Shown: positions 1 to 54,440 of the stretch, in pieces | Layout: each line of letters begins with the position of its first letter | How positions within the stretch are numbered: the stretch's first letter is position 1 | Source of the DNA: an uncultured Gammaproteobacteria bacterium | GTDB taxonomy: Bacteria > Pseudomonadota > Gammaproteobacteria > Pseudomonadales > Pseudohongiellaceae | DNA: 54,440 nucleotides | Direction of reading: 5' to 3' | NCBI GenBank assembly: GCA_903837345.1 | Contig: CAILUG010000024.1 | Location: 1-54,440, forward strand | Notes under the pieces: generated by a model | Seen by the model: only the letters and a program-made list of their open reading frames with translations | Databases searched by the model: none | What the model was told of the DNA's origin: nothing | Translations under genes and position numbers: made by a program

Positions 1-73
1 CCTTGTAGCCTCTGTCAGTTACCTGTCTTACTGCTTCAATCTTGAAATCTTCGGGATAGCGTTTACCGCTCAT
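1..73 (-). CDS. IS3-family transposase OrfA, N-terminal 24 codons (cut by window edge)
   Basis: The minus strand reads MSGKRYPEDFKIEAVRQV and continues for six more residues before the window ends. This is the characteristic start of the OrfA (helix-turn-helix, COG2963-type) protein of IS3-family insertion sequences. OrfA binds the IS ends and is fused by -1 frameshifting with OrfB to make the transposase. Only the beginning of the DNA-binding domain is visible, so completeness of the element cannot be judged. The ATG follows GAGGTGTCTGACC, which contains a good Shine-Dalgarno sequence. The family call is from recognition of the N-terminus. Confidence 0.8.
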   Translation of the reverse strand, partial: MSGKRYPEDFKIEAVRQVTDRGYK

Positions 74-118
74 GGTCAGACACCTCTTTGATGCGTTAGT
101 GTAACGCTATCAAGTGTC
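1..118 (-). mobile_element. Left end of an IS3-family insertion sequence
   Basis: The DNA upstream of orfA (74-118) would be the left terminal region. It holds a perfect dyad, GCGTTA-GTG-TAACGC at 93-107, typical of transposase-binding or promoter sequence at IS ends. The exact tip is uncertain: it lies between about 110 (TGATAGCG on the minus strand) and 120 (TAGACACTTG). The host gene sequence continues from about 120 rightward. The other end and any target duplication lie outside the window. Confidence 0.6.
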
Positions 119-316
119 TAGAATATCGGGGGCTTGCCACCAGGCACTGGCCCACGATGTGACCACATCACGCAATTCCGACTGCAGCTGATCCTTGTTG
201 CCGGTTTCAGCAGTCTTGCCCTGCTCAGCCTCAACAGTCTGGGAAATTCCGGTTTCAATCAGGCAGGCCAACAGTGCGACCATCAGTATCCCACGTGAAA
301 AAGGCCACTTTTCCAT
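110..316 (-). pseudogene. Secreted protein gene truncated by the IS element
   Basis: From ATG at 316 the product has a basic start (MEKWPFSRG), a hydrophobic stretch (ILMVALLACLIETGIS) and a probable signal cleavage near residue 27-30. A polar segment ending LRDVVTSWASAW follows. That last motif resembles the start of an NTF2/SnoaL-like domain, which would normally run for about 100 more residues. Here the frame passes into the IS end and stops at 110-112, so the protein is only about 68 residues. It abuts the SDR gene stop by a few bases and was probably the last gene of the PQQ dehydrogenase-SDR operon. The NTF2 assignment is tentative; the truncation is well supported by the adjoining OrfA start. 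Confidence 0.6.
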
Positions 317-319
317 CAA

Positions 320-1078
320 TCAGCCTCTGCCTATGAATGGCATCTTGCTCGCCATCACCGTCATGAACTGCACGTTGGCTTCCGGCGGCAGATTGGCCAT
401 GAACAGTACCGCTTCCACCACCTGTTGCAGTTCGAATACCGGCTCGGCCTTGTATTCGCCATTGGCCTGGAGCATGCCCCTGGTCATTGGCACTGTCATT
501 TCAGTACGAACATTGCCGATATCGATCTGGCTGCAGGTAATGTCGAAGTCGCGACCATCCAGCGCAAGGCATTTGGTGAGCCCGGTGATCGCATGCTTGG
601 TCATGGCATAAGGCACAGTACGCGGCCGTGGCGCATGCGCTGCAATTGAACCATTGTTGATGATGCGGCCTCCCTGCGGCTGTTGCTGCCGCATACGGGA
701 AAAAGCCGCTCTGGCACACAGAAAAGCACCGTTCAGATTGACGGCCACCGTCTGCTCCCACCCATCAAGCGGGATCTCGTCGATGGTTCCGCCAGGGCCG
801 CTGATGCCGGCATTGTTGAACAACAGGTCAATACGGCCGAACTTGCGGATTACCGCATCGAACAATGCCTCCACCTGATCCGGCTTGCTGACATCACACT
901 GCACTGACATGACGGCGGCCTGGTCGGCATCCGCCTCGGCCATTGCCGCCTGCAGTGCAGCAACATTGCGGCCGACAAATACGGTATTCCAGCCGGCTTG
1001 CGCGAGTCCCACAGCGCAGGCTTTGCCAATGCCCTGACTGGCACCTGTCACAACAGCTGTTCGCGACCTGTTTGGCAT
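320..1078 (-). CDS. Short-chain dehydrogenase/reductase (SDR)
   Basis: This 252-residue classical SDR is an NAD(P)-dependent cytoplasmic oxidoreductase. The Rossmann motif TGASQGIG is at residues 11-18 and NNAG at 88-91. The catalytic Ser is about 144, followed by Y157-x-x-x-K161 (YAMTK). The length matches the family norm. It lies 41 bp downstream of the PQQ dehydrogenase gene on the same strand, so the two are probably co-transcribed. That context suggests it handles a carbonyl or alcohol linked to the substrate of the periplasmic dehydrogenase. The substrate cannot be read from sequence. R39 in the VGRN segment after the second beta strand hints at NADP(H), a weak inference. Confidence 0.9.
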   Translation of the reverse strand: MPNRSRTAVVTGASQGIGKACAVGLAQAGWNTVFVGRNVAALQAAMAEADADQAAVMSVQCDVSKPDQVEALFDAVIRKFGRIDLLFNNAGISGPGGTIDEIPLDGWEQTVAVNLNGAFLCARAAFSRMRQQQPQGGRIINNGSIAAHAPRPRTVPYAMTKHAITGLTKCLALDGRDFDITCSQIDIGNVRTEMTVPMTRGMLQANGEYKAEPVFELQQVVEAVLFMANLPPEANVQFMTVMASKMPFIGRG

Positions 1079-1119
1079 CTGGACATTACCTGTCTTTGTA
1101 TCCGCTTGACGGACCGGAA

Positions 1120-3300
1120 TTATTTCTTGTTGCTGTCTGCCCCAAGTCCGGCATGCGCGTCAGCAGGCTGGATCGGTGCTGGCGGCGCCACAGGTGGCTG
1201 TCGTTTTTTGAGTTCGTTGGCCTCTGCAATCAGGAATGAACGCAATGCTGATGTTTCTGCCGGTTTCAACTTGTCGGCAAACGATGCCATGCCCTTCGCA
1301 GAGCGGACTCCACCCAACACAATGGCATCGAAGCCTTCCTGCGAATGCAGCATCGGCGTAGTCATAAGGTTGGGGAAAGTGGCAGTACGAGCCTGGCCAT
1401 TCTGGCCATGGCAGATCACGCAGTAGTTATTGTAGTGCTTGCTGCCGGCAGCCACTTCATCGGCGCTGGCAGTCAGTTCAGGCGGATTCAGCGGCGGTGG
1501 CGTGTAGGTTACCGGCTCCGGCAGTTGCGCCTTGCCATCGATGCCGAATACCAGCAAGCGTGAATAGTTGGGTGCGTAGTAATTGGTGGCAGCGATACCC
1601 ACGCTGGCGGCAATGTACTGTTTGCCATCGAGTTCATAGCTGATGGGTGCGGCCACTACCCCGGTCTGTGGATCCATCGTCCACACTTTCTCGCCGGTTT
1701 TGGCATCGTAGGCACGGAACTCTTTGGTGGTATTGCCACCGCCCTGGAACACCAGGCCGCCAGCTGTAGCCAGCACGCCGCCTGTTGGACCGTTGCCGGT
1801 TTCACCATGCCACACTTCCTTGCCCTGGATGGGATCCCAGGCACTCAGGAAACCGACGAAATCACGCGGCGCATCCGGATGATCTTTTGTATAGGCTGCG
1901 CCCGCGCCCATGTTGATGCCGAGGTTGGCAGCGCCAGGATTTGGCACGAAATTGTTCTGACCCTGCATCACGAAGTAAGCGCGCTGCGTCGCGATATACA
2001 CAAGGCCGGTATCAGGATTGTAGGCGTTGGCATGCCAGCCATGGGCACCTTGCACACCTGGTGCCAGATTGAATGCTTTCTCGTTGTCATAGCGGGCTTC
2101 CGGCTTGACGCGCGGACGTCCGGATTTCATATCGACGCCATCATTCCAGTTTACCGCGGTAAACGGATCTGCTTTCAGCAATTCACCGGTACCGGCATCG
2201 AGCACATAGAACATGCCGTTCTTGTTGGGCTGCATCAGCACTTTGCGTTTCTGGTTGTCCCTGGTGATGTCCACCAGCATGATCGGGCTCATTGCATCAT
2301 AGTCCCAGGTGTCGCCCGGGGTGGTCTGGTAGTGCCACACATACTCGCCAGTGTCGGCCTTGACCGCGACAATTGACGCGATAAACAGGTTGTCACCGCC
2401 GGTAGGATCGCGCAGTCGCTGGTTCCAGGGACTGCCGTTGCCGGTACCGAAGATCACCAGATCGTGTTCAGCGTCATAAACAATGGCATCCCAAACGGTA
2501 CCACCGCCACCAAGCTCCCACCATTTGCCACCCCAGGTTTTAGCGGCCATTTCCATGGCTTTGTTTTCAAAGGGTTCAGCCGGATTGCCAGGCACCGTGT
2601 AAAAGCGCCAGGCTTGTTCACCGGTATCAGCATCGTAAGCGCCAATGTATCCACGCACGCCGAATTCACCTCCGGAGTTGCCGATCACCACCTTGCCTTT
2701 GATGATGCGGGGTGCACTGGTGATTGAGTAGGGTTTGCTCGGGTCTATGGTCAGCTTGCGCCAGGCTTCCTGTCCGGTTTTGGCGTCAATGGCGATGAGA
2801 TAACCATCGAGGGAACCAAGGTAGATCTTGCCTTTGTAGGCGGCGATGCCGCGGTTGACGATGCCGCAGCAGATTTTCGGTGCAAATTGTCCGGGGGTCC
2901 TGGGATCGTATTGCCATAACTGTTTGCCATCGTGGGCATCGAAGGCATAGACCTTGCTCCAGGCCGTGGAAACATAGATCACACCATCAACGTAAAGTGG
3001 TGTGCCCTGCTGGGAAAGATTGGTGTCGTAGTCTGCAAACCAGGCCAGGCCCAGTTTGCCCACGTTGTCGCGGGTAATCTGGTCAAGCGGGCTGAAATGC
3101 TGTTCATTGTAGGTGCCACCGACAGTAAGCCACTGCCCGGGTTCGGCACCGGCATTGAGCAAGCGCGCATCAGTGACATTGGCCGCTGTGACAGGGACGG
3201 CAGCTGAGGCGGCGGTGGTCGCTGCCGGTTGTTCCGGTTTACAGCCGGTCAGCATGGTGAGCGCCAATGCCGATGAGGCAATCAAAAGGTTGCGGATCAT
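1120..3300 (-). CDS. PQQ-dependent quinohemoprotein alcohol dehydrogenase, lipoprotein
   Basis: This 726-residue type II quinohemoprotein alcohol dehydrogenase oxidises primary alcohols, often aldehydes too, in the periplasm and passes electrons via PQQ to heme c. The N-terminus ends in a lipobox, LTGC, with the lipidated Cys at residue 20, so the enzyme is membrane-anchored. The eight-bladed propeller carries the vicinal disulfide C144-C145 (ICCG) and the catalytic Asp region WDYD at 332-335. Repeated DAKTGxxxW blade motifs are visible. The C-terminal cytochrome c domain has CVICH at 627-631 and a candidate axial Met at 671. No pqq biosynthesis gene is nearby. It leads a minus-strand operon with the SDR gene. 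Confidence 0.92.
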   Translation of the reverse strand: MIRNLLIASSALALTMLTGCKPEQPAATTAASAAVPVTAANVTDARLLNAGAEPGQWLTVGGTYNEQHFSPLDQITRDNVGKLGLAWFADYDTNLSQQGTPLYVDGVIYVSTAWSKVYAFDAHDGKQLWQYDPRTPGQFAPKICCGIVNRGIAAYKGKIYLGSLDGYLIAIDAKTGQEAWRKLTIDPSKPYSITSAPRIIKGKVVIGNSGGEFGVRGYIGAYDADTGEQAWRFYTVPGNPAEPFENKAMEMAAKTWGGKWWELGGGGTVWDAIVYDAEHDLVIFGTGNGSPWNQRLRDPTGGDNLFIASIVAVKADTGEYVWHYQTTPGDTWDYDAMSPIMLVDITRDNQKRKVLMQPNKNGMFYVLDAGTGELLKADPFTAVNWNDGVDMKSGRPRVKPEARYDNEKAFNLAPGVQGAHGWHANAYNPDTGLVYIATQRAYFVMQGQNNFVPNPGAANLGINMGAGAAYTKDHPDAPRDFVGFLSAWDPIQGKEVWHGETGNGPTGGVLATAGGLVFQGGGNTTKEFRAYDAKTGEKVWTMDPQTGVVAAPISYELDGKQYIAASVGIAATNYYAPNYSRLLVFGIDGKAQLPEPVTYTPPPLNPPELTASADEVAAGSKHYNNYCVICHGQNGQARTATFPNLMTTPMLHSQEGFDAIVLGGVRSAKGMASFADKLKPAETSALRSFLIAEANELKKRQPPVAPPAPIQPADAHAGLGADSNKK

Positions 3301-3333
3301 TGTTGTCCCCTGATAAAGCTATGGTTTGAATTT

Positions 3334-3702
3334 ATGGTTTTGGTATTCGGTGCGGCGGTATCAAACCCAAACATTATGCAGCCTCTGCCACTTTTGGGAC
3401 AGCCCAACCAAACGTCGGGATTGATTGTGACAAGATGGCAGTTTCTAATCGCCACGACTACTTTCGGCTCCCGGGTTGGGGAAACATCCCGGATAGCAAA
3501 TAAAGGAAACTCCGAGGCGTTCATTCCGATCTGTGCCCACTGCAAGCTTATCCGTAATGACAAAGGCTATTGGTATAATGTAAAAGCCTGTGTACAAGCC
3601 CATTCGGATGCAAAATTCACCCATTTGCTTTGTCCGCCCTGCGGAAAGCATATCTATGGGGATTTATGGAAAGACGTGATGTCAGACTTGAAGCAATACT
3701 GA
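3334..3702 (+). CDS. Small Cys-rich protein resembling the C-terminal module of sensor proteins
   Basis: The ORF encodes 122 residues, but only the C-terminal half looks conserved. IPICAHCKLIRNDKGYW begins at residue 64, then a His at 90 and CPPC at 100-103. I recognise this CxxCKxIR-x-GYW ... H ... CPxC pattern as a tail module found after REC, PAS or histidine kinase domains. C67, C70, C100 and C103 could bind a metal. Here it stands alone, and residues 1-60 lack recognisable structure. It may be a remnant of a larger regulator or a true small protein. The start is uncertain: ATG at 3334 has no clear ribosome binding site, and ATG at 3376 is an alternative. The partner and function are unknown. 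Confidence 0.55.
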   Translation: MVLVFGAAVSNPNIMQPLPLLGQPNQTSGLIVTRWQFLIATTTFGSRVGETSRIANKGNSEAFIPICAHCKLIRNDKGYWYNVKACVQAHSDAKFTHLLCPPCGKHIYGDLWKDVMSDLKQY

Positions 3703-3738
3703 AAGCAATACAGTCATAACCAACCAAGAGGGGATCCC

Positions 3739-4656
3739 ATGAACATCAAATACAGAAGTACTTTTGCCAATTTCTGCCGGCTGGTTGTGGTTCCGGTCTG
3801 CGCCGCCGGCGTCATCACATTCGCGCATGCACAACCGCCAAGGCCGGTGCCCCCGGCTCCGGTGCCGGACGCAGTGGCAATGCCGCGCCCTGCCGACGCT
3901 GAAGTGGAGAAGGCACGCCAGGGCCTGGCGGCTTATCTGGCCGGACTTGATGCGGCAACCCGCAAGATGTACGAAACCTATCCTTATCTGCTCGAAGTAA
4001 GACCGTACGGACTCAACACCGCGATTGTTCCCGGACTGTCCCCGCAGTTCGTCATGAAACATGAGGCCAATGTGGCGGTTGCCAAGGCCGGCAACATTGA
4101 TGTGCTGTTCATGGGTGATTCCATCACCGACTTCTGGCGCAACGAAACCGGCAACTATGCCGGCAAACCCGTTTTCGACAAATTTTGGGGCAAGATGAAA
4201 ACCGCCAATTTCGGCATCGCTGGCGATACTACCCAGGGGGTGCTGTTCCGTCTCCAGAATGGTGAAGGCCAGGGATTCACACCCAAGCTTGTCATGATGA
4301 TGATCGGCACCAACAACACCCGCGCCAATCGCCCGCAGGAAATTGCCGAAGGAGTAGGTGCTGATGTACTGGAACTGCAGAAGGACTTTCCGCAAGCAAA
4401 AATCCTTTTGCTTGGCATTTTTCCCCGCAGCACGCCGGCAGATCCCGTGCGCAAACAGATTGCAGAAATCAACACGATAATTTCACGGTTGAATGACGGC
4501 AAAAAAGTGTTCTACATGGACATTGGCAAGATATTTCTTGATGCCTCAGGCACCATCAATACCGACATCATGAGCGACGGTTTGCACCCTACCACCAAAG
4601 GCTATGAGCTGTGGGCCAATGCTGTAAATGGCAAGATCAACGAACTCCTCAAATAA
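3739..4656 (+). CDS. Exported SGNH/GDSL-family hydrolase
   Basis: This 305-residue protein has an N-terminal signal sequence (hydrophobic VVVPVCAAGVITFAHA, cleavage near residue 31) and a Pro-rich linker. The fold is SGNH hydrolase, close to the platelet-activating-factor acetylhydrolase IB beta type. Block I is GDSIT with nucleophile S128. Block II Gly is about 162 (GIAGD), block III is GTNN at 190-193, and block V is DGLHP with D280 and H283. All four catalytic positions are present, so it should be an active esterase or deacetylase in the periplasm or outside the cell. The substrate is unknown; sugar esters or short acyl esters are plausible. The VOC gene follows 50 bp downstream. Confidence 0.85.
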   Translation: MNIKYRSTFANFCRLVVVPVCAAGVITFAHAQPPRPVPPAPVPDAVAMPRPADAEVEKARQGLAAYLAGLDAATRKMYETYPYLLEVRPYGLNTAIVPGLSPQFVMKHEANVAVAKAGNIDVLFMGDSITDFWRNETGNYAGKPVFDKFWGKMKTANFGIAGDTTQGVLFRLQNGEGQGFTPKLVMMMIGTNNTRANRPQEIAEGVGADVLELQKDFPQAKILLLGIFPRSTPADPVRKQIAEINTIISRLNDGKKVFYMDIGKIFLDASGTINTDIMSDGLHPTTKGYELWANAVNGKINELLK

Positions 4657-4706
4657 AATACTGAAACCACCCCCACAACAACATCAACAATGAATGGAGA
4701 ATCAAT

Positions 4707-5183
4707 ATGAAATCAGTCCTCCGCATCATGGCCGGCATCACAGCCTGCTGTTTGCTGCCGCAACTTTCCCTCGCACAAGTCAGTCTGAACTCGACACGTG
4801 TGGCCGCAGTCGATTCAGTTGCAGTGTCACAGTTCTACATCAAGGCGTTTGGCATGCGTGAAGTAAATCGCATAGACATGGGGGGCGGCAAAGCCGAAGT
4901 ATTCCTGAATTTCGGCAAGACCGACGCCGAAGCCAAAGCCAACAAGGCAGCCCAGCTCGTCATCATGCATCGTGATGCTGACACACTGGTGGATGCTGTG
5001 CCCCACGTCATTTTTGACGTGACCGATGTCAAAGCCACTGCTGCTGCAGTAAAAGCAGCCGGCGGCACCATGGAGAGGGAACCATTTGAATACGGTAAAA
5101 CCGGCATCATGATCGGCATGGCCAAGGATCCGGTCGGCAATCTGATCGAATTATTGCAGCAGCCCAAGCCTGCGAAACCATGA
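4707..5183 (+). CDS. Exported VOC (glyoxalase-like) protein
   Basis: This 158-residue protein has a clear signal peptide, with cleavage after LSLAQ near residue 23-24. One vicinal-oxygen-chelate module follows. It begins LNSTRVAAVDSVAVSQFY, continues with AFGMREVNRID, and ends with the typical KDPVGNLIELLQ strand that supplies the metal-binding Glu. Single-module VOC proteins usually dimerise. Export of a VOC protein is less common than the cytoplasmic form. The preceding exported hydrolase 50 bp upstream suggests co-transcription. The reaction is unknown; glyoxalase I, extradiol dioxygenase and resistance-type binding proteins share this fold. Confidence 0.8.
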   Translation: MKSVLRIMAGITACCLLPQLSLAQVSLNSTRVAAVDSVAVSQFYIKAFGMREVNRIDMGGGKAEVFLNFGKTDAEAKANKAAQLVIMHRDADTLVDAVPHVIFDVTDVKATAAAVKAAGGTMEREPFEYGKTGIMIGMAKDPVGNLIELLQQPKPAKP

Positions 5184-5224
5184 GGGCAACAGGAGGTTGC
5201 ACCTGAATTGAACCAGGCTGCTGC

Positions 5225-5255
5225 GAGCGGGCCAATGTGCCCGCTCCAGCATTTT
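5225..5255 (+). terminator. Possible weak terminator after the VOC gene
   Basis: A perfect 8-bp stem GAGCGGGC / GCCCGCTC (5225-5232 and 5239-5246) encloses the loop CAATGT. CAGCATTTTG follows, so the U-run is short and offset. It lies 41 bp after the VOC stop codon. The rest of 5184-5425 shows nothing I recognise. Confidence 0.45.
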
Positions 5256-5425
5256 GATTTGCCCTTGATCTGTCCAGTTGATCGTGCTCAACCCCAACCA
5301 GGCCTTCTTCAACAAAATCAACAAAATACTAGACAATGCTGATAATCTGGGTAAGATCAGGGAACGCGCGTTATTTTGCGTGACTTACCAACATTGATCC
5401 AGACAGCCTGGCAGGAACCCCCGAC

Positions 5426-6505
5426 ATGAAAAACCTTATGTCTGTTGCGATGCTTACGCTGACGCTTTTGACCCTCGGCTCTCCGGTATCGGCACAAAGC
5501 CTGCTCGGTTCCCGCGCTTCCATGGAACGCCAGAATCAGGAAGCAGTGAGTTACGGCTACACTTTCCTCAGCACACCGCAAGCTGTCACCACTTTTGTCA
5601 ACGAAGGTCATCTGGTCAGGGTGGAAGACAGCCAGCACTTCGAATTGCATGATGTCTCCTATCCCTATTCCCGCCCTGAAGTGAAAATGTTCATTGAACG
5701 CTTCAGCAGCCAGTATTACGCGACCTGCAAAGAACGACTGGTAATCACCAGTCTCACCCGCCCAATCGATGAGCAACCGGCCAATGCTGCCAGCGATTCC
5801 GTTCACCCCACCGGCATGGCAGTAGACATGCACGTGCCCTCCAGCCCGCGATGCCGCTCCTGGCTCGAACACACCCTGTTGTCGATGGAAGGCAAGGGGC
5901 TGCTGGATGTAACCCGTGAACGACACCCTGCGCATTACCACGTAGCGGTGTTTACCCGTACCTATGAAAACTATATTGCTGCCACCTCACGCCCGGCTCC
6001 TTCTCTCTCCCCAGTCGCTGCAACCAATCCGGTCGATTCTGAAGCCGCAGCACCTGACGCCGGCATCAATACCTACATAGTCCGCAAGGGTGACACCCTG
6101 GCCTCTATCGCTGATCGCACCGGCACCACGGCTACCAGCCTGAAGGCCGTTAACAGACTGCGGGGCAACAAGGTGAAAGCCGGGCGGAAATTGCAGATCC
6201 CAGCCGGCATTTCTGCAGCTGAAAACGTGGCTGCCACCGTGGCGACTGTAGCCACCAACAAAGGCAGCAAGGCCATGCTTGCTTCTGCCCAGGTTCACGG
6301 CAAGGAAAATACAGTAGCGAGCTCCGAACTGACTCATCGCGTCAAACGCGGTGAAACCTTGTGGCGCATTGCCAATCGCTATCGCACCACTGCCGAAATG
6401 ATCAAGCAGGAAAACGGACTCAAGCATGACGTGCTGAATCCCGGACAGGTATTGCGCATCAGAAGCACCACTGCCCGCAACAGCCTGGCCAGCAATAATT
6501 CCTGA
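5426..6505 (+). CDS. Secreted DUF5715/M15-like protein with two LysM domains
   Basis: The 359-residue protein starts with a signal peptide (cleavage near LGSPVSAQS, residue 23). Residues about 30-180 form a domain I recognise as DUF5715-like. It carries S125-x-H127-x-x-G130-x-A-x-D134, the metal-binding signature of M15 D,D-peptidases, and a later HYHV with H170 and H172 as a possible third ligand. Two LysM peptidoglycan-binding repeats follow, about 215-259 (YIVRKGDTLASIA) and 303-346 (HRVKRGETLWRIA). It is probably a periplasmic or surface peptidoglycan hydrolase. Activity is inferred because the final M15 EpWH motif is not obvious. It stands alone on the plus strand and converges with the 6583 gene. 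Confidence 0.8.
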   Translation: MKNLMSVAMLTLTLLTLGSPVSAQSLLGSRASMERQNQEAVSYGYTFLSTPQAVTTFVNEGHLVRVEDSQHFELHDVSYPYSRPEVKMFIERFSSQYYATCKERLVITSLTRPIDEQPANAASDSVHPTGMAVDMHVPSSPRCRSWLEHTLLSMEGKGLLDVTRERHPAHYHVAVFTRTYENYIAATSRPAPSLSPVAATNPVDSEAAAPDAGINTYIVRKGDTLASIADRTGTTATSLKAVNRLRGNKVKAGRKLQIPAGISAAENVAATVATVATNKGSKAMLASAQVHGKENTVASSELTHRVKRGETLWRIANRYRTTAEMIKQENGLKHDVLNPGQVLRIRSTTARNSLASNNS

Positions 6506-6582
6506 CAGCTACTCCGGTATTGAACAAACCCGGCGGATTCAGCCCCTCTCCCTGTCCGCTTCAATCCGCCTTCTATCCACCT

Positions 6583-6834
6583 TCAATCGGTCCTTACACC
6601 ACCTTCAAGCAGCGTGACCAGAGTCTGGGCGTGCTCAGCCGTCTGCTGCCCGAGCGGAGTCAGGTAGCCTCCATCAGGCTGGGTGATCATGCCTTTGGCA
6701 TGCAACCTGATGCCAGCAGCGATCTTGGCGGGATTGGCATCGTGGTGATGGATCTTGATACCCTGCTGGGTAGTATTCAGGTTGAACATGTTCAGCAGTT
6801 CAAGTTCTTCCAGCAGTGCGGGGGTCAGTGTCAT
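6583..6834 (-). CDS. TIGR02647-family small protein
   Basis: The protein is 83 residues from the ATG at 6834 (MTLTPALLEELELLNMFNL). It matches what I know of the TIGR02647 family found in Pseudomonas and relatives, whose members share LNLFNL, a GIKxHH segment and GGYLTPLG. It reads like a small helix-turn-helix-type protein with no catalytic residues. An upstream ATG at 6858 would add eight residues, but the family start favours 6834. It lies just downstream of the FmdB-like gene on the same strand, with a perfect hairpin between them. Function is unknown. Confidence 0.8.
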   Translation of the reverse strand: MTLTPALLEELELLNMFNLNTTQQGIKIHHHDANPAKIAAGIRLHAKGMITQPDGGYLTPLGQQTAEHAQTLVTLLEGGVRTD

Positions 6835-6851
6835 GGGAGGTCTCGATGATT

Positions 6852-6874
6852 GGAGCACAGGTCAGCTGTGCTCC
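6852..6874 (-). other. Perfect 9-bp hairpin spanning the fmdB-type stop codon
   Basis: GGAGCACAG (6852-6860) and CTGTGCTCC (6866-6874) are perfect complements around the 5-nt loop GTCAG. The minus-strand stop codon of the zinc-ribbon gene (6862-6864) lies in the loop and stem. No U-tract follows on the minus strand, so it is not a canonical terminator. It may act as an attenuating or mRNA-processing hairpin before the downstream small gene. Confidence 0.5.
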
Positions 6875-7116
6875 TTGATGTAATTGCGTTCATATTCCCG
6901 CTGCGCATGATCCTGCTCCTTTTTGACCGAGTTGGCTGCCTTGCGGGCAATACCATGCGTATAGCTGCGGGATTTCTGGGTACTGATGCCTGGAGGCGAC
7001 ACCACCCGCTCCAGCTTGACTGCCTGGCAGGCAGGACAAACCGGCGTTTCATTGTGCCTGATCAGTTTCTCGAACTGGTGGCTGCAGTGGCTGCATTTGT
7101 ATTCATAGATAGGCAT
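6862..7116 (-). CDS. FmdB-family zinc ribbon protein
   Basis: This 84-residue protein begins MPIYEYKCSHCSHQFEKL, the hallmark of the FmdB (CxxC_CxxC_SSSS) putative regulatory family. The ribbon cysteines are C8, C11, C27 and C30 (CSHC and CPAC). The C-terminal half is basic and helical (KKEQDHAQREYER). In many proteobacteria a related gene sits upstream of aspS, which is not the case here. The role is unknown; nucleic-acid or protein binding is usually proposed. The upstream region 7117-7273 is a divergent promoter region shared with the Hpt-REC-REC gene. Confidence 0.88.
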   Translation of the reverse strand: MPIYEYKCSHCSHQFEKLIRHNETPVCPACQAVKLERVVSPPGISTQKSRSYTHGIARKAANSVKKEQDHAQREYERNYIKEHS

Positions 7117-7273
7117 GGCTTCGCTCCTGACCTTGCAAATGCGTAATAGTGAATTTCTACCACATTAAAGCCCTCATCGCGACCACTACCCGGCCACATC
7201 CGGTCATACAACACAACCTTGTAATCAATGGCATGAGCTATAATCATGAAATATTGCTACAGGATAGACACTG

Positions 7274-8404
7274 ATGCAGGACGACTTGCAACAACAATAC
7301 CTGGCTTCACTTGCCGACAAGCTGGCAGAACTGAAATCGCTGAGCAAGGAATTCCAGCGAGGCGACAAGATGGTGGAACCCAAGCTGAGGACGATTGCCC
7401 ACTCGCTGCATGGCTCGGGCGCCACTTTCGGCTACCAGCAGATTTCCGATGTTGCCAGTGCGGCTGAACTTGCCCCTTTAAGCGAACTGGTTGCAAAAAC
7501 CGAAAATCTGATCAATCTGCTCAGTCAGGTCATCACTGTTTTTGCAGCCCCGCCCGAGACTGTGCAGGACATTCTTATCATTGATGACGATGCCGATTTT
7601 GCGGGCAGCATCATCGCCGGCTTTTCACTCCTCGGGGGCCGGTATCGCGTGTTTCATGCTTCCACCGCTGTCAAAGCCCAGGAATATCTGGTCAAGCAGC
7701 ACTTTGCACTGATCATGCTGGATCTGGTGATGCCGGATCGTGATGGTCGTGACCTGCTGCGTGAAATCAAAAACGATTTCAACATTTCCACTCCTGTCTA
7801 TGTGTTGTCTGGTATCGAAAAAGACCTGATACGCGTGGAATGCATGGCGTTGGGGGCAGACAAGTTCATCAACAAACCGGTAGATGTGGAAGCTCTGGTT
7901 GGCACCCTCGACAAGATGCTGAAAAAGGCAGTCAAACGCGAACTCAGTCTGGTGCCGATGGGAAGTGAAATTGCAGCGGCACCCGCCGCTGCCGAGAAAA
8001 AACCGGAACCTTCCGCCAAGGTTTCGGTATCGGGCATGACCATTATGGTTGCCGAAGACGATGCCATGCAGGCCAGTGTGATCCGCCAGCGGCTCATGAA
8101 AGAAGGCATGACTGTCGACCATGTGACAAACGGCCAGGAAGTGATGAATACCATGCACAGCAAGCAGTACTCGCTGTTCATCCTTGATGTGAACATGCCC
8201 AAAATGGACGGCTTTGATGTGTTGCAGCGCATCCGCAAGGATCCGGTAACCATGAATATCCCGGTGATCATGCTGACCGCGATGGGTAGCGAGAACGACA
8301 TCATCAAGGCCTATGATCTTGGCGCCAACGACTACATCCTCAAACCATTTTCGGCAATCCAGCTGGTGGCACGCGTGAAGAGCCTGCTGAAAAAACCAAA
8401 GTGA
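7274..8404 (+). CDS. Hpt-REC-REC phosphorelay regulator
   Basis: This 376-residue protein has three signalling modules and no output domain. Residues about 5-90 form an Hpt-like helical bundle with IAHSLHGSGATFG, whose H43 is the likely phosphoacceptor. REC1 (about 98-215) has acidic residues D104-D106, phosphoacceptor D150 (MLDLVMPD) and K201. An Ala-Pro-rich linker follows. REC2 (about 255-374) has E261-D263, D305 (ILDVNMPKMDG), T335 and K357. It could be a phosphate sink or relay between a kinase and an unlinked effector. The gene overlaps the next start codon (GTGA), indicating coupling to the cyclophilin gene, an odd partner. Confidence 0.85.
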   Translation: MQDDLQQQYLASLADKLAELKSLSKEFQRGDKMVEPKLRTIAHSLHGSGATFGYQQISDVASAAELAPLSELVAKTENLINLLSQVITVFAAPPETVQDILIIDDDADFAGSIIAGFSLLGGRYRVFHASTAVKAQEYLVKQHFALIMLDLVMPDRDGRDLLREIKNDFNISTPVYVLSGIEKDLIRVECMALGADKFINKPVDVEALVGTLDKMLKKAVKRELSLVPMGSEIAAAPAAAEKKPEPSAKVSVSGMTIMVAEDDAMQASVIRQRLMKEGMTVDHVTNGQEVMNTMHSKQYSLFILDVNMPKMDGFDVLQRIRKDPVTMNIPVIMLTAMGSENDIIKAYDLGANDYILKPFSAIQLVARVKSLLKKPK

Positions 8405-9357
8405 TACATCCAATCTCCATGTCGGCCAGGCATCTGACAATTCGATTGGCCATGCTTTGGCTTGTTGCCGCTTTGCCTGTCATTGCAATGGCGGCAGAAC
8501 CAGTGCCTGCTGCACCCGCCTCCACCACTGCTCCCCCTCCCGCGCCACCAGCCCAGACCCGGAATATCAATTATGGCGGTCGCAACATGGAGCTGCCGGT
8601 CGACAACATCAACGACCCGCTGGTGCTGATGCAAACCAGTGTCGGCGATATTGTGCTCGAGCTGTTCGCACAGGAAGCCCCTGAAACCGTTGCCAACTTT
8701 CTCGCTCTCGCCAACGGCACCAAAGCCTTCATTGATCCGGCAACCGGCATGGAAACCATGCGCCCCTTCTATGACAGCCTGGTGTTCCATCGCGTCATTG
8801 ATGGATTCATGATCCAGGGTGGCAGTCCAACAGCTGCAGGGGATGGCAATCCCGGCTACAAGTTCAATGACGAAATCAGCGCCGCCAGTCTGGGCCTCGA
8901 CAAAATGCTGGTGGTTGACAGCAACGGTGTGCCGAATCCGGTACTCGGCATTCGCAGCCAGCAGGATTTCCAGCAACGGGTACTGGGGCCGCTTTATCAC
9001 AGCCTGAACATCCAGAACCAGCAACAACTGGAGGTCCGCCTGGCCGAAGTGGACCAGAAACTGCGCGAGCTGAGTGTCCAGCAAAATCTGGAGATGCTGG
9101 GTTACCACTTCCGCAATGAGCTGCAGTCACACACTCCTGTGAGAGGCGTGATAGCCATGGCCAACAGCGGGCCGGACAGCAACGGCTCCCAGTTCTTCAT
9201 CACACTGGTTGACACTCCCTGGCTGACCGGCAAACACACTGTGTTCGGCAAGGTACGTGCAGGCCAGGACGTGGTGGACAAGATCGGCAAGGTCGGTGTC
9301 GATGAAGCTGCCCGCCCTTTGCAACTTGTCATCATCAACTCCGTAAGCGCGTTGTAA
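8401..9357 (+). CDS. Periplasmic cyclophilin-type peptidyl-prolyl isomerase with a long insertion
   Basis: This 318-residue protein has a signal peptide (MLWLVAALPVIAMAA) and a Pro/Ala-rich linker. The cyclophilin fold begins with VLMQTSVGDIVLELF. The active-site blocks FHRVIDGFMIQGG and MANSGPDSNGSQFFIT are both present. Between KFNDE and RGVIAMANS there are roughly 85 extra residues, predicted helical and Gln-rich, where ordinary cyclophilins have about ten. It should isomerise prolyl bonds of exported proteins. The start may be GTG at 8401 (overlapping the previous stop) or ATG at 8419; either leaves a good signal peptide. cysC follows in the same direction. Confidence 0.88.
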   Translation: MIHPISMSARHLTIRLAMLWLVAALPVIAMAAEPVPAAPASTTAPPPAPPAQTRNINYGGRNMELPVDNINDPLVLMQTSVGDIVLELFAQEAPETVANFLALANGTKAFIDPATGMETMRPFYDSLVFHRVIDGFMIQGGSPTAAGDGNPGYKFNDEISAASLGLDKMLVVDSNGVPNPVLGIRSQQDFQQRVLGPLYHSLNIQNQQQLEVRLAEVDQKLRELSVQQNLEMLGYHFRNELQSHTPVRGVIAMANSGPDSNGSQFFITLVDTPWLTGKHTVFGKVRAGQDVVDKIGKVGVDEAARPLQLVIINSVSAL

Positions 9358-9397
9358 TACTGCAATCACAGACTGACCATAATCCGGTACCCATGAC

Positions 9398-10012
9398 ATG
9401 ACAGATCAAAAAAGTACCAATGTTGTTTGGCAAATCGGCAGGGTTGAACGCCAGACCCGCCAGAAAATATTCAACCAGCAAGGTGCCACCTTGTGGTTCA
9501 CCGGCCTTAGCGGTGCCGGCAAGTCAACGCTGGCATTCCTGCTGGAGCACCTGCTGGTAGAGCAAGGCTTCAAAGCCTACGTGCTGGACGGCGACAATAT
9601 CCGGCACGGGCTCAACGCCAATCTCGGTTTTTCTCCGGCCGACCGTGAAGAAAACATCCGTCGCGTGGGGGAAGTATCCAAACTGTTTGCCGACGCCGGC
9701 ATGATTGTGCTGTCGAGTTTCATTTCACCCTATCGCAAGGATCGTGAGCTGGTGCGCAAACTGCACGAACAGGCTGCACTGCCTTTCCTGGAAATATTCA
9801 TCGACACGCCTCTCGCTGTCTGTGAGGACCGCGATCCGAAACAGTTGTATGCCAAGGCACGGCGCGGCGAGATCAAGGATTTCACCGGCATCAGCTCACC
9901 TTATGAATCACCCGAAGCACCGGAAATTCATATCGAGCATGGACTGACTCCAATGCAGCACGCCGAACAGGTGCTGGACTATCTGCACCAGCACCATATC
10001 CTGCAACGCTGA
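9398..10012 (+). CDS. cysC: Adenylylsulfate kinase CysC
   Basis: CysC phosphorylates adenosine 5'-phosphosulfate to PAPS with ATP during assimilatory sulfate activation. The 204-residue protein is full length. It carries the P-loop GLSGAGKST at 36-44, the APS-binding block [11 protein letters not shown], the segment [12 protein letters not shown] and the [10 protein letters not shown] motif. It lies 40 bp after the cyclophilin gene and converges with dinG 13 bp away. No cysD, cysN or cysH gene is nearby, so the sulfate pathway must be encoded elsewhere. Confidence 0.95.
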
Positions 10013-10025
10013 AACGGGCGCCGGC

Positions 10026-12161
10026 TCAGAGTACGCGACGCTGGTAGGGCGGCAAGGATTCCAGGATGGCTCTGCCATAGGATCGGGTCAGCAGCCTTTC
10101 ATCCAGAATGGTGATGGTACCGGTATCACTTTCGCGACGCAGCAGACGTCCACTGGCCTGGATCAGTCGCAGACAGGCTTCCGGTACGCTGATCTCCTGG
10201 AACGGATTGCCACCCTGCCCCTTGACCCAGTCACCCAGCGTGGCATCCACCGGATCATTCGGTACCGGAAACGGAATCTTGGCGATCACCACATGTGTAC
10301 AGTATTCACCAGGCAGATCTATGCCTTCAGCCAGACTGGCGAGCCCGAAAATGACATTGTTGCGACCCGCATCCACGGCGGCCTTGTGCAGGCGAATCAA
10401 CTCCTGTTTTGAATAGTCGTCCTGTGCCATCACTTGCTGGCGGAATTCCGCCGGCAGTCCTTCCAGCACATCCAGCATCTGCCGTCGCGAGCTGAACAGC
10501 ACCAACGCACCCGACTCCTTTGCCAGCAAGTCCGGCAGTGCCCTGATTATGGCCTGGGTATGCTCAACCGGCTTCGAAGGATCAAAACCCTGCCTGGGCA
10601 CTTGCAGTACGGCAGCTTCCTGATGACTGAACGGACTTTGGATCACCTGGCAATTACTGCCCTGCGGCAGGCCGCAGCGCTTGCGCAGAAAATCAAAAGA
10701 GCCAAGGGTAGTCAATGTTGCCGAGGTAAGCACGGCGCCATAACAGCTGTCCCACAAATTGTCCTGCAACGAACCTGCTGCCAGTACCGGGCTGGCTGCC
10801 ACGGTTATTTCCATTTCGTTGCCGAATTCGCGGAACGTCAGCCAGCGCGCTTCCGGGACAGAGTGCTCACTGTCACTGCGGGAAAAATGCCGGCAACAAG
10901 CCGCAGCTTTTTCCATGCGGATCTGGGCACTGCCAAACAAGGGGAACCACAACTCGGCCTGTTGGCGTTCCACTTCACCACCTTCCGTTTCCAGGGCTGC
11001 TTTCAAGAGATCGCCTATTTTGGCCAGCCGCGCCACCAGTTCCGTGAAATCCACCGCCAGTCCATCGAACACAGCCCGCAGCGGCAAATCCACCACACCG
11101 CCGCTGAACACATACTGCAAAGTGGCGCCATCAGCGGAAGCCGATTCGGCTTTGGTGGCATATTCGCGCACCAGTGCAAATTGTTCGTTGAGATGGTTGC
11201 GGGTCCGCTGTGACAACTGTGCAGCTTCTGCCAGCATGCCGGTGCAACGGTTGGGGGCCGGGAGTTCCTGCTGCAAACGCGTCACTATCGTGGCGAACTG
11301 TTCCAGCCATTTGCCGGTACTCTGGAGACGCAACTGGTGGGAAAAATGTGCAAGACTTTTGCCCGCCAATTGATGGGCTTCATCGAACACATAAATGCTG
11401 TCGGCCGGTGCGGGCAAAATCACGCCACCACCCAGCGCGAGATCCGACAGCACCAGATCGTGATTGGCGATGATGCAATCGGCCTTGAGCAATCCTTCAC
11501 GACTTTTGAAATAGCAGCAGTTCGAGAAATAGGCGCAGCGCGAGCCGGAACATTGTCCTGGCTCCACCGCCACCGGCCGCCATTGTTCCTCATCCATCAC
11601 CTGCTTCCAGTCGTCACGGTCGCCCTGCCATTCGCCTTTGCCCAGGGCCTCCAGCATCTTTTCATAAAGACCGCGATCCAGATCGGCAGGGTCCTGCAAT
11701 TCCACCTTGAACAGATCCCGCATCGCATCACTGCTGCTGTTGGCGCGCAAGGCATTGTCGAGTTTGGCGAGACAAAGATAGCGTCCACGCCCTTTTGCCA
11801 GTGCAAAGGTAAAGTGCAGATCACAGTTTTGCAGCAGATCCGGAATATCCTTGAACAGCACCTGTTCCTGCAGTGCAACGGTGGCGGTGGAGATGATGAG
11901 CTTTTTGTCGAGGGCCTTGGCCACCGGTAATGCCGCCACCAGATAGGCCAGCGTTTTGCCGGTGCCGGTACCGGCTTCCACTACACACACACCGGGCTCA
12001 GCAGAAACGCGATGTCCTTCGGCGTCGTATTCCACCTGTGCGAGCGTGCGGGCGATTTCGGCAATCATCTGCTTCTGGCCGGCGCGCGTTTGCAGGAGCT
12101 TGCGTTTGATCAGCTGTGAATAGCTGGTCTGGATAAGTTGCTTCAGTTCATCCGACAACAT
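10026..12161 (-). CDS. dinG: ATP-dependent DNA helicase DinG
   Basis: DinG is an XPD-like superfamily 2 5'-3' helicase with a [4Fe-4S] cluster, acting on D-loops and R-loops and aiding repair. The 711-residue product starts at MLSDELKQLIQ (ATG 12161); an in-frame extension upstream is not family-like. Walker A is AGTGTGKT near residue 62. The cluster cysteines are one in GRGRYLC and three in GQCSGSRCAYFSNC. The DEAH box lies in VFDEAHQ. The C-terminal helicase blocks LTSATL, LFSSRRQML, EGIDLPG and QASGRLLRR are all present. The acyltransferase gene lies 31 bp upstream on the same strand. Confidence 0.93.
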   Translation of the reverse strand: MLSDELKQLIQTSYSQLIKRKLLQTRAGQKQMIAEIARTLAQVEYDAEGHRVSAEPGVCVVEAGTGTGKTLAYLVAALPVAKALDKKLIISTATVALQEQVLFKDIPDLLQNCDLHFTFALAKGRGRYLCLAKLDNALRANSSSDAMRDLFKVELQDPADLDRGLYEKMLEALGKGEWQGDRDDWKQVMDEEQWRPVAVEPGQCSGSRCAYFSNCCYFKSREGLLKADCIIANHDLVLSDLALGGGVILPAPADSIYVFDEAHQLAGKSLAHFSHQLRLQSTGKWLEQFATIVTRLQQELPAPNRCTGMLAEAAQLSQRTRNHLNEQFALVREYATKAESASADGATLQYVFSGGVVDLPLRAVFDGLAVDFTELVARLAKIGDLLKAALETEGGEVERQQAELWFPLFGSAQIRMEKAAACCRHFSRSDSEHSVPEARWLTFREFGNEMEITVAASPVLAAGSLQDNLWDSCYGAVLTSATLTTLGSFDFLRKRCGLPQGSNCQVIQSPFSHQEAAVLQVPRQGFDPSKPVEHTQAIIRALPDLLAKESGALVLFSSRRQMLDVLEGLPAEFRQQVMAQDDYSKQELIRLHKAAVDAGRNNVIFGLASLAEGIDLPGEYCTHVVIAKIPFPVPNDPVDATLGDWVKGQGGNPFQEISVPEACLRLIQASGRLLRRESDTGTITILDERLLTRSYGRAILESLPPYQRRVL

Positions 12162-12192
12162 CAATGGTGGATCCCAAAGCAGTGCCAGGCCC

Positions 12193-13365
12193 TCAGGGCC
12201 TGGCAGAAGTATCGTCAAGCGCAATGCGGCGCAACAACGGATTGGCATACATTTGCAGGATGTAGGGATGCAAATGCGCAGGAGCTGACTGCAAGCGGGA
12301 TACAAACTCCTGACGCTTGGCGACAAGTTTCAGTGGGTCAGTACAGCACAAAGGCTGCATGCGTTCGGGATCCACAGCCTCCGGCTGCAACAGCTCCAGG
12401 GCCGCCAGATTGGAAGCATGCAGGCGGTAATTGCGGACAATCTGGCTGTCAATTGCCTCCACCACCTGCTCGGCACCGGCATCTGCGGGCAGCTGCAGGG
12501 GTGAGCCGAAACTGACATGCACCACGCCTTTGCTGCCGATCATGCCGGTAAGAATGCTCTGCACATCACTGTTTTCGTCCTTGATGAAACGTCCCTGTGT
12601 GGCCACTGCATGCAGTTCGGCGGCTTTGGCTACATCACAAGGATCATATTCATACGAAATCGCCACTGGCACGATGTTGAGTGCGTTGATGGCAGCCGGC
12701 AACGACAGTTTGTCGCTGTCACGGCCAGCCATGTGCAGCATCTTGATTATGGCCGATTCGGTCTTGTCGATCCCGTCCTTGGCGCGACCTTCGCGCTGGG
12801 CTATCCATACATTCTGGCCGGTGCGGATGCAGTGATTGATGTAGCCCGACAATTGTTTGCTGGCCGCCAGTTTGTCACGGCCCTGCAAACCACGTTTGAC
12901 AATGAAGCTCTTGTTGAGCTTCATCAGTTTGCTGAGGAAAGGCCGCTTGAGCAGGTTGTCGCCAATTGCGATCTGCAAGGTGTCGAAACCGTGGTGATAC
13001 AGCATGTAATTCACCAGTGCCGGATCCATCGTGATGTCGCGGTGGTTGCTGATGAAGAGATAGGCCATCGACGGACTCAAATGCTCAAGCCCGTTCTGGA
13101 TCAGTCCGGCAGTCGTGGTCTCTATCAGCTTGTCGAGATATTTTTCGATGACGACCTGGACGTCATGGATCTTGCTGGCCTGCTGCAATTGCTGCCGCAA
13201 ACCTGACTGTACCAGCCTGGCAACCGGTCCCGGGAACCAGCGGTAGGCTCTGGGGTAATGAAACTTGCCAAGTGCTCGTGACAATTCCAGATCTTCCAGC
13301 AAACCGTTTACGACCCAATTTACTTCGTCGTCACGGTAGGGACGGATATCGTCAAATTCATGCAT
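12193..13365 (-). CDS. PlsC/PlsB-superfamily acyltransferase
   Basis: This 390-residue protein belongs to the glycerolipid acyltransferase superfamily. Block I is ISNHRDITMDP, with N107, H108, R109 and D114. The spacing is H-x5-D rather than the usual H-x4-D, although D110 is also available. Block III is IAQREGRAKDG and a late block is IVPVAISYEYDP. It would transfer an acyl chain to a lysophospholipid or related acceptor at the inner membrane; no transmembrane segment is obvious. I recognise this as a gammaproteobacterial clade with NHRDI and no firmly established substrate. The neighbours (dinG, sbcB) offer no clue. Confidence 0.8.
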   Translation of the reverse strand: MHEFDDIRPYRDDEVNWVVNGLLEDLELSRALGKFHYPRAYRWFPGPVARLVQSGLRQQLQQASKIHDVQVVIEKYLDKLIETTTAGLIQNGLEHLSPSMAYLFISNHRDITMDPALVNYMLYHHGFDTLQIAIGDNLLKRPFLSKLMKLNKSFIVKRGLQGRDKLAASKQLSGYINHCIRTGQNVWIAQREGRAKDGIDKTESAIIKMLHMAGRDSDKLSLPAAINALNIVPVAISYEYDPCDVAKAAELHAVATQGRFIKDENSDVQSILTGMIGSKGVVHVSFGSPLQLPADAGAEQVVEAIDSQIVRNYRLHASNLAALELLQPEAVDPERMQPLCCTDPLKLVAKRQEFVSRLQSAPAHLHPYILQMYANPLLRRIALDDTSARP

Positions 13366-13431
13366 GGGTAAAACCGACGGCCAGAGCAGGTGTTGATTCT
13401 ATGAAATAAACCGCCCCTTAGGGAGCCCCAT

Positions 13432-14874
13432 TCAGACGGCGTCGTAGTTGAGTCGAAAGCGGCCACAGAGTTCTGCGGCATAGCTCCGCAAAGCCTGCCG
13501 CATTTGCGCCGGAACCGGCATGTCTTCCGCTGACAACAACTGGTCAAACCCGGCCAGACTGACGCCTGCACCAGGCAATTCACCCAGCAAACGCTGACGG
13601 CAATGGATTTGCCACTTTTGCTGTTCGGCCTGGTTGAGAGTCTCCGGAAAATTGCGCGCCCGGTAGCGAAACAGCAGTTCCGGCAGTCGTTGATCGTGCA
13701 ATTGGGTGGCCAGCACCGGCAACTGCTCGGGTCGCGCTTCACGGATACGCTGCATCAAACGCTTGTCATGTTCACCAAAGAAGCTGCCAGCGTAAAGCAT
13801 CAGGTCCGGATCAGTGACAGGTGGACGATCGGGCTCGGTGAATACCTGTTGCATTGTTTGCGTCAAGCCCGCTGTGGTGCGAATGGTTTCCCGGCGCTGC
13901 TGCAGCAACGGCAAATCAAGCTGGAAACGGGTCAGCACCTCCGTGGTCAGCACCGACAGCGGTGCCAGTGCCGGACAGCGATTGATATGTATGGTCTTGA
14001 TCGGGATGCGCACTTCACCGTCAGTACGTTGTGCCGAAGTCTGGAACAGGCGTCGCTGCAGCCCGGTCGCGTCCAGCTGCAGCCAAAGTTGCGGATCAGT
14101 CAGCAGATCGACGACGATGATGCCATTCGGATTCAGCGGATGGCGACATAACGGCAGCACAATTCCCAGACAGCCGCGACTGGCCGCGAACATGCGGGAT
14201 ACATGCACCACGGGTTCCTGCTTGTGCAAATCCAGCAGTGGCAGCACCCTGTGTTTGTTGCGGAGCTGGAACAGGAAGTCGTAGAGTTTTGGCTGTTTCT
14301 CCCTGACCAGTTTCGCCATGGCGATGGTCGCACGTACATCGACCAGCGCATCGTGGGCACCTTCGTGCTCGATACCATTGGCCCTGGTCAACGCTTCCAG
14401 TTTGAAGCTGGGACTGCCATCTTCATTCAAGGGCCAGTTGATGCCGTCGGGCCGCAGCGCTTGCGTCATGCGCATTACATCAATCAGATCCCAGCGGGAA
14501 TTGCCGTGCTTCCACTCGCGCTCATAGGCATCATGAAAGTTGCGATAGAAGAGATGCCGGGTTACTTCATCATCGAAGCGAAGACTGTTGTAGCCCACGC
14601 TGCAGGTAGCGGGCTCTGCCATTTCGCCATGGATAAATGCGCTGAACTCTGCTTCATTCACTCCATGCGAGAGCGCATATTGCGGAGTGATGCCGGTTAT
14701 CGCACAGGCTACCGGATCAGGCAGAAAATCCGGGGCCGGCCGGCAATGCCATTGCACCGGCTCATCGATGACGTTGAGCTCATGATCGGTGCGAATACCG
14801 GCGAACTGGCAAGGACGATCCCGGCGCGGATCGCCGCCAAAAGTTTCATAGTCGTGCCAGAACAGGGTTTCCAT
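13432..14874 (-). CDS. sbcB: Exodeoxyribonuclease I
   Basis: The 480-residue protein degrades single-stranded DNA 3' to 5' and acts in mismatch repair and recombination. The DnaQ-like exonuclease fold starts with FWHDYETFGGDP, supplying D8 and E10. Further blocks are CAITGITPQ, GYNSLRFDDE and HDALVDVRATI (Exo III with a catalytic Asp). The SH3-like and C-terminal ExoI domains fill the rest. The length matches E. coli ExoI (475). It sits between the acyltransferase and the secreted metalloprotease on the same strand, with 66 bp and 16 bp gaps. Confidence 0.95.
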   Translation of the reverse strand: METLFWHDYETFGGDPRRDRPCQFAGIRTDHELNVIDEPVQWHCRPAPDFLPDPVACAITGITPQYALSHGVNEAEFSAFIHGEMAEPATCSVGYNSLRFDDEVTRHLFYRNFHDAYEREWKHGNSRWDLIDVMRMTQALRPDGINWPLNEDGSPSFKLEALTRANGIEHEGAHDALVDVRATIAMAKLVREKQPKLYDFLFQLRNKHRVLPLLDLHKQEPVVHVSRMFAASRGCLGIVLPLCRHPLNPNGIIVVDLLTDPQLWLQLDATGLQRRLFQTSAQRTDGEVRIPIKTIHINRCPALAPLSVLTTEVLTRFQLDLPLLQQRRETIRTTAGLTQTMQQVFTEPDRPPVTDPDLMLYAGSFFGEHDKRLMQRIREARPEQLPVLATQLHDQRLPELLFRYRARNFPETLNQAEQQKWQIHCRQRLLGELPGAGVSLAGFDQLLSAEDMPVPAQMRQALRSYAAELCGRFRLNYDAV

Positions 14875-14890
14875 GCGGGGGGCCTTGGCG

Positions 14891-16897
14891 TCAGTTGCTG
14901 ACGGTCAATTGCAAAGGCACACCAGTATAGTTCAACACGCTGCTCCCGGTGAGCCGGTAGCCAATGAAAACGCTGTAACCGCCGGCTGCAACCGGGCCTT
15001 TGTAAACTTCGACTACTGCTCCTGTCTGCAGACTTGCGGTTGAAAATGCAGGCTTCAGATCAGCGACCTGGTTTGACCAGGGATGGAACTGTCCGGTGCC
15101 GTCCCGATAGAACCAGGAATTCTTGCCGACCAGAACCACCACAAAAATATCAGCTGCCTTGTTCAGGTCTGCCGCCAGCCCCTGCACCGCCCCGCTGATC
15201 AGGAGACTGTCGCCGGTTTTGAAACTGGTGGCCGTGTTGACGCCATTGTTGCTGGATGCTCCCATGCTGAAACTGGCAGTGTTGGTACCTACAGTGCTTA
15301 CACCCGCAAATACGCGAGAGGCCGCCACTGTTTTCAATAGGTCGAGGCTGGTGGTGGAATTGGTGGCAGGAGGACTGTGCTGGGCCAGCACACTGATGCC
15401 TCCGTTGCTGAGCGGCAGATTCACTTTCACCTGCAACAGATTGCTGAAGCCATTGCCGGCATCAGCATAGCGTGCAGCATCGTCCTTGAGTTCGACAAAC
15501 AGGGTAAATGGCACAGCGCCTGCTGCCGAAAAATCCAGGGTCTGCACTGCAGTCCCGTCACTTGCCACTGACTGGTCCACTTCACTGTCGGCATAGCTGT
15601 CGCCGTTGTGATCGCCCAGGAAGCCCGGCGGATGCCAAATCACGGTAATGTTCTGTTTTTCTGCATCAGTGGCAGTGAGGGTGAACTTTACTTGCTTGCT
15701 TGTCCCACCCTGCACTGCGCTGATGGTGGCGGTCGGTGCAGTGTTGACGACCGGTGCCGTGGCAACCACCAGTGTCTGGGTCAGCAATAACGTGTTGGCG
15801 GTTTCATCAACCATCAGGATTTTCCAGGTGCCAGGATAGACTTTCAATTCCTGGGTCTTGATGAAACCGATATAGTCACCGCCACAAGCCGTGAAGGCAG
15901 GGCATTGCAAGGCAAGGTCATAGGTGCCCCACGGATAACCATCCGGATCTATCACCACCAGGGCGGAGTTGATGTTGATCTGCTTGTTGTTGGTTACGTC
16001 GCCATAGCCACCGGTATAAAACCGCAGGAACTGCCCGTCAGCTGTTGCCGCATCAATACTTGTGGTTTTGGTTACGGGTGGTCCCGACAACGCCAGGTAG
16101 GCAGCGTCGGGAGTGTATTTATTGGGCTTGAACAAATATTGGGTAGCGGTTGCCGAGGCTGCAGGTGGAACCTGGTAACGCCATTCACTCACCCCTTTTA
16201 CCGGATCAACACCGCCAGTACCCGCCCCGTACAACGCCTGCACTGCCCGGATATCATCTTCCCGCGGAAACAACACGTAGTTATAGGGGTTGGCATACAT
16301 GACCGAAACCGGGTTGTCGGAATGCCCCAGTCCGAGCAAATGACCAAACTCGTGTACCAAAGTACCAACCAGGGCCGTGTCGTCGCTCCAGACATTCGGA
16401 TCGTTGTTGAGCTGGACATCGCCATCGAAATACGGGAAATACCCCAGACTCTGGTCATAATGACCAAAAGCCGGGCCAGCCTGCCCGGCAAAGTCGGTGG
16501 TCTTGACCCAGAATATCCGCACCAGGCCATCCCGTTGTTCAACCGGCAAATCAGCATCATTGGGCGCGTTGCTGTAGACGTCAACCACAACGAAGTGGAT
16601 GTCACAAACCTTCTCCCATTGCGCCGCTGCCTGCTTGATCAGACTCACGAACTTGGTGCTACTGCCATATATTGCAGGAACATTAGCCGGGTCATAGACC
16701 AGTTTGACGGTACCGGTCCAGCGTCCAAAATTTGCGTTGATTCCCAGAGCCGGATCCACGGCACGCAGCGCGCCCTGGTCGATGGGACCAGGCTGGTAGG
16801 CCAATACCGCAGGCGATACCAGGGCCAGCAGCAAACCCGGGCAGGCCAGCCACCGCAAAATTGCCCTCCTGCTCCCGGAAAAAATTTGCTCCAGCAT
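14891..16897 (-). CDS. Secreted matrixin-like zinc metalloprotease
   Basis: The protein is 668 residues from ATG 16897. The signal peptide is basic then hydrophobic (RRAILRWLACPGLLLALVSP) with cleavage after AVLA. The catalytic domain (about 35-220) has HEFGHLLGLGH, with zinc ligands H182, H186 and H192 and the catalytic E183. The Met-turn is SVMY at M200. This is the metzincin/matrixin pattern. The remaining 450 residues are beta-rich, with an Ig/cadherin-like stretch (APTATISAVQGG...KFTLTATDA) and a C-terminal region probably used for binding or secretion. No pro-domain cysteine switch is apparent. It faces pyrB divergently. The secretion route is unknown. Confidence 0.85.
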   Translation of the reverse strand: MLEQIFSGSRRAILRWLACPGLLLALVSPAVLAYQPGPIDQGALRAVDPALGINANFGRWTGTVKLVYDPANVPAIYGSSTKFVSLIKQAAAQWEKVCDIHFVVVDVYSNAPNDADLPVEQRDGLVRIFWVKTTDFAGQAGPAFGHYDQSLGYFPYFDGDVQLNNDPNVWSDDTALVGTLVHEFGHLLGLGHSDNPVSVMYANPYNYVLFPREDDIRAVQALYGAGTGGVDPVKGVSEWRYQVPPAASATATQYLFKPNKYTPDAAYLALSGPPVTKTTSIDAATADGQFLRFYTGGYGDVTNNKQININSALVVIDPDGYPWGTYDLALQCPAFTACGGDYIGFIKTQELKVYPGTWKILMVDETANTLLLTQTLVVATAPVVNTAPTATISAVQGGTSKQVKFTLTATDAEKQNITVIWHPPGFLGDHNGDSYADSEVDQSVASDGTAVQTLDFSAAGAVPFTLFVELKDDAARYADAGNGFSNLLQVKVNLPLSNGGISVLAQHSPPATNSTTSLDLLKTVAASRVFAGVSTVGTNTASFSMGASSNNGVNTATSFKTGDSLLISGAVQGLAADLNKAADIFVVVLVGKNSWFYRDGTGQFHPWSNQVADLKPAFSTASLQTGAVVEVYKGPVAAGGYSVFIGYRLTGSSVLNYTGVPLQLTVSN

Positions 16898-16997
16898 GTT
16901 CTCTGATGCCCTTGCCCTGATCTGACAGGATTCTAACCTCAACCGGGGGGGGTCACTGCAGTTCTTTGCTGCTTGCATGCCCAACCACGTCACAGCT

Positions 16998-17026
16998 TTC
17001 ACATTCCCCCAAGCTGCGTGTAACAT
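16998..17026 (+). promoter_or_regulatory. Candidate sigma-70 promoter for pyrB
   Basis: TTCACA (16998-17003) and TAACAT (17021-17026) are separated by 17 bp. They match 5/6 and 4/6 of the -35 and -10 consensus. They would place the transcript start about 25 bp before the pyrB ATG at 17058. The rest of 16898-17057 shows a G-rich run near 16945 but no other clear motif. Confidence 0.4.
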
Positions 17027-17057
17027 CTCTTGCAGATTCATTCTGGACCCAAGACCC

Positions 17058-18092
17058 ATGCAGTTCACCGGCTCCCACATACTCAGTATCAGTCAGTTCG
17101 AGCAGCGGGATGTGGAGTATTTGTTCAAGGTAGCCGATGCCATGGAGCCCTATGCCCAGCGCGAGAAACGCACCCGGGTGCTGGACGGCGCCATTCTTGG
17201 CAACCTGTTTTTTGAACCTTCCACCCGCACACGCGTCAGTTTCGGCTGCGCTTTCAATCTGCTGGGTGGCCATGTCCGGGAAACCACCGACATCAAGACC
17301 TCCTCGATCAGCAAGGGCGAGTCGCTGTACGACACCGCCCGCGTCATCAGTGGCTACAGTGATGTTATTGCGATGCGGCATCCGGTGGCAGGCTCGGTGG
17401 AAGAATTTTCCCGCGCCAGCCGCGTGCCGGTCATCAATGCCGGTGACGGGCCATCCGAACATCCGTCACAGGCGCTGCTTGACCTCTACACCATCCGCAA
17501 GGAACTCGGCATCAAGGGGCCGGCTGACAAGCTGCGCATAGCAATGGTGGGTGATCTCAAGCATGGGCGAACGGTGCACTCGCTGGGCAAACTGCTCAGC
17601 CTCTACCGCAACATCCATTTCACACTGGTGTCGCCGCGCGAGCTGCGCATGCCGGCTGAAATTGTCGAAGAACTGCGCAGCAAGGGGCATGAGGTGCTGG
17701 AAACCGACAACATGGAAGCCGGACTGCACAACAACGACACTGTTTATCTGACCCGCATCCAGGAAGAAAGGTTTGCCAACCAGTCAGAGGCCGACATCTA
17801 TCGGGGTCGCTTCCGCCTCAACCAGGCCATCTACACCCAGTACTGCAAACCCAACACGGTCATCATGCATCCGTTGCCGCGCGATTCGCGCTCCGAGGCC
17901 AATGAGCTCGACAATGATCTCAACCAGCATCCCAATCTGGCCATCTTCCGCCAGACCGACAATGGCGTGCTGATTCGCATGGCCCTGTTTGCGCTCACAC
18001 TCGGTGTGGCAGACGAAATACACAACCATGTGGAACCGGTGAGCTGGTTTACCGCCAAACGCTTCCACAATCCGCCACCGAATCGTACTTGA
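17058..18092 (+). CDS. pyrB: Aspartate carbamoyltransferase catalytic subunit
   Basis: PyrB joins carbamoyl phosphate and aspartate in the first committed step of pyrimidine synthesis. The 344-residue product starts at MQFTGSHILSISQF. It has the carbamoyl-phosphate motif STRTRVSFG, then MRHPVAGS, NAGDGPSEHPSQALLDLYT, the MVGDLKHGRTVHSL block, and HPLPR near the C-terminus. The internal sequences resemble the E. coli-type catalytic chain, but it is about 30 residues longer. No pyrI regulatory-subunit gene and no pyrC-like gene adjoins it. pilU follows 41 bp downstream, so polar co-transcription is possible though functionally unrelated. Confidence 0.93.
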   Translation: MQFTGSHILSISQFEQRDVEYLFKVADAMEPYAQREKRTRVLDGAILGNLFFEPSTRTRVSFGCAFNLLGGHVRETTDIKTSSISKGESLYDTARVISGYSDVIAMRHPVAGSVEEFSRASRVPVINAGDGPSEHPSQALLDLYTIRKELGIKGPADKLRIAMVGDLKHGRTVHSLGKLLSLYRNIHFTLVSPRELRMPAEIVEELRSKGHEVLETDNMEAGLHNNDTVYLTRIQEERFANQSEADIYRGRFRLNQAIYTQYCKPNTVIMHPLPRDSRSEANELDNDLNQHPNLAIFRQTDNGVLIRMALFALTLGVADEIHNHVEPVSWFTAKRFHNPPPNRT

Positions 18093-18133
18093 TCAATTCA
18101 ACTGGCATTCAATACATTTTTCAGGGAGTCCCC

Positions 18134-19273
18134 ATGGATATCGACATCAAGGTGTTATTGAAAGAAATGGTGGACGCCGACGGTTCCGACCTTTTCCTTA
18201 CCACCGGCGCCGCGCCAAGCATGAAAGCCTTTGGCAAGATGGTGCCGATGCGGGAAGAAAGATTTGCTGACGGTGATGTAAAGAAGATCGCCTACGGCAT
18301 CATGAATGAAGAACAGCGTGCCCTATTCGACAAAAGCCCGGAAATGAACCTGGCGATCATGCACGATGGCATCGGCCGCTTCCGCGTCAACATTTTCCAG
18401 CAACGCGGCGAAGTGGGTATGGTGTGCCGAACCATCAAGACCGACATCCCGGACTTCCGCAAATTGGGGCTGCCGGATATCCTGACGCAGCTTATGATGA
18501 ACAAGAACGGACTGATCCTGTTCGTCGGCGGCACCGGCTCCGGCAAATCCACTTCGCTGGCCTCCCTGATCGACTACCGCAACCAGAACAGTTCGGGCCA
18601 CATCATCACCATCGAGGATCCGGTGGAATTCGTGCATCCGCACAAGAAGTCCATAGTCAACCAGCGCGAAGTGGGGGTCGATACCAAATCCTATGAAGAA
18701 GCACTGAAGAACACGCTGCGCCAGGCGCCGGATGTAATCCTGATCGGCGAGATCCGCACCGCAGAAACCATGGAACATGCGCTCGCCTTCGCGGAAACCG
18801 GCCACTTGTGCCTGTCCACCCTGCACGCCAACAACGCCAACCAGGCACTCGACCGCATCATCAACTTCTTTCCGGAAGAGCGGCACAAACAGCTGTTTCT
18901 CGATTTGTCCCTGAACATGCGCGGCATCATTTCGCAACGCCTGATCCCCACGGTTGACGGCAAACGTGCCGCTGCCATCGAAATCCTGCTCGGCACACCC
19001 CGCATCGCTGAACTGATCAAGGGCGGCAAGGTCGAGGAAATCAAGGAAACCATGGAAAAATCCGAAGGCGCCGGCATGCGCACTTTCGATTCCGCGCTCT
19101 ACTACCTTTACAAGGAAGGCAAGATCACGCTGGAAGAAGCACTGCGCAACGCCGATTCCAAAAACAACCTGCGCCTGAAGATATCGCTGGCAGAAGCTGA
19201 TGTGGCCTCCAGGAAGGACACTGATCTCACGGGCGGCCTCTCGCTGGCTCCCAAAGACAACAAGGGGCACTGA
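18134..19273 (+). CDS. pilU: Type IV pilus retraction-type ATPase PilU
   Basis: PilU is a PilT-like hexameric ATPase that assists type IV pilus retraction (twitching). The 379-residue protein starts at MDIDIKVLLKEMV after the ribosome site CAGGGAGTC. Walker A is GGTGSGKS at 132-139. The Asp box (TIEDPVEFVH), Walker B (VILIGEIR) and the His box (HLCLSTLHANN) follow. The C-terminal extension after LKISLAEADVAS fits PilU better than PilT. pilT, which is usually next door, is not in the window. dedA begins 3 bp after its stop. Confidence 0.9.
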   Translation: MDIDIKVLLKEMVDADGSDLFLTTGAAPSMKAFGKMVPMREERFADGDVKKIAYGIMNEEQRALFDKSPEMNLAIMHDGIGRFRVNIFQQRGEVGMVCRTIKTDIPDFRKLGLPDILTQLMMNKNGLILFVGGTGSGKSTSLASLIDYRNQNSSGHIITIEDPVEFVHPHKKSIVNQREVGVDTKSYEEALKNTLRQAPDVILIGEIRTAETMEHALAFAETGHLCLSTLHANNANQALDRIINFFPEERHKQLFLDLSLNMRGIISQRLIPTVDGKRAAAIEILLGTPRIAELIKGGKVEEIKETMEKSEGAGMRTFDSALYYLYKEGKITLEEALRNADSKNNLRLKISLAEADVASRKDTDLTGGLSLAPKDNKGH

Positions 19274-19276
19274 GTC

Positions 19277-19915
19277 TTGGAATTGCTCCAGCTCCTGATC
19301 AGCTTCATCCTGCATGTCGACCAGCATTTGCTGGAACTGTTCAACCAGTACGGATTGTGGATCTATGGCATCCTGTTCCTGGTCATATTCTGCGAGACAG
19401 GACTGGTGGTGACACCCTTGCTGCCAGGTGACTCGCTGTTGTTTGCCACCGGCGCACTGATTGCAGGTACCCGTCTCAACGTGCACACGATGGCGCTGAC
19501 ACTGGGCAGTGCCGCCATCCTCGGCAATGTCGTGAACTACACGATTGGCCGCTTCTTCGGCGCGCAATTGTTCCGCAATCCCGGCTCCAGATGGTTTCGT
19601 CGTGATTATCTGCAGCGGGCCGAGCTGTTTTTCGCCAAATACGGCGGACGTGCAATTGTGCTGACGCGATTCGTGCCGATAATCCGCACCTTCGTACCGT
19701 TTGCGGCCGGCATGGGAGGCATGAACTATCCACGCTTCCTCGCCTACAACATCACCGGGGCAGTGGCCTGGGTAGGCCTGTTCCTCTACGCCGGCTATTT
19801 CTTCGGCAACCTGCCGCAGGTGCGCTCAAACTTCACTGCGCTCATTCTCGGCATTGTGGTGCTGTCGTTCGTCCCTGTTGCTTTTGAATGGTGGCGAGCT
19901 CGCCGTTCGCCATGA
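19277..19915 (+). CDS. DedA-family inner membrane protein
   Basis: The protein has 212 residues and a TTG start at 19277; the family-typical beginning MELLQLLISFILHVDQHL supports this start. DedA proteins are thought to act as proton-linked lipid-carrier flippases and to maintain membrane homeostasis. Visible hallmarks are FCETGLVVTPLLPGDSLLF and the conserved FVPIIRTFVPFAAG segment with its two key arginine/proline turns, flanked by several hydrophobic helices. It directly follows pilU. A long-hairpin element begins only 11 nt after its stop codon. Confidence 0.9.
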   Translation: MELLQLLISFILHVDQHLLELFNQYGLWIYGILFLVIFCETGLVVTPLLPGDSLLFATGALIAGTRLNVHTMALTLGSAAILGNVVNYTIGRFFGAQLFRNPGSRWFRRDYLQRAELFFAKYGGRAIVLTRFVPIIRTFVPFAAGMGGMNYPRFLAYNITGAVAWVGLFLYAGYFFGNLPQVRSNFTALILGIVVLSFVPVAFEWWRARRSP

Positions 19916-19925
19916 TTCAGTGCAT

Positions 19926-20037
19926 AGCCTTGGGCAGATAGATGCTTCTGAAACACGCCACAAGTACGTCCCTGTAGGCTCGCCTCCGGCCATCCATGGC
20001 CTCCGACGGTTTCAGAAGCATCTACCTGCCCAAGGCT
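19926..20037 (+). repeat. Long-hairpin 3'-end element, copy A (type I)
   Basis: The outer arms 19926-19954 and 20009-20037 are 29 nt long with 28 complementary positions. They begin AGCCTTGGGCAG and end in CTGCCCAAGGCT. The core (19955-20008) reads ACGCCACAAGTACGTCCCTG then TAGG, and encloses the inner hairpin GGCCATCCATGGCC. Read in the direction of dedA, it starts 11 nt after the stop codon. It is nearly identical to the core of the copy at 49066-49177 (53 of 54), which is inverted. Similarity with that copy continues past the arm into CAGTGCGTAATTC. Confidence 0.9.
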
Positions 20038-20123
20038 CTCAATTGCAGTGCGTAATTCCTCCAGCCGAAATGAACACGCGCAATTCTTCAAAGCCACTGG
20101 CGCATACAAACAATTTTCGATGA

Positions 20124-20227
20124 GGGCCGCTCCCTGAAGATGGAGGGGACCTCTGCGGCCAGGGATGGCCGCAGGGAGCTACAGGGATGTATTCATGCGT
20201 GTCCCCGTAATCTTCAGGGAGCGGCCC
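20124..20227 (-). repeat. Long-hairpin 3'-end element, copy B (type II)
   Basis: The 27-nt arms (20124-20150 and 20201-20227) begin GGGCCGCTCCCTGAAGAT and pair at all but three adjacent positions. Those three form the same TAC/TCC internal loop seen in copies C and D. The core (20151-20200) contains GGCCAGGGATGGCC and, on the minus strand, ACATCCCTGTAG. Read in the prfC direction it starts 63 nt after the stop codon. The flank CCCGACTGC on the right is shared with copies C and D. Confidence 0.9.
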
Positions 20228-20289
20228 GACTGCACAGGATTCACAGAAGCGCCAGAGGCTGTGATCAAAAGCACCGCGATGTTTTTATC

Positions 20290-21867
20290 TCAATGTTCGC
20301 GAGTTGAGAAGAACCGCAGCTCAGGCCAGCGTTCTTCGGTGAGGCTGAGATTGACGCGGGTGGGAGCCAGATAGGTGAGATGGCCGCCGCCGTCGATCGC
20401 AATGTTTTCGTATGCTTTCTTTTTGAACTCTTCAATTTTGGCCGGCTCACCCTCAACCCAGCGCGCCGTGTAGATGTTCACCGGTTCATACATGCAATCT
20501 ACGTTGTATTCATCCTTCAAACGGAACGCCACCACTTCAAACTGCAACACCCCGACTGCACCCACGATCAGATCGTTGTTGCGTACCGGCATGAACACCT
20601 GGGTGGAGCCCTCTTCCGACAACTGGGTCAACCCCTTTTGCAAGGATTTGAGCTTGAGCGGATCTTTCAGCCGCATGCGTTTGAACAGTTCCGGCGCGAA
20701 ATGCGGAATGCCGGTGAAATGCAGATCCTCGCCACTGGTGAAAGTATCGCCAATCTGTATCGTGCCATGGTTGTGCAAGCCGACGATGTCGCCCGACACT
20801 GCATATTCAGCCTGTTCACGGTCGCCGGCCAGGAAGGTTACTGCGTCGCTGATGCGGACTTCCTTGCCCAGTCGTACATGCTTCATGCGGACACCTTTTT
20901 CATAGGCTCCTGCACAGATGCGCATGAATGCAATTCGGTCCCGATGTTTGGGATCCATGTTGGCCTGGATCTTGAACACAAAACCGGCAAAGCCGGTTTC
21001 TGTTGGCTCCACAGTGCGGGTACGGGTCGGACGTGGCAATGGGGGTGGCGCCCATTCAACAAAGTTGTCGAGCATTTCTTCCACGCCGAAATTGCCAAGT
21101 GCCGTGCCGAAAAACACAGGCGACTGCTTGCCGTCCAGGTAGGCCTGCAGATCAAAGCGGTGGGAGGCGCCTCGTACCAGTTCGATTTGTGTCCGGAAAT
21201 CGTCGGCATAGGCGCCGAGATAGCGGGTAGCCTCATCACTGTCGAGCCCTGCAATCTTGACGACATCATGCACTTCATCTGACAGGCCGTGTTGATACAT
21301 GTGTATGGTATCGGTGTAAAGGTTGTAGATGCCTTTGAGTTCCTTGCCCATGCCGAGTGGCCAGTAGACGGGAGCGCACTGGATATTCAGGATGCGCTCG
21401 ATTTCATCAAGCAGCTCAACACCGTCGCGGATATCACGGTCCAGCTTGTTGATGAAGGTAAGGATCGGGGTGTCACGCAAACGACACACTTCCATCAGTT
21501 TGATGGTGCGCTCTTCCACACCTTTGGCGCCGTCAATCACCATCAGCACCGAATCCACTGCCGTGAGCACGCGATAGGTATCTTCGGAAAAATCTTCGTG
21601 ACCGGGAGTATCGAGCAGATTGACGATGCGCTCCTTGTACGGGAACTGCATCACGGAAGACGTGATGGAAATACCGCGCTGCTGTTCCATGGCCATCCAG
21701 TCGGATGTCACCATACGATCCGATTTCTTGCCCTTGACCGTGCCGGCTTTCTGGATCACGCGACCATAGAGCAACAGTTTCTCGGTGATCGTGGTTTTGC
21801 CGGCATCCGGGTGCGAAATAATGGCGAAAGTGCGCCGTTTGGCGACTTCAATCTCAAATGGTGTCAT
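20290..21867 (-). CDS. prfC: Peptide chain release factor 3
   Basis: RF3 is a translational GTPase that recycles RF1 and RF2 from the ribosome after peptide release. The 525-residue protein matches the usual length. G1 is HPDAGKTT at 19-26, the switch II region is [14 protein letters not shown], and NKLD is G4. The [11 protein letters not shown] block near residue 65-75 is RF3-specific rather than EF-G-like. The unknown 227-residue protein gene ends 4 bp upstream on the same strand, so the two are likely co-transcribed. Confidence 0.96.
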
Positions 21868-21871
21868 GGAG

Positions 21872-22555
21872 TCAATGCAGCGTGTCAGAGGCGGCGGGAC
21901 TACGGCTGCTGTAGCGGGCAGGCAGTAACTGGTGGGTTTTCACCACCACCAGATCATGAATATGGATATCGGCATAATCCTGTACCGACGCAAGCACCGG
22001 GTCCAGTTGCAATCTTTGCGAGCCCAGCTTGATGCCATCGAGCAACACACACACCACTTCATCTTCCTCAACGCCGACCACGATGCCCCTTTTGTAACCA
22101 TCCACAGTATGAAGTGTGATCGACATGCCCACTTCAGGCTCGGTGATCCCCTGCTGCAAATCGCCCGGATCTGCCACCAGCAGATCATCCACCGTCAACG
22201 CCATGCCAAAGCCGGCCGCCGCCACGATGTTGACGATTTCGATGGTATCCGGGTCGCTGAGATCAACCTTGAAACTGTGGGTGGTATCCAGCGGCAGTTG
22301 CGGGAGCTGCCCGGTATTGCGCACAGCCAGCAGCTTCAGGAACAGATGGATGTCTTCATCGTTCCACTCAAGGGTTTCTTCCTCGCTGAGTTTTTCGTGA
22401 TCGCCACTGAAGCTGATGACATCAGTCTGGATCGTATGTTCGAGGTTCTGGCTGCCGGCCTGGAACGGAATGACCATGGAAACCAGACTGAAGCCCTCTC
22501 CGCTTTCCGCACTCAGTCGCCAGAGGAAGGGTATTTCTTCGCTGAATTCCAACAT
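21872..22555 (-). CDS. Acidic protein of unknown function upstream of prfC
   Basis: I do not recognise this 227-residue protein. It is strongly acidic ([26 protein letters not shown]) and has no signal peptide or membrane segment. The C-terminal third, [20 protein letters not shown] through [12 protein letters not shown], looks like small beta-barrel strands. Its position 4 bp upstream of prfC suggests co-expression. The start is the first ATG (22555), about 90 bp downstream in the transcript from a cluster of DnaA-box-like sites. Confidence 0.6.
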
Positions 22556-23002
22556 GAAAATCTACTGTGCCACGCCTTCAAAAATACTGGGGCCAGTATA
22601 GCATCCCGGGTCTTGCGCCCAAAAAGAAACTGCCGCCATTGGGGTTGTCCACAAAGTTGGGGGATAAAGTTGTGGATAACTTTGGGAAAAGGCATGCCGG
22701 AGCCTGATCCTGCTAAAACCTTAACAAATTGCCTAAAATTTGACCAAATAAATAATCAATAAATTCAACACGTTAAGAGTCTGCATACACAAACTGCACG
22801 AATAATGCGAATTTTCGGCATTATTTCTTTACTACCGGGTTTTGTGCATAAAAGTCCGGGGTTTTCCAACTTCCAATGTTTTTTATGCTGTTTTTACCGG
22901 GGAAATTTCACAATCTTCGCAGTTTATCCGGCAGCTTTCGGACTGCGCGCTTTTAGCCATAAAAAAACGCTGGAAAAGCGGCGTATTTTTTGAGTGTTCC
23001 GG
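22556..23002. other. 447-bp intergenic region with DnaA-box-like sites and an AT-rich tract
   Basis: TTGTCCACA (22645-22653, one mismatch to TTATCCACA), TGTGGATAA (22671-22679, perfect on the minus strand) and TGTGCATAA (22843-22851, fits TTATNCACA on the minus strand) are present. Between them lies an AT-rich tract, about 22715-22770. An 8-bp hairpin AATAATGC / GCATTATT sits at 22801-22825. No replication gene is adjacent, so I do not call an origin. The region also carries the promoter of the 21872 gene and the terminator of the 23003 gene. Confidence 0.5.
22958..22984 (-). terminator. Intrinsic terminator of the pilB-like gene
   Basis: A 6-bp stem ACGCTG / CGGCGT (one G-U pair, 22967-22984) with a GAAAAG loop is followed on the minus strand by seven T residues (22960-22966 as A on plus). 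A T-run at 22986-22991 makes it potentially bidirectional. It lies 18 bp after the stop of the 23003 gene. Confidence 0.65.
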
Positions 23003-25342
23003 TTATTCCCCGACAATGCGCAATAGCTGCGCGTAATCCGAAAGGCCTCTGAATATTTTCATGATGCCGTCTTGTTTCAGCGTCGTCATGCCATCCTTGA
23101 TGGCCTGCTCGCGTATCTCTGACAGTTCTGCCTTGGTATAGATCAGCTGCTGTATTGCGCGCGTGCCTTTCAGTAATTCATGCACACCGGTACGACCCTT
23201 GTAGCCGGTGCCACCACAAATATCGCAACCCTTGGCCCTGCGCATGTCGATGGCGGCGAGATCAATGCCTGAATGCTCGAACTCTGCGCGGCCGTACTGG
23301 TCTATCAAATGATCAATCTCGCGTTGCTCCGGTGTGTAGGGCTCCTTGCACGCCCCGCACAGGGTTCTCATCAAGCGTTGTGCAAGGATGCCGAGCAGTG
23401 CATCCGAAAAATTGACTGGATCAAGGCCAAGATCGAGCAGACGTGTGATGGTCTCTGGCGCCGAGTTGGTGTGCAGCGTAGACAACACAAGGTGACCCGT
23501 AAGTGAGGCCTCCACACCGATGGAGGCAGTTTCCTTGTCGCGCATCTCACCAATCAGGATTACATCAGGGTCAGCACGCAAGAACGCACGCATCGCTGTG
23601 GCAAAAGTAAAACCTATCTTTGGCTGCATCTGTACTTGCTGCAGGCCGGGCTGGGTGATCTCCACCGGATCTTCGGCAGTCCAGATTTTGCGTTCGGGTT
23701 TGTTCAGATGGCCCAACACCGCATGCAACGTCGTGGTTTTACCGGAACCGGTAGGCCCCACCACCAGGATCAGGCCATGCGGATGCGTGGTGATCTCGAC
23801 CAGATTATCGTTGTTGGCTTTGCTGAGATTGAGTTTCTCCATCGGCAGTGCAGAACCGGCAGCCAGGATACGCATCACGGCGCCCTCGCCTTGCACCGTT
23901 GGTACGGTAGCAACACGCAACTCCACTGCCCTGCCACGAATTTTCAGCTTGCACTTGCCGTCCTGCGGCAAACGACGCTCGGCAATATCGAGGCGCGACA
24001 TTACCTTGATACGCGCGACCAGTGCCGAAGTATGTTCCGCCGGCACTTTCAGCAATTCACGACACAGACCGTCAACCCTGACCCGCACTATGCCGGCGCT
24101 GCGGTCCTTGCCGGGTTCAACATGAATATCCGAGGCGCCGAGCTTTTCCGCTTCAATGATGATGCGGTTGACCAGCTGAATGATGGCGGAGGTAGCAGCA
24201 CCCTCCTCCTCTTTCTCCTTGGTTTCATCGACTTCGACATTTTCATCTTCAAGGCTTTTGAACACCTCATCGAAGCCGCCGATCTCATCCTCTTCCGCTC
24301 TGGCGGTATCACCCAGGTATTGCAGGATATGTTCGGGCAACCCCACCCTGAAAGCATAGTTGCGGGCGTTGATGACCCCCTGGATTTCCATGATGCGCTG
24401 GTGGTTGCTGGGGTCGCTGATCAGAATGACCACTTCTTCCTTGCTGCCGGAAATCGGCACCCACATGTTGTTGCGCAGATAACTGGTGCCAAGATTCTCC
24501 ATCAGATCGGTTGGCAGCGTGATCTTCGGATCGTATTTCATGTACGGCACGCGGTAGTAGAACTCCAGCGACTTGCCGATTTCGTCCGCCTCGATCTTGA
24601 AATCATCCATCAGGGCTTTGGTGACAGTGCCCCCGTAGAGCCCCGCGTTATGGGTTACCTTGTCGAGATCGGCGCTGGTAATCCGGCCCTGCTGGACCAG
24701 AAAGTCATAGGGACCCTGCGTACTCTGGAATTCGGAGCGGAACTGGCGGGCCAGCATCTGTGCCACCATGGTGGCGTGCTTGAGATCCTCCTTGGAGAAA
24801 ACCGGGTCGTCCCGCAAATTGATGACCTGGATGACACCGAGCAGAATCTCGTCCTTGATGGGCACCACCATCATGGATTTGAAAAACAATCCTTTCGACT
24901 CGCTGAATTTCTTGTCCCATTGCAAACGCGGATGGATGTTGGTGAGCTCTTCGGCGTTGTAGACGTTGTCTACCAGAATGGCTCTTTGGGCCAGGGCAAC
25001 ATAGCCGGCCAGGGAAGTAGGGGTAAACGGCACCTTGATGACGATGTCATTGCCTTCATCGGAGCCAATGCCACCCTTGTAAGTAGCGACAATTTCCTTG
25101 CCGTTGTCGACACTCTGGTAGATGGTAAACAGCTTGCACCTGAGCAGTGCCAGCATGTCGCCTTCCACATCCTTCATCGCCTTTTTGAGGTTTTTGGCGA
25201 ACTTCAGCTTCTTGTAGATCTGGGAAAGCTGGCGAACAAAGTCCTCGTCCTGGTTTTTTACGGGAGCTTCGGATTTGTTGGCGAGCGCCTCAGCCCTGTT
25301 GGGAGCCTCAGCGGTGTTGTCTAGGGTTTCTGCCAAGTTCAT
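23003..25342 (-). CDS. PilB/GspE-type assembly ATPase with N-terminal GAF domain
   Basis: The protein has 779 residues. After a polar N-terminus, residues about 38-205 form a GAF domain (GLFFKSMMVVPIKDEILLGV). A MshEN/T2SSE-N-like region follows (about 210-345), then an acidic linker (365-382) and the secretion ATPase (about 385-775). Walker A is GPTGSGKT at 529-536. The Asp box (TAEDPVEI), Walker B (VILIGEMRD) and the His box (LVLSTLHTNS) are intact. A four-Cys zinc motif (CGAC then CDIC) sits near the C-terminus. A GAF-fused extension ATPase suggests ligand-gated pilus or secretion assembly. No other pilus gene adjoins it. Tandem 12-bp repeats lie just upstream. Confidence 0.88.
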   Translation of the reverse strand: MNLAETLDNTAEAPNRAEALANKSEAPVKNQDEDFVRQLSQIYKKLKFAKNLKKAMKDVEGDMLALLRCKLFTIYQSVDNGKEIVATYKGGIGSDEGNDIVIKVPFTPTSLAGYVALAQRAILVDNVYNAEELTNIHPRLQWDKKFSESKGLFFKSMMVVPIKDEILLGVIQVINLRDDPVFSKEDLKHATMVAQMLARQFRSEFQSTQGPYDFLVQQGRITSADLDKVTHNAGLYGGTVTKALMDDFKIEADEIGKSLEFYYRVPYMKYDPKITLPTDLMENLGTSYLRNNMWVPISGSKEEVVILISDPSNHQRIMEIQGVINARNYAFRVGLPEHILQYLGDTARAEEDEIGGFDEVFKSLEDENVEVDETKEKEEEGAATSAIIQLVNRIIIEAEKLGASDIHVEPGKDRSAGIVRVRVDGLCRELLKVPAEHTSALVARIKVMSRLDIAERRLPQDGKCKLKIRGRAVELRVATVPTVQGEGAVMRILAAGSALPMEKLNLSKANNDNLVEITTHPHGLILVVGPTGSGKTTTLHAVLGHLNKPERKIWTAEDPVEITQPGLQQVQMQPKIGFTFATAMRAFLRADPDVILIGEMRDKETASIGVEASLTGHLVLSTLHTNSAPETITRLLDLGLDPVNFSDALLGILAQRLMRTLCGACKEPYTPEQREIDHLIDQYGRAEFEHSGIDLAAIDMRRAKGCDICGGTGYKGRTGVHELLKGTRAIQQLIYTKAELSEIREQAIKDGMTTLKQDGIMKIFRGLSDYAQLLRIVGE

Positions 25343-25364
25343 GACCTGTGGACTTTGCTTGCAA

Positions 25365-25412
25365 CTGTCTTTTCAACTGTCGTTTCAAATGTCTTTTCAA
25401 GAGTCTTTTCAA
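25365..25412. repeat. Four tandem 12-bp repeats in the pilB-like leader
   Basis: Four consecutive units, each a variant of (C/A/G)(T/A)GTC(T/G)TTTCAA, fill exactly 48 bp. On the minus strand each reads TTGAAAAGACAN or a close variant. They end 22 bp upstream of the ATG at 25342. They may bind a regulator or alter the 5' leader; TTGAAA also resembles a -35 element repeated every 12 bp. Confidence 0.75.
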
Positions 25413-25510
25413 GCGCATGGTAGAATCCAGCACTGAATTGTCCGCTAGGTTAACACACCTTCGGAGCCACCCAATAATTCCGGCAGTTCACAGGCAGGGC
25501 CCGCTTCCCC

Positions 25511-26311
25511 GTGATCAAATCCCTCACATTGCTGCTGGTCTGGCCAGTTTTTGGCTTTTTTTGCCAGGCCAGGGCTGCCAGTGATCTGCAACCTGCCCTG
25601 GATCAGGCTCAACTGCGCTGGCTGGGGGACAGGATCTATCAAAACGAATGCAATTCCAGGCCACAGTGCCTGACTGCCTGGAATGCAGGAGAGGAGTTCC
25701 CTTCACTGGGAATCGGCCATTTCATCTGGTACCGCAGCGGCCAAACCGCACCGTTTGTGGAAACCTTTCCGGATTTGTTGAAGTTTCTGCAGCAGTCCGG
25801 TGTGGCAGTTCCTGCATGGTTGCAACAGGACCAGCACCAGCCCTGGCCTGATCGTGACACTTTTCTTGCCGGAGTGAATGACCCGCATCTGCGGGAATTA
25901 CGGACCTTGCTGGAACAAACCCGCGACCAGCAGACGGCATTTATCGTCCGCCGCTTCGAAAACCTGGTGCATGACGCCGGCACGCCGTTTGCCACACGTG
26001 CCGACATCCACAGCAAATTGCAGGCGGTGGCCACTGCCAAAATTCCTTACGGCCTGTATGCGCTGATAGACTATGTACATTTCAAGGGCGATGGTACTGC
26101 TGTCTCCGAACGGTATCAGAGCCAGGGTTGGGGCTTGTTGCAAGTACTGGATCACATGCCGCTGCAAAGCTCCGACCCTTTGCAGGACTTTGTGACCAGT
26201 GCCGGTTTCATTTTGACGCAGCGGGTTGCCAATGCACCCGCTGAACGGCGGGAACAACGCTGGCTTGCCGGCTGGCTGCACCGGCTGCAAACCTATCTGC
26301 CCAAGCCCTGA
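25511..26311 (+). CDS. Conserved exported protein of unknown function
   Basis: The 266-residue protein starts with GTG and has a signal peptide (SLTLLLVWPVFGFFCQARA). I recognise the conserved block IYQNECNSRPQCLTAWNAGE, then SLGIGHFIWYRSG and FPDLLKFL, from unnamed proteobacterial proteins. The two cysteines of NECNSRPQC may form a disulfide. A second conserved stretch, IDYVHFKGDGT...GWGLLQVL, looks like part of an active site or binding groove, reminiscent of lysozyme-like folds, but I cannot support that. It precedes hisC by 51 bp on the same strand. Confidence 0.65.
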   Translation: MIKSLTLLLVWPVFGFFCQARAASDLQPALDQAQLRWLGDRIYQNECNSRPQCLTAWNAGEEFPSLGIGHFIWYRSGQTAPFVETFPDLLKFLQQSGVAVPAWLQQDQHQPWPDRDTFLAGVNDPHLRELRTLLEQTRDQQTAFIVRRFENLVHDAGTPFATRADIHSKLQAVATAKIPYGLYALIDYVHFKGDGTAVSERYQSQGWGLLQVLDHMPLQSSDPLQDFVTSAGFILTQRVANAPAERREQRWLAGWLHRLQTYLPKP

Positions 26312-26362
26312 TTTCCGCGAAAAATCCGGAAGGTGCCAATTGAATTACTGCAGGAGTATTGC

Positions 26363-27439
26363 GTGAGTTACGAACGACCCAATGTGCAAGCGATGCACGG
26401 CTACACCTCGGGGGAACAACCCGACCAGCCGGATGTCATCAAACTGAATACCAATGAAAATCCTTACCCGCCGGGCCCGGCAGTAGCCAGGGCCCTGGCC
26501 GCACTGCAGGTGGAAAGCCTGCGTCGCTATCCGCCTCCAACGGCCATGGCGTTGCGCAAAGCACTGGCCGGCATGCATGCAATCGAGGTGGACAACATCG
26601 TGGTCACCAATGGTGGTGACGAATTGTTGCGCCTGCTGCTGGCCACTTTCGTAGCGCCAGAAGAATGCGTTGCTACCGCCTCACCCAGTTATTCGCTGTA
26701 TGAAGTGCTGGCTGCCGCCCATGGCTGCAGCATGAAACACTATCCGCTCAATACCGACTGGACTTTGCCGTTGAACCTCGCGGCTCAACTCAACGCGGAC
26801 AAAGTGAAACTGTGCTTCATCGTCAACCCGCATGCGCCGTCAGGGACGCTCTATCCGGCCCAACAGCTGGCAGCGCTGGCCCGCTCATTCAAAGGGGTGC
26901 TGGTGATTGATGAGGCCTATGTGAATTTCGTGGATCCTGAGCTTCATTACGACGCCTTGCCACTGATACGCGAACTCGACAACGTATTGCTGCTGCGCAG
27001 CTTCAGCAAAGGCTATTCACTGGCCGGATTGCGCATGGCCTATGGCATCGGTGCAAAATCACTGGTCAATCCGATGCAATACAAAACCAAAGACAGCTAC
27101 AACACCGACATCATCGCGCAAACTCTTGCACTGGCAGCTGTTGGTGACCAGGACTACGCAGCCAGCACCTGGCAGCAAGTACGGCAACAACGAGCCGTGT
27201 TGCGTGCAGCATTGCAGGACCTGGGCCTCGCCACGCCACCAAGCCAGAGTAATTTTCTGCTAGCGACTGTTCCTCCGTCCCACCAGGCAGAACGTATCTA
27301 CGGGGGGCTGAAAACAGCAGGCATTCTGGTGCGGTATTTCAAATTGCCCGGGCTGGATGACAAGCTGCGCATCACCATCGGCACGCCGGAAGAAAACCGG
27401 CGTTTGCTGCTGGCACTGCAACCCCTGCTGCAGCATTGA
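26363..27439 (+). CDS. hisC: Histidinol-phosphate aminotransferase
   Basis: HisC is a PLP enzyme converting imidazole-acetol phosphate plus glutamate to histidinol phosphate. I choose GTG at 26363 because CAGGAG lies about 7 nt upstream; an in-frame GTG at 26333 would add ten residues. Signature blocks are LNTNENPYPPGP, the VTNGGDELLRLL phosphate-binding segment, NPHAPSGT, DEAY and SFSKGYSLAGLR with the PLP Lys. Length is about 358 residues. No other his gene is adjacent. A related aminotransferase specificity (for example phenylalanine) cannot be excluded. Confidence 0.88.
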   Translation: MSYERPNVQAMHGYTSGEQPDQPDVIKLNTNENPYPPGPAVARALAALQVESLRRYPPPTAMALRKALAGMHAIEVDNIVVTNGGDELLRLLLATFVAPEECVATASPSYSLYEVLAAAHGCSMKHYPLNTDWTLPLNLAAQLNADKVKLCFIVNPHAPSGTLYPAQQLAALARSFKGVLVIDEAYVNFVDPELHYDALPLIRELDNVLLLRSFSKGYSLAGLRMAYGIGAKSLVNPMQYKTKDSYNTDIIAQTLALAAVGDQDYAASTWQQVRQQRAVLRAALQDLGLATPPSQSNFLLATVPPSHQAERIYGGLKTAGILVRYFKLPGLDDKLRITIGTPEENRRLLLALQPLLQH

Positions 27440-27440
27440 C

Positions 27441-27719
27441 ATGGGCAACCACTGGAAGACTACCCAGATTGTTCTGGCCTGCCTGGTGATAATGCTGGGC
27501 GGGTTCTGGACCAGCGTGACTTTTCTGGGCGAGAACTGGTCAGATCAATGGCACTATGCATTGAGCCTGCTTAACTTGCTGCTGCTGATATTGTTTTGTG
27601 CGGCTTTGCTGGTGGGCTTTATAAAACTGACTGCCTTGCTGTGGGAGAAGCTGGTAAACACAGCCGCCGCCACCAACAGCGACGAATCCCCTTCTCAACC
27701 CGATAACCGGCAAGAATAA
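27441..27719 (+). CDS. Small inner membrane protein, two predicted helices
   Basis: The 92-residue protein begins MGNHWKTTQIVLACLVIMLG one base after the hisC stop codon, so translation is probably coupled. Two hydrophobic segments (about 8-28 and 42-68) suggest a hairpin in the membrane with a polar C-tail (NSDESPSQPDNRQE). I recognise no family. Its last 25 bp overlap the convergent rimI gene. Confidence 0.6.
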   Translation: MGNHWKTTQIVLACLVIMLGGFWTSVTFLGENWSDQWHYALSLLNLLLLILFCAALLVGFIKLTALLWEKLVNTAAATNSDESPSQPDNRQE

Positions 27720-28180
27720 AGAATCGCGGCTTCACTGCCGGCCCCGCCTGGCAAGGCCGGATAATAGTGCGGGCGTTTACCGACCTGTGCAAAACCTGCC
27801 CTTTCATAAAGCGTACGTGCAGCCTGATTGGATTCCCTCACTTCCAGCACTGCCACACACATGCCTTTTTGTGCTGCTTCCTGCAGCACCGCGCGTAACA
27901 ATGATTGTCCCATCCCCTGACGTTGCCAGGCTGGGGCGATTGCAATATTGAAAATCTGGCATTCATCCGCAACCAGCAGAAATTCGGCGAAGCCAACCAC
28001 ACTCTGCCCGCGCTCAAGAACCCGCAATTGATGGTTGGCCTGTTGCATCGCATGTAACGCCGCTGTATCCCAGGATCCCGACAACAACGCAGGCAGTATC
28101 TGTGTCAGCTGCCATACATGCGGGCTTTGCATCGGCACATAGCCTGGAAGTGATCCGGTGCTCACGGCAGTTGCTTCCAC
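27695..28180 (-). CDS. rimI: Ribosomal protein S18-alanine N-acetyltransferase RimI
   Basis: The 161-residue GNAT enzyme acetylates the N-terminal Ala of ribosomal protein S18. The acetyl-CoA block is IAPAWQRQGMGQSLL (R/Q-x-x-G-x-G/A), preceded by CQIFNIAI. The C-terminal EVRESNQAARTLYERAGFAQVGKRPHYY block is RimI-specific. The GTG start at 28180 is uncertain; ATG at 28132 would give 145 residues. The gene lies 9 bp downstream of holD, the same pairing as in E. coli. Confidence 0.9.
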   Translation of the reverse strand: MEATAVSTGSLPGYVPMQSPHVWQLTQILPALLSGSWDTAALHAMQQANHQLRVLERGQSVVGFAEFLLVADECQIFNIAIAPAWQRQGMGQSLLRAVLQEAAQKGMCVAVLEVRESNQAARTLYERAGFAQVGKRPHYYPALPGGAGSEAAILYSCRLSG

Positions 28181-28189
28181 AAGAAAAAG

Positions 28190-28978
28190 TTACAGCCGGC
28201 CATGCAGCGGCAGTAATTGGCGCCAGACTTCCCGTTTCAATTCGGGAACTGCCAGCATTTCAGCCAGACTGTGGGTAGCCCAGCACTGATAAGGCAGACT
28301 GGCACCTGGAGTCACCGCTTCCAGACATTGTGCGGGGCCCTGGCCCAGCAGCAACAAGTGCTGCAGTGGCTGCGCGGCTGCAGCTTGTTGCAGAAACACC
28401 TGCAGATTGCGCCCGGCTGTCTGCGCATCAGCCACCGGCATGCCTGGCAGCGGCCATTTGAAATGCAGCATGCCAGCCAATACACCTTCCTGCCTGATTC
28501 CCAGCCAGCGCAACATGTTCTGCAGCAACCTGGTTTCTGCTTCCTGCAAGGCAGGCTTGGCCAAGGCAGGAATTTGCAAAGCCAGCGCCAAGCGCGGCTC
28601 CGGCATGCAAAACAGCAACTGGAATGGGGCAATGGCGTTGGTTTCGTCATGGGCAGAAGCGGTGGTGGCCACAATTGCAGTCAATGCCACTGCTGCAGGT
28701 TTGGTGTCTGCCTTTGAAACAGGAGGCGTTGCACTGATTTCCGTATCATTCAGCAACAGCCGTTTCGGTCCTGCTGCAACAGTTTTTACTGCAGGACCGG
28801 GTGCGGCTGGCATGGCATTGAAATCCTGCCTGTCTGAAACCGCAGGCTCGGCACTGGTAGCGGCCTCTTTTGACTCATTGCCCGCCAACTCTCTGGGCAC
28901 ATAGAGACTCACACCCAACTGTTGCAGGTAATAAAGCCTGAGTGCGGCAGTGTCGATGGTCTGGTTGGGCATGTGCAT
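28190..28978 (-). CDS. holD: DNA polymerase III psi subunit-like protein
   Basis: The psi subunit links the clamp loader to chi and SSB. The N-terminal LYYLQQLGVSLYVPREL matches the conserved psi start (LQQLGI). The C-terminal half has LQHLLLLGQGP and WATHSLAEMLAVPELKREVW, which resemble psi. An Ala/Pro-rich linker makes it 262 residues, much longer than E. coli HolD (137). Synteny with rimI immediately downstream supports the call. The start is taken as ATG 28978; ATG 28972 is two codons later. Confidence 0.75.
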   Translation of the reverse strand: MHMPNQTIDTAALRLYYLQQLGVSLYVPRELAGNESKEAATSAEPAVSDRQDFNAMPAAPGPAVKTVAAGPKRLLLNDTEISATPPVSKADTKPAAVALTAIVATTASAHDETNAIAPFQLLFCMPEPRLALALQIPALAKPALQEAETRLLQNMLRWLGIRQEGVLAGMLHFKWPLPGMPVADAQTAGRNLQVFLQQAAAAQPLQHLLLLGQGPAQCLEAVTPGASLPYQCWATHSLAEMLAVPELKREVWRQLLPLHGRL

Positions 28979-29221
28979 GTTCACCCGCTGGAATACGGTG
29001 ATTGTACCTTGAAGCAAGCATGCAAACCGGATGAAATACTGCAGCACCACGCAGATGGCGTTCAGAGGCCGGCCCCACCCCGGCTGCCAAACCGACCTGC
29101 ACCTCCGCTATCCCCGACTGTTATTTGAACCTGCTATTATCCGATTGCCATTCCGGCACCGGTATTTTCCGGAATCCTGGCAGCAATGATTTACGTTCAA
29201 TCAAACGGGAGAAGAGCAAAA

Positions 29222-29641
29222 ATGAGCATAATTGGCGAATTCAGGAATTTTGCGATGCGCGGCAATGTAGTCGACATGGCTGTGGGGGTCATCATCGGTG
29301 CCGCTTTCGGCAAAATCGTCACATCCCTGGTGAATGACATCCTGATGCCGCCCATTGGCGTCCTGATGGGGGGTATCGATTTTTCGGATATCGCCTTTAC
29401 GCTCAAAGCTGCGGCAGCAGGGACTGGCGCAGTCAAAATCAATGTAGGTGTATTCATCAACACCATCCTGGATTTCATCATCGTCGCTTTCACCATCTTC
29501 ATGCTGATCAAGCAAATGAACCGTTTCATGATCAAAAAAGAAGCTGAACCTGAGGCACCGCTGGTCAAGGAATGCCCGCGATGCATATCGGCAATTTCAG
29601 TGAAGGCTACCCGTTGCCCGCATTGCACTTCCGAACTTTGA
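29222..29641 (+). CDS. mscL: Large-conductance mechanosensitive channel with C-terminal zinc-ribbon-like tail
   Basis: MscL opens under membrane tension to release solutes during hypo-osmotic shock. The protein is 139 residues from ATG 29222. The first helix contains [21 protein letters not shown], the channel-lining TM1. TM2 lies around 78-98 ([19 protein letters not shown]). After a charged linker, the usual C-terminal helix is replaced by CPRC (118-121) and CPHC (132-135), a potential metal site in the cytoplasmic tail. The gene is monocistronic, with tRNA-Gly convergent downstream. Confidence 0.93.
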
Positions 29642-29679
29642 GGGAAACAGTGATTTGAAGGAAACAATGAGGCGTGGAA

Positions 29680-29753
29680 TGGAGCGGGTGAAGGGAATCG
29701 AACCCTCATCGTAAGCTTGGGAAGCTTCTGCTCTGCCATTGAGCTACACCCGC
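29680..29753 (-). tRNA. tRNA-Gly(CCC)
   Basis: The minus strand reads GCGGGTG ... CACCCGC plus TCCA, with a 7-bp acceptor stem and encoded CCA. The D-arm is GTAGCTCAATGGCAGAGC. The anticodon loop is TTCCCAA, giving anticodon CCC. The T-arm is GAGGGTTCGATTCCCTT. It is 74 nt including CCA. The closing pair of the anticodon stem is imperfect. It resembles E. coli glyU. Confidence 0.93.
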
Positions 29754-29824
29754 GCAGCTGTGGCCCAGCGCAGCCATGGCATTGTGCACGAGCTCAAACA
29801 GCAGTGGCAAGGCAATGTGCGGTA

Positions 29825-30310
29825 TCAGAATTCGTGCTGGTACCACTTTCTGATCATGTCCTGCTCGTAGTGCAGGGCGGCCGGGTCTTTCAAGCTCTGG
29901 ATGGCTTCATTGAAACCCATGTCACTGAATCTGGAGTCACCTGACTTCAGCACCTTGCCCTTGGCATCCTGCAGTTCATAACTGAGTTTAATGCTGGGGA
30001 AACCGGCATTGCGAACCACTCGCAAACCGAAAGGAAAGTCGGGATGAAAATATTCCATCTCACCGGCCATATCCAGATCCTTGATCTCGATCTTCAGTTT
30101 CTGGTCAGCGGGCAGCTTCTCTGCTTCCTTCTGAAAGGTTTTTTCAAGCTCTTTCATTACCCGCTCCTGGAATTTGGTCTGGCCCTCCTCCCCGGCACGG
30201 ATATCAGTGAATTTGGCCGGATCACCCCAGGCAAGTTCGAGTGTTGCTGCCCCGGCAACCGGTACCAGCGCCAACAAGGCAGCGGTAATGACAACCTGTT
30301 TTGACAACAT
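29825..30310 (-). CDS. DUF3016 periplasmic protein
   Basis: The protein is 161 residues from ATG 30310, which follows GGAGGTG at good spacing. The signal peptide is QVVITAALLALVPVAGAA. The mature part begins LELAWGDPAKFTDIRAGEEG, characteristic of DUF3016, and ends RFSDMGFNEAIQSLKDPAALHYEQDMIRKWY. Function is unknown. It is transcribed toward the tRNA-Gly gene 71 bp downstream and is divergent from the gallate dioxygenase gene. Confidence 0.85.
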   Translation of the reverse strand: MLSKQVVITAALLALVPVAGAATLELAWGDPAKFTDIRAGEEGQTKFQERVMKELEKTFQKEAEKLPADQKLKIEIKDLDMAGEMEYFHPDFPFGLRVVRNAGFPSIKLSYELQDAKGKVLKSGDSRFSDMGFNEAIQSLKDPAALHYEQDMIRKWYQHEF

Positions 30311-30595
30311 ATGACACCTCCATTTGATGGGTTGGCAGAGTTTAAATCGCAATTGCTGATGCCTGGTTATCTCATGCAAGCCGGTTAATTTCCGATTCAG
30401 ACGGCAAATACCTGCTGGCCGGCCGCTACTTTACTCCACAACACCATTGGTAACTGCGTCCACCTCACGCAATTTTGATCAGGAACAAGCCGCTCCGGTT
30501 GGTGAAAACCCCCATTCCCCTTATCATTGCCGCGCTTATTTTCAGGAACTTCACAGGTTCCCTCCAGCCTTAACCTTATCTATCCAGGAGCAGTC

Positions 30596-31885
30596 ATGGC
30601 CACTATCGTTGGCGGTATCGCCACTTCCCATACCCCTACCATCGGCTTCGCCCTCGATGCCAAGAAACAGAATGATCCGGTGTGGGCTCCGATTTTCAAA
30701 GGCTATGAGCCGGTCGTGAGCTGGCTGCAGGAGAAGGCGCCGGATGTCATCTTCTACATATTCAATGATCACATGACGTCGTTTTTCATGGATCACTACT
30801 CGGCGTTTGCACTGGGCGTCGGTGAAAACTTCCCGGTGGCGGACGAAGGTGGCGGTGCTCGCAATCTGCCGGCACTGAAAGGCCATCCCGCTTTGGCTGA
30901 ACATATTGCCAAGTGCCTGGTCGCCGATGAATTTGACCTGTCCTACTTCCAGGAAAAGGGTCTGGATCATGGCTGTTATTCACCGTTGTCACTGTTGCTG
31001 CCTCATGCAAACGGCTGGCCGGTAAAAGTGATTCCGTTCCAGGTGGGCGTACTGATGGCGCCGGGGCCGTCCGCCAAACGCTGCTACAAACTTGGCAAAT
31101 CGCTGCGTCGCGCCATCCAGAGCTTTCCGGGCGACCTGAAAGTCGTGGTTGCCGGCACCGGTGGCCTGTCGCATCAGGTACACGGCGAACGTTGCGGCTT
31201 CAACAATACTCCCTGGGACATGGAATTCATGGACCGTCTGGGCACTGATCCGGAAGGCCTGACCGACATCACGATCGCCGAACTGGCCAAACTGGGCGGC
31301 ATGGAAGGTGCCGAAGTCGTGATGTGGCTGATGATGCGGGGCGCACTGTCCGAGAAAGTGGAGAAAGTCCACCAGACCTATTACCTGCCATCGATGACTC
31401 CAATCGCCAGCCTGATTTTCGAAGAACGCTCCAGTGAAAAACCGGCCGAAAGCGATGCTGCCTACATGGAACGTGTCGATCACCAGCTGAAAGGCATCGA
31501 AAAACTTGAAGGTACCTATCCGTTCACACTGGGCCGCAGTGTCAAGGCTTTCCGTCTCAATGATTTCCTGCATCGCCTGATCGAACCGAAGCATCGTGAA
31601 TATTTCCTCAACAACCAGGAACAGTGCTTCAACGATTTCGCGTTGACCGATGAAGAAAAAGACATGGTGCGTCGTCGTGACTGGCGCGCGATGATTCACT
31701 ACGGAGTGATTTTCTTCATGCTGGAAAAGCTCGGCGCAGTGGTAGGCACCACCAACCTGCATATCTACGCAGCCATGAAAGGCATGAGCCTCGAAGACTT
31801 CCAGAAAACCCGTAACGCCCAGGTGTTGTACTCTGTTGCCGGCAAGGATGACAGCAAGAAGACCTGGGACAAACCAGCCAAGTAA
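30596..31885 (+). CDS. desB: Gallate dioxygenase (LigB-LigA fusion type)
   Basis: This Fe(II) extradiol dioxygenase cleaves gallate to 4-oxalomesaconate. The 429-residue protein starts at ATG 30596 after CAGGAG. It closely resembles Sphingobium DesB and Pseudomonas GalA as I remember them. The LigB-like part (about 1-280) has GGIATSHTPTIGFA and FYIFNDHMTSFF with metal-binding His residues, and GLSHQVHGERCGFNNT. The LigA-like part (about 310-420) has FRLNDFLHRLIEP and RRRDWRAMIHYGVIFFMLEKLGA split over two helices. Protocatechuate 4,5-cleavage is the main alternative. A 6-bp hairpin (31895-31910) separates it from the DUF6152 gene. Confidence 0.88.
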   Translation: MATIVGGIATSHTPTIGFALDAKKQNDPVWAPIFKGYEPVVSWLQEKAPDVIFYIFNDHMTSFFMDHYSAFALGVGENFPVADEGGGARNLPALKGHPALAEHIAKCLVADEFDLSYFQEKGLDHGCYSPLSLLLPHANGWPVKVIPFQVGVLMAPGPSAKRCYKLGKSLRRAIQSFPGDLKVVVAGTGGLSHQVHGERCGFNNTPWDMEFMDRLGTDPEGLTDITIAELAKLGGMEGAEVVMWLMMRGALSEKVEKVHQTYYLPSMTPIASLIFEERSSEKPAESDAAYMERVDHQLKGIEKLEGTYPFTLGRSVKAFRLNDFLHRLIEPKHREYFLNNQEQCFNDFALTDEEKDMVRRRDWRAMIHYGVIFFMLEKLGAVVGTTNLHIYAAMKGMSLEDFQKTRNAQVLYSVAGKDDSKKTWDKPAK

Positions 31886-31927
31886 CAGCTGCATCGGCAC
31901 TGCTGTGCCGGTACCGGGAGGGACAAA

Positions 31928-32329
31928 ATGGGTAGCCGGTTTGCCTGCTTGTTGTCACTGCTGCTTCTGGCAGCTCCTGTGCTGGCACATCACAGCTATG
32001 CCGACTACGACCGCACTGAGCGGTTCGAGCTGCATGGCATCATCACCCAAATCCATTGGGGCAATCCGCACATCATTTTCATGGTGCGATCCGGCAACAC
32101 CACCATGCGGGTGGAATGGGTGACAGTGACCGGTGCTGACAAGACCACAGTCAGCAAAGACCAGTTCGCAGTGGGTGATGAAATGATCGTGATCGGCAGC
32201 CGCAATATCAATCCTGACCGGCACATAATGACTCTCGTGAAGGAGTTGCAGATGCCGCAGAAAAACTTTCACTGGGTCTCCCCGTCCCTGAACGGGAATC
32301 CCAACCAGCATCCGGGGCTGGGGCTTTGA
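31928..32329 (+). CDS. DUF6152 exported protein
   Basis: The 133-residue protein has a short signal peptide (LLSLLLLAAPVLA) followed by HHSYADYDRTERFELHG, the mark of DUF6152. It is small, beta-rich and periplasmic. Genes of this family often accompany PQQ dehydrogenases and aromatic-degradation genes, as here; that is my recollection rather than something the sequence proves. It is 42 bp after desB and probably co-transcribed. The mature His-His start could bind copper, which is speculation. Confidence 0.8.
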   Translation: MGSRFACLLSLLLLAAPVLAHHSYADYDRTERFELHGIITQIHWGNPHIIFMVRSGNTTMRVEWVTVTGADKTTVSKDQFAVGDEMIVIGSRNINPDRHIMTLVKELQMPQKNFHWVSPSLNGNPNQHPGLGL

Positions 32330-32413
32330 CCTGAAGGGAATTTGGGCAAGGCACTAGGCGAATCCGGGCCTGGTGATTACAATGCCGGCCCGCATGTGGT
32401 TCACGATATAGTT

Positions 32414-32490
32414 CGGAGTGTAGCTCAGCTTGGTAGAGCACTGCTTTCGGGAAGCAGGGGTCGAAGGTTCGAATCCTTTCACTCCGACCA
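32414..32490 (+). tRNA. tRNA-Pro(CGG)
   Basis: The sequence has a perfect 7-bp acceptor stem CGGAGTG / CACTCCG with encoded ACCA. The D-arm is TAGCTCAGCTTGGTAGAGCA. The anticodon stem is CTGCT / AGCAG with loop TTCGGGA, giving anticodon CGG. The T-arm is GAAGGTTCGAATCCTTT. Total length is 77 nt. It lies between the DUF6152 gene and the second PQQ dehydrogenase, with 148 bp downstream to that start. Confidence 0.95.
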
Positions 32491-32638
32491 TTGTGTGCAG
32501 TTTTGTCCCGCTTTTATGATTGGCCCCGGTTTTCCGGAATCTCCTGCCGGTCGGCATCAGTTTGCTTTACCTGGCCCGGCCACTTCCTTACGCTTGGCCA
32601 CCCGCATGTCTCACGATCCGACCCGGAGCCTGATAATC

Positions 32639-34732
32639 ATGAATATCCTGCCTAGCCCGAGATTGTCCTGTGCCACAACTTTTGCAGCAGTGGCCCGTTG
32701 GTTCGCGGTGATGTTGCTGCTGTCTGCTTCGGCTGTGCATGCCCAGCAGGATTTTTCGCCTGCCGCTCTGAGCAGGTTTCCGACCACCAGCTGGCCCACC
32801 AATGGTGGTGACATCTTCAACCGCCGCTATTCACCCCTTACCGGAATTACCCCGGACAATGTCGCCAACCTCAAGGGCGTCTGGCGCACTCATCTCGATG
32901 GCTCCGGCACCGGGCCCCGCCACAGTGGCGAAGCCTCACCGCTGGTGTACAACGGCATGGCCTACGTCGTGACCGGCGATGATGATGTGTTTGCACTCAG
33001 CATCAAGACCGGTGAAATAGTCTGGCAATACAAGGCCAATCTGGATTTTCTGATCAGCACGGTGTGCTGCGGCTGGACCAGTCGTGGCGTCGGTCTCGGC
33101 GATGGCCGTGTTTATGTCGGCCAGCTGGACGGCAAACTCAAGGCCCTCGACATGAAGACTGGCAAAGTCGTATGGGAAGTGCAGGCTGAAAAGTGGGAAG
33201 AAGGCTATACCATCACCGGCGCGCCGCTCTATTACGACGGTATGGTGATCACGGGTTTTGCCGGTGGCGAACGCGGTATCCGTGGCCGGGTCAAAGCCTA
33301 TGACGCGAAAAACGGCAAGCTCAAGTGGACTTTCTATACCATTCCCGGCCCCGGCGAATTCGGCCACGACACCTGGCCGGCAGACAATGACCTGTGGACG
33401 AATGGCGGCGCCTCGGTGTGGCAGACCCCGGCTGTTGATCCAGAACTCGGCCTTGTGTATTTCTCAACCGGCAACGCCGGCCCGGATTTCAACGGACATG
33501 TGCGCAAAGGCAACAACCTGTTCACTTCGTCGATCCTGGCGCTGGATGTCCATACCGGCAAATACCGCTGGCATTTCCAGCAAGTGCATCACGACATCTG
33601 GGACTATGACGGTCCCAATCCGGTGATCCTGTTCGACATCACCATTGACGGCAAACCGCGCAAGGCGCTGTCGCAAGCCAGCAAAACCGGCTGGATCTAT
33701 CTGCTTGATCGCGTGACCGGCCAGCCCCTGATCGGCATCAACGAAAAAGCCGTGCCACAAGAACCCCGCATGAACACCGCTGCCACCCAGCCACATCCGG
33801 TGGGTGATGCATTCGTGCCACAAAGCTTGCGCATCGCGCCCGAAGGTTTTGATCTGGTCAATGGCGGCAAAATCTTCACGCCGTACTGGACCAGCCCGGT
33901 GGTGGCTGCGCCCGGTGTTGCCGGCGGTGCCAACTGGCCCCCGAGTGCGCACGACCCGCGCACGGGCTATACCTATGTCTGCGCCGCCGACAAGCCGTTT
34001 ATTTTCCAGTCGCTTGATATTCCAGCTGAGCGCCCGCCAGCAGGTGCCAATTTCCCGGGGGGTGAATTCAAAGGGGAACCGCTGCCCAATCTTGGCATTC
34101 TGGCAGCACTCGACATGCACACCAACACGCTGGTATGGCAGCAATTATGGGCTGAACCCTGCTTCAGCGGGCTTGCACTCACAGCCAGCGGACTTTTGTT
34201 CGTGGGTCGCAATGACGGTCGCCTGACTGCTCTCGACAGTGCCACCGGCAGGAAATTGTGGCAATTCCAGACTGGCGCCGGCATGAATGCGCCAGTGAGC
34301 ATTTTCGAATATGAAGGCAAGCAATACGTTATTGCCTATGCTGCCGGCAACACACTGGCGCCTTCACCGCACGGCGATAACGTGTGGCTGTTCTCGCTGG
34401 ACGGCACCATGAAAGAAGCCGAACCGCCAAGCAAGACCGTGGCTTCCACTGCCGGCGCCACCACAGCAGTCACCGTCGCCGAGGGCAAGCCTGACATTGC
34501 AGCCGGCATGACGGTGTTCCGTTCGGCCTGTGTCGCCTGCCACGGTGATGATGGCCACGGCGGTCATGGTGGCGGCATCGATCTGGTGAATGCCCGTGAT
34601 TTTTCCATGGTAGTAAATGTGATCTCGCAAGGGCGCAAGAACATGCCTGCGCTGGGATCGGCCTTCACACCCGTACAACTGCGGGATGTAGCGGGTTATG
34701 TATTGCAACAAATAGCCAAACCCGCGAAGTAA
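32639..34732 (+). CDS. PQQ-dependent dehydrogenase with C-terminal cytochrome c domain
   Basis: This is a second quinohemoprotein, 697 residues from ATG 32639 (GGAG upstream). ATG 32606 is possible but lacks a ribosome site. A signal peptide (WFAVMLLLSASAVHAQ) sends it to the periplasm; unlike the 1120 enzyme it has no lipobox. The propeller shows C143-C144 (TVCCGW) and WDYD at 321-324. Heme c binds at CVACH (631-635), with M669 in NMPALG as likely axial ligand. The Gly/His-rich stretch GDDGHGGHGGG follows the heme motif. The substrate is unknown; an alcohol or aldehyde linked to the adjacent aromatic pathway is plausible. Confidence 0.9.
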   Translation: MNILPSPRLSCATTFAAVARWFAVMLLLSASAVHAQQDFSPAALSRFPTTSWPTNGGDIFNRRYSPLTGITPDNVANLKGVWRTHLDGSGTGPRHSGEASPLVYNGMAYVVTGDDDVFALSIKTGEIVWQYKANLDFLISTVCCGWTSRGVGLGDGRVYVGQLDGKLKALDMKTGKVVWEVQAEKWEEGYTITGAPLYYDGMVITGFAGGERGIRGRVKAYDAKNGKLKWTFYTIPGPGEFGHDTWPADNDLWTNGGASVWQTPAVDPELGLVYFSTGNAGPDFNGHVRKGNNLFTSSILALDVHTGKYRWHFQQVHHDIWDYDGPNPVILFDITIDGKPRKALSQASKTGWIYLLDRVTGQPLIGINEKAVPQEPRMNTAATQPHPVGDAFVPQSLRIAPEGFDLVNGGKIFTPYWTSPVVAAPGVAGGANWPPSAHDPRTGYTYVCAADKPFIFQSLDIPAERPPAGANFPGGEFKGEPLPNLGILAALDMHTNTLVWQQLWAEPCFSGLALTASGLLFVGRNDGRLTALDSATGRKLWQFQTGAGMNAPVSIFEYEGKQYVIAYAAGNTLAPSPHGDNVWLFSLDGTMKEAEPPSKTVASTAGATTAVTVAEGKPDIAAGMTVFRSACVACHGDDGHGGHGGGIDLVNARDFSMVVNVISQGRKNMPALGSAFTPVQLRDVAGYVLQQIAKPAK

Positions 34733-34739
34733 AAACCTT

Positions 34740-35921
34740 ATGTCAGCTTCTGTCACACTGCACCGAACCCGTGAAAAATCGTTGTTGCGTCGTCATCCAT
34801 GGATATTTACCAGTGCCATCGACAAGGTACACGGCAAACTGCACAGCGGCGATACTGTGGAAGTGCTGTCTGCCGATGGCGCCTGGCTTGGGCGTGGTGC
34901 CTACTCGCCGGCATCTTCGATCCGCGTAAGGATCTGGACCTTCGACCAGAACGAAGTAATCGACAACTCCTTCTTTGTGCGACGCCTCGAATCGGCACTG
35001 CAAGGTCGCGCGTTGCTCAAGCTGCCATCCAACGCCATGCGGCTGGTGGCGGCCGAATGTGACGGATTGCCGGGTATCACAGTGGATCGCTATGACAATG
35101 TGGTGGTTTGCCAATTGCTGAGCGCCGGTGCTGAACGTCATCGCGACAAAATCGTGTGGGCCCTGCAGAAGCTGTTGCCGGAGTGTTCCATACTCGAACG
35201 TTCGGATGTTGCCGTGCGCGAGAAAGAAGGCCTGTCCCCGCTCGTGCAAACACTGCACGGTACCGTGCCTGACTCTGTCAGCATCAATGAAAACGGTTTG
35301 CAGTATGTGGTGGATGTGCACAACGGGCACAAAACCGGCTTCTATCTCGACCAGCGCCACAACCGCATTCGCATGGCCAATTATGCTGCCGGCAGAGCCG
35401 TGCTTAACTGTTTCAGCTACACCGGTGCAGTTGCCGTGCAATGTCTGGCAGCCGGCGCCACCCATGTCACCAATATTGATGTATCCGCCAACGCACTCGC
35501 GACGGCACAACAACAATTGCAACTGAACCACCTCGAAGCCAGTCTCTGCACCCAGGTGGAAGCGGACGTGTTTGCCGAACTGCGCAAGTACCGCACCGAA
35601 GGCAGGCGTTTCGACATGATCGTGCTGGATCCTCCCAAATTCGTCGAGAACAAGCATCACCTCACCCAGGCATGCCGCGGCTACAAGGACATCAACATGC
35701 TGGCGCTGCAATTGCTGAATCCCGAGGGCATTCTCGCCACTTTCAGCTGCTCTGGCCTGATGCCGGAAGACCTGTTTCACAAAGTGGTGGCGGATGCAGC
35801 GCTTGATGCCGGACGCAGCGTGCAATTTCTGGAAAAACTGAGCCAGGATCGTGATCACCCCGTATTGAGCAGTTACCCGGAAGGCTATTATCTGAAAGGC
35901 CTCATTTGCCGGGTGCTGTAG
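34740..35921 (+). CDS. rlmI: 23S rRNA m5C1962 methyltransferase RlmI
   Basis: RlmI uses S-adenosylmethionine to methylate C1962 of 23S rRNA. The 393-residue protein has an N-terminal PUA domain (LRRHPWIFTSAI ... GRGAYSP) and a RlmI/YccW methyltransferase domain. Motifs include NCFSYTGAVAVQ for AdoMet binding, NIDVSANAL, LDPPKF and the late FSCSG. In the SUN/NOL family the last cysteine is catalytic. It lies 7 bp after the PQQ dehydrogenase stop, so it may be co-transcribed. Confidence 0.92.
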   Translation: MSASVTLHRTREKSLLRRHPWIFTSAIDKVHGKLHSGDTVEVLSADGAWLGRGAYSPASSIRVRIWTFDQNEVIDNSFFVRRLESALQGRALLKLPSNAMRLVAAECDGLPGITVDRYDNVVVCQLLSAGAERHRDKIVWALQKLLPECSILERSDVAVREKEGLSPLVQTLHGTVPDSVSINENGLQYVVDVHNGHKTGFYLDQRHNRIRMANYAAGRAVLNCFSYTGAVAVQCLAAGATHVTNIDVSANALATAQQQLQLNHLEASLCTQVEADVFAELRKYRTEGRRFDMIVLDPPKFVENKHHLTQACRGYKDINMLALQLLNPEGILATFSCSGLMPEDLFHKVVADAALDAGRSVQFLEKLSQDRDHPVLSSYPEGYYLKGLICRVL

Positions 35922-35950
35922 GCATTCACTGATCACACAAGGAGCAAGCA

Positions 35951-36781
35951 GTGAAGAAAATTCTGCTCTCACTGGCAGCTGTGCTGCTCACGCTTTACCT
36001 GGCCGCGTGTGGCTACATGTATTTCCGCCAGCAGTCGCTGGTGTTCAATCCTTCCCGTGAGGATGTGGCGTTGAGCGTGGGCGAAGTGCAGCGTGCCGAA
36101 AATCTGCAACTGACCACTCCCGATGGGGAAATACTGAAAGCATGGTGGGTTGCGCCCAAGCCCGGCCGTCCCGTCTATCTCTATCTGCACGGCAATGCCG
36201 GCAATCTGCGTGGCAGCTTCAACGATCTGCACGGTCGCGCCGCACGCTTCGAAGGCCTCACCCGGGATGGCGCCGGCCTGCTGGCACTGAGCTGGCGTGG
36301 TTACGGCGGTTCCAGCGGCTCACCGTCGGAAGCAGGCTTTCATATTGATGCCGAGACTGCCGCCGCCTGGTTGCGCGAACAACATCCGCAAAACAAAGTG
36401 ATCGTGTTTGGTGAATCGCTGGGCAGCGGCATTGCAGTGCAATTGGCCGCCAAACAGGAGTTCGCCGCGCTGGTGCTGGATTCACCCTACACCTCGATTG
36501 ACGATGTAGGTATCAGCCGCTATCCGTGGTTGCCGGTGCGACTGCTGTCCAAATATCCGTTTGAAAGTGAAAAATTCGCACCACTGGTCACTGCACCTGT
36601 ACTGATCCAGCACTGCAGCGAAGACCGAGTGGTTCCCGCAGGGCATGGCAGGCTAATGTTCGAGGCGTTCGGCTCTGCGGAAAAGCTGATCAGGACAGTG
36701 GAAGGCGTTTGCCATGTACCCAGCATCCTGCCGGAACTGACGCTGCTGCGCGAACTGGAATCCCGTTTTACCGTGAAATGA
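35951..36781 (+). CDS. Membrane-anchored alpha/beta hydrolase
   Basis: The protein has 276 residues with a GTG start preceded by AAGGAGCAAGCA. A single hydrophobic helix (LLSLAAVLLTLYLAACGYMYF) anchors it; AACG could be a lipobox. The hydrolase fold has the oxyanion block LYLHGNAGNLRGS and nucleophile elbow GESLGSG. CSEDRVVPAGHG carries the acid, and the catalytic His is in GVCHVPS. It resembles the YfhR/Bem46 family, whose substrates are unknown. It is convergent with the NTF2-like gene, 4 bp apart. Confidence 0.85.
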   Translation: MKKILLSLAAVLLTLYLAACGYMYFRQQSLVFNPSREDVALSVGEVQRAENLQLTTPDGEILKAWWVAPKPGRPVYLYLHGNAGNLRGSFNDLHGRAARFEGLTRDGAGLLALSWRGYGGSSGSPSEAGFHIDAETAAAWLREQHPQNKVIVFGESLGSGIAVQLAAKQEFAALVLDSPYTSIDDVGISRYPWLPVRLLSKYPFESEKFAPLVTAPVLIQHCSEDRVVPAGHGRLMFEAFGSAEKLIRTVEGVCHVPSILPELTLLRELESRFTVK

Positions 36782-36785
36782 ACAT

Positions 36786-37388
36786 TCAGTCCGGAACCGG
36801 CAATCCCAGCCAGCGATAAACCTTTTCGTAAATCGCCTTTACTGTTTCCGGCTTGTCTTCACCAGCCAGCTCCTTGCTGGGCTGGTAGCCTTTCAGGTGC
36901 AAACTGTAACTGAGGTTGCGATAGGATTGACGAAAGCTGGCCAGTAGCTGTTCAGGCAACTGGGCAGTTTGTCCAATGATCACCGGCACAAATTCATCAC
37001 GCCGGTAAATTACTTCGAAACTGCTCAGGCGCCATGTGCCCTGGCGCTTTGAAACCCGGTAAATCATCAGGCAGTGAGCCGAAAGCGTAAATTGTTTGCC
37101 TTCGATTTCAGTGGGAATATCGATGATACCGGACAACGTTGCCAGCGCCCGCTCGCCATTCAGCGTCACCAGCACCGGCCCCAGCCGGTGCTTCGCCAGC
37201 ATGCCACGCTCGGCCATGCCCTTCGAGGCAGTGACAAAATCATGACCCAGCCCCTGAAACCAGCTGATGTTGACTTCAGCATCCGCGTGGAAGCAATCGC
37301 GCATGCGGTTCCAGAACCCCATGTCGCGGCTTTCACGCTCGCGCACCACCAGCTGGGTAATGGCGGTGATGTCGGATGTTTCTGTCAT
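36786..37388 (-). CDS. SnoaL/NTF2-like protein
   Basis: The protein is 200 residues from ATG 37388. ITQLVVRERESRDMGFWNRM and FHADAEVNISWFQGLG are typical of SnoaL-like proteins found with aromatic or steroid oxidation genes. The C-terminal 60 residues (YRNLSYSLHLKGYQ...) extend beyond a normal 130-residue NTF2 domain. The gene begins 11 bp after the stop of the molybdenum hydroxylase gene, so the two form an operon. It could be a small isomerase/lactonase or a ligand-binding protein; no reaction can be assigned. Confidence 0.75.
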   Translation of the reverse strand: MTETSDITAITQLVVRERESRDMGFWNRMRDCFHADAEVNISWFQGLGHDFVTASKGMAERGMLAKHRLGPVLVTLNGERALATLSGIIDIPTEIEGKQFTLSAHCLMIYRVSKRQGTWRLSSFEVIYRRDEFVPVIIGQTAQLPEQLLASFRQSYRNLSYSLHLKGYQPSKELAGEDKPETVKAIYEKVYRWLGLPVPD

Positions 37389-37399
37389 GACGAGACCGC

Positions 37400-39544
37400 T
37401 CAAGTCAACGCCTCCATCGGCAGCTTGCGCACGCGCTTGCCAGTCAGGCGGAAATACGCGTTGGCGACGGCTGGCCCGATCACCGGTGTGGCCGGTTCAC
37501 CGATACCGGTCGGCGATTCGCTGGAAGCCACAATGACAACTTCAATCTCCGGCTTCTGGAACATGCGGATTACCGGATAGTTATGGAAATTGCTGGTCTG
37601 CACTTCGCCCTTGTCGATCCTGACCTCGCCGTACAGTATCGCGCTGAGACCGAACATGATCGCGCTTTCCACTTGCGCCTCGATGATGTCGGGGTTGATC
37701 GCCAGCCCGCAATCCACTGCGCACACTACCTTGTCCACTTTCAGACGACCGTTGGCATCAAGGCTGACCTCGGCAATCTGGGCGACACGACCCCCGAAGG
37801 ATTCGTTGTAGGCGAAGCCGGCCGCCTTGCCCGGTGCCGGGGACTTGCCCCAGCCATAGCGTTCGGAAACGGCTTTGATTACAGCCTTGCCGCGCTCATC
37901 CTTGATCAGCTCCAGCCGGCCAGCGATGGAATCCTTGCCTGCCATATGCAGCAGCTCATCCATGAAAGTCTCTTTCGAGTAGGCGGTATGAGTGTGGCTC
38001 ACTGACCGGAAGGCCAGGCCAGGCACGCCGACCTTGGCCATGTGATAGTCGATGCTGAGATTGGGAACGTGGTAAGGCAGCTCGGAGGCACCTTCGATAG
38101 CCAGCGGATCAACGCCCTTCTGCACCAGGAAGCCGAACGCAGTTCCCTCTATAAAGGACTGGCCCACCAAACGGTTTTCCCACGCCACGATATTGCCGCC
38201 GGCATCGAGCGCACCACGCATCTTGTGCACGAACAGCGGACGGTAGGAACCGGCGCGCATGTCGTCTTCACGTGTGTACTGCAGCTTCACCGGATATTTG
38301 CCGCCGGTGGCTTTGACAATGTGGGCGACCTCGGCATCCAGCTCCGGTACAAAGTTGCCGCGCCGACCGAATCCGCCGCCGGCGAACTGGGTTTCCACGA
38401 ACACGTTTTCCAGTGGCAGGCCCAGTACTTCCGCCACACGGCCCTGTTCTATCGACTGCATCTGGGTGCCGGAACGCAGGTAGGCCTTGTCGCCGACCAG
38501 CTCCAGCGTGGTGTCCATCGGCTCCATGCAGGCATGGGCCAGGAACGGAAATTCATAGGTGGCTTCCAGCACGCGGCTGGCATTGCCGGCGATGGCGGCC
38601 GAACTGTCGCCTTCCACCTGCACGGGTGTGCCCGGCTTTTCAGCCAGCGCCTTGTAATCGCGAAAGATCTCGGCGGCGCCGCGGTTTTCAGCCTTGCTGA
38701 AATCCCATTCGGCTGTCAGCACATCGCGACCGCGCATCGCGGCAAAGGTGTTGTCGGCAATCACTGCTACGCCGGTGGGAATCTTCACCACATCAATCAC
38801 GCCAGGCACGGCGCGCGTAGCCTTGTCATCGAAGGACACCAGCTTGCCGCCAAAGCGCGGTGAATGTTTGATCGTGGCCACCTTCATGCCAGGACGCTGC
38901 ACGTCGATGGCATAGCGGGCCTTGCCGGTCACCTTGGCTACCGTATCCACTTTGGGCAAACGTTTGCCGATCAAATTAAACTGCTGGGGGGTTTTCAATT
39001 TGACATTGGCTGGTACCGGCAGCTTGGCGGCAGCTACGGCGAATTCACCGTATTTGGCACTCTTGCCGGATTTGTGGCTCAGCACGCCCTTGCTGGTGAC
39101 AATCTCGCTGGCCGGCACTTTCCAGGCCTTGGCAGCCGCTTCCACAAGCATCGCGCGCGCAGAGGCGCCAACGGTGCGGTATTGCATCCACGCATTGGGT
39201 ACGCTCATCGAACCACCAGTGCCCTGGATGCCCAGCATCAGATGCTTGTACAGGTTGACGTTGGCCGGCGCGGCTTCGACCCGCATCTGGGCCCAGTCAG
39301 CGTCCAGCTCATCCCCCATCATCGTGGCAAGACCCGTATAAACACCCTGCCCCATTTCGGTGTGCTTGGAGATCACGGTGATAGTGTTGTCGGGTGCTAT
39401 GCGCACAAAGGCATTCGGTGGCGATGGCGCGGGCGGCGCACCTTGTGGCGGCTGGGCCAGCACGTTGCGGACAGGCAGATGAAAACCGATCACCAGGCCT
39501 GTGCCCAGCGTCATTGTGGTTTTGAGAAATTGGCGACGTTGCAT
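37400..39544 (-). CDS. Molybdopterin-binding subunit of a xanthine dehydrogenase-family oxidoreductase (IorB-like)
   Basis: The protein is 714 residues from ATG 39544, after CGGAGGAAAGG. A Tat-type start, MQRRQFLKTTMTLGTGLVIG, exports it. The IorB-type molybdenum cofactor subunit carries HTEMGQGVYTGLATMMGDEL, LGIQGTGGSMSV, FAGGGFGRRG and the C-terminal TGIGEPATPVIGPAVANA, whose Glu is the base near molybdenum. Such enzymes oxidise aldehydes or N-heterocycles in the periplasm with a [2Fe-2S] partner and often cytochrome c. No IorA-type [2Fe-2S] gene adjoins it here, which is unusual. Confidence 0.88.
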   Translation of the reverse strand: MQRRQFLKTTMTLGTGLVIGFHLPVRNVLAQPPQGAPPAPSPPNAFVRIAPDNTITVISKHTEMGQGVYTGLATMMGDELDADWAQMRVEAAPANVNLYKHLMLGIQGTGGSMSVPNAWMQYRTVGASARAMLVEAAAKAWKVPASEIVTSKGVLSHKSGKSAKYGEFAVAAAKLPVPANVKLKTPQQFNLIGKRLPKVDTVAKVTGKARYAIDVQRPGMKVATIKHSPRFGGKLVSFDDKATRAVPGVIDVVKIPTGVAVIADNTFAAMRGRDVLTAEWDFSKAENRGAAEIFRDYKALAEKPGTPVQVEGDSSAAIAGNASRVLEATYEFPFLAHACMEPMDTTLELVGDKAYLRSGTQMQSIEQGRVAEVLGLPLENVFVETQFAGGGFGRRGNFVPELDAEVAHIVKATGGKYPVKLQYTREDDMRAGSYRPLFVHKMRGALDAGGNIVAWENRLVGQSFIEGTAFGFLVQKGVDPLAIEGASELPYHVPNLSIDYHMAKVGVPGLAFRSVSHTHTAYSKETFMDELLHMAGKDSIAGRLELIKDERGKAVIKAVSERYGWGKSPAPGKAAGFAYNESFGGRVAQIAEVSLDANGRLKVDKVVCAVDCGLAINPDIIEAQVESAIMFGLSAILYGEVRIDKGEVQTSNFHNYPVIRMFQKPEIEVVIVASSESPTGIGEPATPVIGPAVANAYFRLTGKRVRKLPMEALT

Positions 39545-39656
39545 GGACCTTTCCTCCGGTTTGGGGGGGTAACAATTCCGGCCACAGTTTACTCCGGTTT
39601 GCCCCTGTTGCCATATGCTCAATAGAATGGGCTTTTACCTTCAGGCTGCCAATTCC

Positions 39657-40568
39657 ATGTCAAACCTCCTGTACCAACTGCTCCCTATCTTCCTGTATTT
39701 CGGACTTGGCCTGTTGCTGAAAAAAACCGGTCTGGCCGACAAGTCCCATGGCGACTTCCTGTTGCGTTTCGTGTTCTTTGTGTCCCTGCCGCTTTTGATT
39801 CTGACCTCAATACCCTCGGTGACCCTCTCCATTGATACAGCCTTGCTACCCTTTATCAACGTGGCAGTGAACGCCGCTGCACTTGCAGTGATGTATCTGC
39901 TTGCAAGTGGATCCAGGGCAGACAACCGGCAAAGGGGTACCGCACTGGTCAATGCGGGCATCCAGAACAACAGCTTCATGTTTCCGTTCATTATTGCTGT
40001 ATTCGGGCAGACCGGTTTTGCCAGCGCCGTTTTGCTCGATCTGGGCAATGCCTTGTGGATGGCCAGTGTGATGTACCTGGTGGCCTATTACTTTGGTGGT
40101 GAACAGCATGATCCTTTCACCATGCTCAAACGGATTGCCAAGTCGCCGTTGATCTGGTCGCTGATAATATCGCTGACACTCTCTGCGGTTCATGTGGCAG
40201 TGCCAGCCGCAGTGACAACAATCATCAATCCACTGGCACAGATGACTTCGCCATTGATTCTGGTTGCACTCGGCTTGTTTTTCTCTTTGACCCTTACCAA
40301 TCTTCGACTGACACTGCAAATTGTGGGAGTAAGAATGGGTGTGGGATTGGCTGCCGGCACCTTGCTGGCCTGGTTGCTGGTATCCGACCCTCTTACCCGC
40401 GCGGTGATCATCGCATGCAGCGCCGGACCAATCGGCTTCAGCGCGCTGACTTATTCCTCATTGGCCAAACTGGACACCGCCCTTAGCGCGAGCGCAGTGT
40501 CAATATCAATACTGGCCGGCCTGATCGGCATTCCGCTGCTGCTGTTTTTCCTGACCGCAAATGCCTGA
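39657..40568 (+). CDS. AEC-family transporter
   Basis: The membrane protein of about 303 residues starts at MSNLLYQLLPIFLYFGLG; earlier in-frame ATGs at 39615 and 39627 are possible. It has about nine hydrophobic helices. The central conserved segment RGTALVNAGIQNNSFMFPFI contains the N-x-x-F/Y-x-x-P pattern typical of auxin-efflux-carrier/malonate-type secondary transporters. It may export or import organic acids. It diverges from the IorB-like gene, which hints at a role in moving its substrate or product. Confidence 0.82.
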   Translation: MSNLLYQLLPIFLYFGLGLLLKKTGLADKSHGDFLLRFVFFVSLPLLILTSIPSVTLSIDTALLPFINVAVNAAALAVMYLLASGSRADNRQRGTALVNAGIQNNSFMFPFIIAVFGQTGFASAVLLDLGNALWMASVMYLVAYYFGGEQHDPFTMLKRIAKSPLIWSLIISLTLSAVHVAVPAAVTTIINPLAQMTSPLILVALGLFFSLTLTNLRLTLQIVGVRMGVGLAAGTLLAWLLVSDPLTRAVIIACSAGPIGFSALTYSSLAKLDTALSASAVSISILAGLIGIPLLLFFLTANA

Positions 40569-40608
40569 CAAATGCATATGAATTATCAATCTTATTGGTT
40601 GATTTCAC

Positions 40609-40657
40609 GAACCGAACCGAGCGGTTCATAGAGGTATCACAACCAAATATCACAACT
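40609..40657. promoter_or_regulatory. Inverted and direct repeats upstream of the TonB receptor
   Basis: GAACCG (40609-40614) and CGGTTC (40622-40627) form an inverted repeat. TATCACAAC is then repeated directly at 40635-40643 and 40649-40657, 14 bp apart. The surroundings are AT-rich compared with flanking genes. These look like operator sites for the receptor gene, but no regulator can be named. Confidence 0.4.
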
Positions 40658-40735
40658 AATTGATAGATAATTTCCATCAGTGACACAACTCCTTAATCTT
40701 TTCACCTTATCCCCTTTTGAATTCTGTTATCAACG

Positions 40736-40791
40736 CTGTCCGCGGACAGGGAATCTGTCTGCAAATCAAAAAACACAAAACAGACCTGTCC
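40736..40791 (+). promoter_or_regulatory. Leader hairpins before the TonB receptor start
   Basis: CTGTCCGCGGACAG (40736-40749) is a perfect 14-bp palindrome. An alternative fold pairs GGACAG (40744-40749) with CTGTCC (40786-40791) and GTCTG (40757-40761) with CAGAC (40781-40785), around an A-rich loop. The two folds share bases and are mutually exclusive. The ATG is 17 nt further on, after AAAAGGGGGG. Confidence 0.45.
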
Positions 40792-40807
40792 CAAAAGGGG
40801 GGATTTC

Positions 40808-43800
40808 ATGAACTTATGCAAGAAAAAGAATTACCGATTGAGTACAACAGCGTTAGCAGTATCAGCAGCGATCTTTACAATTCTCTCGGCCCATTCCCAG
40901 GCACAACAGAATGCGGCTCCGGCTGTTGAGGAAATATCGGTTACCGGTACCCGCATTCGTACCACTGATGGCATGGTTACACCAACACCTGTAACTGCCG
41001 TCACTACATCAGAGATCAAAAACCTCAATCCTGCTGCCGCCATCTCGGAACAGCTCGACAAATTGCCGCAGTTTCTGAATACACAGACTGCCCAACGTGG
41101 CGGCGGCTCCCTGTTTGGTGATGCAGCGGGTTCTTACCTGAATTTGCGCAACATGGGCAAGCAACGCACGCTCGTGTTGCTCGACGGCTCCCGCACTGTC
41201 CCGGCTGACCGTGCCGGTGCTGTCAACGTTGACGACTTCCCGACTGCCCTGATCAAGTCGATTGACGTGGTTACCGGTGGCGCTTCGGCAGCTTATGGTG
41301 CTGACGCGATGTCAGGCGTGGTCAACTTTGTGCTCGATCGCGAATTCCAGGGATTGAAAACATCATTTTCCACAGGCATCACCGACCGAAGTGACGGTGA
41401 AAACTATAACTTCAGCATCGCAGGCGGCATTAAAATAGGTGACAAACTGCACCTGACAGGTTCGGTTGAAAGTCGCTATCAGCGGCAGATCGAACGCCAG
41501 CCCTGGGATCTGGACAACTGGAAAAGTATTGGCTGGGTAGTCAACCCGGCCTATAAATCTTCAGATCCGGCTGGCACCAATCCGAGACTGCTGACAGTGC
41601 CGGATGCCTACGCTTACATCCAGAACGCACAAGGTATTGTGACTACAGTAGCAGGCACTCCAGCCTCTGTGACGAGCCAGTTCAAGTACCAAAGCTACAC
41701 GTTTACCGATGACGGCAAGTCGATGCGTCCCCTGGCCACCCCGCTCTACAAGAACCTGGGCAACAGCATGGCTGCTGGTGGCGCTGATGCTGCCACCCAG
41801 GAAGCAGCCTTCAACGGTGGTCCTTTCGGGGCGGAAGTCGTTCAACGGTCCGGCTTTGGCGGTTTCAAATATGACCTTACCGATGCAACGCAGTTGTTCG
41901 GGCAGGTTATTTTGGGTCGCACCGAATCCAATACATATAACCGGCGCGGCAACCCGGAAATGGGCAACACCTACAATGCCACCATTTACCGTGACAACGC
42001 CTTCCTGCCGCCTGAACTGGCCGCAGAGATGGATCGGCTGGGGCTTACCTCGCTACGCTTCGACAAGATTGGCCAGGTCCGTACCGCCACCAATTACAAC
42101 TTCTATGACCGACGCACCGACTACAACATCAGCCTGATGGACTCTGTCTCTGCCGGTTTCGATCACCAATTTGCCAATGACTGGACGCTGCGCGGCACTT
42201 ACCAGTACGGCCAATCCAAGTTGACCTCAGAGGCTGACGGCATCATCAGGGTCGATAACTGGTACCTGGCATTGGACACCATAAAAAACCCGGCCACCGG
42301 CGCGCCCGAGTGCTATATCCAGAAGGTCAACCCTACCATGGCCCAATTGCAGGCAGCGGCTGCCGGCAAATCAGTACTGACGACCCGCATCCAGGAGTTC
42401 CCGACCGGCCTGATGCCGATCGATAACATCCTGGTTACACCTGCGCAATCAATAAACGGCTGTGTACCCACCAACTTCTTCGGCCTTGGCAATACCACTC
42501 CCGCAGCTGACCAGTACATGACCAGCGACAAAAAGGGCATACGCGATTATGACCAGCATTTTGCCGAGTTGCTGCTGTCAGGCAATCTGGCCAAAGGCTG
42601 GGGCGCAGGCCCGATCAATTTTGCGGCAGGTCTGACTTACCGCAAGGAATGGTTCAACCAGATCACCATCCCGATTGACTTCGAACGCACAACACTTGAT
42701 GCGCCTGAAGTTGGCGTGCGGGGCATTGGCTCGGCCATTACGGGCGGCAACCGCTCCATCCACCAGTTCTCGGCAACTTCATGGGCAACAGGGGACTTCA
42801 ATGTTTCGGAGGAGTATGCCGAATTGAACGTGCCGATATGGACCAATGGCAACCAGCGCATTGATTCCAACGTCGCGTTCCGTCGGTCCGATTATTCACG
42901 CTCAGGCAATATCGACAGCTGGAAATACGGCTTGGAACTTCTGGTCTCGAAGGATCTCAGGATTCGCGGCACCGAGTCACGCGACGTACGTGAACCGACT
43001 TTCCAGGAGCAGTACGAATCAGGCGGCGGCGGCTCCAACATCACCGATCCGAAGTTTCCCAACAGCTCCCCGAACTACACTGTCACCATCCTGACATTGG
43101 GCAACCCGAATCTCTTGCCGGAAATCGCGGATACACAGACGGTGGGCTTTGTCTGGTCGCCCAGCTACAAATGGCTCGATGGATTCCAGTTCTCGGCTGA
43201 CTACTACTATATTGATGTGGCGAAACGCATCACGCCTCTTGGAGCCCAACGTCTGATTGACGAGTGTTTCAGCGGACTCACTCCCTCTTTGTGTGCCCAA
43301 GTCATTCGGGATCCTGACACCGGCAGGATTACACGGGTTGATGACAGGCAGGTCAACGCAGCTGCCGGCGTGACAGCAGGGGTCGATTTCGAAGCCCGCT
43401 ATGAGTTCGAACCTGACTTCTTCAAGGATAAAAAAGAGAAATTCAGGATGCGGCTGTTCGCAAACCACATGCAGGAAAACTCCGTCACCACCGGCGTTAT
43501 CAATCCGGCGCTGGACAGGAAGGCACAACCAGGCTTCAAGGATGACTCAGGCAGCCTGACCAGTCCGAAATGGAACGCCACTGCAACCTTTGGTTACGAC
43601 ATTGACCAGTACTCGGTCAATTGGGTGACCCGCTACTACGGCAGCACCAACTACACCAACGGCTTTGGTACGTTCTGGCATTCCGGAGTGGAAGTGGATG
43701 ATGCAACCATTCGCTCACAAACCGTCCATAACCTTGTGCTCAGTTACCATGGGCAGACCAAGTCCGGCAGCAACTGGGTTGCCAGCTTCAACGTCAACAA

Positions 43801-43924
43801 CCTTTTTGACCGCGATCCTCCGGTAACCGCCTCACAGAACCTGCGAGGCGGCCAACAACCGGTCAGCAACGTGTTCGATGTATTTGGCAGAAGGTACCAG
43901 CTCAGCATGAATTACAGTTTCTGA
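40808..43924 (+). CDS. TonB-dependent outer membrane receptor
   Basis: The 1038-residue protein has a signal peptide (ALAVSAAIFTILSAHSQAQ). The TonB-box-like VEEISVTGTRI sits near residue 40. The plug domain runs to about 190, with TLVLLDGSRTVPAD and GGASAAYGADAMSGVVNFVL. The beta barrel ends with FGRRYQLSMNYSF, whose terminal Phe is the outer-membrane insertion signal. The family imports large or scarce ligands such as siderophores, glycans and aromatics. The long barrel is typical of receptors from heterotrophic marine and soil bacteria; the ligand cannot be deduced. An intrinsic terminator follows 34 bp after the stop. Confidence 0.93.
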   Translation: MNLCKKKNYRLSTTALAVSAAIFTILSAHSQAQQNAAPAVEEISVTGTRIRTTDGMVTPTPVTAVTTSEIKNLNPAAAISEQLDKLPQFLNTQTAQRGGGSLFGDAAGSYLNLRNMGKQRTLVLLDGSRTVPADRAGAVNVDDFPTALIKSIDVVTGGASAAYGADAMSGVVNFVLDREFQGLKTSFSTGITDRSDGENYNFSIAGGIKIGDKLHLTGSVESRYQRQIERQPWDLDNWKSIGWVVNPAYKSSDPAGTNPRLLTVPDAYAYIQNAQGIVTTVAGTPASVTSQFKYQSYTFTDDGKSMRPLATPLYKNLGNSMAAGGADAATQEAAFNGGPFGAEVVQRSGFGGFKYDLTDATQLFGQVILGRTESNTYNRRGNPEMGNTYNATIYRDNAFLPPELAAEMDRLGLTSLRFDKIGQVRTATNYNFYDRRTDYNISLMDSVSAGFDHQFANDWTLRGTYQYGQSKLTSEADGIIRVDNWYLALDTIKNPATGAPECYIQKVNPTMAQLQAAAAGKSVLTTRIQEFPTGLMPIDNILVTPAQSINGCVPTNFFGLGNTTPAADQYMTSDKKGIRDYDQHFAELLLSGNLAKGWGAGPINFAAGLTYRKEWFNQITIPIDFERTTLDAPEVGVRGIGSAITGGNRSIHQFSATSWATGDFNVSEEYAELNVPIWTNGNQRIDSNVAFRRSDYSRSGNIDSWKYGLELLVSKDLRIRGTESRDVREPTFQEQYESGGGGSNITDPKFPNSSPNYTVTILTLGNPNLLPEIADTQTVGFVWSPSYKWLDGFQFSADYYYIDVAKRITPLGAQRLIDECFSGLTPSLCAQVIRDPDTGRITRVDDRQVNAAAGVTAGVDFEARYEFEPDFFKDKKEKFRMRLFANHMQENSVTTGVINPALDRKAQPGFKDDSGSLTSPKWNATATFGYDIDQYSVNWVTRYYGSTNYTNGFGTFWHSGVEVDDATIRSQTVHNLVLSYHGQTKSGSNWVASFNVNNLFDRDPPVTASQNLRGGQQPVSNVFDVFGRRYQLSMNYSF

Positions 43925-43957
43925 TCCTGGAAGTGCCGGGGACATCCCCAACAAAAA

Positions 43958-43981
43958 AGGCTGCGAATGCAGCCTTTTTTT
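43958..43981 (+). terminator. Intrinsic terminator of the TonB receptor gene
   Basis: The 7-bp stem AGGCTGC / GCAGCCT with loop GAAT is followed by seven T residues. An A-run precedes the stem, so it could also work from the other side. It closely resembles the terminator at 45025-45050. Confidence 0.92.
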
Positions 43982-44056
43982 ATGAACGGATTCCGGCGCT
44001 ACTTGCGGGTTATTCGCGCAATTCCTGCCGGATTGCTTCGAACGCCGCAGGCGCTG
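43982..44056 (+). repeat. 75-nt codon-frame repeat r1
   Basis: The unit starts ATGAACGGATTCC at the end of the terminator T-run and ends GCTTCGAACGCCGCAGGCGCTG at its last bases. It aligns without gaps to r2 (48323-48397) and r3 (48240-48314). Read as 25 codons, conserved residues include M-N at the start, L8, A13 and the terminal L-R-x-P-x-A-L. No ribosome binding site precedes it. It may be a DNA repeat or a short peptide module. Confidence 0.6.
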
Positions 44057-44113
44057 GGCAAGTGTAGTTCTGACAGGGCTGAGTGGCTGGATCTTTCTTT
44101 ATTCATTGCAGTC

Positions 44114-44218
44114 GGGCTTCTCCCTGAAGATTACGGGGACCGCCGCAAGTACATCCCTGTAGGCTTAGTCTTCGGCATCCATGCCTCAGATGTCCCCTCC
44201 ATCTTCAGGGAGAAGCCC
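44114..44218 (+). repeat. Long-hairpin 3'-end element, copy C (type II)
   Basis: The 27-nt arms 44114-44140 and 44192-44218 begin GGGCTTCTCCCTGAAGAT and pair except for the 3x3 internal loop TAC/TCC. The core reads CGCCGCAAGTACATCCCTG then TAGGC, with inner hairpin GGCATCCATGCC. The flank GCAGTCGGGC precedes it, as in copies B and D. In the direction of the TonB receptor gene it starts 190 nt after the stop, beyond the terminator. Confidence 0.9.
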
Positions 44219-44393
44219 TCTTCCGATTGCATCTGCAAGTTCAAAAGGAAATTAAACCGAACTCCGCAAAGTCTGCATTAAGGGGGGCGATTACGCCAAT
44301 GTTGGGCCGCTAAAACAAGATAGCGTGGCTTTTGCAAATTCAGAAAGGTACGACGACATGTATTGGGATCAGAGTCACTTGTTATGTGAGAAC

Positions 44394-44708
44394 TTACTGG
44401 CCATTTTCTATTGCCCTCCTGACTATTAACGAAACCGACTCCGGAGTTATGCCGCGCACCAAGCAATACTTTGATTGTAGCCACAGAGAAAGCTGCTTTT
44501 GTCCTTTACTTGAATTGCAGCCACAACAACAGAGCGCAATATTCTCCCTGGTAATGATCGACGCATTGTTGATGATGTGCTCCCAACTAGCGGCCGATCT
44601 CCGCGAGACTTTGGTCGAGGTAAACCTTACACCACAATAAATGCATGCCTTATCCCTTGCTCTTACTTCCAGTTCAAGCCAGTTTGGAATTTTCCAATTA
44701 TTTGCCAC
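44394..44708 (-). CDS. Stand-alone HNH endonuclease
   Basis: The 104-residue protein starts with GTG at 44708. A CIYC zinc knuckle (C22, C25) pairs with CCGC (C61, C64). The HNH core is SWEHIINNASIITRENIALC, with H44 as the general base and N56. N65 in CNSSKG follows. It would nick or cleave DNA with a metal ion. Base composition is distinctly richer in A and T than neighbours, and it lies between two inverted hairpin elements and two terminators, suggesting horizontal acquisition. No intron, intein, phage or restriction gene adjoins it. Confidence 0.82.
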   Translation of the reverse strand: MANNWKIPNWLELEVRARDKACIYCGVRFTSTKVSRRSAASWEHIINNASIITRENIALCCCGCNSSKGQKQLSLWLQSKYCLVRGITPESVSLIVRRAIENGQ

Positions 44709-44876
44709 ATTCCAACTCGATTTGGTTACGCATTATTTTGTTAGTTAGGAGGTCTCTTTATCTCGAACAGCCAAAAGAACCTATTATTTCGGACTTAGTC
44801 TCCAGTATTTCATTGACCTCCCCCATACTCCATAGCCAGGAAAAAACGAAACTGGATAGACGTATCTGCTTGAAGA

Positions 44877-44980
44877 GGGCTTCCCCATGAAGATGGAGGG
44901 GACCTCTGCGGCCATGGATGGCCGCAGGGAGCTACAGGGATGTATTCATGCGTGTCCCCGTAGTCTTCATGGGGAAGCCC
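44877..44980 (-). repeat. Long-hairpin 3'-end element, copy D (type II)
   Basis: The arms 44877-44903 and 44954-44980 begin GGGCTTCCCCATGAAGA. They pair fully apart from the conserved internal loop and one flanking C-A mismatch. The core (44904-44953) differs from copy B by a single base and contains GGCCATGGATGGCC. Compared with copy B, four arm positions differ and each is matched by a complementary change on the other arm. In the direction of the DUF1993 gene it starts 96 nt after the stop, beyond the terminator. Confidence 0.9.
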
Positions 44981-45024
44981 GACTGCTCTGAATGTGAAAA
45001 ACCGTTTAGCACTTTTGACCACGC

Positions 45025-45050
45025 ATAAAAAAGGCTGCAAGAAGCAGCCT
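45025..45050 (-). terminator. Intrinsic terminator of the DUF1993 gene
   Basis: The 7-bp stem AGGCTGC / GCAGCCT (45032-45050) with loop AAGAA is followed on the minus strand by T6, and on the plus strand by T6 as well. It lies 26 bp after the DUF1993 stop codon and mirrors the TonB receptor terminator. Confidence 0.9.
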
Positions 45051-45075
45051 TTTTTATATTTGGATAGAGCGCCGA

Positions 45076-45582
45076 TTATTGGCCGCCGAGGAAATCCATC
45101 TTGCCAACCGGTACGCCGTTATGACGCAGGATGTTGTAGGTAGTGGTGATGTGGAAATACACATTCGGCAGTGCCCAGTTGCGCAGGAAATGTTCACCGA
45201 CGAATTCCAGTTCACGCTGGCCGGCCTGCAACTTGATCTGCTTGTGTTCGGAGCCATTGATGCCGGCTTCCGGAATCGACTTCAGGAAATCGATGGTTTT
45301 TTCGATGCGGGCCTGCAGCTCGGCAAAGGACACTTCACTGTCTTCGTATTTCGGCACTTCAATGCCGGCCAGACGTGCGCCACAACCTTTGGCAACGTCG
45401 CAGGCAATCTGCACCTGACGGGTCAGCGGGAACATGTCGGGGAACAGACGGCCGCCTGTCAGCACTTTCTCGTCGATTTTCTTTTCTGCGGCGTAGTCCG
45501 CGCCTTTCTTGAGGATATTGGAAAGATTTTTCAGATAGTGCACAAAAACCGGCACTGAAGAGGAATACATTGAAAGTGGCAT
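45076..45582 (-). CDS. DUF1993 family protein
   Basis: The protein is 168 residues from ATG 45582 (MPLSMYSSSVPVFVHYLKNL). The family marks LFPDMFPLTRQVQIACD, ARLAGIEVPKYEDSEVSFAEL and YFHITTTYNILRHNGVPVGK are all visible. DUF1993 proteins are small helical-bundle proteins of the DinB-like type, with no proven activity. The gene lies 46 bp downstream of fpr on the same strand, so it may share its redox-responsive transcript. Confidence 0.88.
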   Translation of the reverse strand: MPLSMYSSSVPVFVHYLKNLSNILKKGADYAAEKKIDEKVLTGGRLFPDMFPLTRQVQIACDVAKGCGARLAGIEVPKYEDSEVSFAELQARIEKTIDFLKSIPEAGINGSEHKQIKLQAGQRELEFVGEHFLRNWALPNVYFHITTTYNILRHNGVPVGKMDFLGGQ

Positions 45583-45628
45583 AGGAACCCCTGGATGGAC
45601 TGGTTGGATGGAACAAAGCGGCGGGATT

Positions 45629-46402
45629 CTACTCCACAAATGCCCGTTCAATCACGTAGTGACCCTGGTTCCCATGACGGGCTTCGGCGAAGCCGAGACC
45701 ATTGAGGATGCGACAGGTATCCTTGAGCATCGACGGACTGCCGCACAGCATGAAGCGGTCATCTTCAAGATTGAGTGGGGGCAGTTCCAGATCACGCTGC
45801 ATTTTGCCGGTGATGATGAGATCAGTCAGTCGACCGGTATTGCGGAAGGCTTCCCGGGTCACTGTGGGGTAATACAGCAGTTTCTCTTTTACGATTTCGC
45901 CCAGGAATTCATGCTCGGGCAATTCTTTGGAGATGAAATCCTGGTAGGCCAGCTCACTCAGATAGCGCACGCCGTGCACCAGCACGATTTTTTCGTACTG
46001 TTCATAAACTTCCGGGTCTTTGATAATGCTCATGAAAGGCGCCAGGCCGGTACCGGTGCCGAGCAGATACAGGTGTTTGCCGGGCAGCAGGTTTTCCGCC
46101 ACCAGCGTACCGGTAGGCTTGGCACCCACCAGCACGGTGTCACCCACTTTCAGATGTTGCAGGCGGGAAGTAAGTGCACCGTCCTGCACCTTGATGCTGA
46201 AGAATTCGAGCTGGTCTTCATAATTGGCGCTCACCATGCTGTAGGCGCGCACCAGCGGACGCTGGTCCACCTCCAGTCCTATCATCGTGAAGAAGCCGTT
46301 CTTGTAGCGGAAGCCGGGGTCCCGGCTGGTGGTAAAGCTGAACAGGGTGTCGTTCCAGTGATGCACACTGGTCACGGTTTCATGCATGTATTTGCTGCTC
46401 AT
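45629..46402 (-). CDS. fpr: Ferredoxin-NADP reductase
   Basis: Fpr transfers electrons between NADPH and ferredoxin or flavodoxin in redox defence and Fe-S maintenance. The 257-residue FAD protein has the FAD block RAYSMVSANYED and LVGAKPTGTL. The NADP block LLGTGTGLAPFMSI and C-terminal FMLCGSPSML follow, with the aromatic/acidic tail ERAFVE typical of bacterial subclass I enzymes. The divergent LysR gene matches the fpr-finR arrangement known in Pseudomonas. Confidence 0.94.
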   Translation of the reverse strand: MSSKYMHETVTSVHHWNDTLFSFTTSRDPGFRYKNGFFTMIGLEVDQRPLVRAYSMVSANYEDQLEFFSIKVQDGALTSRLQHLKVGDTVLVGAKPTGTLVAENLLPGKHLYLLGTGTGLAPFMSIIKDPEVYEQYEKIVLVHGVRYLSELAYQDFISKELPEHEFLGEIVKEKLLYYPTVTREAFRNTGRLTDLIITGKMQRDLELPPLNLEDDRFMLCGSPSMLKDTCRILNGLGFAEARHGNQGHYVIERAFVE

Positions 46403-46495
46403 GGTCGGCTCCGCAATTTCAATGACGCGATTCTAGTCTTTCTTCATTTATAGGTATAATCGTTTATATGAGTTTCCCTATTCGGTTATTCCGAT
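46403..46495. promoter_or_regulatory. Divergent fpr / LysR promoter region
   Basis: The 93-bp spacer has a perfect TATAAT (46455-46460) in the plus direction, 36 bp before the LysR ATG, without a good -35. The surrounding TATAGGTATAATCGTTTATA contains a loose dyad (TATA ... TATA) of the kind LysR regulators bind. On the minus strand the same block would sit at the fpr promoter. This is inferred from position and composition. Confidence 0.45.
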
Positions 46496-47395
46496 ATGAG
46501 ATATACCCTGCGCCAACTGGAAGTGTTCCTCGCTACCGCTCGCCAGCAAAACCTCAGCCGGGGCGCTGCCAGCCTGGCAATTTCACAATCAGCCGCCAGC
46601 GATGCGCTCAAGGAACTGGAACACCAGTTCGACCTGAAGCTGTTTGACCGCATCGGCAAGCGTCTGCAACTGAACGACAACGGCCGCCTGCTGCTGCCAA
46701 AAGCCGAGGAATTGCTGAACCGGGCGCTCGAGCTGGAACAAAGCATGGCGCATCAGCGCGGCCCGGGCACCCTGAAAGTCGGAGCCACCCTCAGTATCGG
46801 CAATCATTTGTGCATTCCGCTGATCGATCTCTATCGTCGCCAATACCCCCAGAGCAAAATCAATCTGGAGATCAGCAATACTGAAATAATCAGCGCCAAA
46901 GTCGCCAGTTTCGAGCTCGACATCGGGCTGATCGAAGGCGAGATCAATGACCCGCATCTGGAAATAATTCCCTGGCGCGATGATGATCTGGTGATCTTCG
47001 CCAGTCCCCGCCATCCACTGGCACACAAGCGGCAGTTGAGCGAAACCGATCTCGTCAAAACCAATTGGGTCCTGCGCGAAAACGGCTCCGGCACCCGGCA
47101 AACCTTCAACCGGGTGATGCACGAACTGCTGCCCCGCCTGAACGTGGTACTGGAAATACAACAACCGGAAGCGATCATCCAGGCGGTCTTGACAGGCATG
47201 GGGCTGGGCTGTCTGTCACGACTGTCACTGCAGGAATACCTCAAGCGGAAAGAACTGGTCAGTCTGTCGGCGCGCGGACTGGTATTCCGGCGTCACTTCT
47301 ACCTGATCATGCACCGGCAGAAATTCAAAAGCGCCGCCATGAAGCACTGGCTTGATTTGTGCCATTCACCCGCTGGCAAGCAGGAACTGTCATGA
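46496..47395 (+). CDS. LysR-family regulator, FinR-like
   Basis: The 299-residue protein has the N-terminal winged helix MRYTLRQLEVFLATARQQNL through SQSAASDALKELEHQ, followed by the linker helix. The effector domain (about 92-290) starts LKVGATLSIGNHL. Its position divergent from fpr points to FinR, which activates fpr under superoxide or Fe-S stress. That role is inferred from synteny. No cysteine pair typical of OxyR is visible in the effector domain. Confidence 0.88.
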   Translation: MRYTLRQLEVFLATARQQNLSRGAASLAISQSAASDALKELEHQFDLKLFDRIGKRLQLNDNGRLLLPKAEELLNRALELEQSMAHQRGPGTLKVGATLSIGNHLCIPLIDLYRRQYPQSKINLEISNTEIISAKVASFELDIGLIEGEINDPHLEIIPWRDDDLVIFASPRHPLAHKRQLSETDLVKTNWVLRENGSGTRQTFNRVMHELLPRLNVVLEIQQPEAIIQAVLTGMGLGCLSRLSLQEYLKRKELVSLSARGLVFRRHFYLIMHRQKFKSAAMKHWLDLCHSPAGKQELS

Positions 47396-47500
47396 GTGCC
47401 GGCCTGCCATGTTTGCCCGTCAGTAGCAAGATTGAATACCGTCGGCATATACCGGAACATTGCTGCACCTGCCTGTTACTGCTGAATCATCGACAAGCTC

Positions 47501-48226
47501 ATGTTTGACTGGATTGTCAGCCCCGAATCATGGATCGCACTGATTACCCTGGTGGCGCTCGAAATTGTCCTTGGTATCGACAACATCATCTTCGTGGCGA
47601 TCCTGGTAAGTCGCCTGCCGCAAAAGCAACGCGAGCTGGCCAGGCGCCTCGGTATCGGCTTTGCACTGTTTACCCGGCTGGCGCTGCTGTTCACGCTGTC
47701 GTGGATGAGCCGGCTGGTGGACCCTTTATTCGCCTTGCTCGGCCACGCTGTCACCGGACGTGATCTGGTACTGGTAATTGGCGGACTGTTTCTGCTCTAC
47801 AAATCCACCAGGGAAATTCACGGCATTATCGAAGGAGCTGAAGGCGGCGTGGATGCCCGGGTAATGGAAAGCCTGATCGGCACCGTCATCCAGATCGGCA
47901 TTCTGGATATCGTTTTCTCGCTGGATTCTGTCATCACGGCAGTGGGGCTGGTCAAGGAACTCGCCATCATGTCGCTCGCGATCATCATTGCAGTGGGTGT
48001 GATGTTGCTGTCGGCAAAATCAGTAGGTGATTTCATTGATGAACATCCCACGCTGAAGATGCTGGCACTGTCATTTTTGATGATGATCGGCTTCACGCTG
48101 ATCGTGGAAGGGTTCGATGTTGAAGTACCCAAAGGCTACATCTATTTCGCAATGGCCTTTTCGGTGATGGTGGAAGTGCTCAACCTCAAAGTGCGCAAGA
48201 AAGCAGACAAAGACAATACCGGCTGA
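47501..48226 (+). CDS. TerC-family integral membrane protein
   Basis: The 241-residue protein has about seven hydrophobic helices. Family marks are the first-helix LEIVLGIDNIIFVAIL and the later GILDIVFSLDSVITAVGL, which both carry Asp residues in the membrane and are thought to bind metal. TerC/YgdQ/YkoY proteins are linked to manganese or calcium efflux and membrane-protein metalation. Here it is monocistronic. Downstream, on the opposite strand, lie two 75-nt repeats. Confidence 0.9.
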   Translation: MFDWIVSPESWIALITLVALEIVLGIDNIIFVAILVSRLPQKQRELARRLGIGFALFTRLALLFTLSWMSRLVDPLFALLGHAVTGRDLVLVIGGLFLLYKSTREIHGIIEGAEGGVDARVMESLIGTVIQIGILDIVFSLDSVITAVGLVKELAIMSLAIIIAVGVMLLSAKSVGDFIDEHPTLKMLALSFLMMIGFTLIVEGFDVEVPKGYIYFAMAFSVMVEVLNLKVRKKADKDNTG

Positions 48227-48239
48227 TCTCCGATAAATG

Positions 48240-48314
48240 CAGCGCCCGCGGCGCTCGAAGCAACAGCACACGAACAGCGCCCTTCTTTGCCAGGCAGAGC
48301 AATAGCCCATTCAT
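48240..48314 (-). repeat. 75-nt codon-frame repeat r3
   Basis: Read on the minus strand it starts ATGAATGGGC and ends GCTTCGAGCGCCGCGGGCGCTG. It follows r2 directly; its ATG overlaps the TGA of the r2 frame as ATGA. The open frame continues past the repeat for 17 more codons, antisense to the end of the TerC gene. The conserved residues are the same as in r1 and r2. Confidence 0.6.
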
Positions 48315-48322
48315 GAAGAAAG

Positions 48323-48397
48323 CAGCGCCTGCGGCGTTCGAAGCCCCCACACCAGAACCGCGCCCATCTTTACCAAGTGGAGCCACGGCCAGTTCAT
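48323..48397 (-). repeat. 75-nt codon-frame repeat r2
   Basis: Read on the minus strand it starts ATGAACTGGCC at the end of the T8 run of the 48398-48425 terminator. It ends GCTTCGAACGCCGCAGGCGCTG, identical to r1 over the last 22 bases. The frame stops at 48311-48313 after 28 codons. It shares the pattern G-A-V and L-R-x-P-x-A-L with r3. Confidence 0.6.
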
Positions 48398-48425
48398 AAA
48401 AAAAAGGGCGCCTTGGGGGCGCCCT
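48398..48425 (-). terminator. Intrinsic terminator of the 59-residue peptide gene
   Basis: The 8-bp stem AGGGCGCC / GGCGCCCT (48405-48425) with a 5-nt loop is followed on the minus strand by T8. It lies 87 bp after the stop codon of the small secreted protein gene. A second small hairpin, GTTGTC / GACAAC (48434-48449), precedes it. Confidence 0.85.
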
Positions 48426-48511
48426 GAAAAATGGTTGTCTGGCGACAACCGCTTGATACGAGACCAACTACAAAACAACAACTGCACTACAACTACACAC
48501 AACAACTACTT

Positions 48512-48691
48512 TCAAACTTCAAATTCTTCCAGCTCATTGAAATCCACTGCAGCGGCTGACACGGGCTCGCTGCCAGCTTTGCCTTCAAGCGTCATGGCTT
48601 CACTGCTCTCATTAATAGCAGGCTCTCTCTCCTGGGCCATGACCGCTGTTGCCAACGACATCACAGCAGACAACAAAATCAGGTATTGCAT
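48512..48691 (-). CDS. 59-residue secreted peptide, unknown function
   Basis: This small gene reads MQYLILLSAVMSLATAVMAQ and then a short acidic mature part. Cleavage after VMA or AQ would leave roughly 40 residues with about ten Asp/Glu and a hydrophobic-acidic end, FNELEEFEV. CAAGGAG stands 7 nt before the ATG, an excellent ribosome site, and an intrinsic terminator follows 87 bp downstream. Start signal, signal peptide and terminator together argue strongly that it is real, though it is below the size many annotators accept. I recognise no homologue. It lies alone between TerC and the glr operon. Confidence 0.75.
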   Translation of the reverse strand: MQYLILLSAVMSLATAVMAQEREPAINESSEAMTLEGKAGSEPVSAAAVDFNELEEFEV

Positions 48692-48942
48692 CAGTGACTC
48701 CTTGCAAAACTACTCGTACTGCGGGAGCTTCAGTCTGATCAGCGTCAAGCAATTGACTGCTTGTGCCGAACTTCCTCGTGCTTGCTCATGTATAAGCACG
48801 AGCTGTGCCATCTTTTTTAGTCAAATAAATCAATGGGTTATAAACCAGAATAACAGTGGTGTGTCGGGCCAGCACGCCAGTTTACGAGTGCTTTGGCCAA
48901 CTCCTTGTTTTGCAAGGATTCAAGTGTCTGGGCTGCCAGACA

Positions 48943-48981
48943 GGGTTCGTCGACATGCCATAAACCCATCCATGGGACTCG
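48943..48981 (+). repeat. Truncated long-hairpin element, copy G
   Basis: The sequence GGTTCGTCGACATGCC through AACCCATCCATGGG matches the 5' half of the copy at 54365-54440 at roughly five in six positions. The inner hairpin and the 3' arm are missing, so it cannot form the long stem. It is in plus sense, 717 nt downstream of the TerC gene. Confidence 0.6.
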
Positions 48982-48992
48982 ACGTCACTCAG

Positions 48993-49017
48993 CGCAGTCG
49001 GGCTGCTCTCTTTCAGG
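48993..49017 (+). repeat. Possible 5' remnant of a type II hairpin element, copy H
   Basis: GCAGTCGGGC followed by TGCTCTCTTTCAGG resembles the conserved 5' flank and the first arm of copies B, C and D. No matching second arm is present. It lies directly after copy G. Confidence 0.4.
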
Positions 49018-49065
49018 TTCAGAGCGTGTTCATTGCAACCGGACGAATTACGCACTGAATCTGAG

Positions 49066-49177
49066 AGCCTTGGGCAGCTAAGTGCTTCTGAAACTGTCGG
49101 AGGCCATGGATGGCCGGAGGCGAGCCTACAGGGACGTACTTGTGGCGTGTTTCAGAAGTACTTAGCTGCCCAAGGCT
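49066..49177 (-). repeat. Long-hairpin 3'-end element, copy E (type I)
   Basis: The 29-nt arms (49066-49094 and 49149-49177) begin AGCCTTGGGCAGCTAAGT and pair at 28 positions, with a G-T at the remaining one. The core contains GGCCATGGATGGCC and the minus-strand word ACGTCCCTGTAGG. Relative to copy A, two adjacent arm pairs are changed on both sides. In the direction of glrR it starts 50 nt after the stop codon. The flank towards 49041 (GAATTACGCACTGAA) is shared with copy A. Confidence 0.9.
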
Positions 49178-49226
49178 GTGCACCGAACCGGTGTAATGTC
49201 CAAATGCATATCAGCCTGACGCCAAT

Positions 49227-50606
49227 CTAATTGTCGGTCAGTTTGCGGAACTGCTCGGGGTCAAGACCATGACGATTGAGCAGATTGTAAAACTCGGTGC
49301 GGTTGCGTTCGGCCAGCCGGGCCGATAGTGCAATATTGCCTTCGGTAAGATTCAGCAAGCGGATCAGATAATCGCGCTCGAATTGCTCGCGTGCCTCATT
49401 GAGACTGAGCAGTCGCTCGGATTTGTGGCGTAACGCCCGCGCCACCAGCGTGCGACTGATAACCGGTGTCGGCGTCAGCACCACACACTGTTCAACCGTG
49501 TTATAGAGCTGGCGCACATTGCCAGGCCACGGCGCCGACACCAGCAATTCAGCCGCTTCCGGAGAAAAATGACAGGCTGGCTTATGGTTCTTGACCGCCA
49601 GCTTTTGCGCAAAATGATGAGCCATCAGCAGGATGTCTTCCCTGCGCTCGGACAGCGGCGGCAATTCCAGCGTGATCACGTTGAGGCGGTAAAACAGATC
49701 TTCCCGGAAACTGCCCTGCTGCACCCGCTCACCCAGATTGTGATGGGTGGCCGCGATGATGCGCACATTGATAGCCAGATTGTCGGTGCCTCCCACCGGC
49801 CTTACTTCCTGCCGCTCCAGTACCCGCAACAGTTTGGATTGTGCCGACAGCGGCATGTCGCCGACTTCATCCAGAAACACCGTGCCTTTGTTGGCGGCCA
49901 TGAACAGACCCGGATGCGCGCGCGTGGCACCGGTAAACGCTCCGGCCGCATGGCCGAACAATTCGGATTCGATCAGTGACTCCGGCAAAGCTGCGCAATT
50001 GAAGGCAACAAACGGTTCAAGCGCGCGCGGGCTGGCCTTGTGAATCGCTCTTGCCAGCAATTCCTTGCCGGTACCGGTCTGGCTCTGGATCAGGATGCTG
50101 ACATCAGTGACAGCTGCTGCATGCGCCTGCAACAGCAGTGACTCCATCACTGCGCTCTGGCTGATGATTTCTTCGCGCCAGCCGTCGTCATTGTGGGCCG
50201 GGTCTTCCGCCTGCTGATACCCGCTCTGCCGGAAAGCCTTGTCAATGTTGTCGAGCAGAACATTGGCATCAAACGGCTTGACCAGATAACTGAAGATGCC
50301 ACGGCGGGTAGCGTCAACCGCATCCGGTATGGTGCCATGTGCTGTCAGTACAATCACCGGCAGATGCGGCTGACGTTTCTGGATCGCCTCAAACAATGCC
50401 ATGCCATCCATGCCCGGCATGCGCTGGTCAGTCACCACCACATGCGGACGGAACACCGGCAGTTGCAACAGGGCTTTTTCGCCGCTGCTGACCGAGGCCA
50501 CATCATAACCCCTGGATTTGAGCCGCATGCTGATCAGCAGCAAGAGGTCGGCGTCGTCATCGACCAGCAGTATGCGTCGTCGCGAAGGTTGCAGTCTGGC
50601 TTTCAT
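49227..50606 (-). CDS. glrR: Sigma-54-dependent response regulator GlrR
   Basis: GlrR (QseF) activates sigma-54 promoters after phosphorylation by GlrK. In E. coli it drives glmY small-RNA expression. The 459-residue protein has REC with D60 (VVVTDQRMPG) and K110, then the AAA+ domain. Walker A is QTGTGKE (about 176-182) and the sigma-54 loop GAFTGA is at 222-227. LDEVGDMP is Walker B. The Fis-type helix-turn-helix is at the C-terminus (NIALSARLAERNRTEFYNLL). The residues before the P-loop are SQ rather than the usual GE. Its start overlaps the qseG stop (ATGA). Confidence 0.92.
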   Translation of the reverse strand: MKARLQPSRRRILLVDDDADLLLLISMRLKSRGYDVASVSSGEKALLQLPVFRPHVVVTDQRMPGMDGMALFEAIQKRQPHLPVIVLTAHGTIPDAVDATRRGIFSYLVKPFDANVLLDNIDKAFRQSGYQQAEDPAHNDDGWREEIISQSAVMESLLLQAHAAAVTDVSILIQSQTGTGKELLARAIHKASPRALEPFVAFNCAALPESLIESELFGHAAGAFTGATRAHPGLFMAANKGTVFLDEVGDMPLSAQSKLLRVLERQEVRPVGGTDNLAINVRIIAATHHNLGERVQQGSFREDLFYRLNVITLELPPLSERREDILLMAHHFAQKLAVKNHKPACHFSPEAAELLVSAPWPGNVRQLYNTVEQCVVLTPTPVISRTLVARALRHKSERLLSLNEAREQFERDYLIRLLNLTEGNIALSARLAERNRTEFYNLLNRHGLDPEQFRKLTDN

Positions 50607-51214
50607 TTTCTGGATCCGTTGCGATCCTGCTCCACCAATTGCTGTTCTATGACGGTGAGCGCATCAATCTGTTTTTGCATCAGGCGATTTTGCTGTTCCA
50701 GCAGGTTTTTCTGGGATTCGAGTGAAGTTACAACTCCTGACTGCAATGCAAAACGGTTTTGCAGGTCGTCGTGGTTTTTACGCAGTGCTTCCTGTGCTGC
50801 ATGCAGACTTTCCTTCTCCGCCAGGACTTGCTGCAGCTGGCCACGGCGCTGCAATTCTTCCAGCCAATGACCGGCAAAAATCCGGTAATCCTCGGCCAGG
50901 GCCGGATCGGGATTACGCGCCACTGCTGTCAGCAAACGCACGGCCTCTGCCACATCGGCGGCAGGAGCCTCAACCGGCATGCTGAGCAGCAGCGCCTTTT
51001 TGACATCCCGCAAAGACTGGCTGGATGTGCCCATGCCAGCCAGATTGTGCAATTCGTTGTTGCGCGCTTCGGCACTGGCTGAATGCAGCCACTGGTAGTA
51101 GGCCAGCGCCGATTGTTCCGGCACCAGCGTGCTTGATGACAACACCATCGGGCTGCTGCAAGCCGATAACAACAACAGCGACAGCATCAGCAATGACAAC
51201 CGGCAACCAGCCAT
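50603..51214 (-). CDS. qseG: QseG/YfhG-like lipoprotein
   Basis: The protein is 203 residues from ATG 51214, giving a compact lipoprotein signal MAGCRLSLLMLSLLLLSACS with the lipobox Cys at 19. ATG 51268 would add 18 residues. The mature protein has helical segments and a C-terminal coiled coil (LESQKNLLEQQNRLMQKQID). In enterobacteria QseG lies between glrK and glrR in the outer membrane and interacts with the kinase. Sequence similarity is low, so the name rests mainly on operon position and architecture. Confidence 0.78.
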   Translation of the reverse strand: MAGCRLSLLMLSLLLLSACSSPMVLSSSTLVPEQSALAYYQWLHSASAEARNNELHNLAGMGTSSQSLRDVKKALLLSMPVEAPAADVAEAVRLLTAVARNPDPALAEDYRIFAGHWLEELQRRGQLQQVLAEKESLHAAQEALRKNHDDLQNRFALQSGVVTSLESQKNLLEQQNRLMQKQIDALTVIEQQLVEQDRNGSRK

Positions 51215-51271
51215 GATGCTGCGGAATCCGGGAAGTCCGACTGCCACGATGTAAGCATTTCCAATCATGAA

Positions 51272-52702
51272 TCAGCTTGCCTGTACCGGAAATACCAGTT
51301 TGAACAATGCCCCGGTTTCACAGGGCGCCACTTCTATGATGCCTCGATTGGCATTGACGTATTCCTGCACGATGGCAAGACCAAGACCCGTACTCTTGAT
51401 CAGGCTGCGGGCAGGTGTATTGCCCTGATAAAAGGCCTGGAATACCAGTTCACGCTCTTCCGGCGCAATGCCCGGCCCCTGATCTTCCACTTCCAGCACC
51501 ATACGCTCATCCTGGCGTTGCCATCGCAACCAGATGGTACCCCGTTCCGGCGAATATTTGATGGCGTTGGTGAGGAGATTATCGACAATCACCCGCAACT
51601 GTTCAGCATCGCCGCGCACCACCAGTTTTTCCAGTCGGGTTTCGACGTGCAAACCTGCTGTCTGCAACGCAAACTCATGATTGGCCACCACTGACTCAAT
51701 GATCTGATCCATCCTTACATCCTGCGGTGCCGCGTTGAGAATGGACTGGATCTCGCGGTGATACCGCAGCAGCTCGTCAATCAGCCCCTGCAGACGCTGG
51801 CAATTGTTGTTGTTGATGGCCAGCAATTTGAGCTGGTCTGGATTGACCGGTCCCGCCACGCCATCACGCAACAAGGCCACACTTTCCTGGATTGATGCCA
51901 GCGGCGTTTTCAGTTCATGCGAAACATGCCGGAAAAACGCCGTGCTTTGCTGCTCGAGTTTATGCAGACGGCTGCGCAGCCAATCCAGGCTGTTGCCCAG
52001 ATGGCGCAAGTCGGCCGGTCCCTGCACAGCAATACTCGCGTCATAGCTGCCACTGCCGAGCTTGTTGATGGCTTTTTCCAGCTGCCCGAGCGGCCTGGTA
52101 ATCAAGGTGGTAAACAACGCGGCGAGGCCGAGTGCTGTCAGTGTGAGCACTATCGCCTGCCCCTGCAGAAAACCCTGGGTACTGGCGATTTCCTGCCGGA
52201 TTGCATTCAGCTGCAGAGCTGTCCAGTTGCCAAGCAGGTCCGACAGTTGCAACGCCTGCTCACGCAGGTTTTGATAATTGCCCTGGATCATTTCTGCCGA
52301 AGAGCCCGTCACCAGCTTCTGGTAATACCCTGCTTCTTCCCTGCGCATCGCGCTTATTTCCGCATTGATACCATCATCAAGACCCAGCGAGGACAAGCGG
52401 CCGGCCGCACCGGCAAAGCTGCTCTGCCGTTCGCGATAGACCTTGAGCAGGTTCTTGTCTGCCGTGATCTGGTATTGGCGGGCATTGCGTTCCATTGCAG
52501 TGGCCTGTTCTATGATCACGCGCACGGCTTCGGTGCCGGCAGCCGACAGGTTCAGCACCCGCTGACTGCGCTCACCCAGTGCATTGATCTGGCGGGCGGT
52601 GATAAACAAGGCCACGATCAGGATGCCGGCCACCATCAGGAAGCCGGTAACAGTCAATTGCAGAATAGAGCGTGGTTTGAATGACAGTTTGTTGAGTAAC
52701 AT
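51272..52702 (-). CDS. glrK: Sensor histidine kinase GlrK
   Basis: The 476-residue kinase phosphorylates GlrR. TM1 is about 13-36, a periplasmic helical sensor follows (about 37-180), and TM2 is about 182-202. HAMP (about 203-255) leads to the HisKA motif FRHVSHELKTPLAS with H262. The catalytic domain has the N box DNLLTNAIKYS, DQGPGIA, and STGLGLAIV. The sensor region is rich in charged helices, as in QseE/GlrK. Operon order glrK-qseG-glrR matches E. coli. It is divergent from the N-acetyltransferase gene with 35 bp between. Confidence 0.92.
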   Translation of the reverse strand: MLLNKLSFKPRSILQLTVTGFLMVAGILIVALFITARQINALGERSQRVLNLSAAGTEAVRVIIEQATAMERNARQYQITADKNLLKVYRERQSSFAGAAGRLSSLGLDDGINAEISAMRREEAGYYQKLVTGSSAEMIQGNYQNLREQALQLSDLLGNWTALQLNAIRQEIASTQGFLQGQAIVLTLTALGLAALFTTLITRPLGQLEKAINKLGSGSYDASIAVQGPADLRHLGNSLDWLRSRLHKLEQQSTAFFRHVSHELKTPLASIQESVALLRDGVAGPVNPDQLKLLAINNNNCQRLQGLIDELLRYHREIQSILNAAPQDVRMDQIIESVVANHEFALQTAGLHVETRLEKLVVRGDAEQLRVIVDNLLTNAIKYSPERGTIWLRWQRQDERMVLEVEDQGPGIAPEERELVFQAFYQGNTPARSLIKSTGLGLAIVQEYVNANRGIIEVAPCETGALFKLVFPVQAS

Positions 52703-52737
52703 GGGGCCGACTCTACCATAGGACGGACAGCCCCTTC

Positions 52738-53562
52738 ATGAGCTACTCCCCGTTAACAACTGCTGAACTCGACCGTTATTTCGCCCGCATTGCGTATCAG
52801 GGATCGCCCCGGGCTGACATTGGCACCCTGGCAGCCCTGCACTATCTGCATCCGCTTGCCATTCCCTTTGAAAACCTGGACAGCTGGAGTGGTCACACAC
52901 CACTCCTGGATGAAGCTGCCGTTTTCACCAAACTGGTGGACGCGGGACGCGGCGGTTATTGCTTCGAACACAACCAGTTGTTCCTGCGTGCGCTGTTGGC
53001 GCTTGGCTTCAATGTACAGACACTGGCTGCGCGGGTGATCCAGCCCGGGCAACCTTTGCCACGCACACACAAGGTATTGCTGATCCAAACCGGGCAAGGT
53101 CCCGTACTGGCAGATGTCGGCTTTGGCGGCATGACGATGAGTGCACCCTTGCAGCTGTATCTGCGGGGGCAGCAAACCACACCCCATGAACCCTGGCAGA
53201 TAGAAGCGGATGACAATGAATACGTGACCAGTGCACAAGTGCTTGGTGAGTGGTCGCCGAAATTCAGGTTCAGCCTGCAACCGCAAACAACCAGGGATTA
53301 TGAAATGGCGAATTGGTACGTTGCCAATCATCCGTCCTCCCGCTTTCGCAATGACCTGATCGCGGCGCGCGTGTCAGCAGCGGGACGCCATGCATTGCTC
53401 AATACCCGGCTGATGTTCCATCAGCACAACCAGGGGTCCGAACAGACCGAGCTCGGCAGTCCGGCGGAAGTGGCAGCAGCACTGAACCAGGTGTTCGGCA
53501 TCAACACCACTGCCATCATTGGTCTGGAGCAGAAACTGGCCAAGCTTTTCACTGATTCCTGA
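52738..53562 (+). CDS. nat: Arylamine N-acetyltransferase
   Basis: NAT transfers acetyl from acetyl-CoA to arylamines and hydrazines. The 274-residue enzyme has the catalytic triad C75 (GRGGYCFEHN), H111 (RTHKVL) and D126 (LADVGFGG). The family start DRYFARI and IPFENLD are also clear. Length matches bacterial NATs. It follows the glrK divergent promoter and precedes yhhQ by 43 bp. It could detoxify aromatic amines, consistent with the aromatic theme, but this is inference. Confidence 0.93.
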   Translation: MSYSPLTTAELDRYFARIAYQGSPRADIGTLAALHYLHPLAIPFENLDSWSGHTPLLDEAAVFTKLVDAGRGGYCFEHNQLFLRALLALGFNVQTLAARVIQPGQPLPRTHKVLLIQTGQGPVLADVGFGGMTMSAPLQLYLRGQQTTPHEPWQIEADDNEYVTSAQVLGEWSPKFRFSLQPQTTRDYEMANWYVANHPSSRFRNDLIAARVSAAGRHALLNTRLMFHQHNQGSEQTELGSPAEVAAALNQVFGINTTAIIGLEQKLAKLFTDS

Positions 53563-53605
53563 GCAATACTGTGTCCATACCGTCCAACATTTGAGTAGAT
53601 GAACC

Positions 53606-54322
53606 ATGCGACAGTATCGTTATTACGATTTCCTGATGGCTGCCTTTGTCACGGTATTGCTGTGCTCCAATCTGATCGGGCCTGCCAAGGTGGGCTACAT
53701 CAGCTTTCCGTTTCATCTGCCCCTGCTTGGCGACAATCTGAGCTTCGGCGCCGGCAATCTGTTTTTCCCGCTCGGTTACATCTTTGGTGATGTGCTGACG
53801 GAAGTCTATGGCTATGCGCGGGCGCGCAAGGTGATCTGGGCCGGATTCGGGGCCATGATATTTGCCTCAGTGATGGCCTGGGTCATCGTCTATCTGCCAC
53901 CTTCACCTGCCGAGCCATTCAACCAGCAGGTGCAACCAGCCGTGGAAATATTGTTCGGCAACACCTGGCGCATAGTACTGGCTTCCATCGTGGCATTCTG
54001 GGCCGGCGATTTCGTCAACTCGTTCGTGATGGCCAAAATGAAAGTGCTGACACAGGGGCGCAAGCTGTGGACCCGCACCATCGGTTCCACCATTGTTGGC
54101 CAGGCGGTGGACAGCGTGCTGTTTTACCCGGTGGCCTTTGCCGGCATCTGGAGTTTTGACACCTTGCTGGCGGTGATTTTGTTCAACTGGGGTTTCAAGA
54201 TCACCGTGGAAATCCTGATGACGCCGGCAACCTACTGGATCGTCAACAGGCTCAAGCAAGCCGAAAGTGAAGATTATTTCGACACTGACACCGACTTCAC
54301 TCCATTCTCTCTCAAGGTTTGA
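53606..54322 (+). CDS. yhhQ: Queuosine precursor transporter YhhQ
   Basis: The 238-residue protein belongs to the VUT/COG1738 family that imports 7-cyano- or 7-aminomethyl-7-deazaguanine for queuosine synthesis. The first helix begins YYDFLMAAFVTVLLCSNLIGP. The motifs GNLFFPLGYIFGDVLTEVYGY and AFWAGDFVNSFVMAKMK, and the later RTIGSTIVGQAVDS, are diagnostic. About six helices are visible, with an acidic C-tail. Long-hairpin copy F starts 43 nt after the stop. Confidence 0.93.
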   Translation: MRQYRYYDFLMAAFVTVLLCSNLIGPAKVGYISFPFHLPLLGDNLSFGAGNLFFPLGYIFGDVLTEVYGYARARKVIWAGFGAMIFASVMAWVIVYLPPSPAEPFNQQVQPAVEILFGNTWRIVLASIVAFWAGDFVNSFVMAKMKVLTQGRKLWTRTIGSTIVGQAVDSVLFYPVAFAGIWSFDTLLAVILFNWGFKITVEILMTPATYWIVNRLKQAESEDYFDTDTDFTPFSLKV

Positions 54323-54364
54323 ACCTTTTATTTTAGTTCAGCGCACAGCCGCTGGCGGGGACAC

Positions 54365-54440
54365 GGTTCGTCGACACGCCGTGAACCCATCCCTGGGGGC
54401 TCGTCTGCAGCCGTCCCTGGCTGCAGACGGTCGCCGAACC
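54365..54440 (+). repeat. Long-hairpin 3'-end element, copy F (type III)
   Basis: The arms GGTTCGTCGAC (54365-54375) and GTCGCCGAACC (54430-54440) pair at 10 of 11 positions. They enclose ACGCCGTGAACCCATCCCTGG and a perfect 11-bp inner hairpin CGTCTGCAGCC / GGCTGCAGACG (54402-54429). Word order matches copies A-E, but arms and inner stem are unrelated in sequence. The right flank is cut by the window end. It is in the same sense as yhhQ. Confidence 0.8.

What the first reader, a model, noticed from the sequence alone, without database searches (positions are those of the whole stretch)
19926..54440. A family of long-hairpin intergenic elements with a shared core
Six copies (19926-20037, 20124-20227, 44114-44218, 44877-44980, 49066-49177, 54365-54440) share one layout: a 5' outer arm, a single-stranded core around ACGCC-N4-AGTACRTCCCTGTAG, an inner hairpin often containing GGCCATCCATGGCC, and a 3' outer arm. 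The layout looks like a defined RNA or DNA module rather than random palindromes. GTAG just before the inner hairpin recalls REP sequences, but no RAYT transposase is in the window. I cannot say whether the family has been named in related genomes.
Basis: seen in the sequence. Interest (0 to 1): 0.85.

Follow-up and report, generated by a model that had tools for sequence, protein, structure and literature searches.

The report
Paired hairpin repeats resembling TwoAYGGAY RNA
The window carries copies of a dispersed, mobile-looking DNA repeat whose one strand folds like a known but unexplained bacterial RNA, TwoAYGGAY, with two small loops of the kind that the global regulator CsrA is known to grip.

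Summary
A covariance model built from 60 units of other bacteria, without window sequence, finds all six copies (E 6e-16 to 7e-12). At least 69 units lie in this genome. The 'single-stranded core' holds a second hairpin and GTAG is paired, so the REP resemblance fails. Units usually stand as inverted pairs: 21 of 21 close pairs here, 37 of 47 elsewhere. Three relatives lack the 19926-20227 pair between the same genes. Outer-stem mismatches are G.U on one strand 236 times, on the other 50 times, with the same lean in both members of pairs. That strand carries GGA in both small loops and weakly matches Rfam TwoAYGGAY (28.1 bits, cut-off 43); one related unit passes the cut-off. So this is a high-copy gammaproteobacterial branch of the TwoAYGGAY superfamily, for which CsrA binding was predicted earlier (PMC4333381). 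Best mechanism: a mobile-like repeat whose transcripts display a two-site CsrA/RsmA clamp. CsrA binding, transcription and mobiliser are not shown. No Y1 transposase was found in this genome; none of 49 Y1 loci elsewhere has units on both sides.

The parts
   Evidence: R1 19942-20021 (-) 68.7 bits, E 1.1e-15; RF01731 19919-20044 (-) 28.1 bits, E 0.019; arms
19957..19979 (-). c1 hairpin 1: GCC/GGC and TAC/GTA stems with loop 19968-19973 (AGGGAC on the - strand)
   Evidence: sequence; stem covariation in other units
19988..20001 (-). c1 hairpin 2: GGCC stem, loop 19992-19997 (ATGGAT on the - strand)
   Evidence: sequence; fold
20124..20227 (+). unit c2 (B-type arms), partner of c1; the RNA strands of the pair point outward
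   Evidence: R1 20138-20213 (+) 58.1 bits; arms
20038..20123 (.). 86-nt spacer of the c1-c2 pair, without a recognised gene
   Evidence: sequence; similar spacers in other pairs of this genome
44114..44218 (-). unit c3 (B-type arms)
   Evidence: R1 44127-44205 (-) 54.2 bits; arms
44877..44980 (+). unit c4 (B-type arms), same relative orientation to c3 as c2 to c1 but 658 nt away
   Evidence: R1 44891-44966 (+) 57.1 bits
48950..48984 (-). degenerate partner core of c5 (hairpin 2 and outer arms not recognisable)
   Evidence: sequence; R1 48961-48976 (-) 12.8 bits, E 0.46, not significant
49066..49177 (+). unit c5 (A-type arms)
   Evidence: R1 49082-49161 (+) 62.9 bits; arms
54363..54440 (-). unit c6, cut by the end of the contig
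   Evidence: R1 54363-54440 (-) 69.9 bits, cut at its 5' end

Best explanation
The copies belong to a dispersed, MITE-like repeat found across the Gammaproteobacteria. Units are usually set as inverted pairs with the RNA strands pointing outward. Transcription read through the pair from either side therefore yields one correctly oriented unit. I infer that this RNA offers two GGA loops to one dimer of CsrA/RsmA and acts as a local clamp or, summed over many copies, as a decoy for that regulator. The repeat spreads by an unidentified mobiliser that is probably not a Y1/RAYT transposase. Shown: the structure, the favoured strand, the loops, copy number, inverted pairing, and absence at the same site in relatives (one site). 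Inferred: that the folded strand acts as RNA, that CsrA binds it, and any regulatory effect.
For: Covariation: 93.3% of cells paired against 64.1% shuffled, 474 cells with changes on both sides against 131. Strand: in 156 units outside the window, forward A:C (reverse G.U) 236 against forward G:T 50; units leaning that way 97 against 12. The bias holds in left (59:10) and right (49:15) members of 33 inverted pairs, which a mutational strand bias would not give. Loops: GGA in or beside the loop of hairpin 2 in 146 of 149 units, ANGGA in 123, although hairpin 2 was not part of the search pattern. Perfect ANGGAN hairpins inside units: 104 on the RNA strand, 1 on the other; five permuted loops gave 0 to 3. 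Family: RF01731 hits c1 on the predicted strand. In G040 one unit scores 74.5 bits with R1 and 43.5 bits with RF01731 (cut-off 43), same strand; in Marinobacter daqiaonensis an above-cut-off RF01731 copy (45.3 bits) is the inverted partner of an R1 unit (65.3 bits) (L318). CsrA motif in TwoAYGGAY: predicted in PMC4333381 (passages). CsrA gene: in 54 of the 57 genomes searched, G000 among them. Mobility-like: 385 nt of G000 stand against 32 nt in G007 between the same two genes; G009 and G003 also lack the pair, and R1 finds nothing at E 1 in their loci. Copies: at least 69 in G000, all 21 close pairs inverted the same way.
Against: The Rfam match of the window is weak: 28.1 bits for c1 in a 351-nt search, below the cut-off of 43, and none for c2-c5 at E 10 (c6 was searched only at the gathering threshold). 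In a whole-genome search RF01731 found only one place in G000, 23.2 bits, E 0.535, and it found nothing in eight named loci that carry units. Ysr224, the Yersinia version known as an sRNA, matches the complementary strand in L127, not the strand I favour. The RNA strand is not preferentially co-directional with neighbouring genes: 17 sense, 27 antisense among 44 single units between tandem genes. So a plain 3'UTR role is not supported. CsrA is near universal in these genomes, so its presence discriminates little. One covariation measure is only slightly above its control: 24 pairs with changes on both sides against 21.3 in shuffles, reached by 5 of 500. Of the pairs elsewhere 10 of 47 do not point outward. 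No target-site duplication and no mobiliser were found. No transcript data were seen.
Confidence: 0.5

Rival explanations
1. The units are end hairpins of a non-autonomous DNA transposon. A single-strand-specific enzyme binds the folded strand of each unit (or one arm of an extruded cruciform). The GGA loops are its recognition letters and have nothing to do with CsrA.
For: Dispersed copies with absence at the same site; inverted pairs with different arms at the two ends, as left and right ends of one element; no preference for gene direction. Long hairpins with almost free stem sequence but a fixed core fit recognition of a shape.
Against: No Y1_Tnp gene found in G000 nor in G010 (80 pattern hits, 99% complete), nor in two further unit-bearing genomes, Rheinheimera sp. 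D18 and Marinobacter daqiaonensis. Of 49 Y1 loci none has units on both sides; of 196 loci fetched up to then, nearly all for the units, only L148 encodes a Y1-like protein at E 1e-4. G.U favours the RNA strand in both members of inverted pairs, so no single strand of the whole pair is the favoured one. No transposase gene was recognised, by eye, among the open frames between more distant units. With one typical unit as query, 1 of 72,556 plasmid records and 0 of 50,697 phage records match.
Confidence: 0.27
2. The units are transcription-end or mRNA-protecting hairpins between convergent genes; the GGA loops are incidental.
For: The three sites in the window with genes on both sides lie between convergent frames (VTT-domain gene/RF3, TonB receptor/DUF1993, a frame without a Pfam match/sigma-54 regulator). 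Across loci convergent 34, tandem 59, divergent 20, against a background of 81, 204, 88 (30 clusters at locus edges and 12 inside called frames were left out).
Against: The excess between convergent genes is modest. No T-run follows the arms of the complete window copies. Loop letters and the inner hairpin would need no conservation, yet GGA is nearly invariant.
Confidence: 0.1
3. An ordinary REP/BIME family with a lost RAYT.
For: High copy number, intergenic, inverted doublets made of unlike partners, as reported for REP dimers (PMC3733652, passages).
Against: Units are 105-112 nt, not 20-40; the GTAG is paired; no Y1 gene found in G000.
Confidence: 0.04

Closest known systems
TwoAYGGAY RNA (Rfam RF01731; Weinberg et al. 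2010, PMC2864571, table row seen)
   Same: Long variable outer stem, two hairpins with AYGGAY-type loops, same strand wherever both models hit; units of related genomes reach or approach its cut-off; its copies in Marinobacter daqiaonensis also come in inverted pairs, four pointing outward and one inward among those listed, and one such copy is paired with an R1 unit.
   Different: Window copies score below the cut-off. Hairpin 1 here has a 3+3 bp stem with a 5-nt bulge (YUYRY) that the Rfam alignment fits only with gaps. The four above-cut-off copies of M. daqiaonensis score 17.7-19.5 bits with R1 or are not hit (one of four), so they are a sister branch.
Ysr224, Yersinia sRNA (RF02770; PMC9029176, passages)
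   Same: The unit of Yersinia similis is Ysr224 (126.5 bits, cut-off 70) and is also found by R1 (66.9 bits).
   Different: The Rfam model lies on the complementary strand; it matches other genera only weakly (20-38 bits).
CsrB/RsmZ-type CsrA-sequestering sRNAs
   Same: GGA in hairpin loops (recalled; also PMC4333381 passages).
   Different: Two loops per unit instead of many; many dispersed copies instead of one gene (recalled for CsrB/RsmZ); binding not tested.
TIRs of TIRtrons (Di Nocera et al. 2013, PMC3733652, abstract and passages)
   Same: Long inverted repeats, sometimes self-complementary, close together in S. maltophilia; motif GGGGWSAS resembles GGGGACAC of B-type arms.
   Different: The repeats beside two Y1 genes of S. 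maltophilia D457 are other sequences (GGGGTCAGATCCCTTT..., AAAAGGGGACGGAGGGG...); no Y1 gene of 49 has units on both sides.
REP/BIME/REPIN with RAYT
   Same: Dispersed, intergenic, inverted doublets.
   Different: Size, structure, paired GTAG, no Y1 enzyme found in this genome.

Membership tests
TwoAYGGAY RNA (RF01731) | score at or above the curated cut-off of 43 bits | tested here: not met
   c1 28.1 bits; best in G000 by genome search 23.2 bits. For the wider family it is met once: G040 unit 43.5 bits that is also an R1 hit of 74.5 bits.
TwoAYGGAY RNA (RF01731) | outer stem enclosing two hairpins with GGA-bearing loops on one strand | tested here: met
   strand supported
TwoAYGGAY RNA (RF01731) | being an RNA (transcribed) | not testable with these tools
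   no expression data; the original authors mark it 'probably' RNA (PMC2864571, passage)
CsrA/RsmA-binding RNA | ANGGAN in hairpin loops, in pairs | tested here: met
   hairpin 2: 146 of 149 with GGA, 123 with ANGGA; hairpin 1 carries it by the search pattern; 104 against 1 by strand
CsrA/RsmA-binding RNA | binding by CsrA in vitro or in vivo | not testable with these tools
   -
CsrA/RsmA-binding RNA | CsrA encoded in the same genome | tested here: met
   G000:C34:70256-70411, E 4.9e-25; 54 of 57 genomes. The three without a hit are G005, G008 and G030; G005 and G008 are 88% and 81% complete and have pattern hits, G030 is 99% complete and has none
REP (GTAG- or CGTC-tagged) | unpaired tag beside a 20-40 nt hairpin | tested here: not met
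   GTA pairs with TAC; the two variable pairs of that stem are Watson-Crick in 142 of 143 cores each (the fetch pattern fixed only purine or pyrimidine at one of them)
REP (GTAG- or CGTC-tagged) | Y1/RAYT transposase in the genome | tested here: not met
   0 matches to PF01797 in G000 and in G010; a gene in an assembly gap cannot be excluded
TIR of a TIRtron | flanks a Y1 gene on both sides | tested here: not met
   0 of 49 Y1 loci (up to 1.5 kb each side, seven cut short by contig ends). L200 has one degenerate unit (R1 36.6 bits) about 465 nt away on one side, with only 365 nt of contig on the other; L148, outside the 49, has a Y1 gene about 320 nt from a unit with other sequence at its ends
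MITE-like mobile element | dispersed copies and absence at the same site in relatives | tested here: met
   (one site examined)
MITE-like mobile element | target-site duplication and a matching transposase | tested here: inconclusive
   no duplication recognised by eye; no mobiliser found

The most novel reading that the evidence does not exclude
A selfish repeat spread over the chromosomes of a whole bacterial class carries a ready-made two-site CsrA/RsmA clamp. Tens of scattered copies together form a distributed sponge, or read-through sensor, for that global regulator. Its inverted pairing guarantees one working RNA whichever neighbouring gene reads through.
Probability: 0.3. Interest if true: 0.85.

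Novelty: new variant of a known kind. Interest (0 to 1): 0.62.

Why it matters
TwoAYGGAY has been an orphan RNA motif since 2010, with CsrA binding only predicted in what I could find. The data here give it a genomic life: a high-copy branch, inverted pairs with unlike arms, presence and absence at a site, a supported strand, and a model that matches 82 of 369 sampled genomes of the class. That makes a long-open question testable: does a repeat family feed into Csr/Rsm regulation? If so, titration of a global RNA-binding protein by mobile repeats would be a new regulatory principle. If not, the family is still an unexplained class-wide mobile-looking hairpin element without a known enzyme.

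Tried and rejected
A first pattern with wrong spacing found nothing in the genome and was replaced. GTAG/REP reading: rejected. TIRtron reading: taken seriously after PMC3733652, tested on 49 Y1 loci (30 of the many matches, all 19), rejected. Pattern scans of these loci gave only chance-like matches; R1 gave one degenerate unit on one side (L200) and two insignificant matches (L270, E 0.23 and 0.47; its Y1 gene is bordered by other, GTAG-bearing palindromes). An autonomous version with a gene between two units: looked for among unit pairs 250-4000 nt apart by reading their open frames; only ordinary-looking genes by eye, not searched against family libraries. Plasmid, phage or E. coli copies: 1 of 72,556 plasmid records, 0 of 50,697 phage records, 0 of 20,395 E. 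coli records with one 62-nt typical unit at E 0.01; divergent units could be missed. Orientation relative to genes as a test of a 3'UTR role: negative (a crude longest-frame gene caller was used). The second empty-site search was run but its junctions were not analysed. Letters of the core searched in papers: no hit. A transcriptome paper on Alcanivorax (abstract and passages) reports two other CsrA-related sRNAs; in what I saw I recognised nothing like these repeats. In one search, five of the 207 model hits were left out (two of L140, one each of L092, L131, L074: truncated or overlapping on the other strand); one of the 202 kept (L298) is from the window's own genome. In one search, 149 of 156 units could be read for hairpin 2.

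Literature on naming and function: six paper searches. Whether the repeat nature of TwoAYGGAY is already in print I cannot say beyond these.
Full report
WHAT IS THERE. The window is a complete contig of a 3.26-Mb draft genome. The six copies are real: five complete units of 104-112 nt and one cut by the contig end. The outer arms of the five complete units head the list of inverted repeats of the window, and these units fold far better than shuffles, z -7.7 to -11.1. A covariance model, R1, built only from units of other genomes (alignment A2, 60 of 91 candidate units), finds all six with E 5.6e-16 to 7.1e-12. In the genome a core pattern gave 72 places with up to three mismatches against 10 for the reversed control; some of the weakest are not units. 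Distinct R1 hits known to me are 69, a lower bound because only part of the genome was listed or read with R1.

ANATOMY. RNAalifold finds 28 pairs, 24 with changes on both sides. Counted directly on a structure of 28 pairs, 93.3% of cells pair against 64.1% in shuffles; cells with changes on both sides are 474 against 131; pairs with such a change are 24 against 21.3, a weak margin. Sliding the partner by one to three columns drops pairing to 33.7-42.5%. Two bulge positions separated by only two nucleotides also covary without exception: U-A 53, C-G 7 of 60; in an overlapping set of 143 cores T-A 119, C-G 24 (the fetch pattern fixed pyrimidine and purine there, not the pairing). The letters of the outer arms are nearly free, yet they stay complementary.

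PAIRS. Units usually stand as inverted pairs. In the window's genome 21 of 21 neighbours closer than 400 bases, among the 69 hits, have the RNA strands pointing outward. In 202 hits of other loci it is 37 of 47, and with a pattern-based finder on largely the same loci 33 of 44 closer than 250. The two units of a pair usually carry unlike arms. The reversed-sequence control of that finder gave 0 units in 956 kb against 160 real ones (the loci had been fetched by a core pattern).

MOBILITY. Between a VTT-domain gene and the RF3 gene, G000 carries the c1-c2 pair. G007, whose flanks align at 83% and 87%, has 32 bases where G000 has 385, and G009 and G003 also lack the pair; R1 finds nothing at E 1 in these loci. 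In G001, G002, G005, G008 and G010 the gene on the left is not the same one, so they say nothing. G004 has one contig that starts inside a unit (R1 33.4 bits) and another with only stubs of both outer arms, so presence varies. I recognised no target-site duplication. No Y1 transposase is found in this genome or in G010, which has 80 pattern hits; nor in two further unit-bearing genomes. Of 49 Y1 loci fetched (30, all 19; seven cut short by contig ends) none has units on both sides; one, L200, has a degenerate unit about 465 nt away on one side. Of 196 loci fetched up to then, nearly all of them for the units, only L148 encodes a Y1-like protein at E 1e-4. The repeats beside two S. maltophilia Y1 genes are different sequences. 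The mobiliser is unknown.

WHICH STRAND ACTS. Read on the other strand these are G.U 236 and A.C 50. 97 units lean that way, 12 the other. The bias has the same sign in the left (59:10) and right (49:15) members of 33 inverted pairs, so a replication- or transcription-linked mutation bias would have to follow the unit and not the chromosome strand. Selection on a folded single strand is the simplest reading. On that strand hairpin 2, which was not part of the search pattern, carries GGA in or beside its loop in 146 of 149 units and ANGGA in 123. Perfect ANGGAN hairpins inside units number 104 on this strand and 1 on the other; five permuted loop motifs gave 0 to 3. Further ANGGAN hairpins cluster within 250 bases of units: 13, as many as in all the remaining sequence of those loci; most are probably partner units that the finder missed (my inference).

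RELATION TO KNOWN RNAs. At gathering scores Rfam finds nothing but two tRNAs in the window. At relaxed thresholds the best match at c1-c2 is TwoAYGGAY (RF01731), full length, on the predicted strand of c1, 28.1 bits, E 0.019, cut-off 43. For c2-c5 there is none. Across 18 genomes RF01731 finds 12 with a match at E up to 10 and three above the cut-off. In G040 a unit that R1 scores at 74.5 bits reaches 43.5 bits with RF01731; in G007 and S. maltophilia D457 four units scored 80-94 bits by R1 reach 31.7-40.5 bits. Wherever both models hit the same place in these 14 stretches the strands agree. In Marinobacter daqiaonensis the four above-cut-off copies score 17.7-19.5 bits with R1, or are not hit (one of four). 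Listed RF01731 copies there form four outward pairs and one inward pair. In L318 an above-cut-off copy (45.3 bits) is the inverted partner of an R1 unit (65.3 bits). So R1 and RF01731 describe two branches of one superfamily. Against this: RF01731 found nothing in eight named loci with units and one weak place in G000. The Yersinia similis unit is Rfam's Ysr224, but on the complementary strand; that conflicts with my choice of strand unless both strands are transcribed. TwoAYGGAY was marked 'probably' RNA, in human gut, gamma-Proteobacteria and Clostridiales (PMC2864571, passage), and CsrA binding was predicted for it from its loops (PMC4333381, passages).

DISTRIBUTION. R1 matches 82 of 369 sampled genomes of the class (hits scored are capped at 12 per genome) and 34 of 398 of the phylum sample; of these 34 one is G000, 16 are listed as same order and 17 as same class (how many of the 398 lie outside the class is not shown). 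One typical unit as query finds 1 of 72,556 plasmid records, 0 of 50,697 phage records and 0 of 20,395 E. coli records.

HOW IT PROBABLY WORKS. The inverted pair gives one correctly oriented unit to a transcript from either side. That transcript would show two GGA loops on a rigid support, as a CsrA/RsmA dimer likes them (established knowledge of the Csr system, and PMC4333381 passages). CsrA is encoded in 54 of 57 genomes searched, this one among them, which is expected and weak evidence. A plain 3'UTR role is not supported: of 44 single units between tandem genes the RNA strand is sense 17 times and antisense 27 times, and the gene caller was crude. The rival, recognition of the folded strand by an unknown recombinase, explains the dispersal better and the loop letters less well. 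Both could be true: a mobile repeat that carries a CsrA site.

VERDICT. A real, dispersed, structured repeat; a high-copy branch of the TwoAYGGAY superfamily rather than something without precedent. What is new here, as far as my six paper searches go, is its life as a paired mobile-like element, the strand evidence, and the broader model.

Noticed in passing
L325 (G606:C1:94431-95645): Six R1 units in tandem on one strand, spaced 226-229 bases, an array unlike the usual inverted pairs.
   Followed up: partly
alignment A2 columns 64 and 67: Watson-Crick covariation without exception across a gap of only two nucleotides inside the bulge (YUYR); perhaps a tight turn or a base triple.
   Followed up: no
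L318 (G064:C6:213200-213900): A mixed pair: one member is an above-cut-off TwoAYGGAY copy, the other an R1-type unit.
   Followed up: no
L127 7801-7828: In Yersinia similis a separate 11-bp hairpin with an AGGGAT loop stands 36 bases from the unit, same RNA strand.
   Followed up: no
L129 1072-1257: Three ANGGAN hairpins in a row beside a unit, on the strand opposite to its RNA strand.
   Followed up: no
window 44219-44876: A 658-nt stretch between c3 and c4 where other close pairs have about 30-200 nt; no clear gene, origin unexplained.
   Followed up: no
L148 5580-6790: A 325-aa Y1 transposase gene about 320 nt from a unit in Shewanella xiamenensis, bordered by GGGGACAG-type sequence and not by units.
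   Followed up: partly
L200 366-1259 (G050:C59): An IS200-like Y1 gene with a degenerate unit (36.6 bits) about 465 nt away; the other side is cut by the contig end after 365 nt.
   Followed up: partly
G000 contig ends (starts of C3, C4, C5, C18, C22, C35, C36, C46, C56, C61; ends of C6, C12, C21, C24, C26, C28, C53, C59, C62): Many contigs of the draft genome begin or end inside or beside units, so the repeats probably broke the assembly (C24).
   Followed up: no
window 45025-45057: A perfect 14-nt-arm hairpin with A- and T-runs, a likely bidirectional intrinsic terminator beside c4.
   Followed up: no
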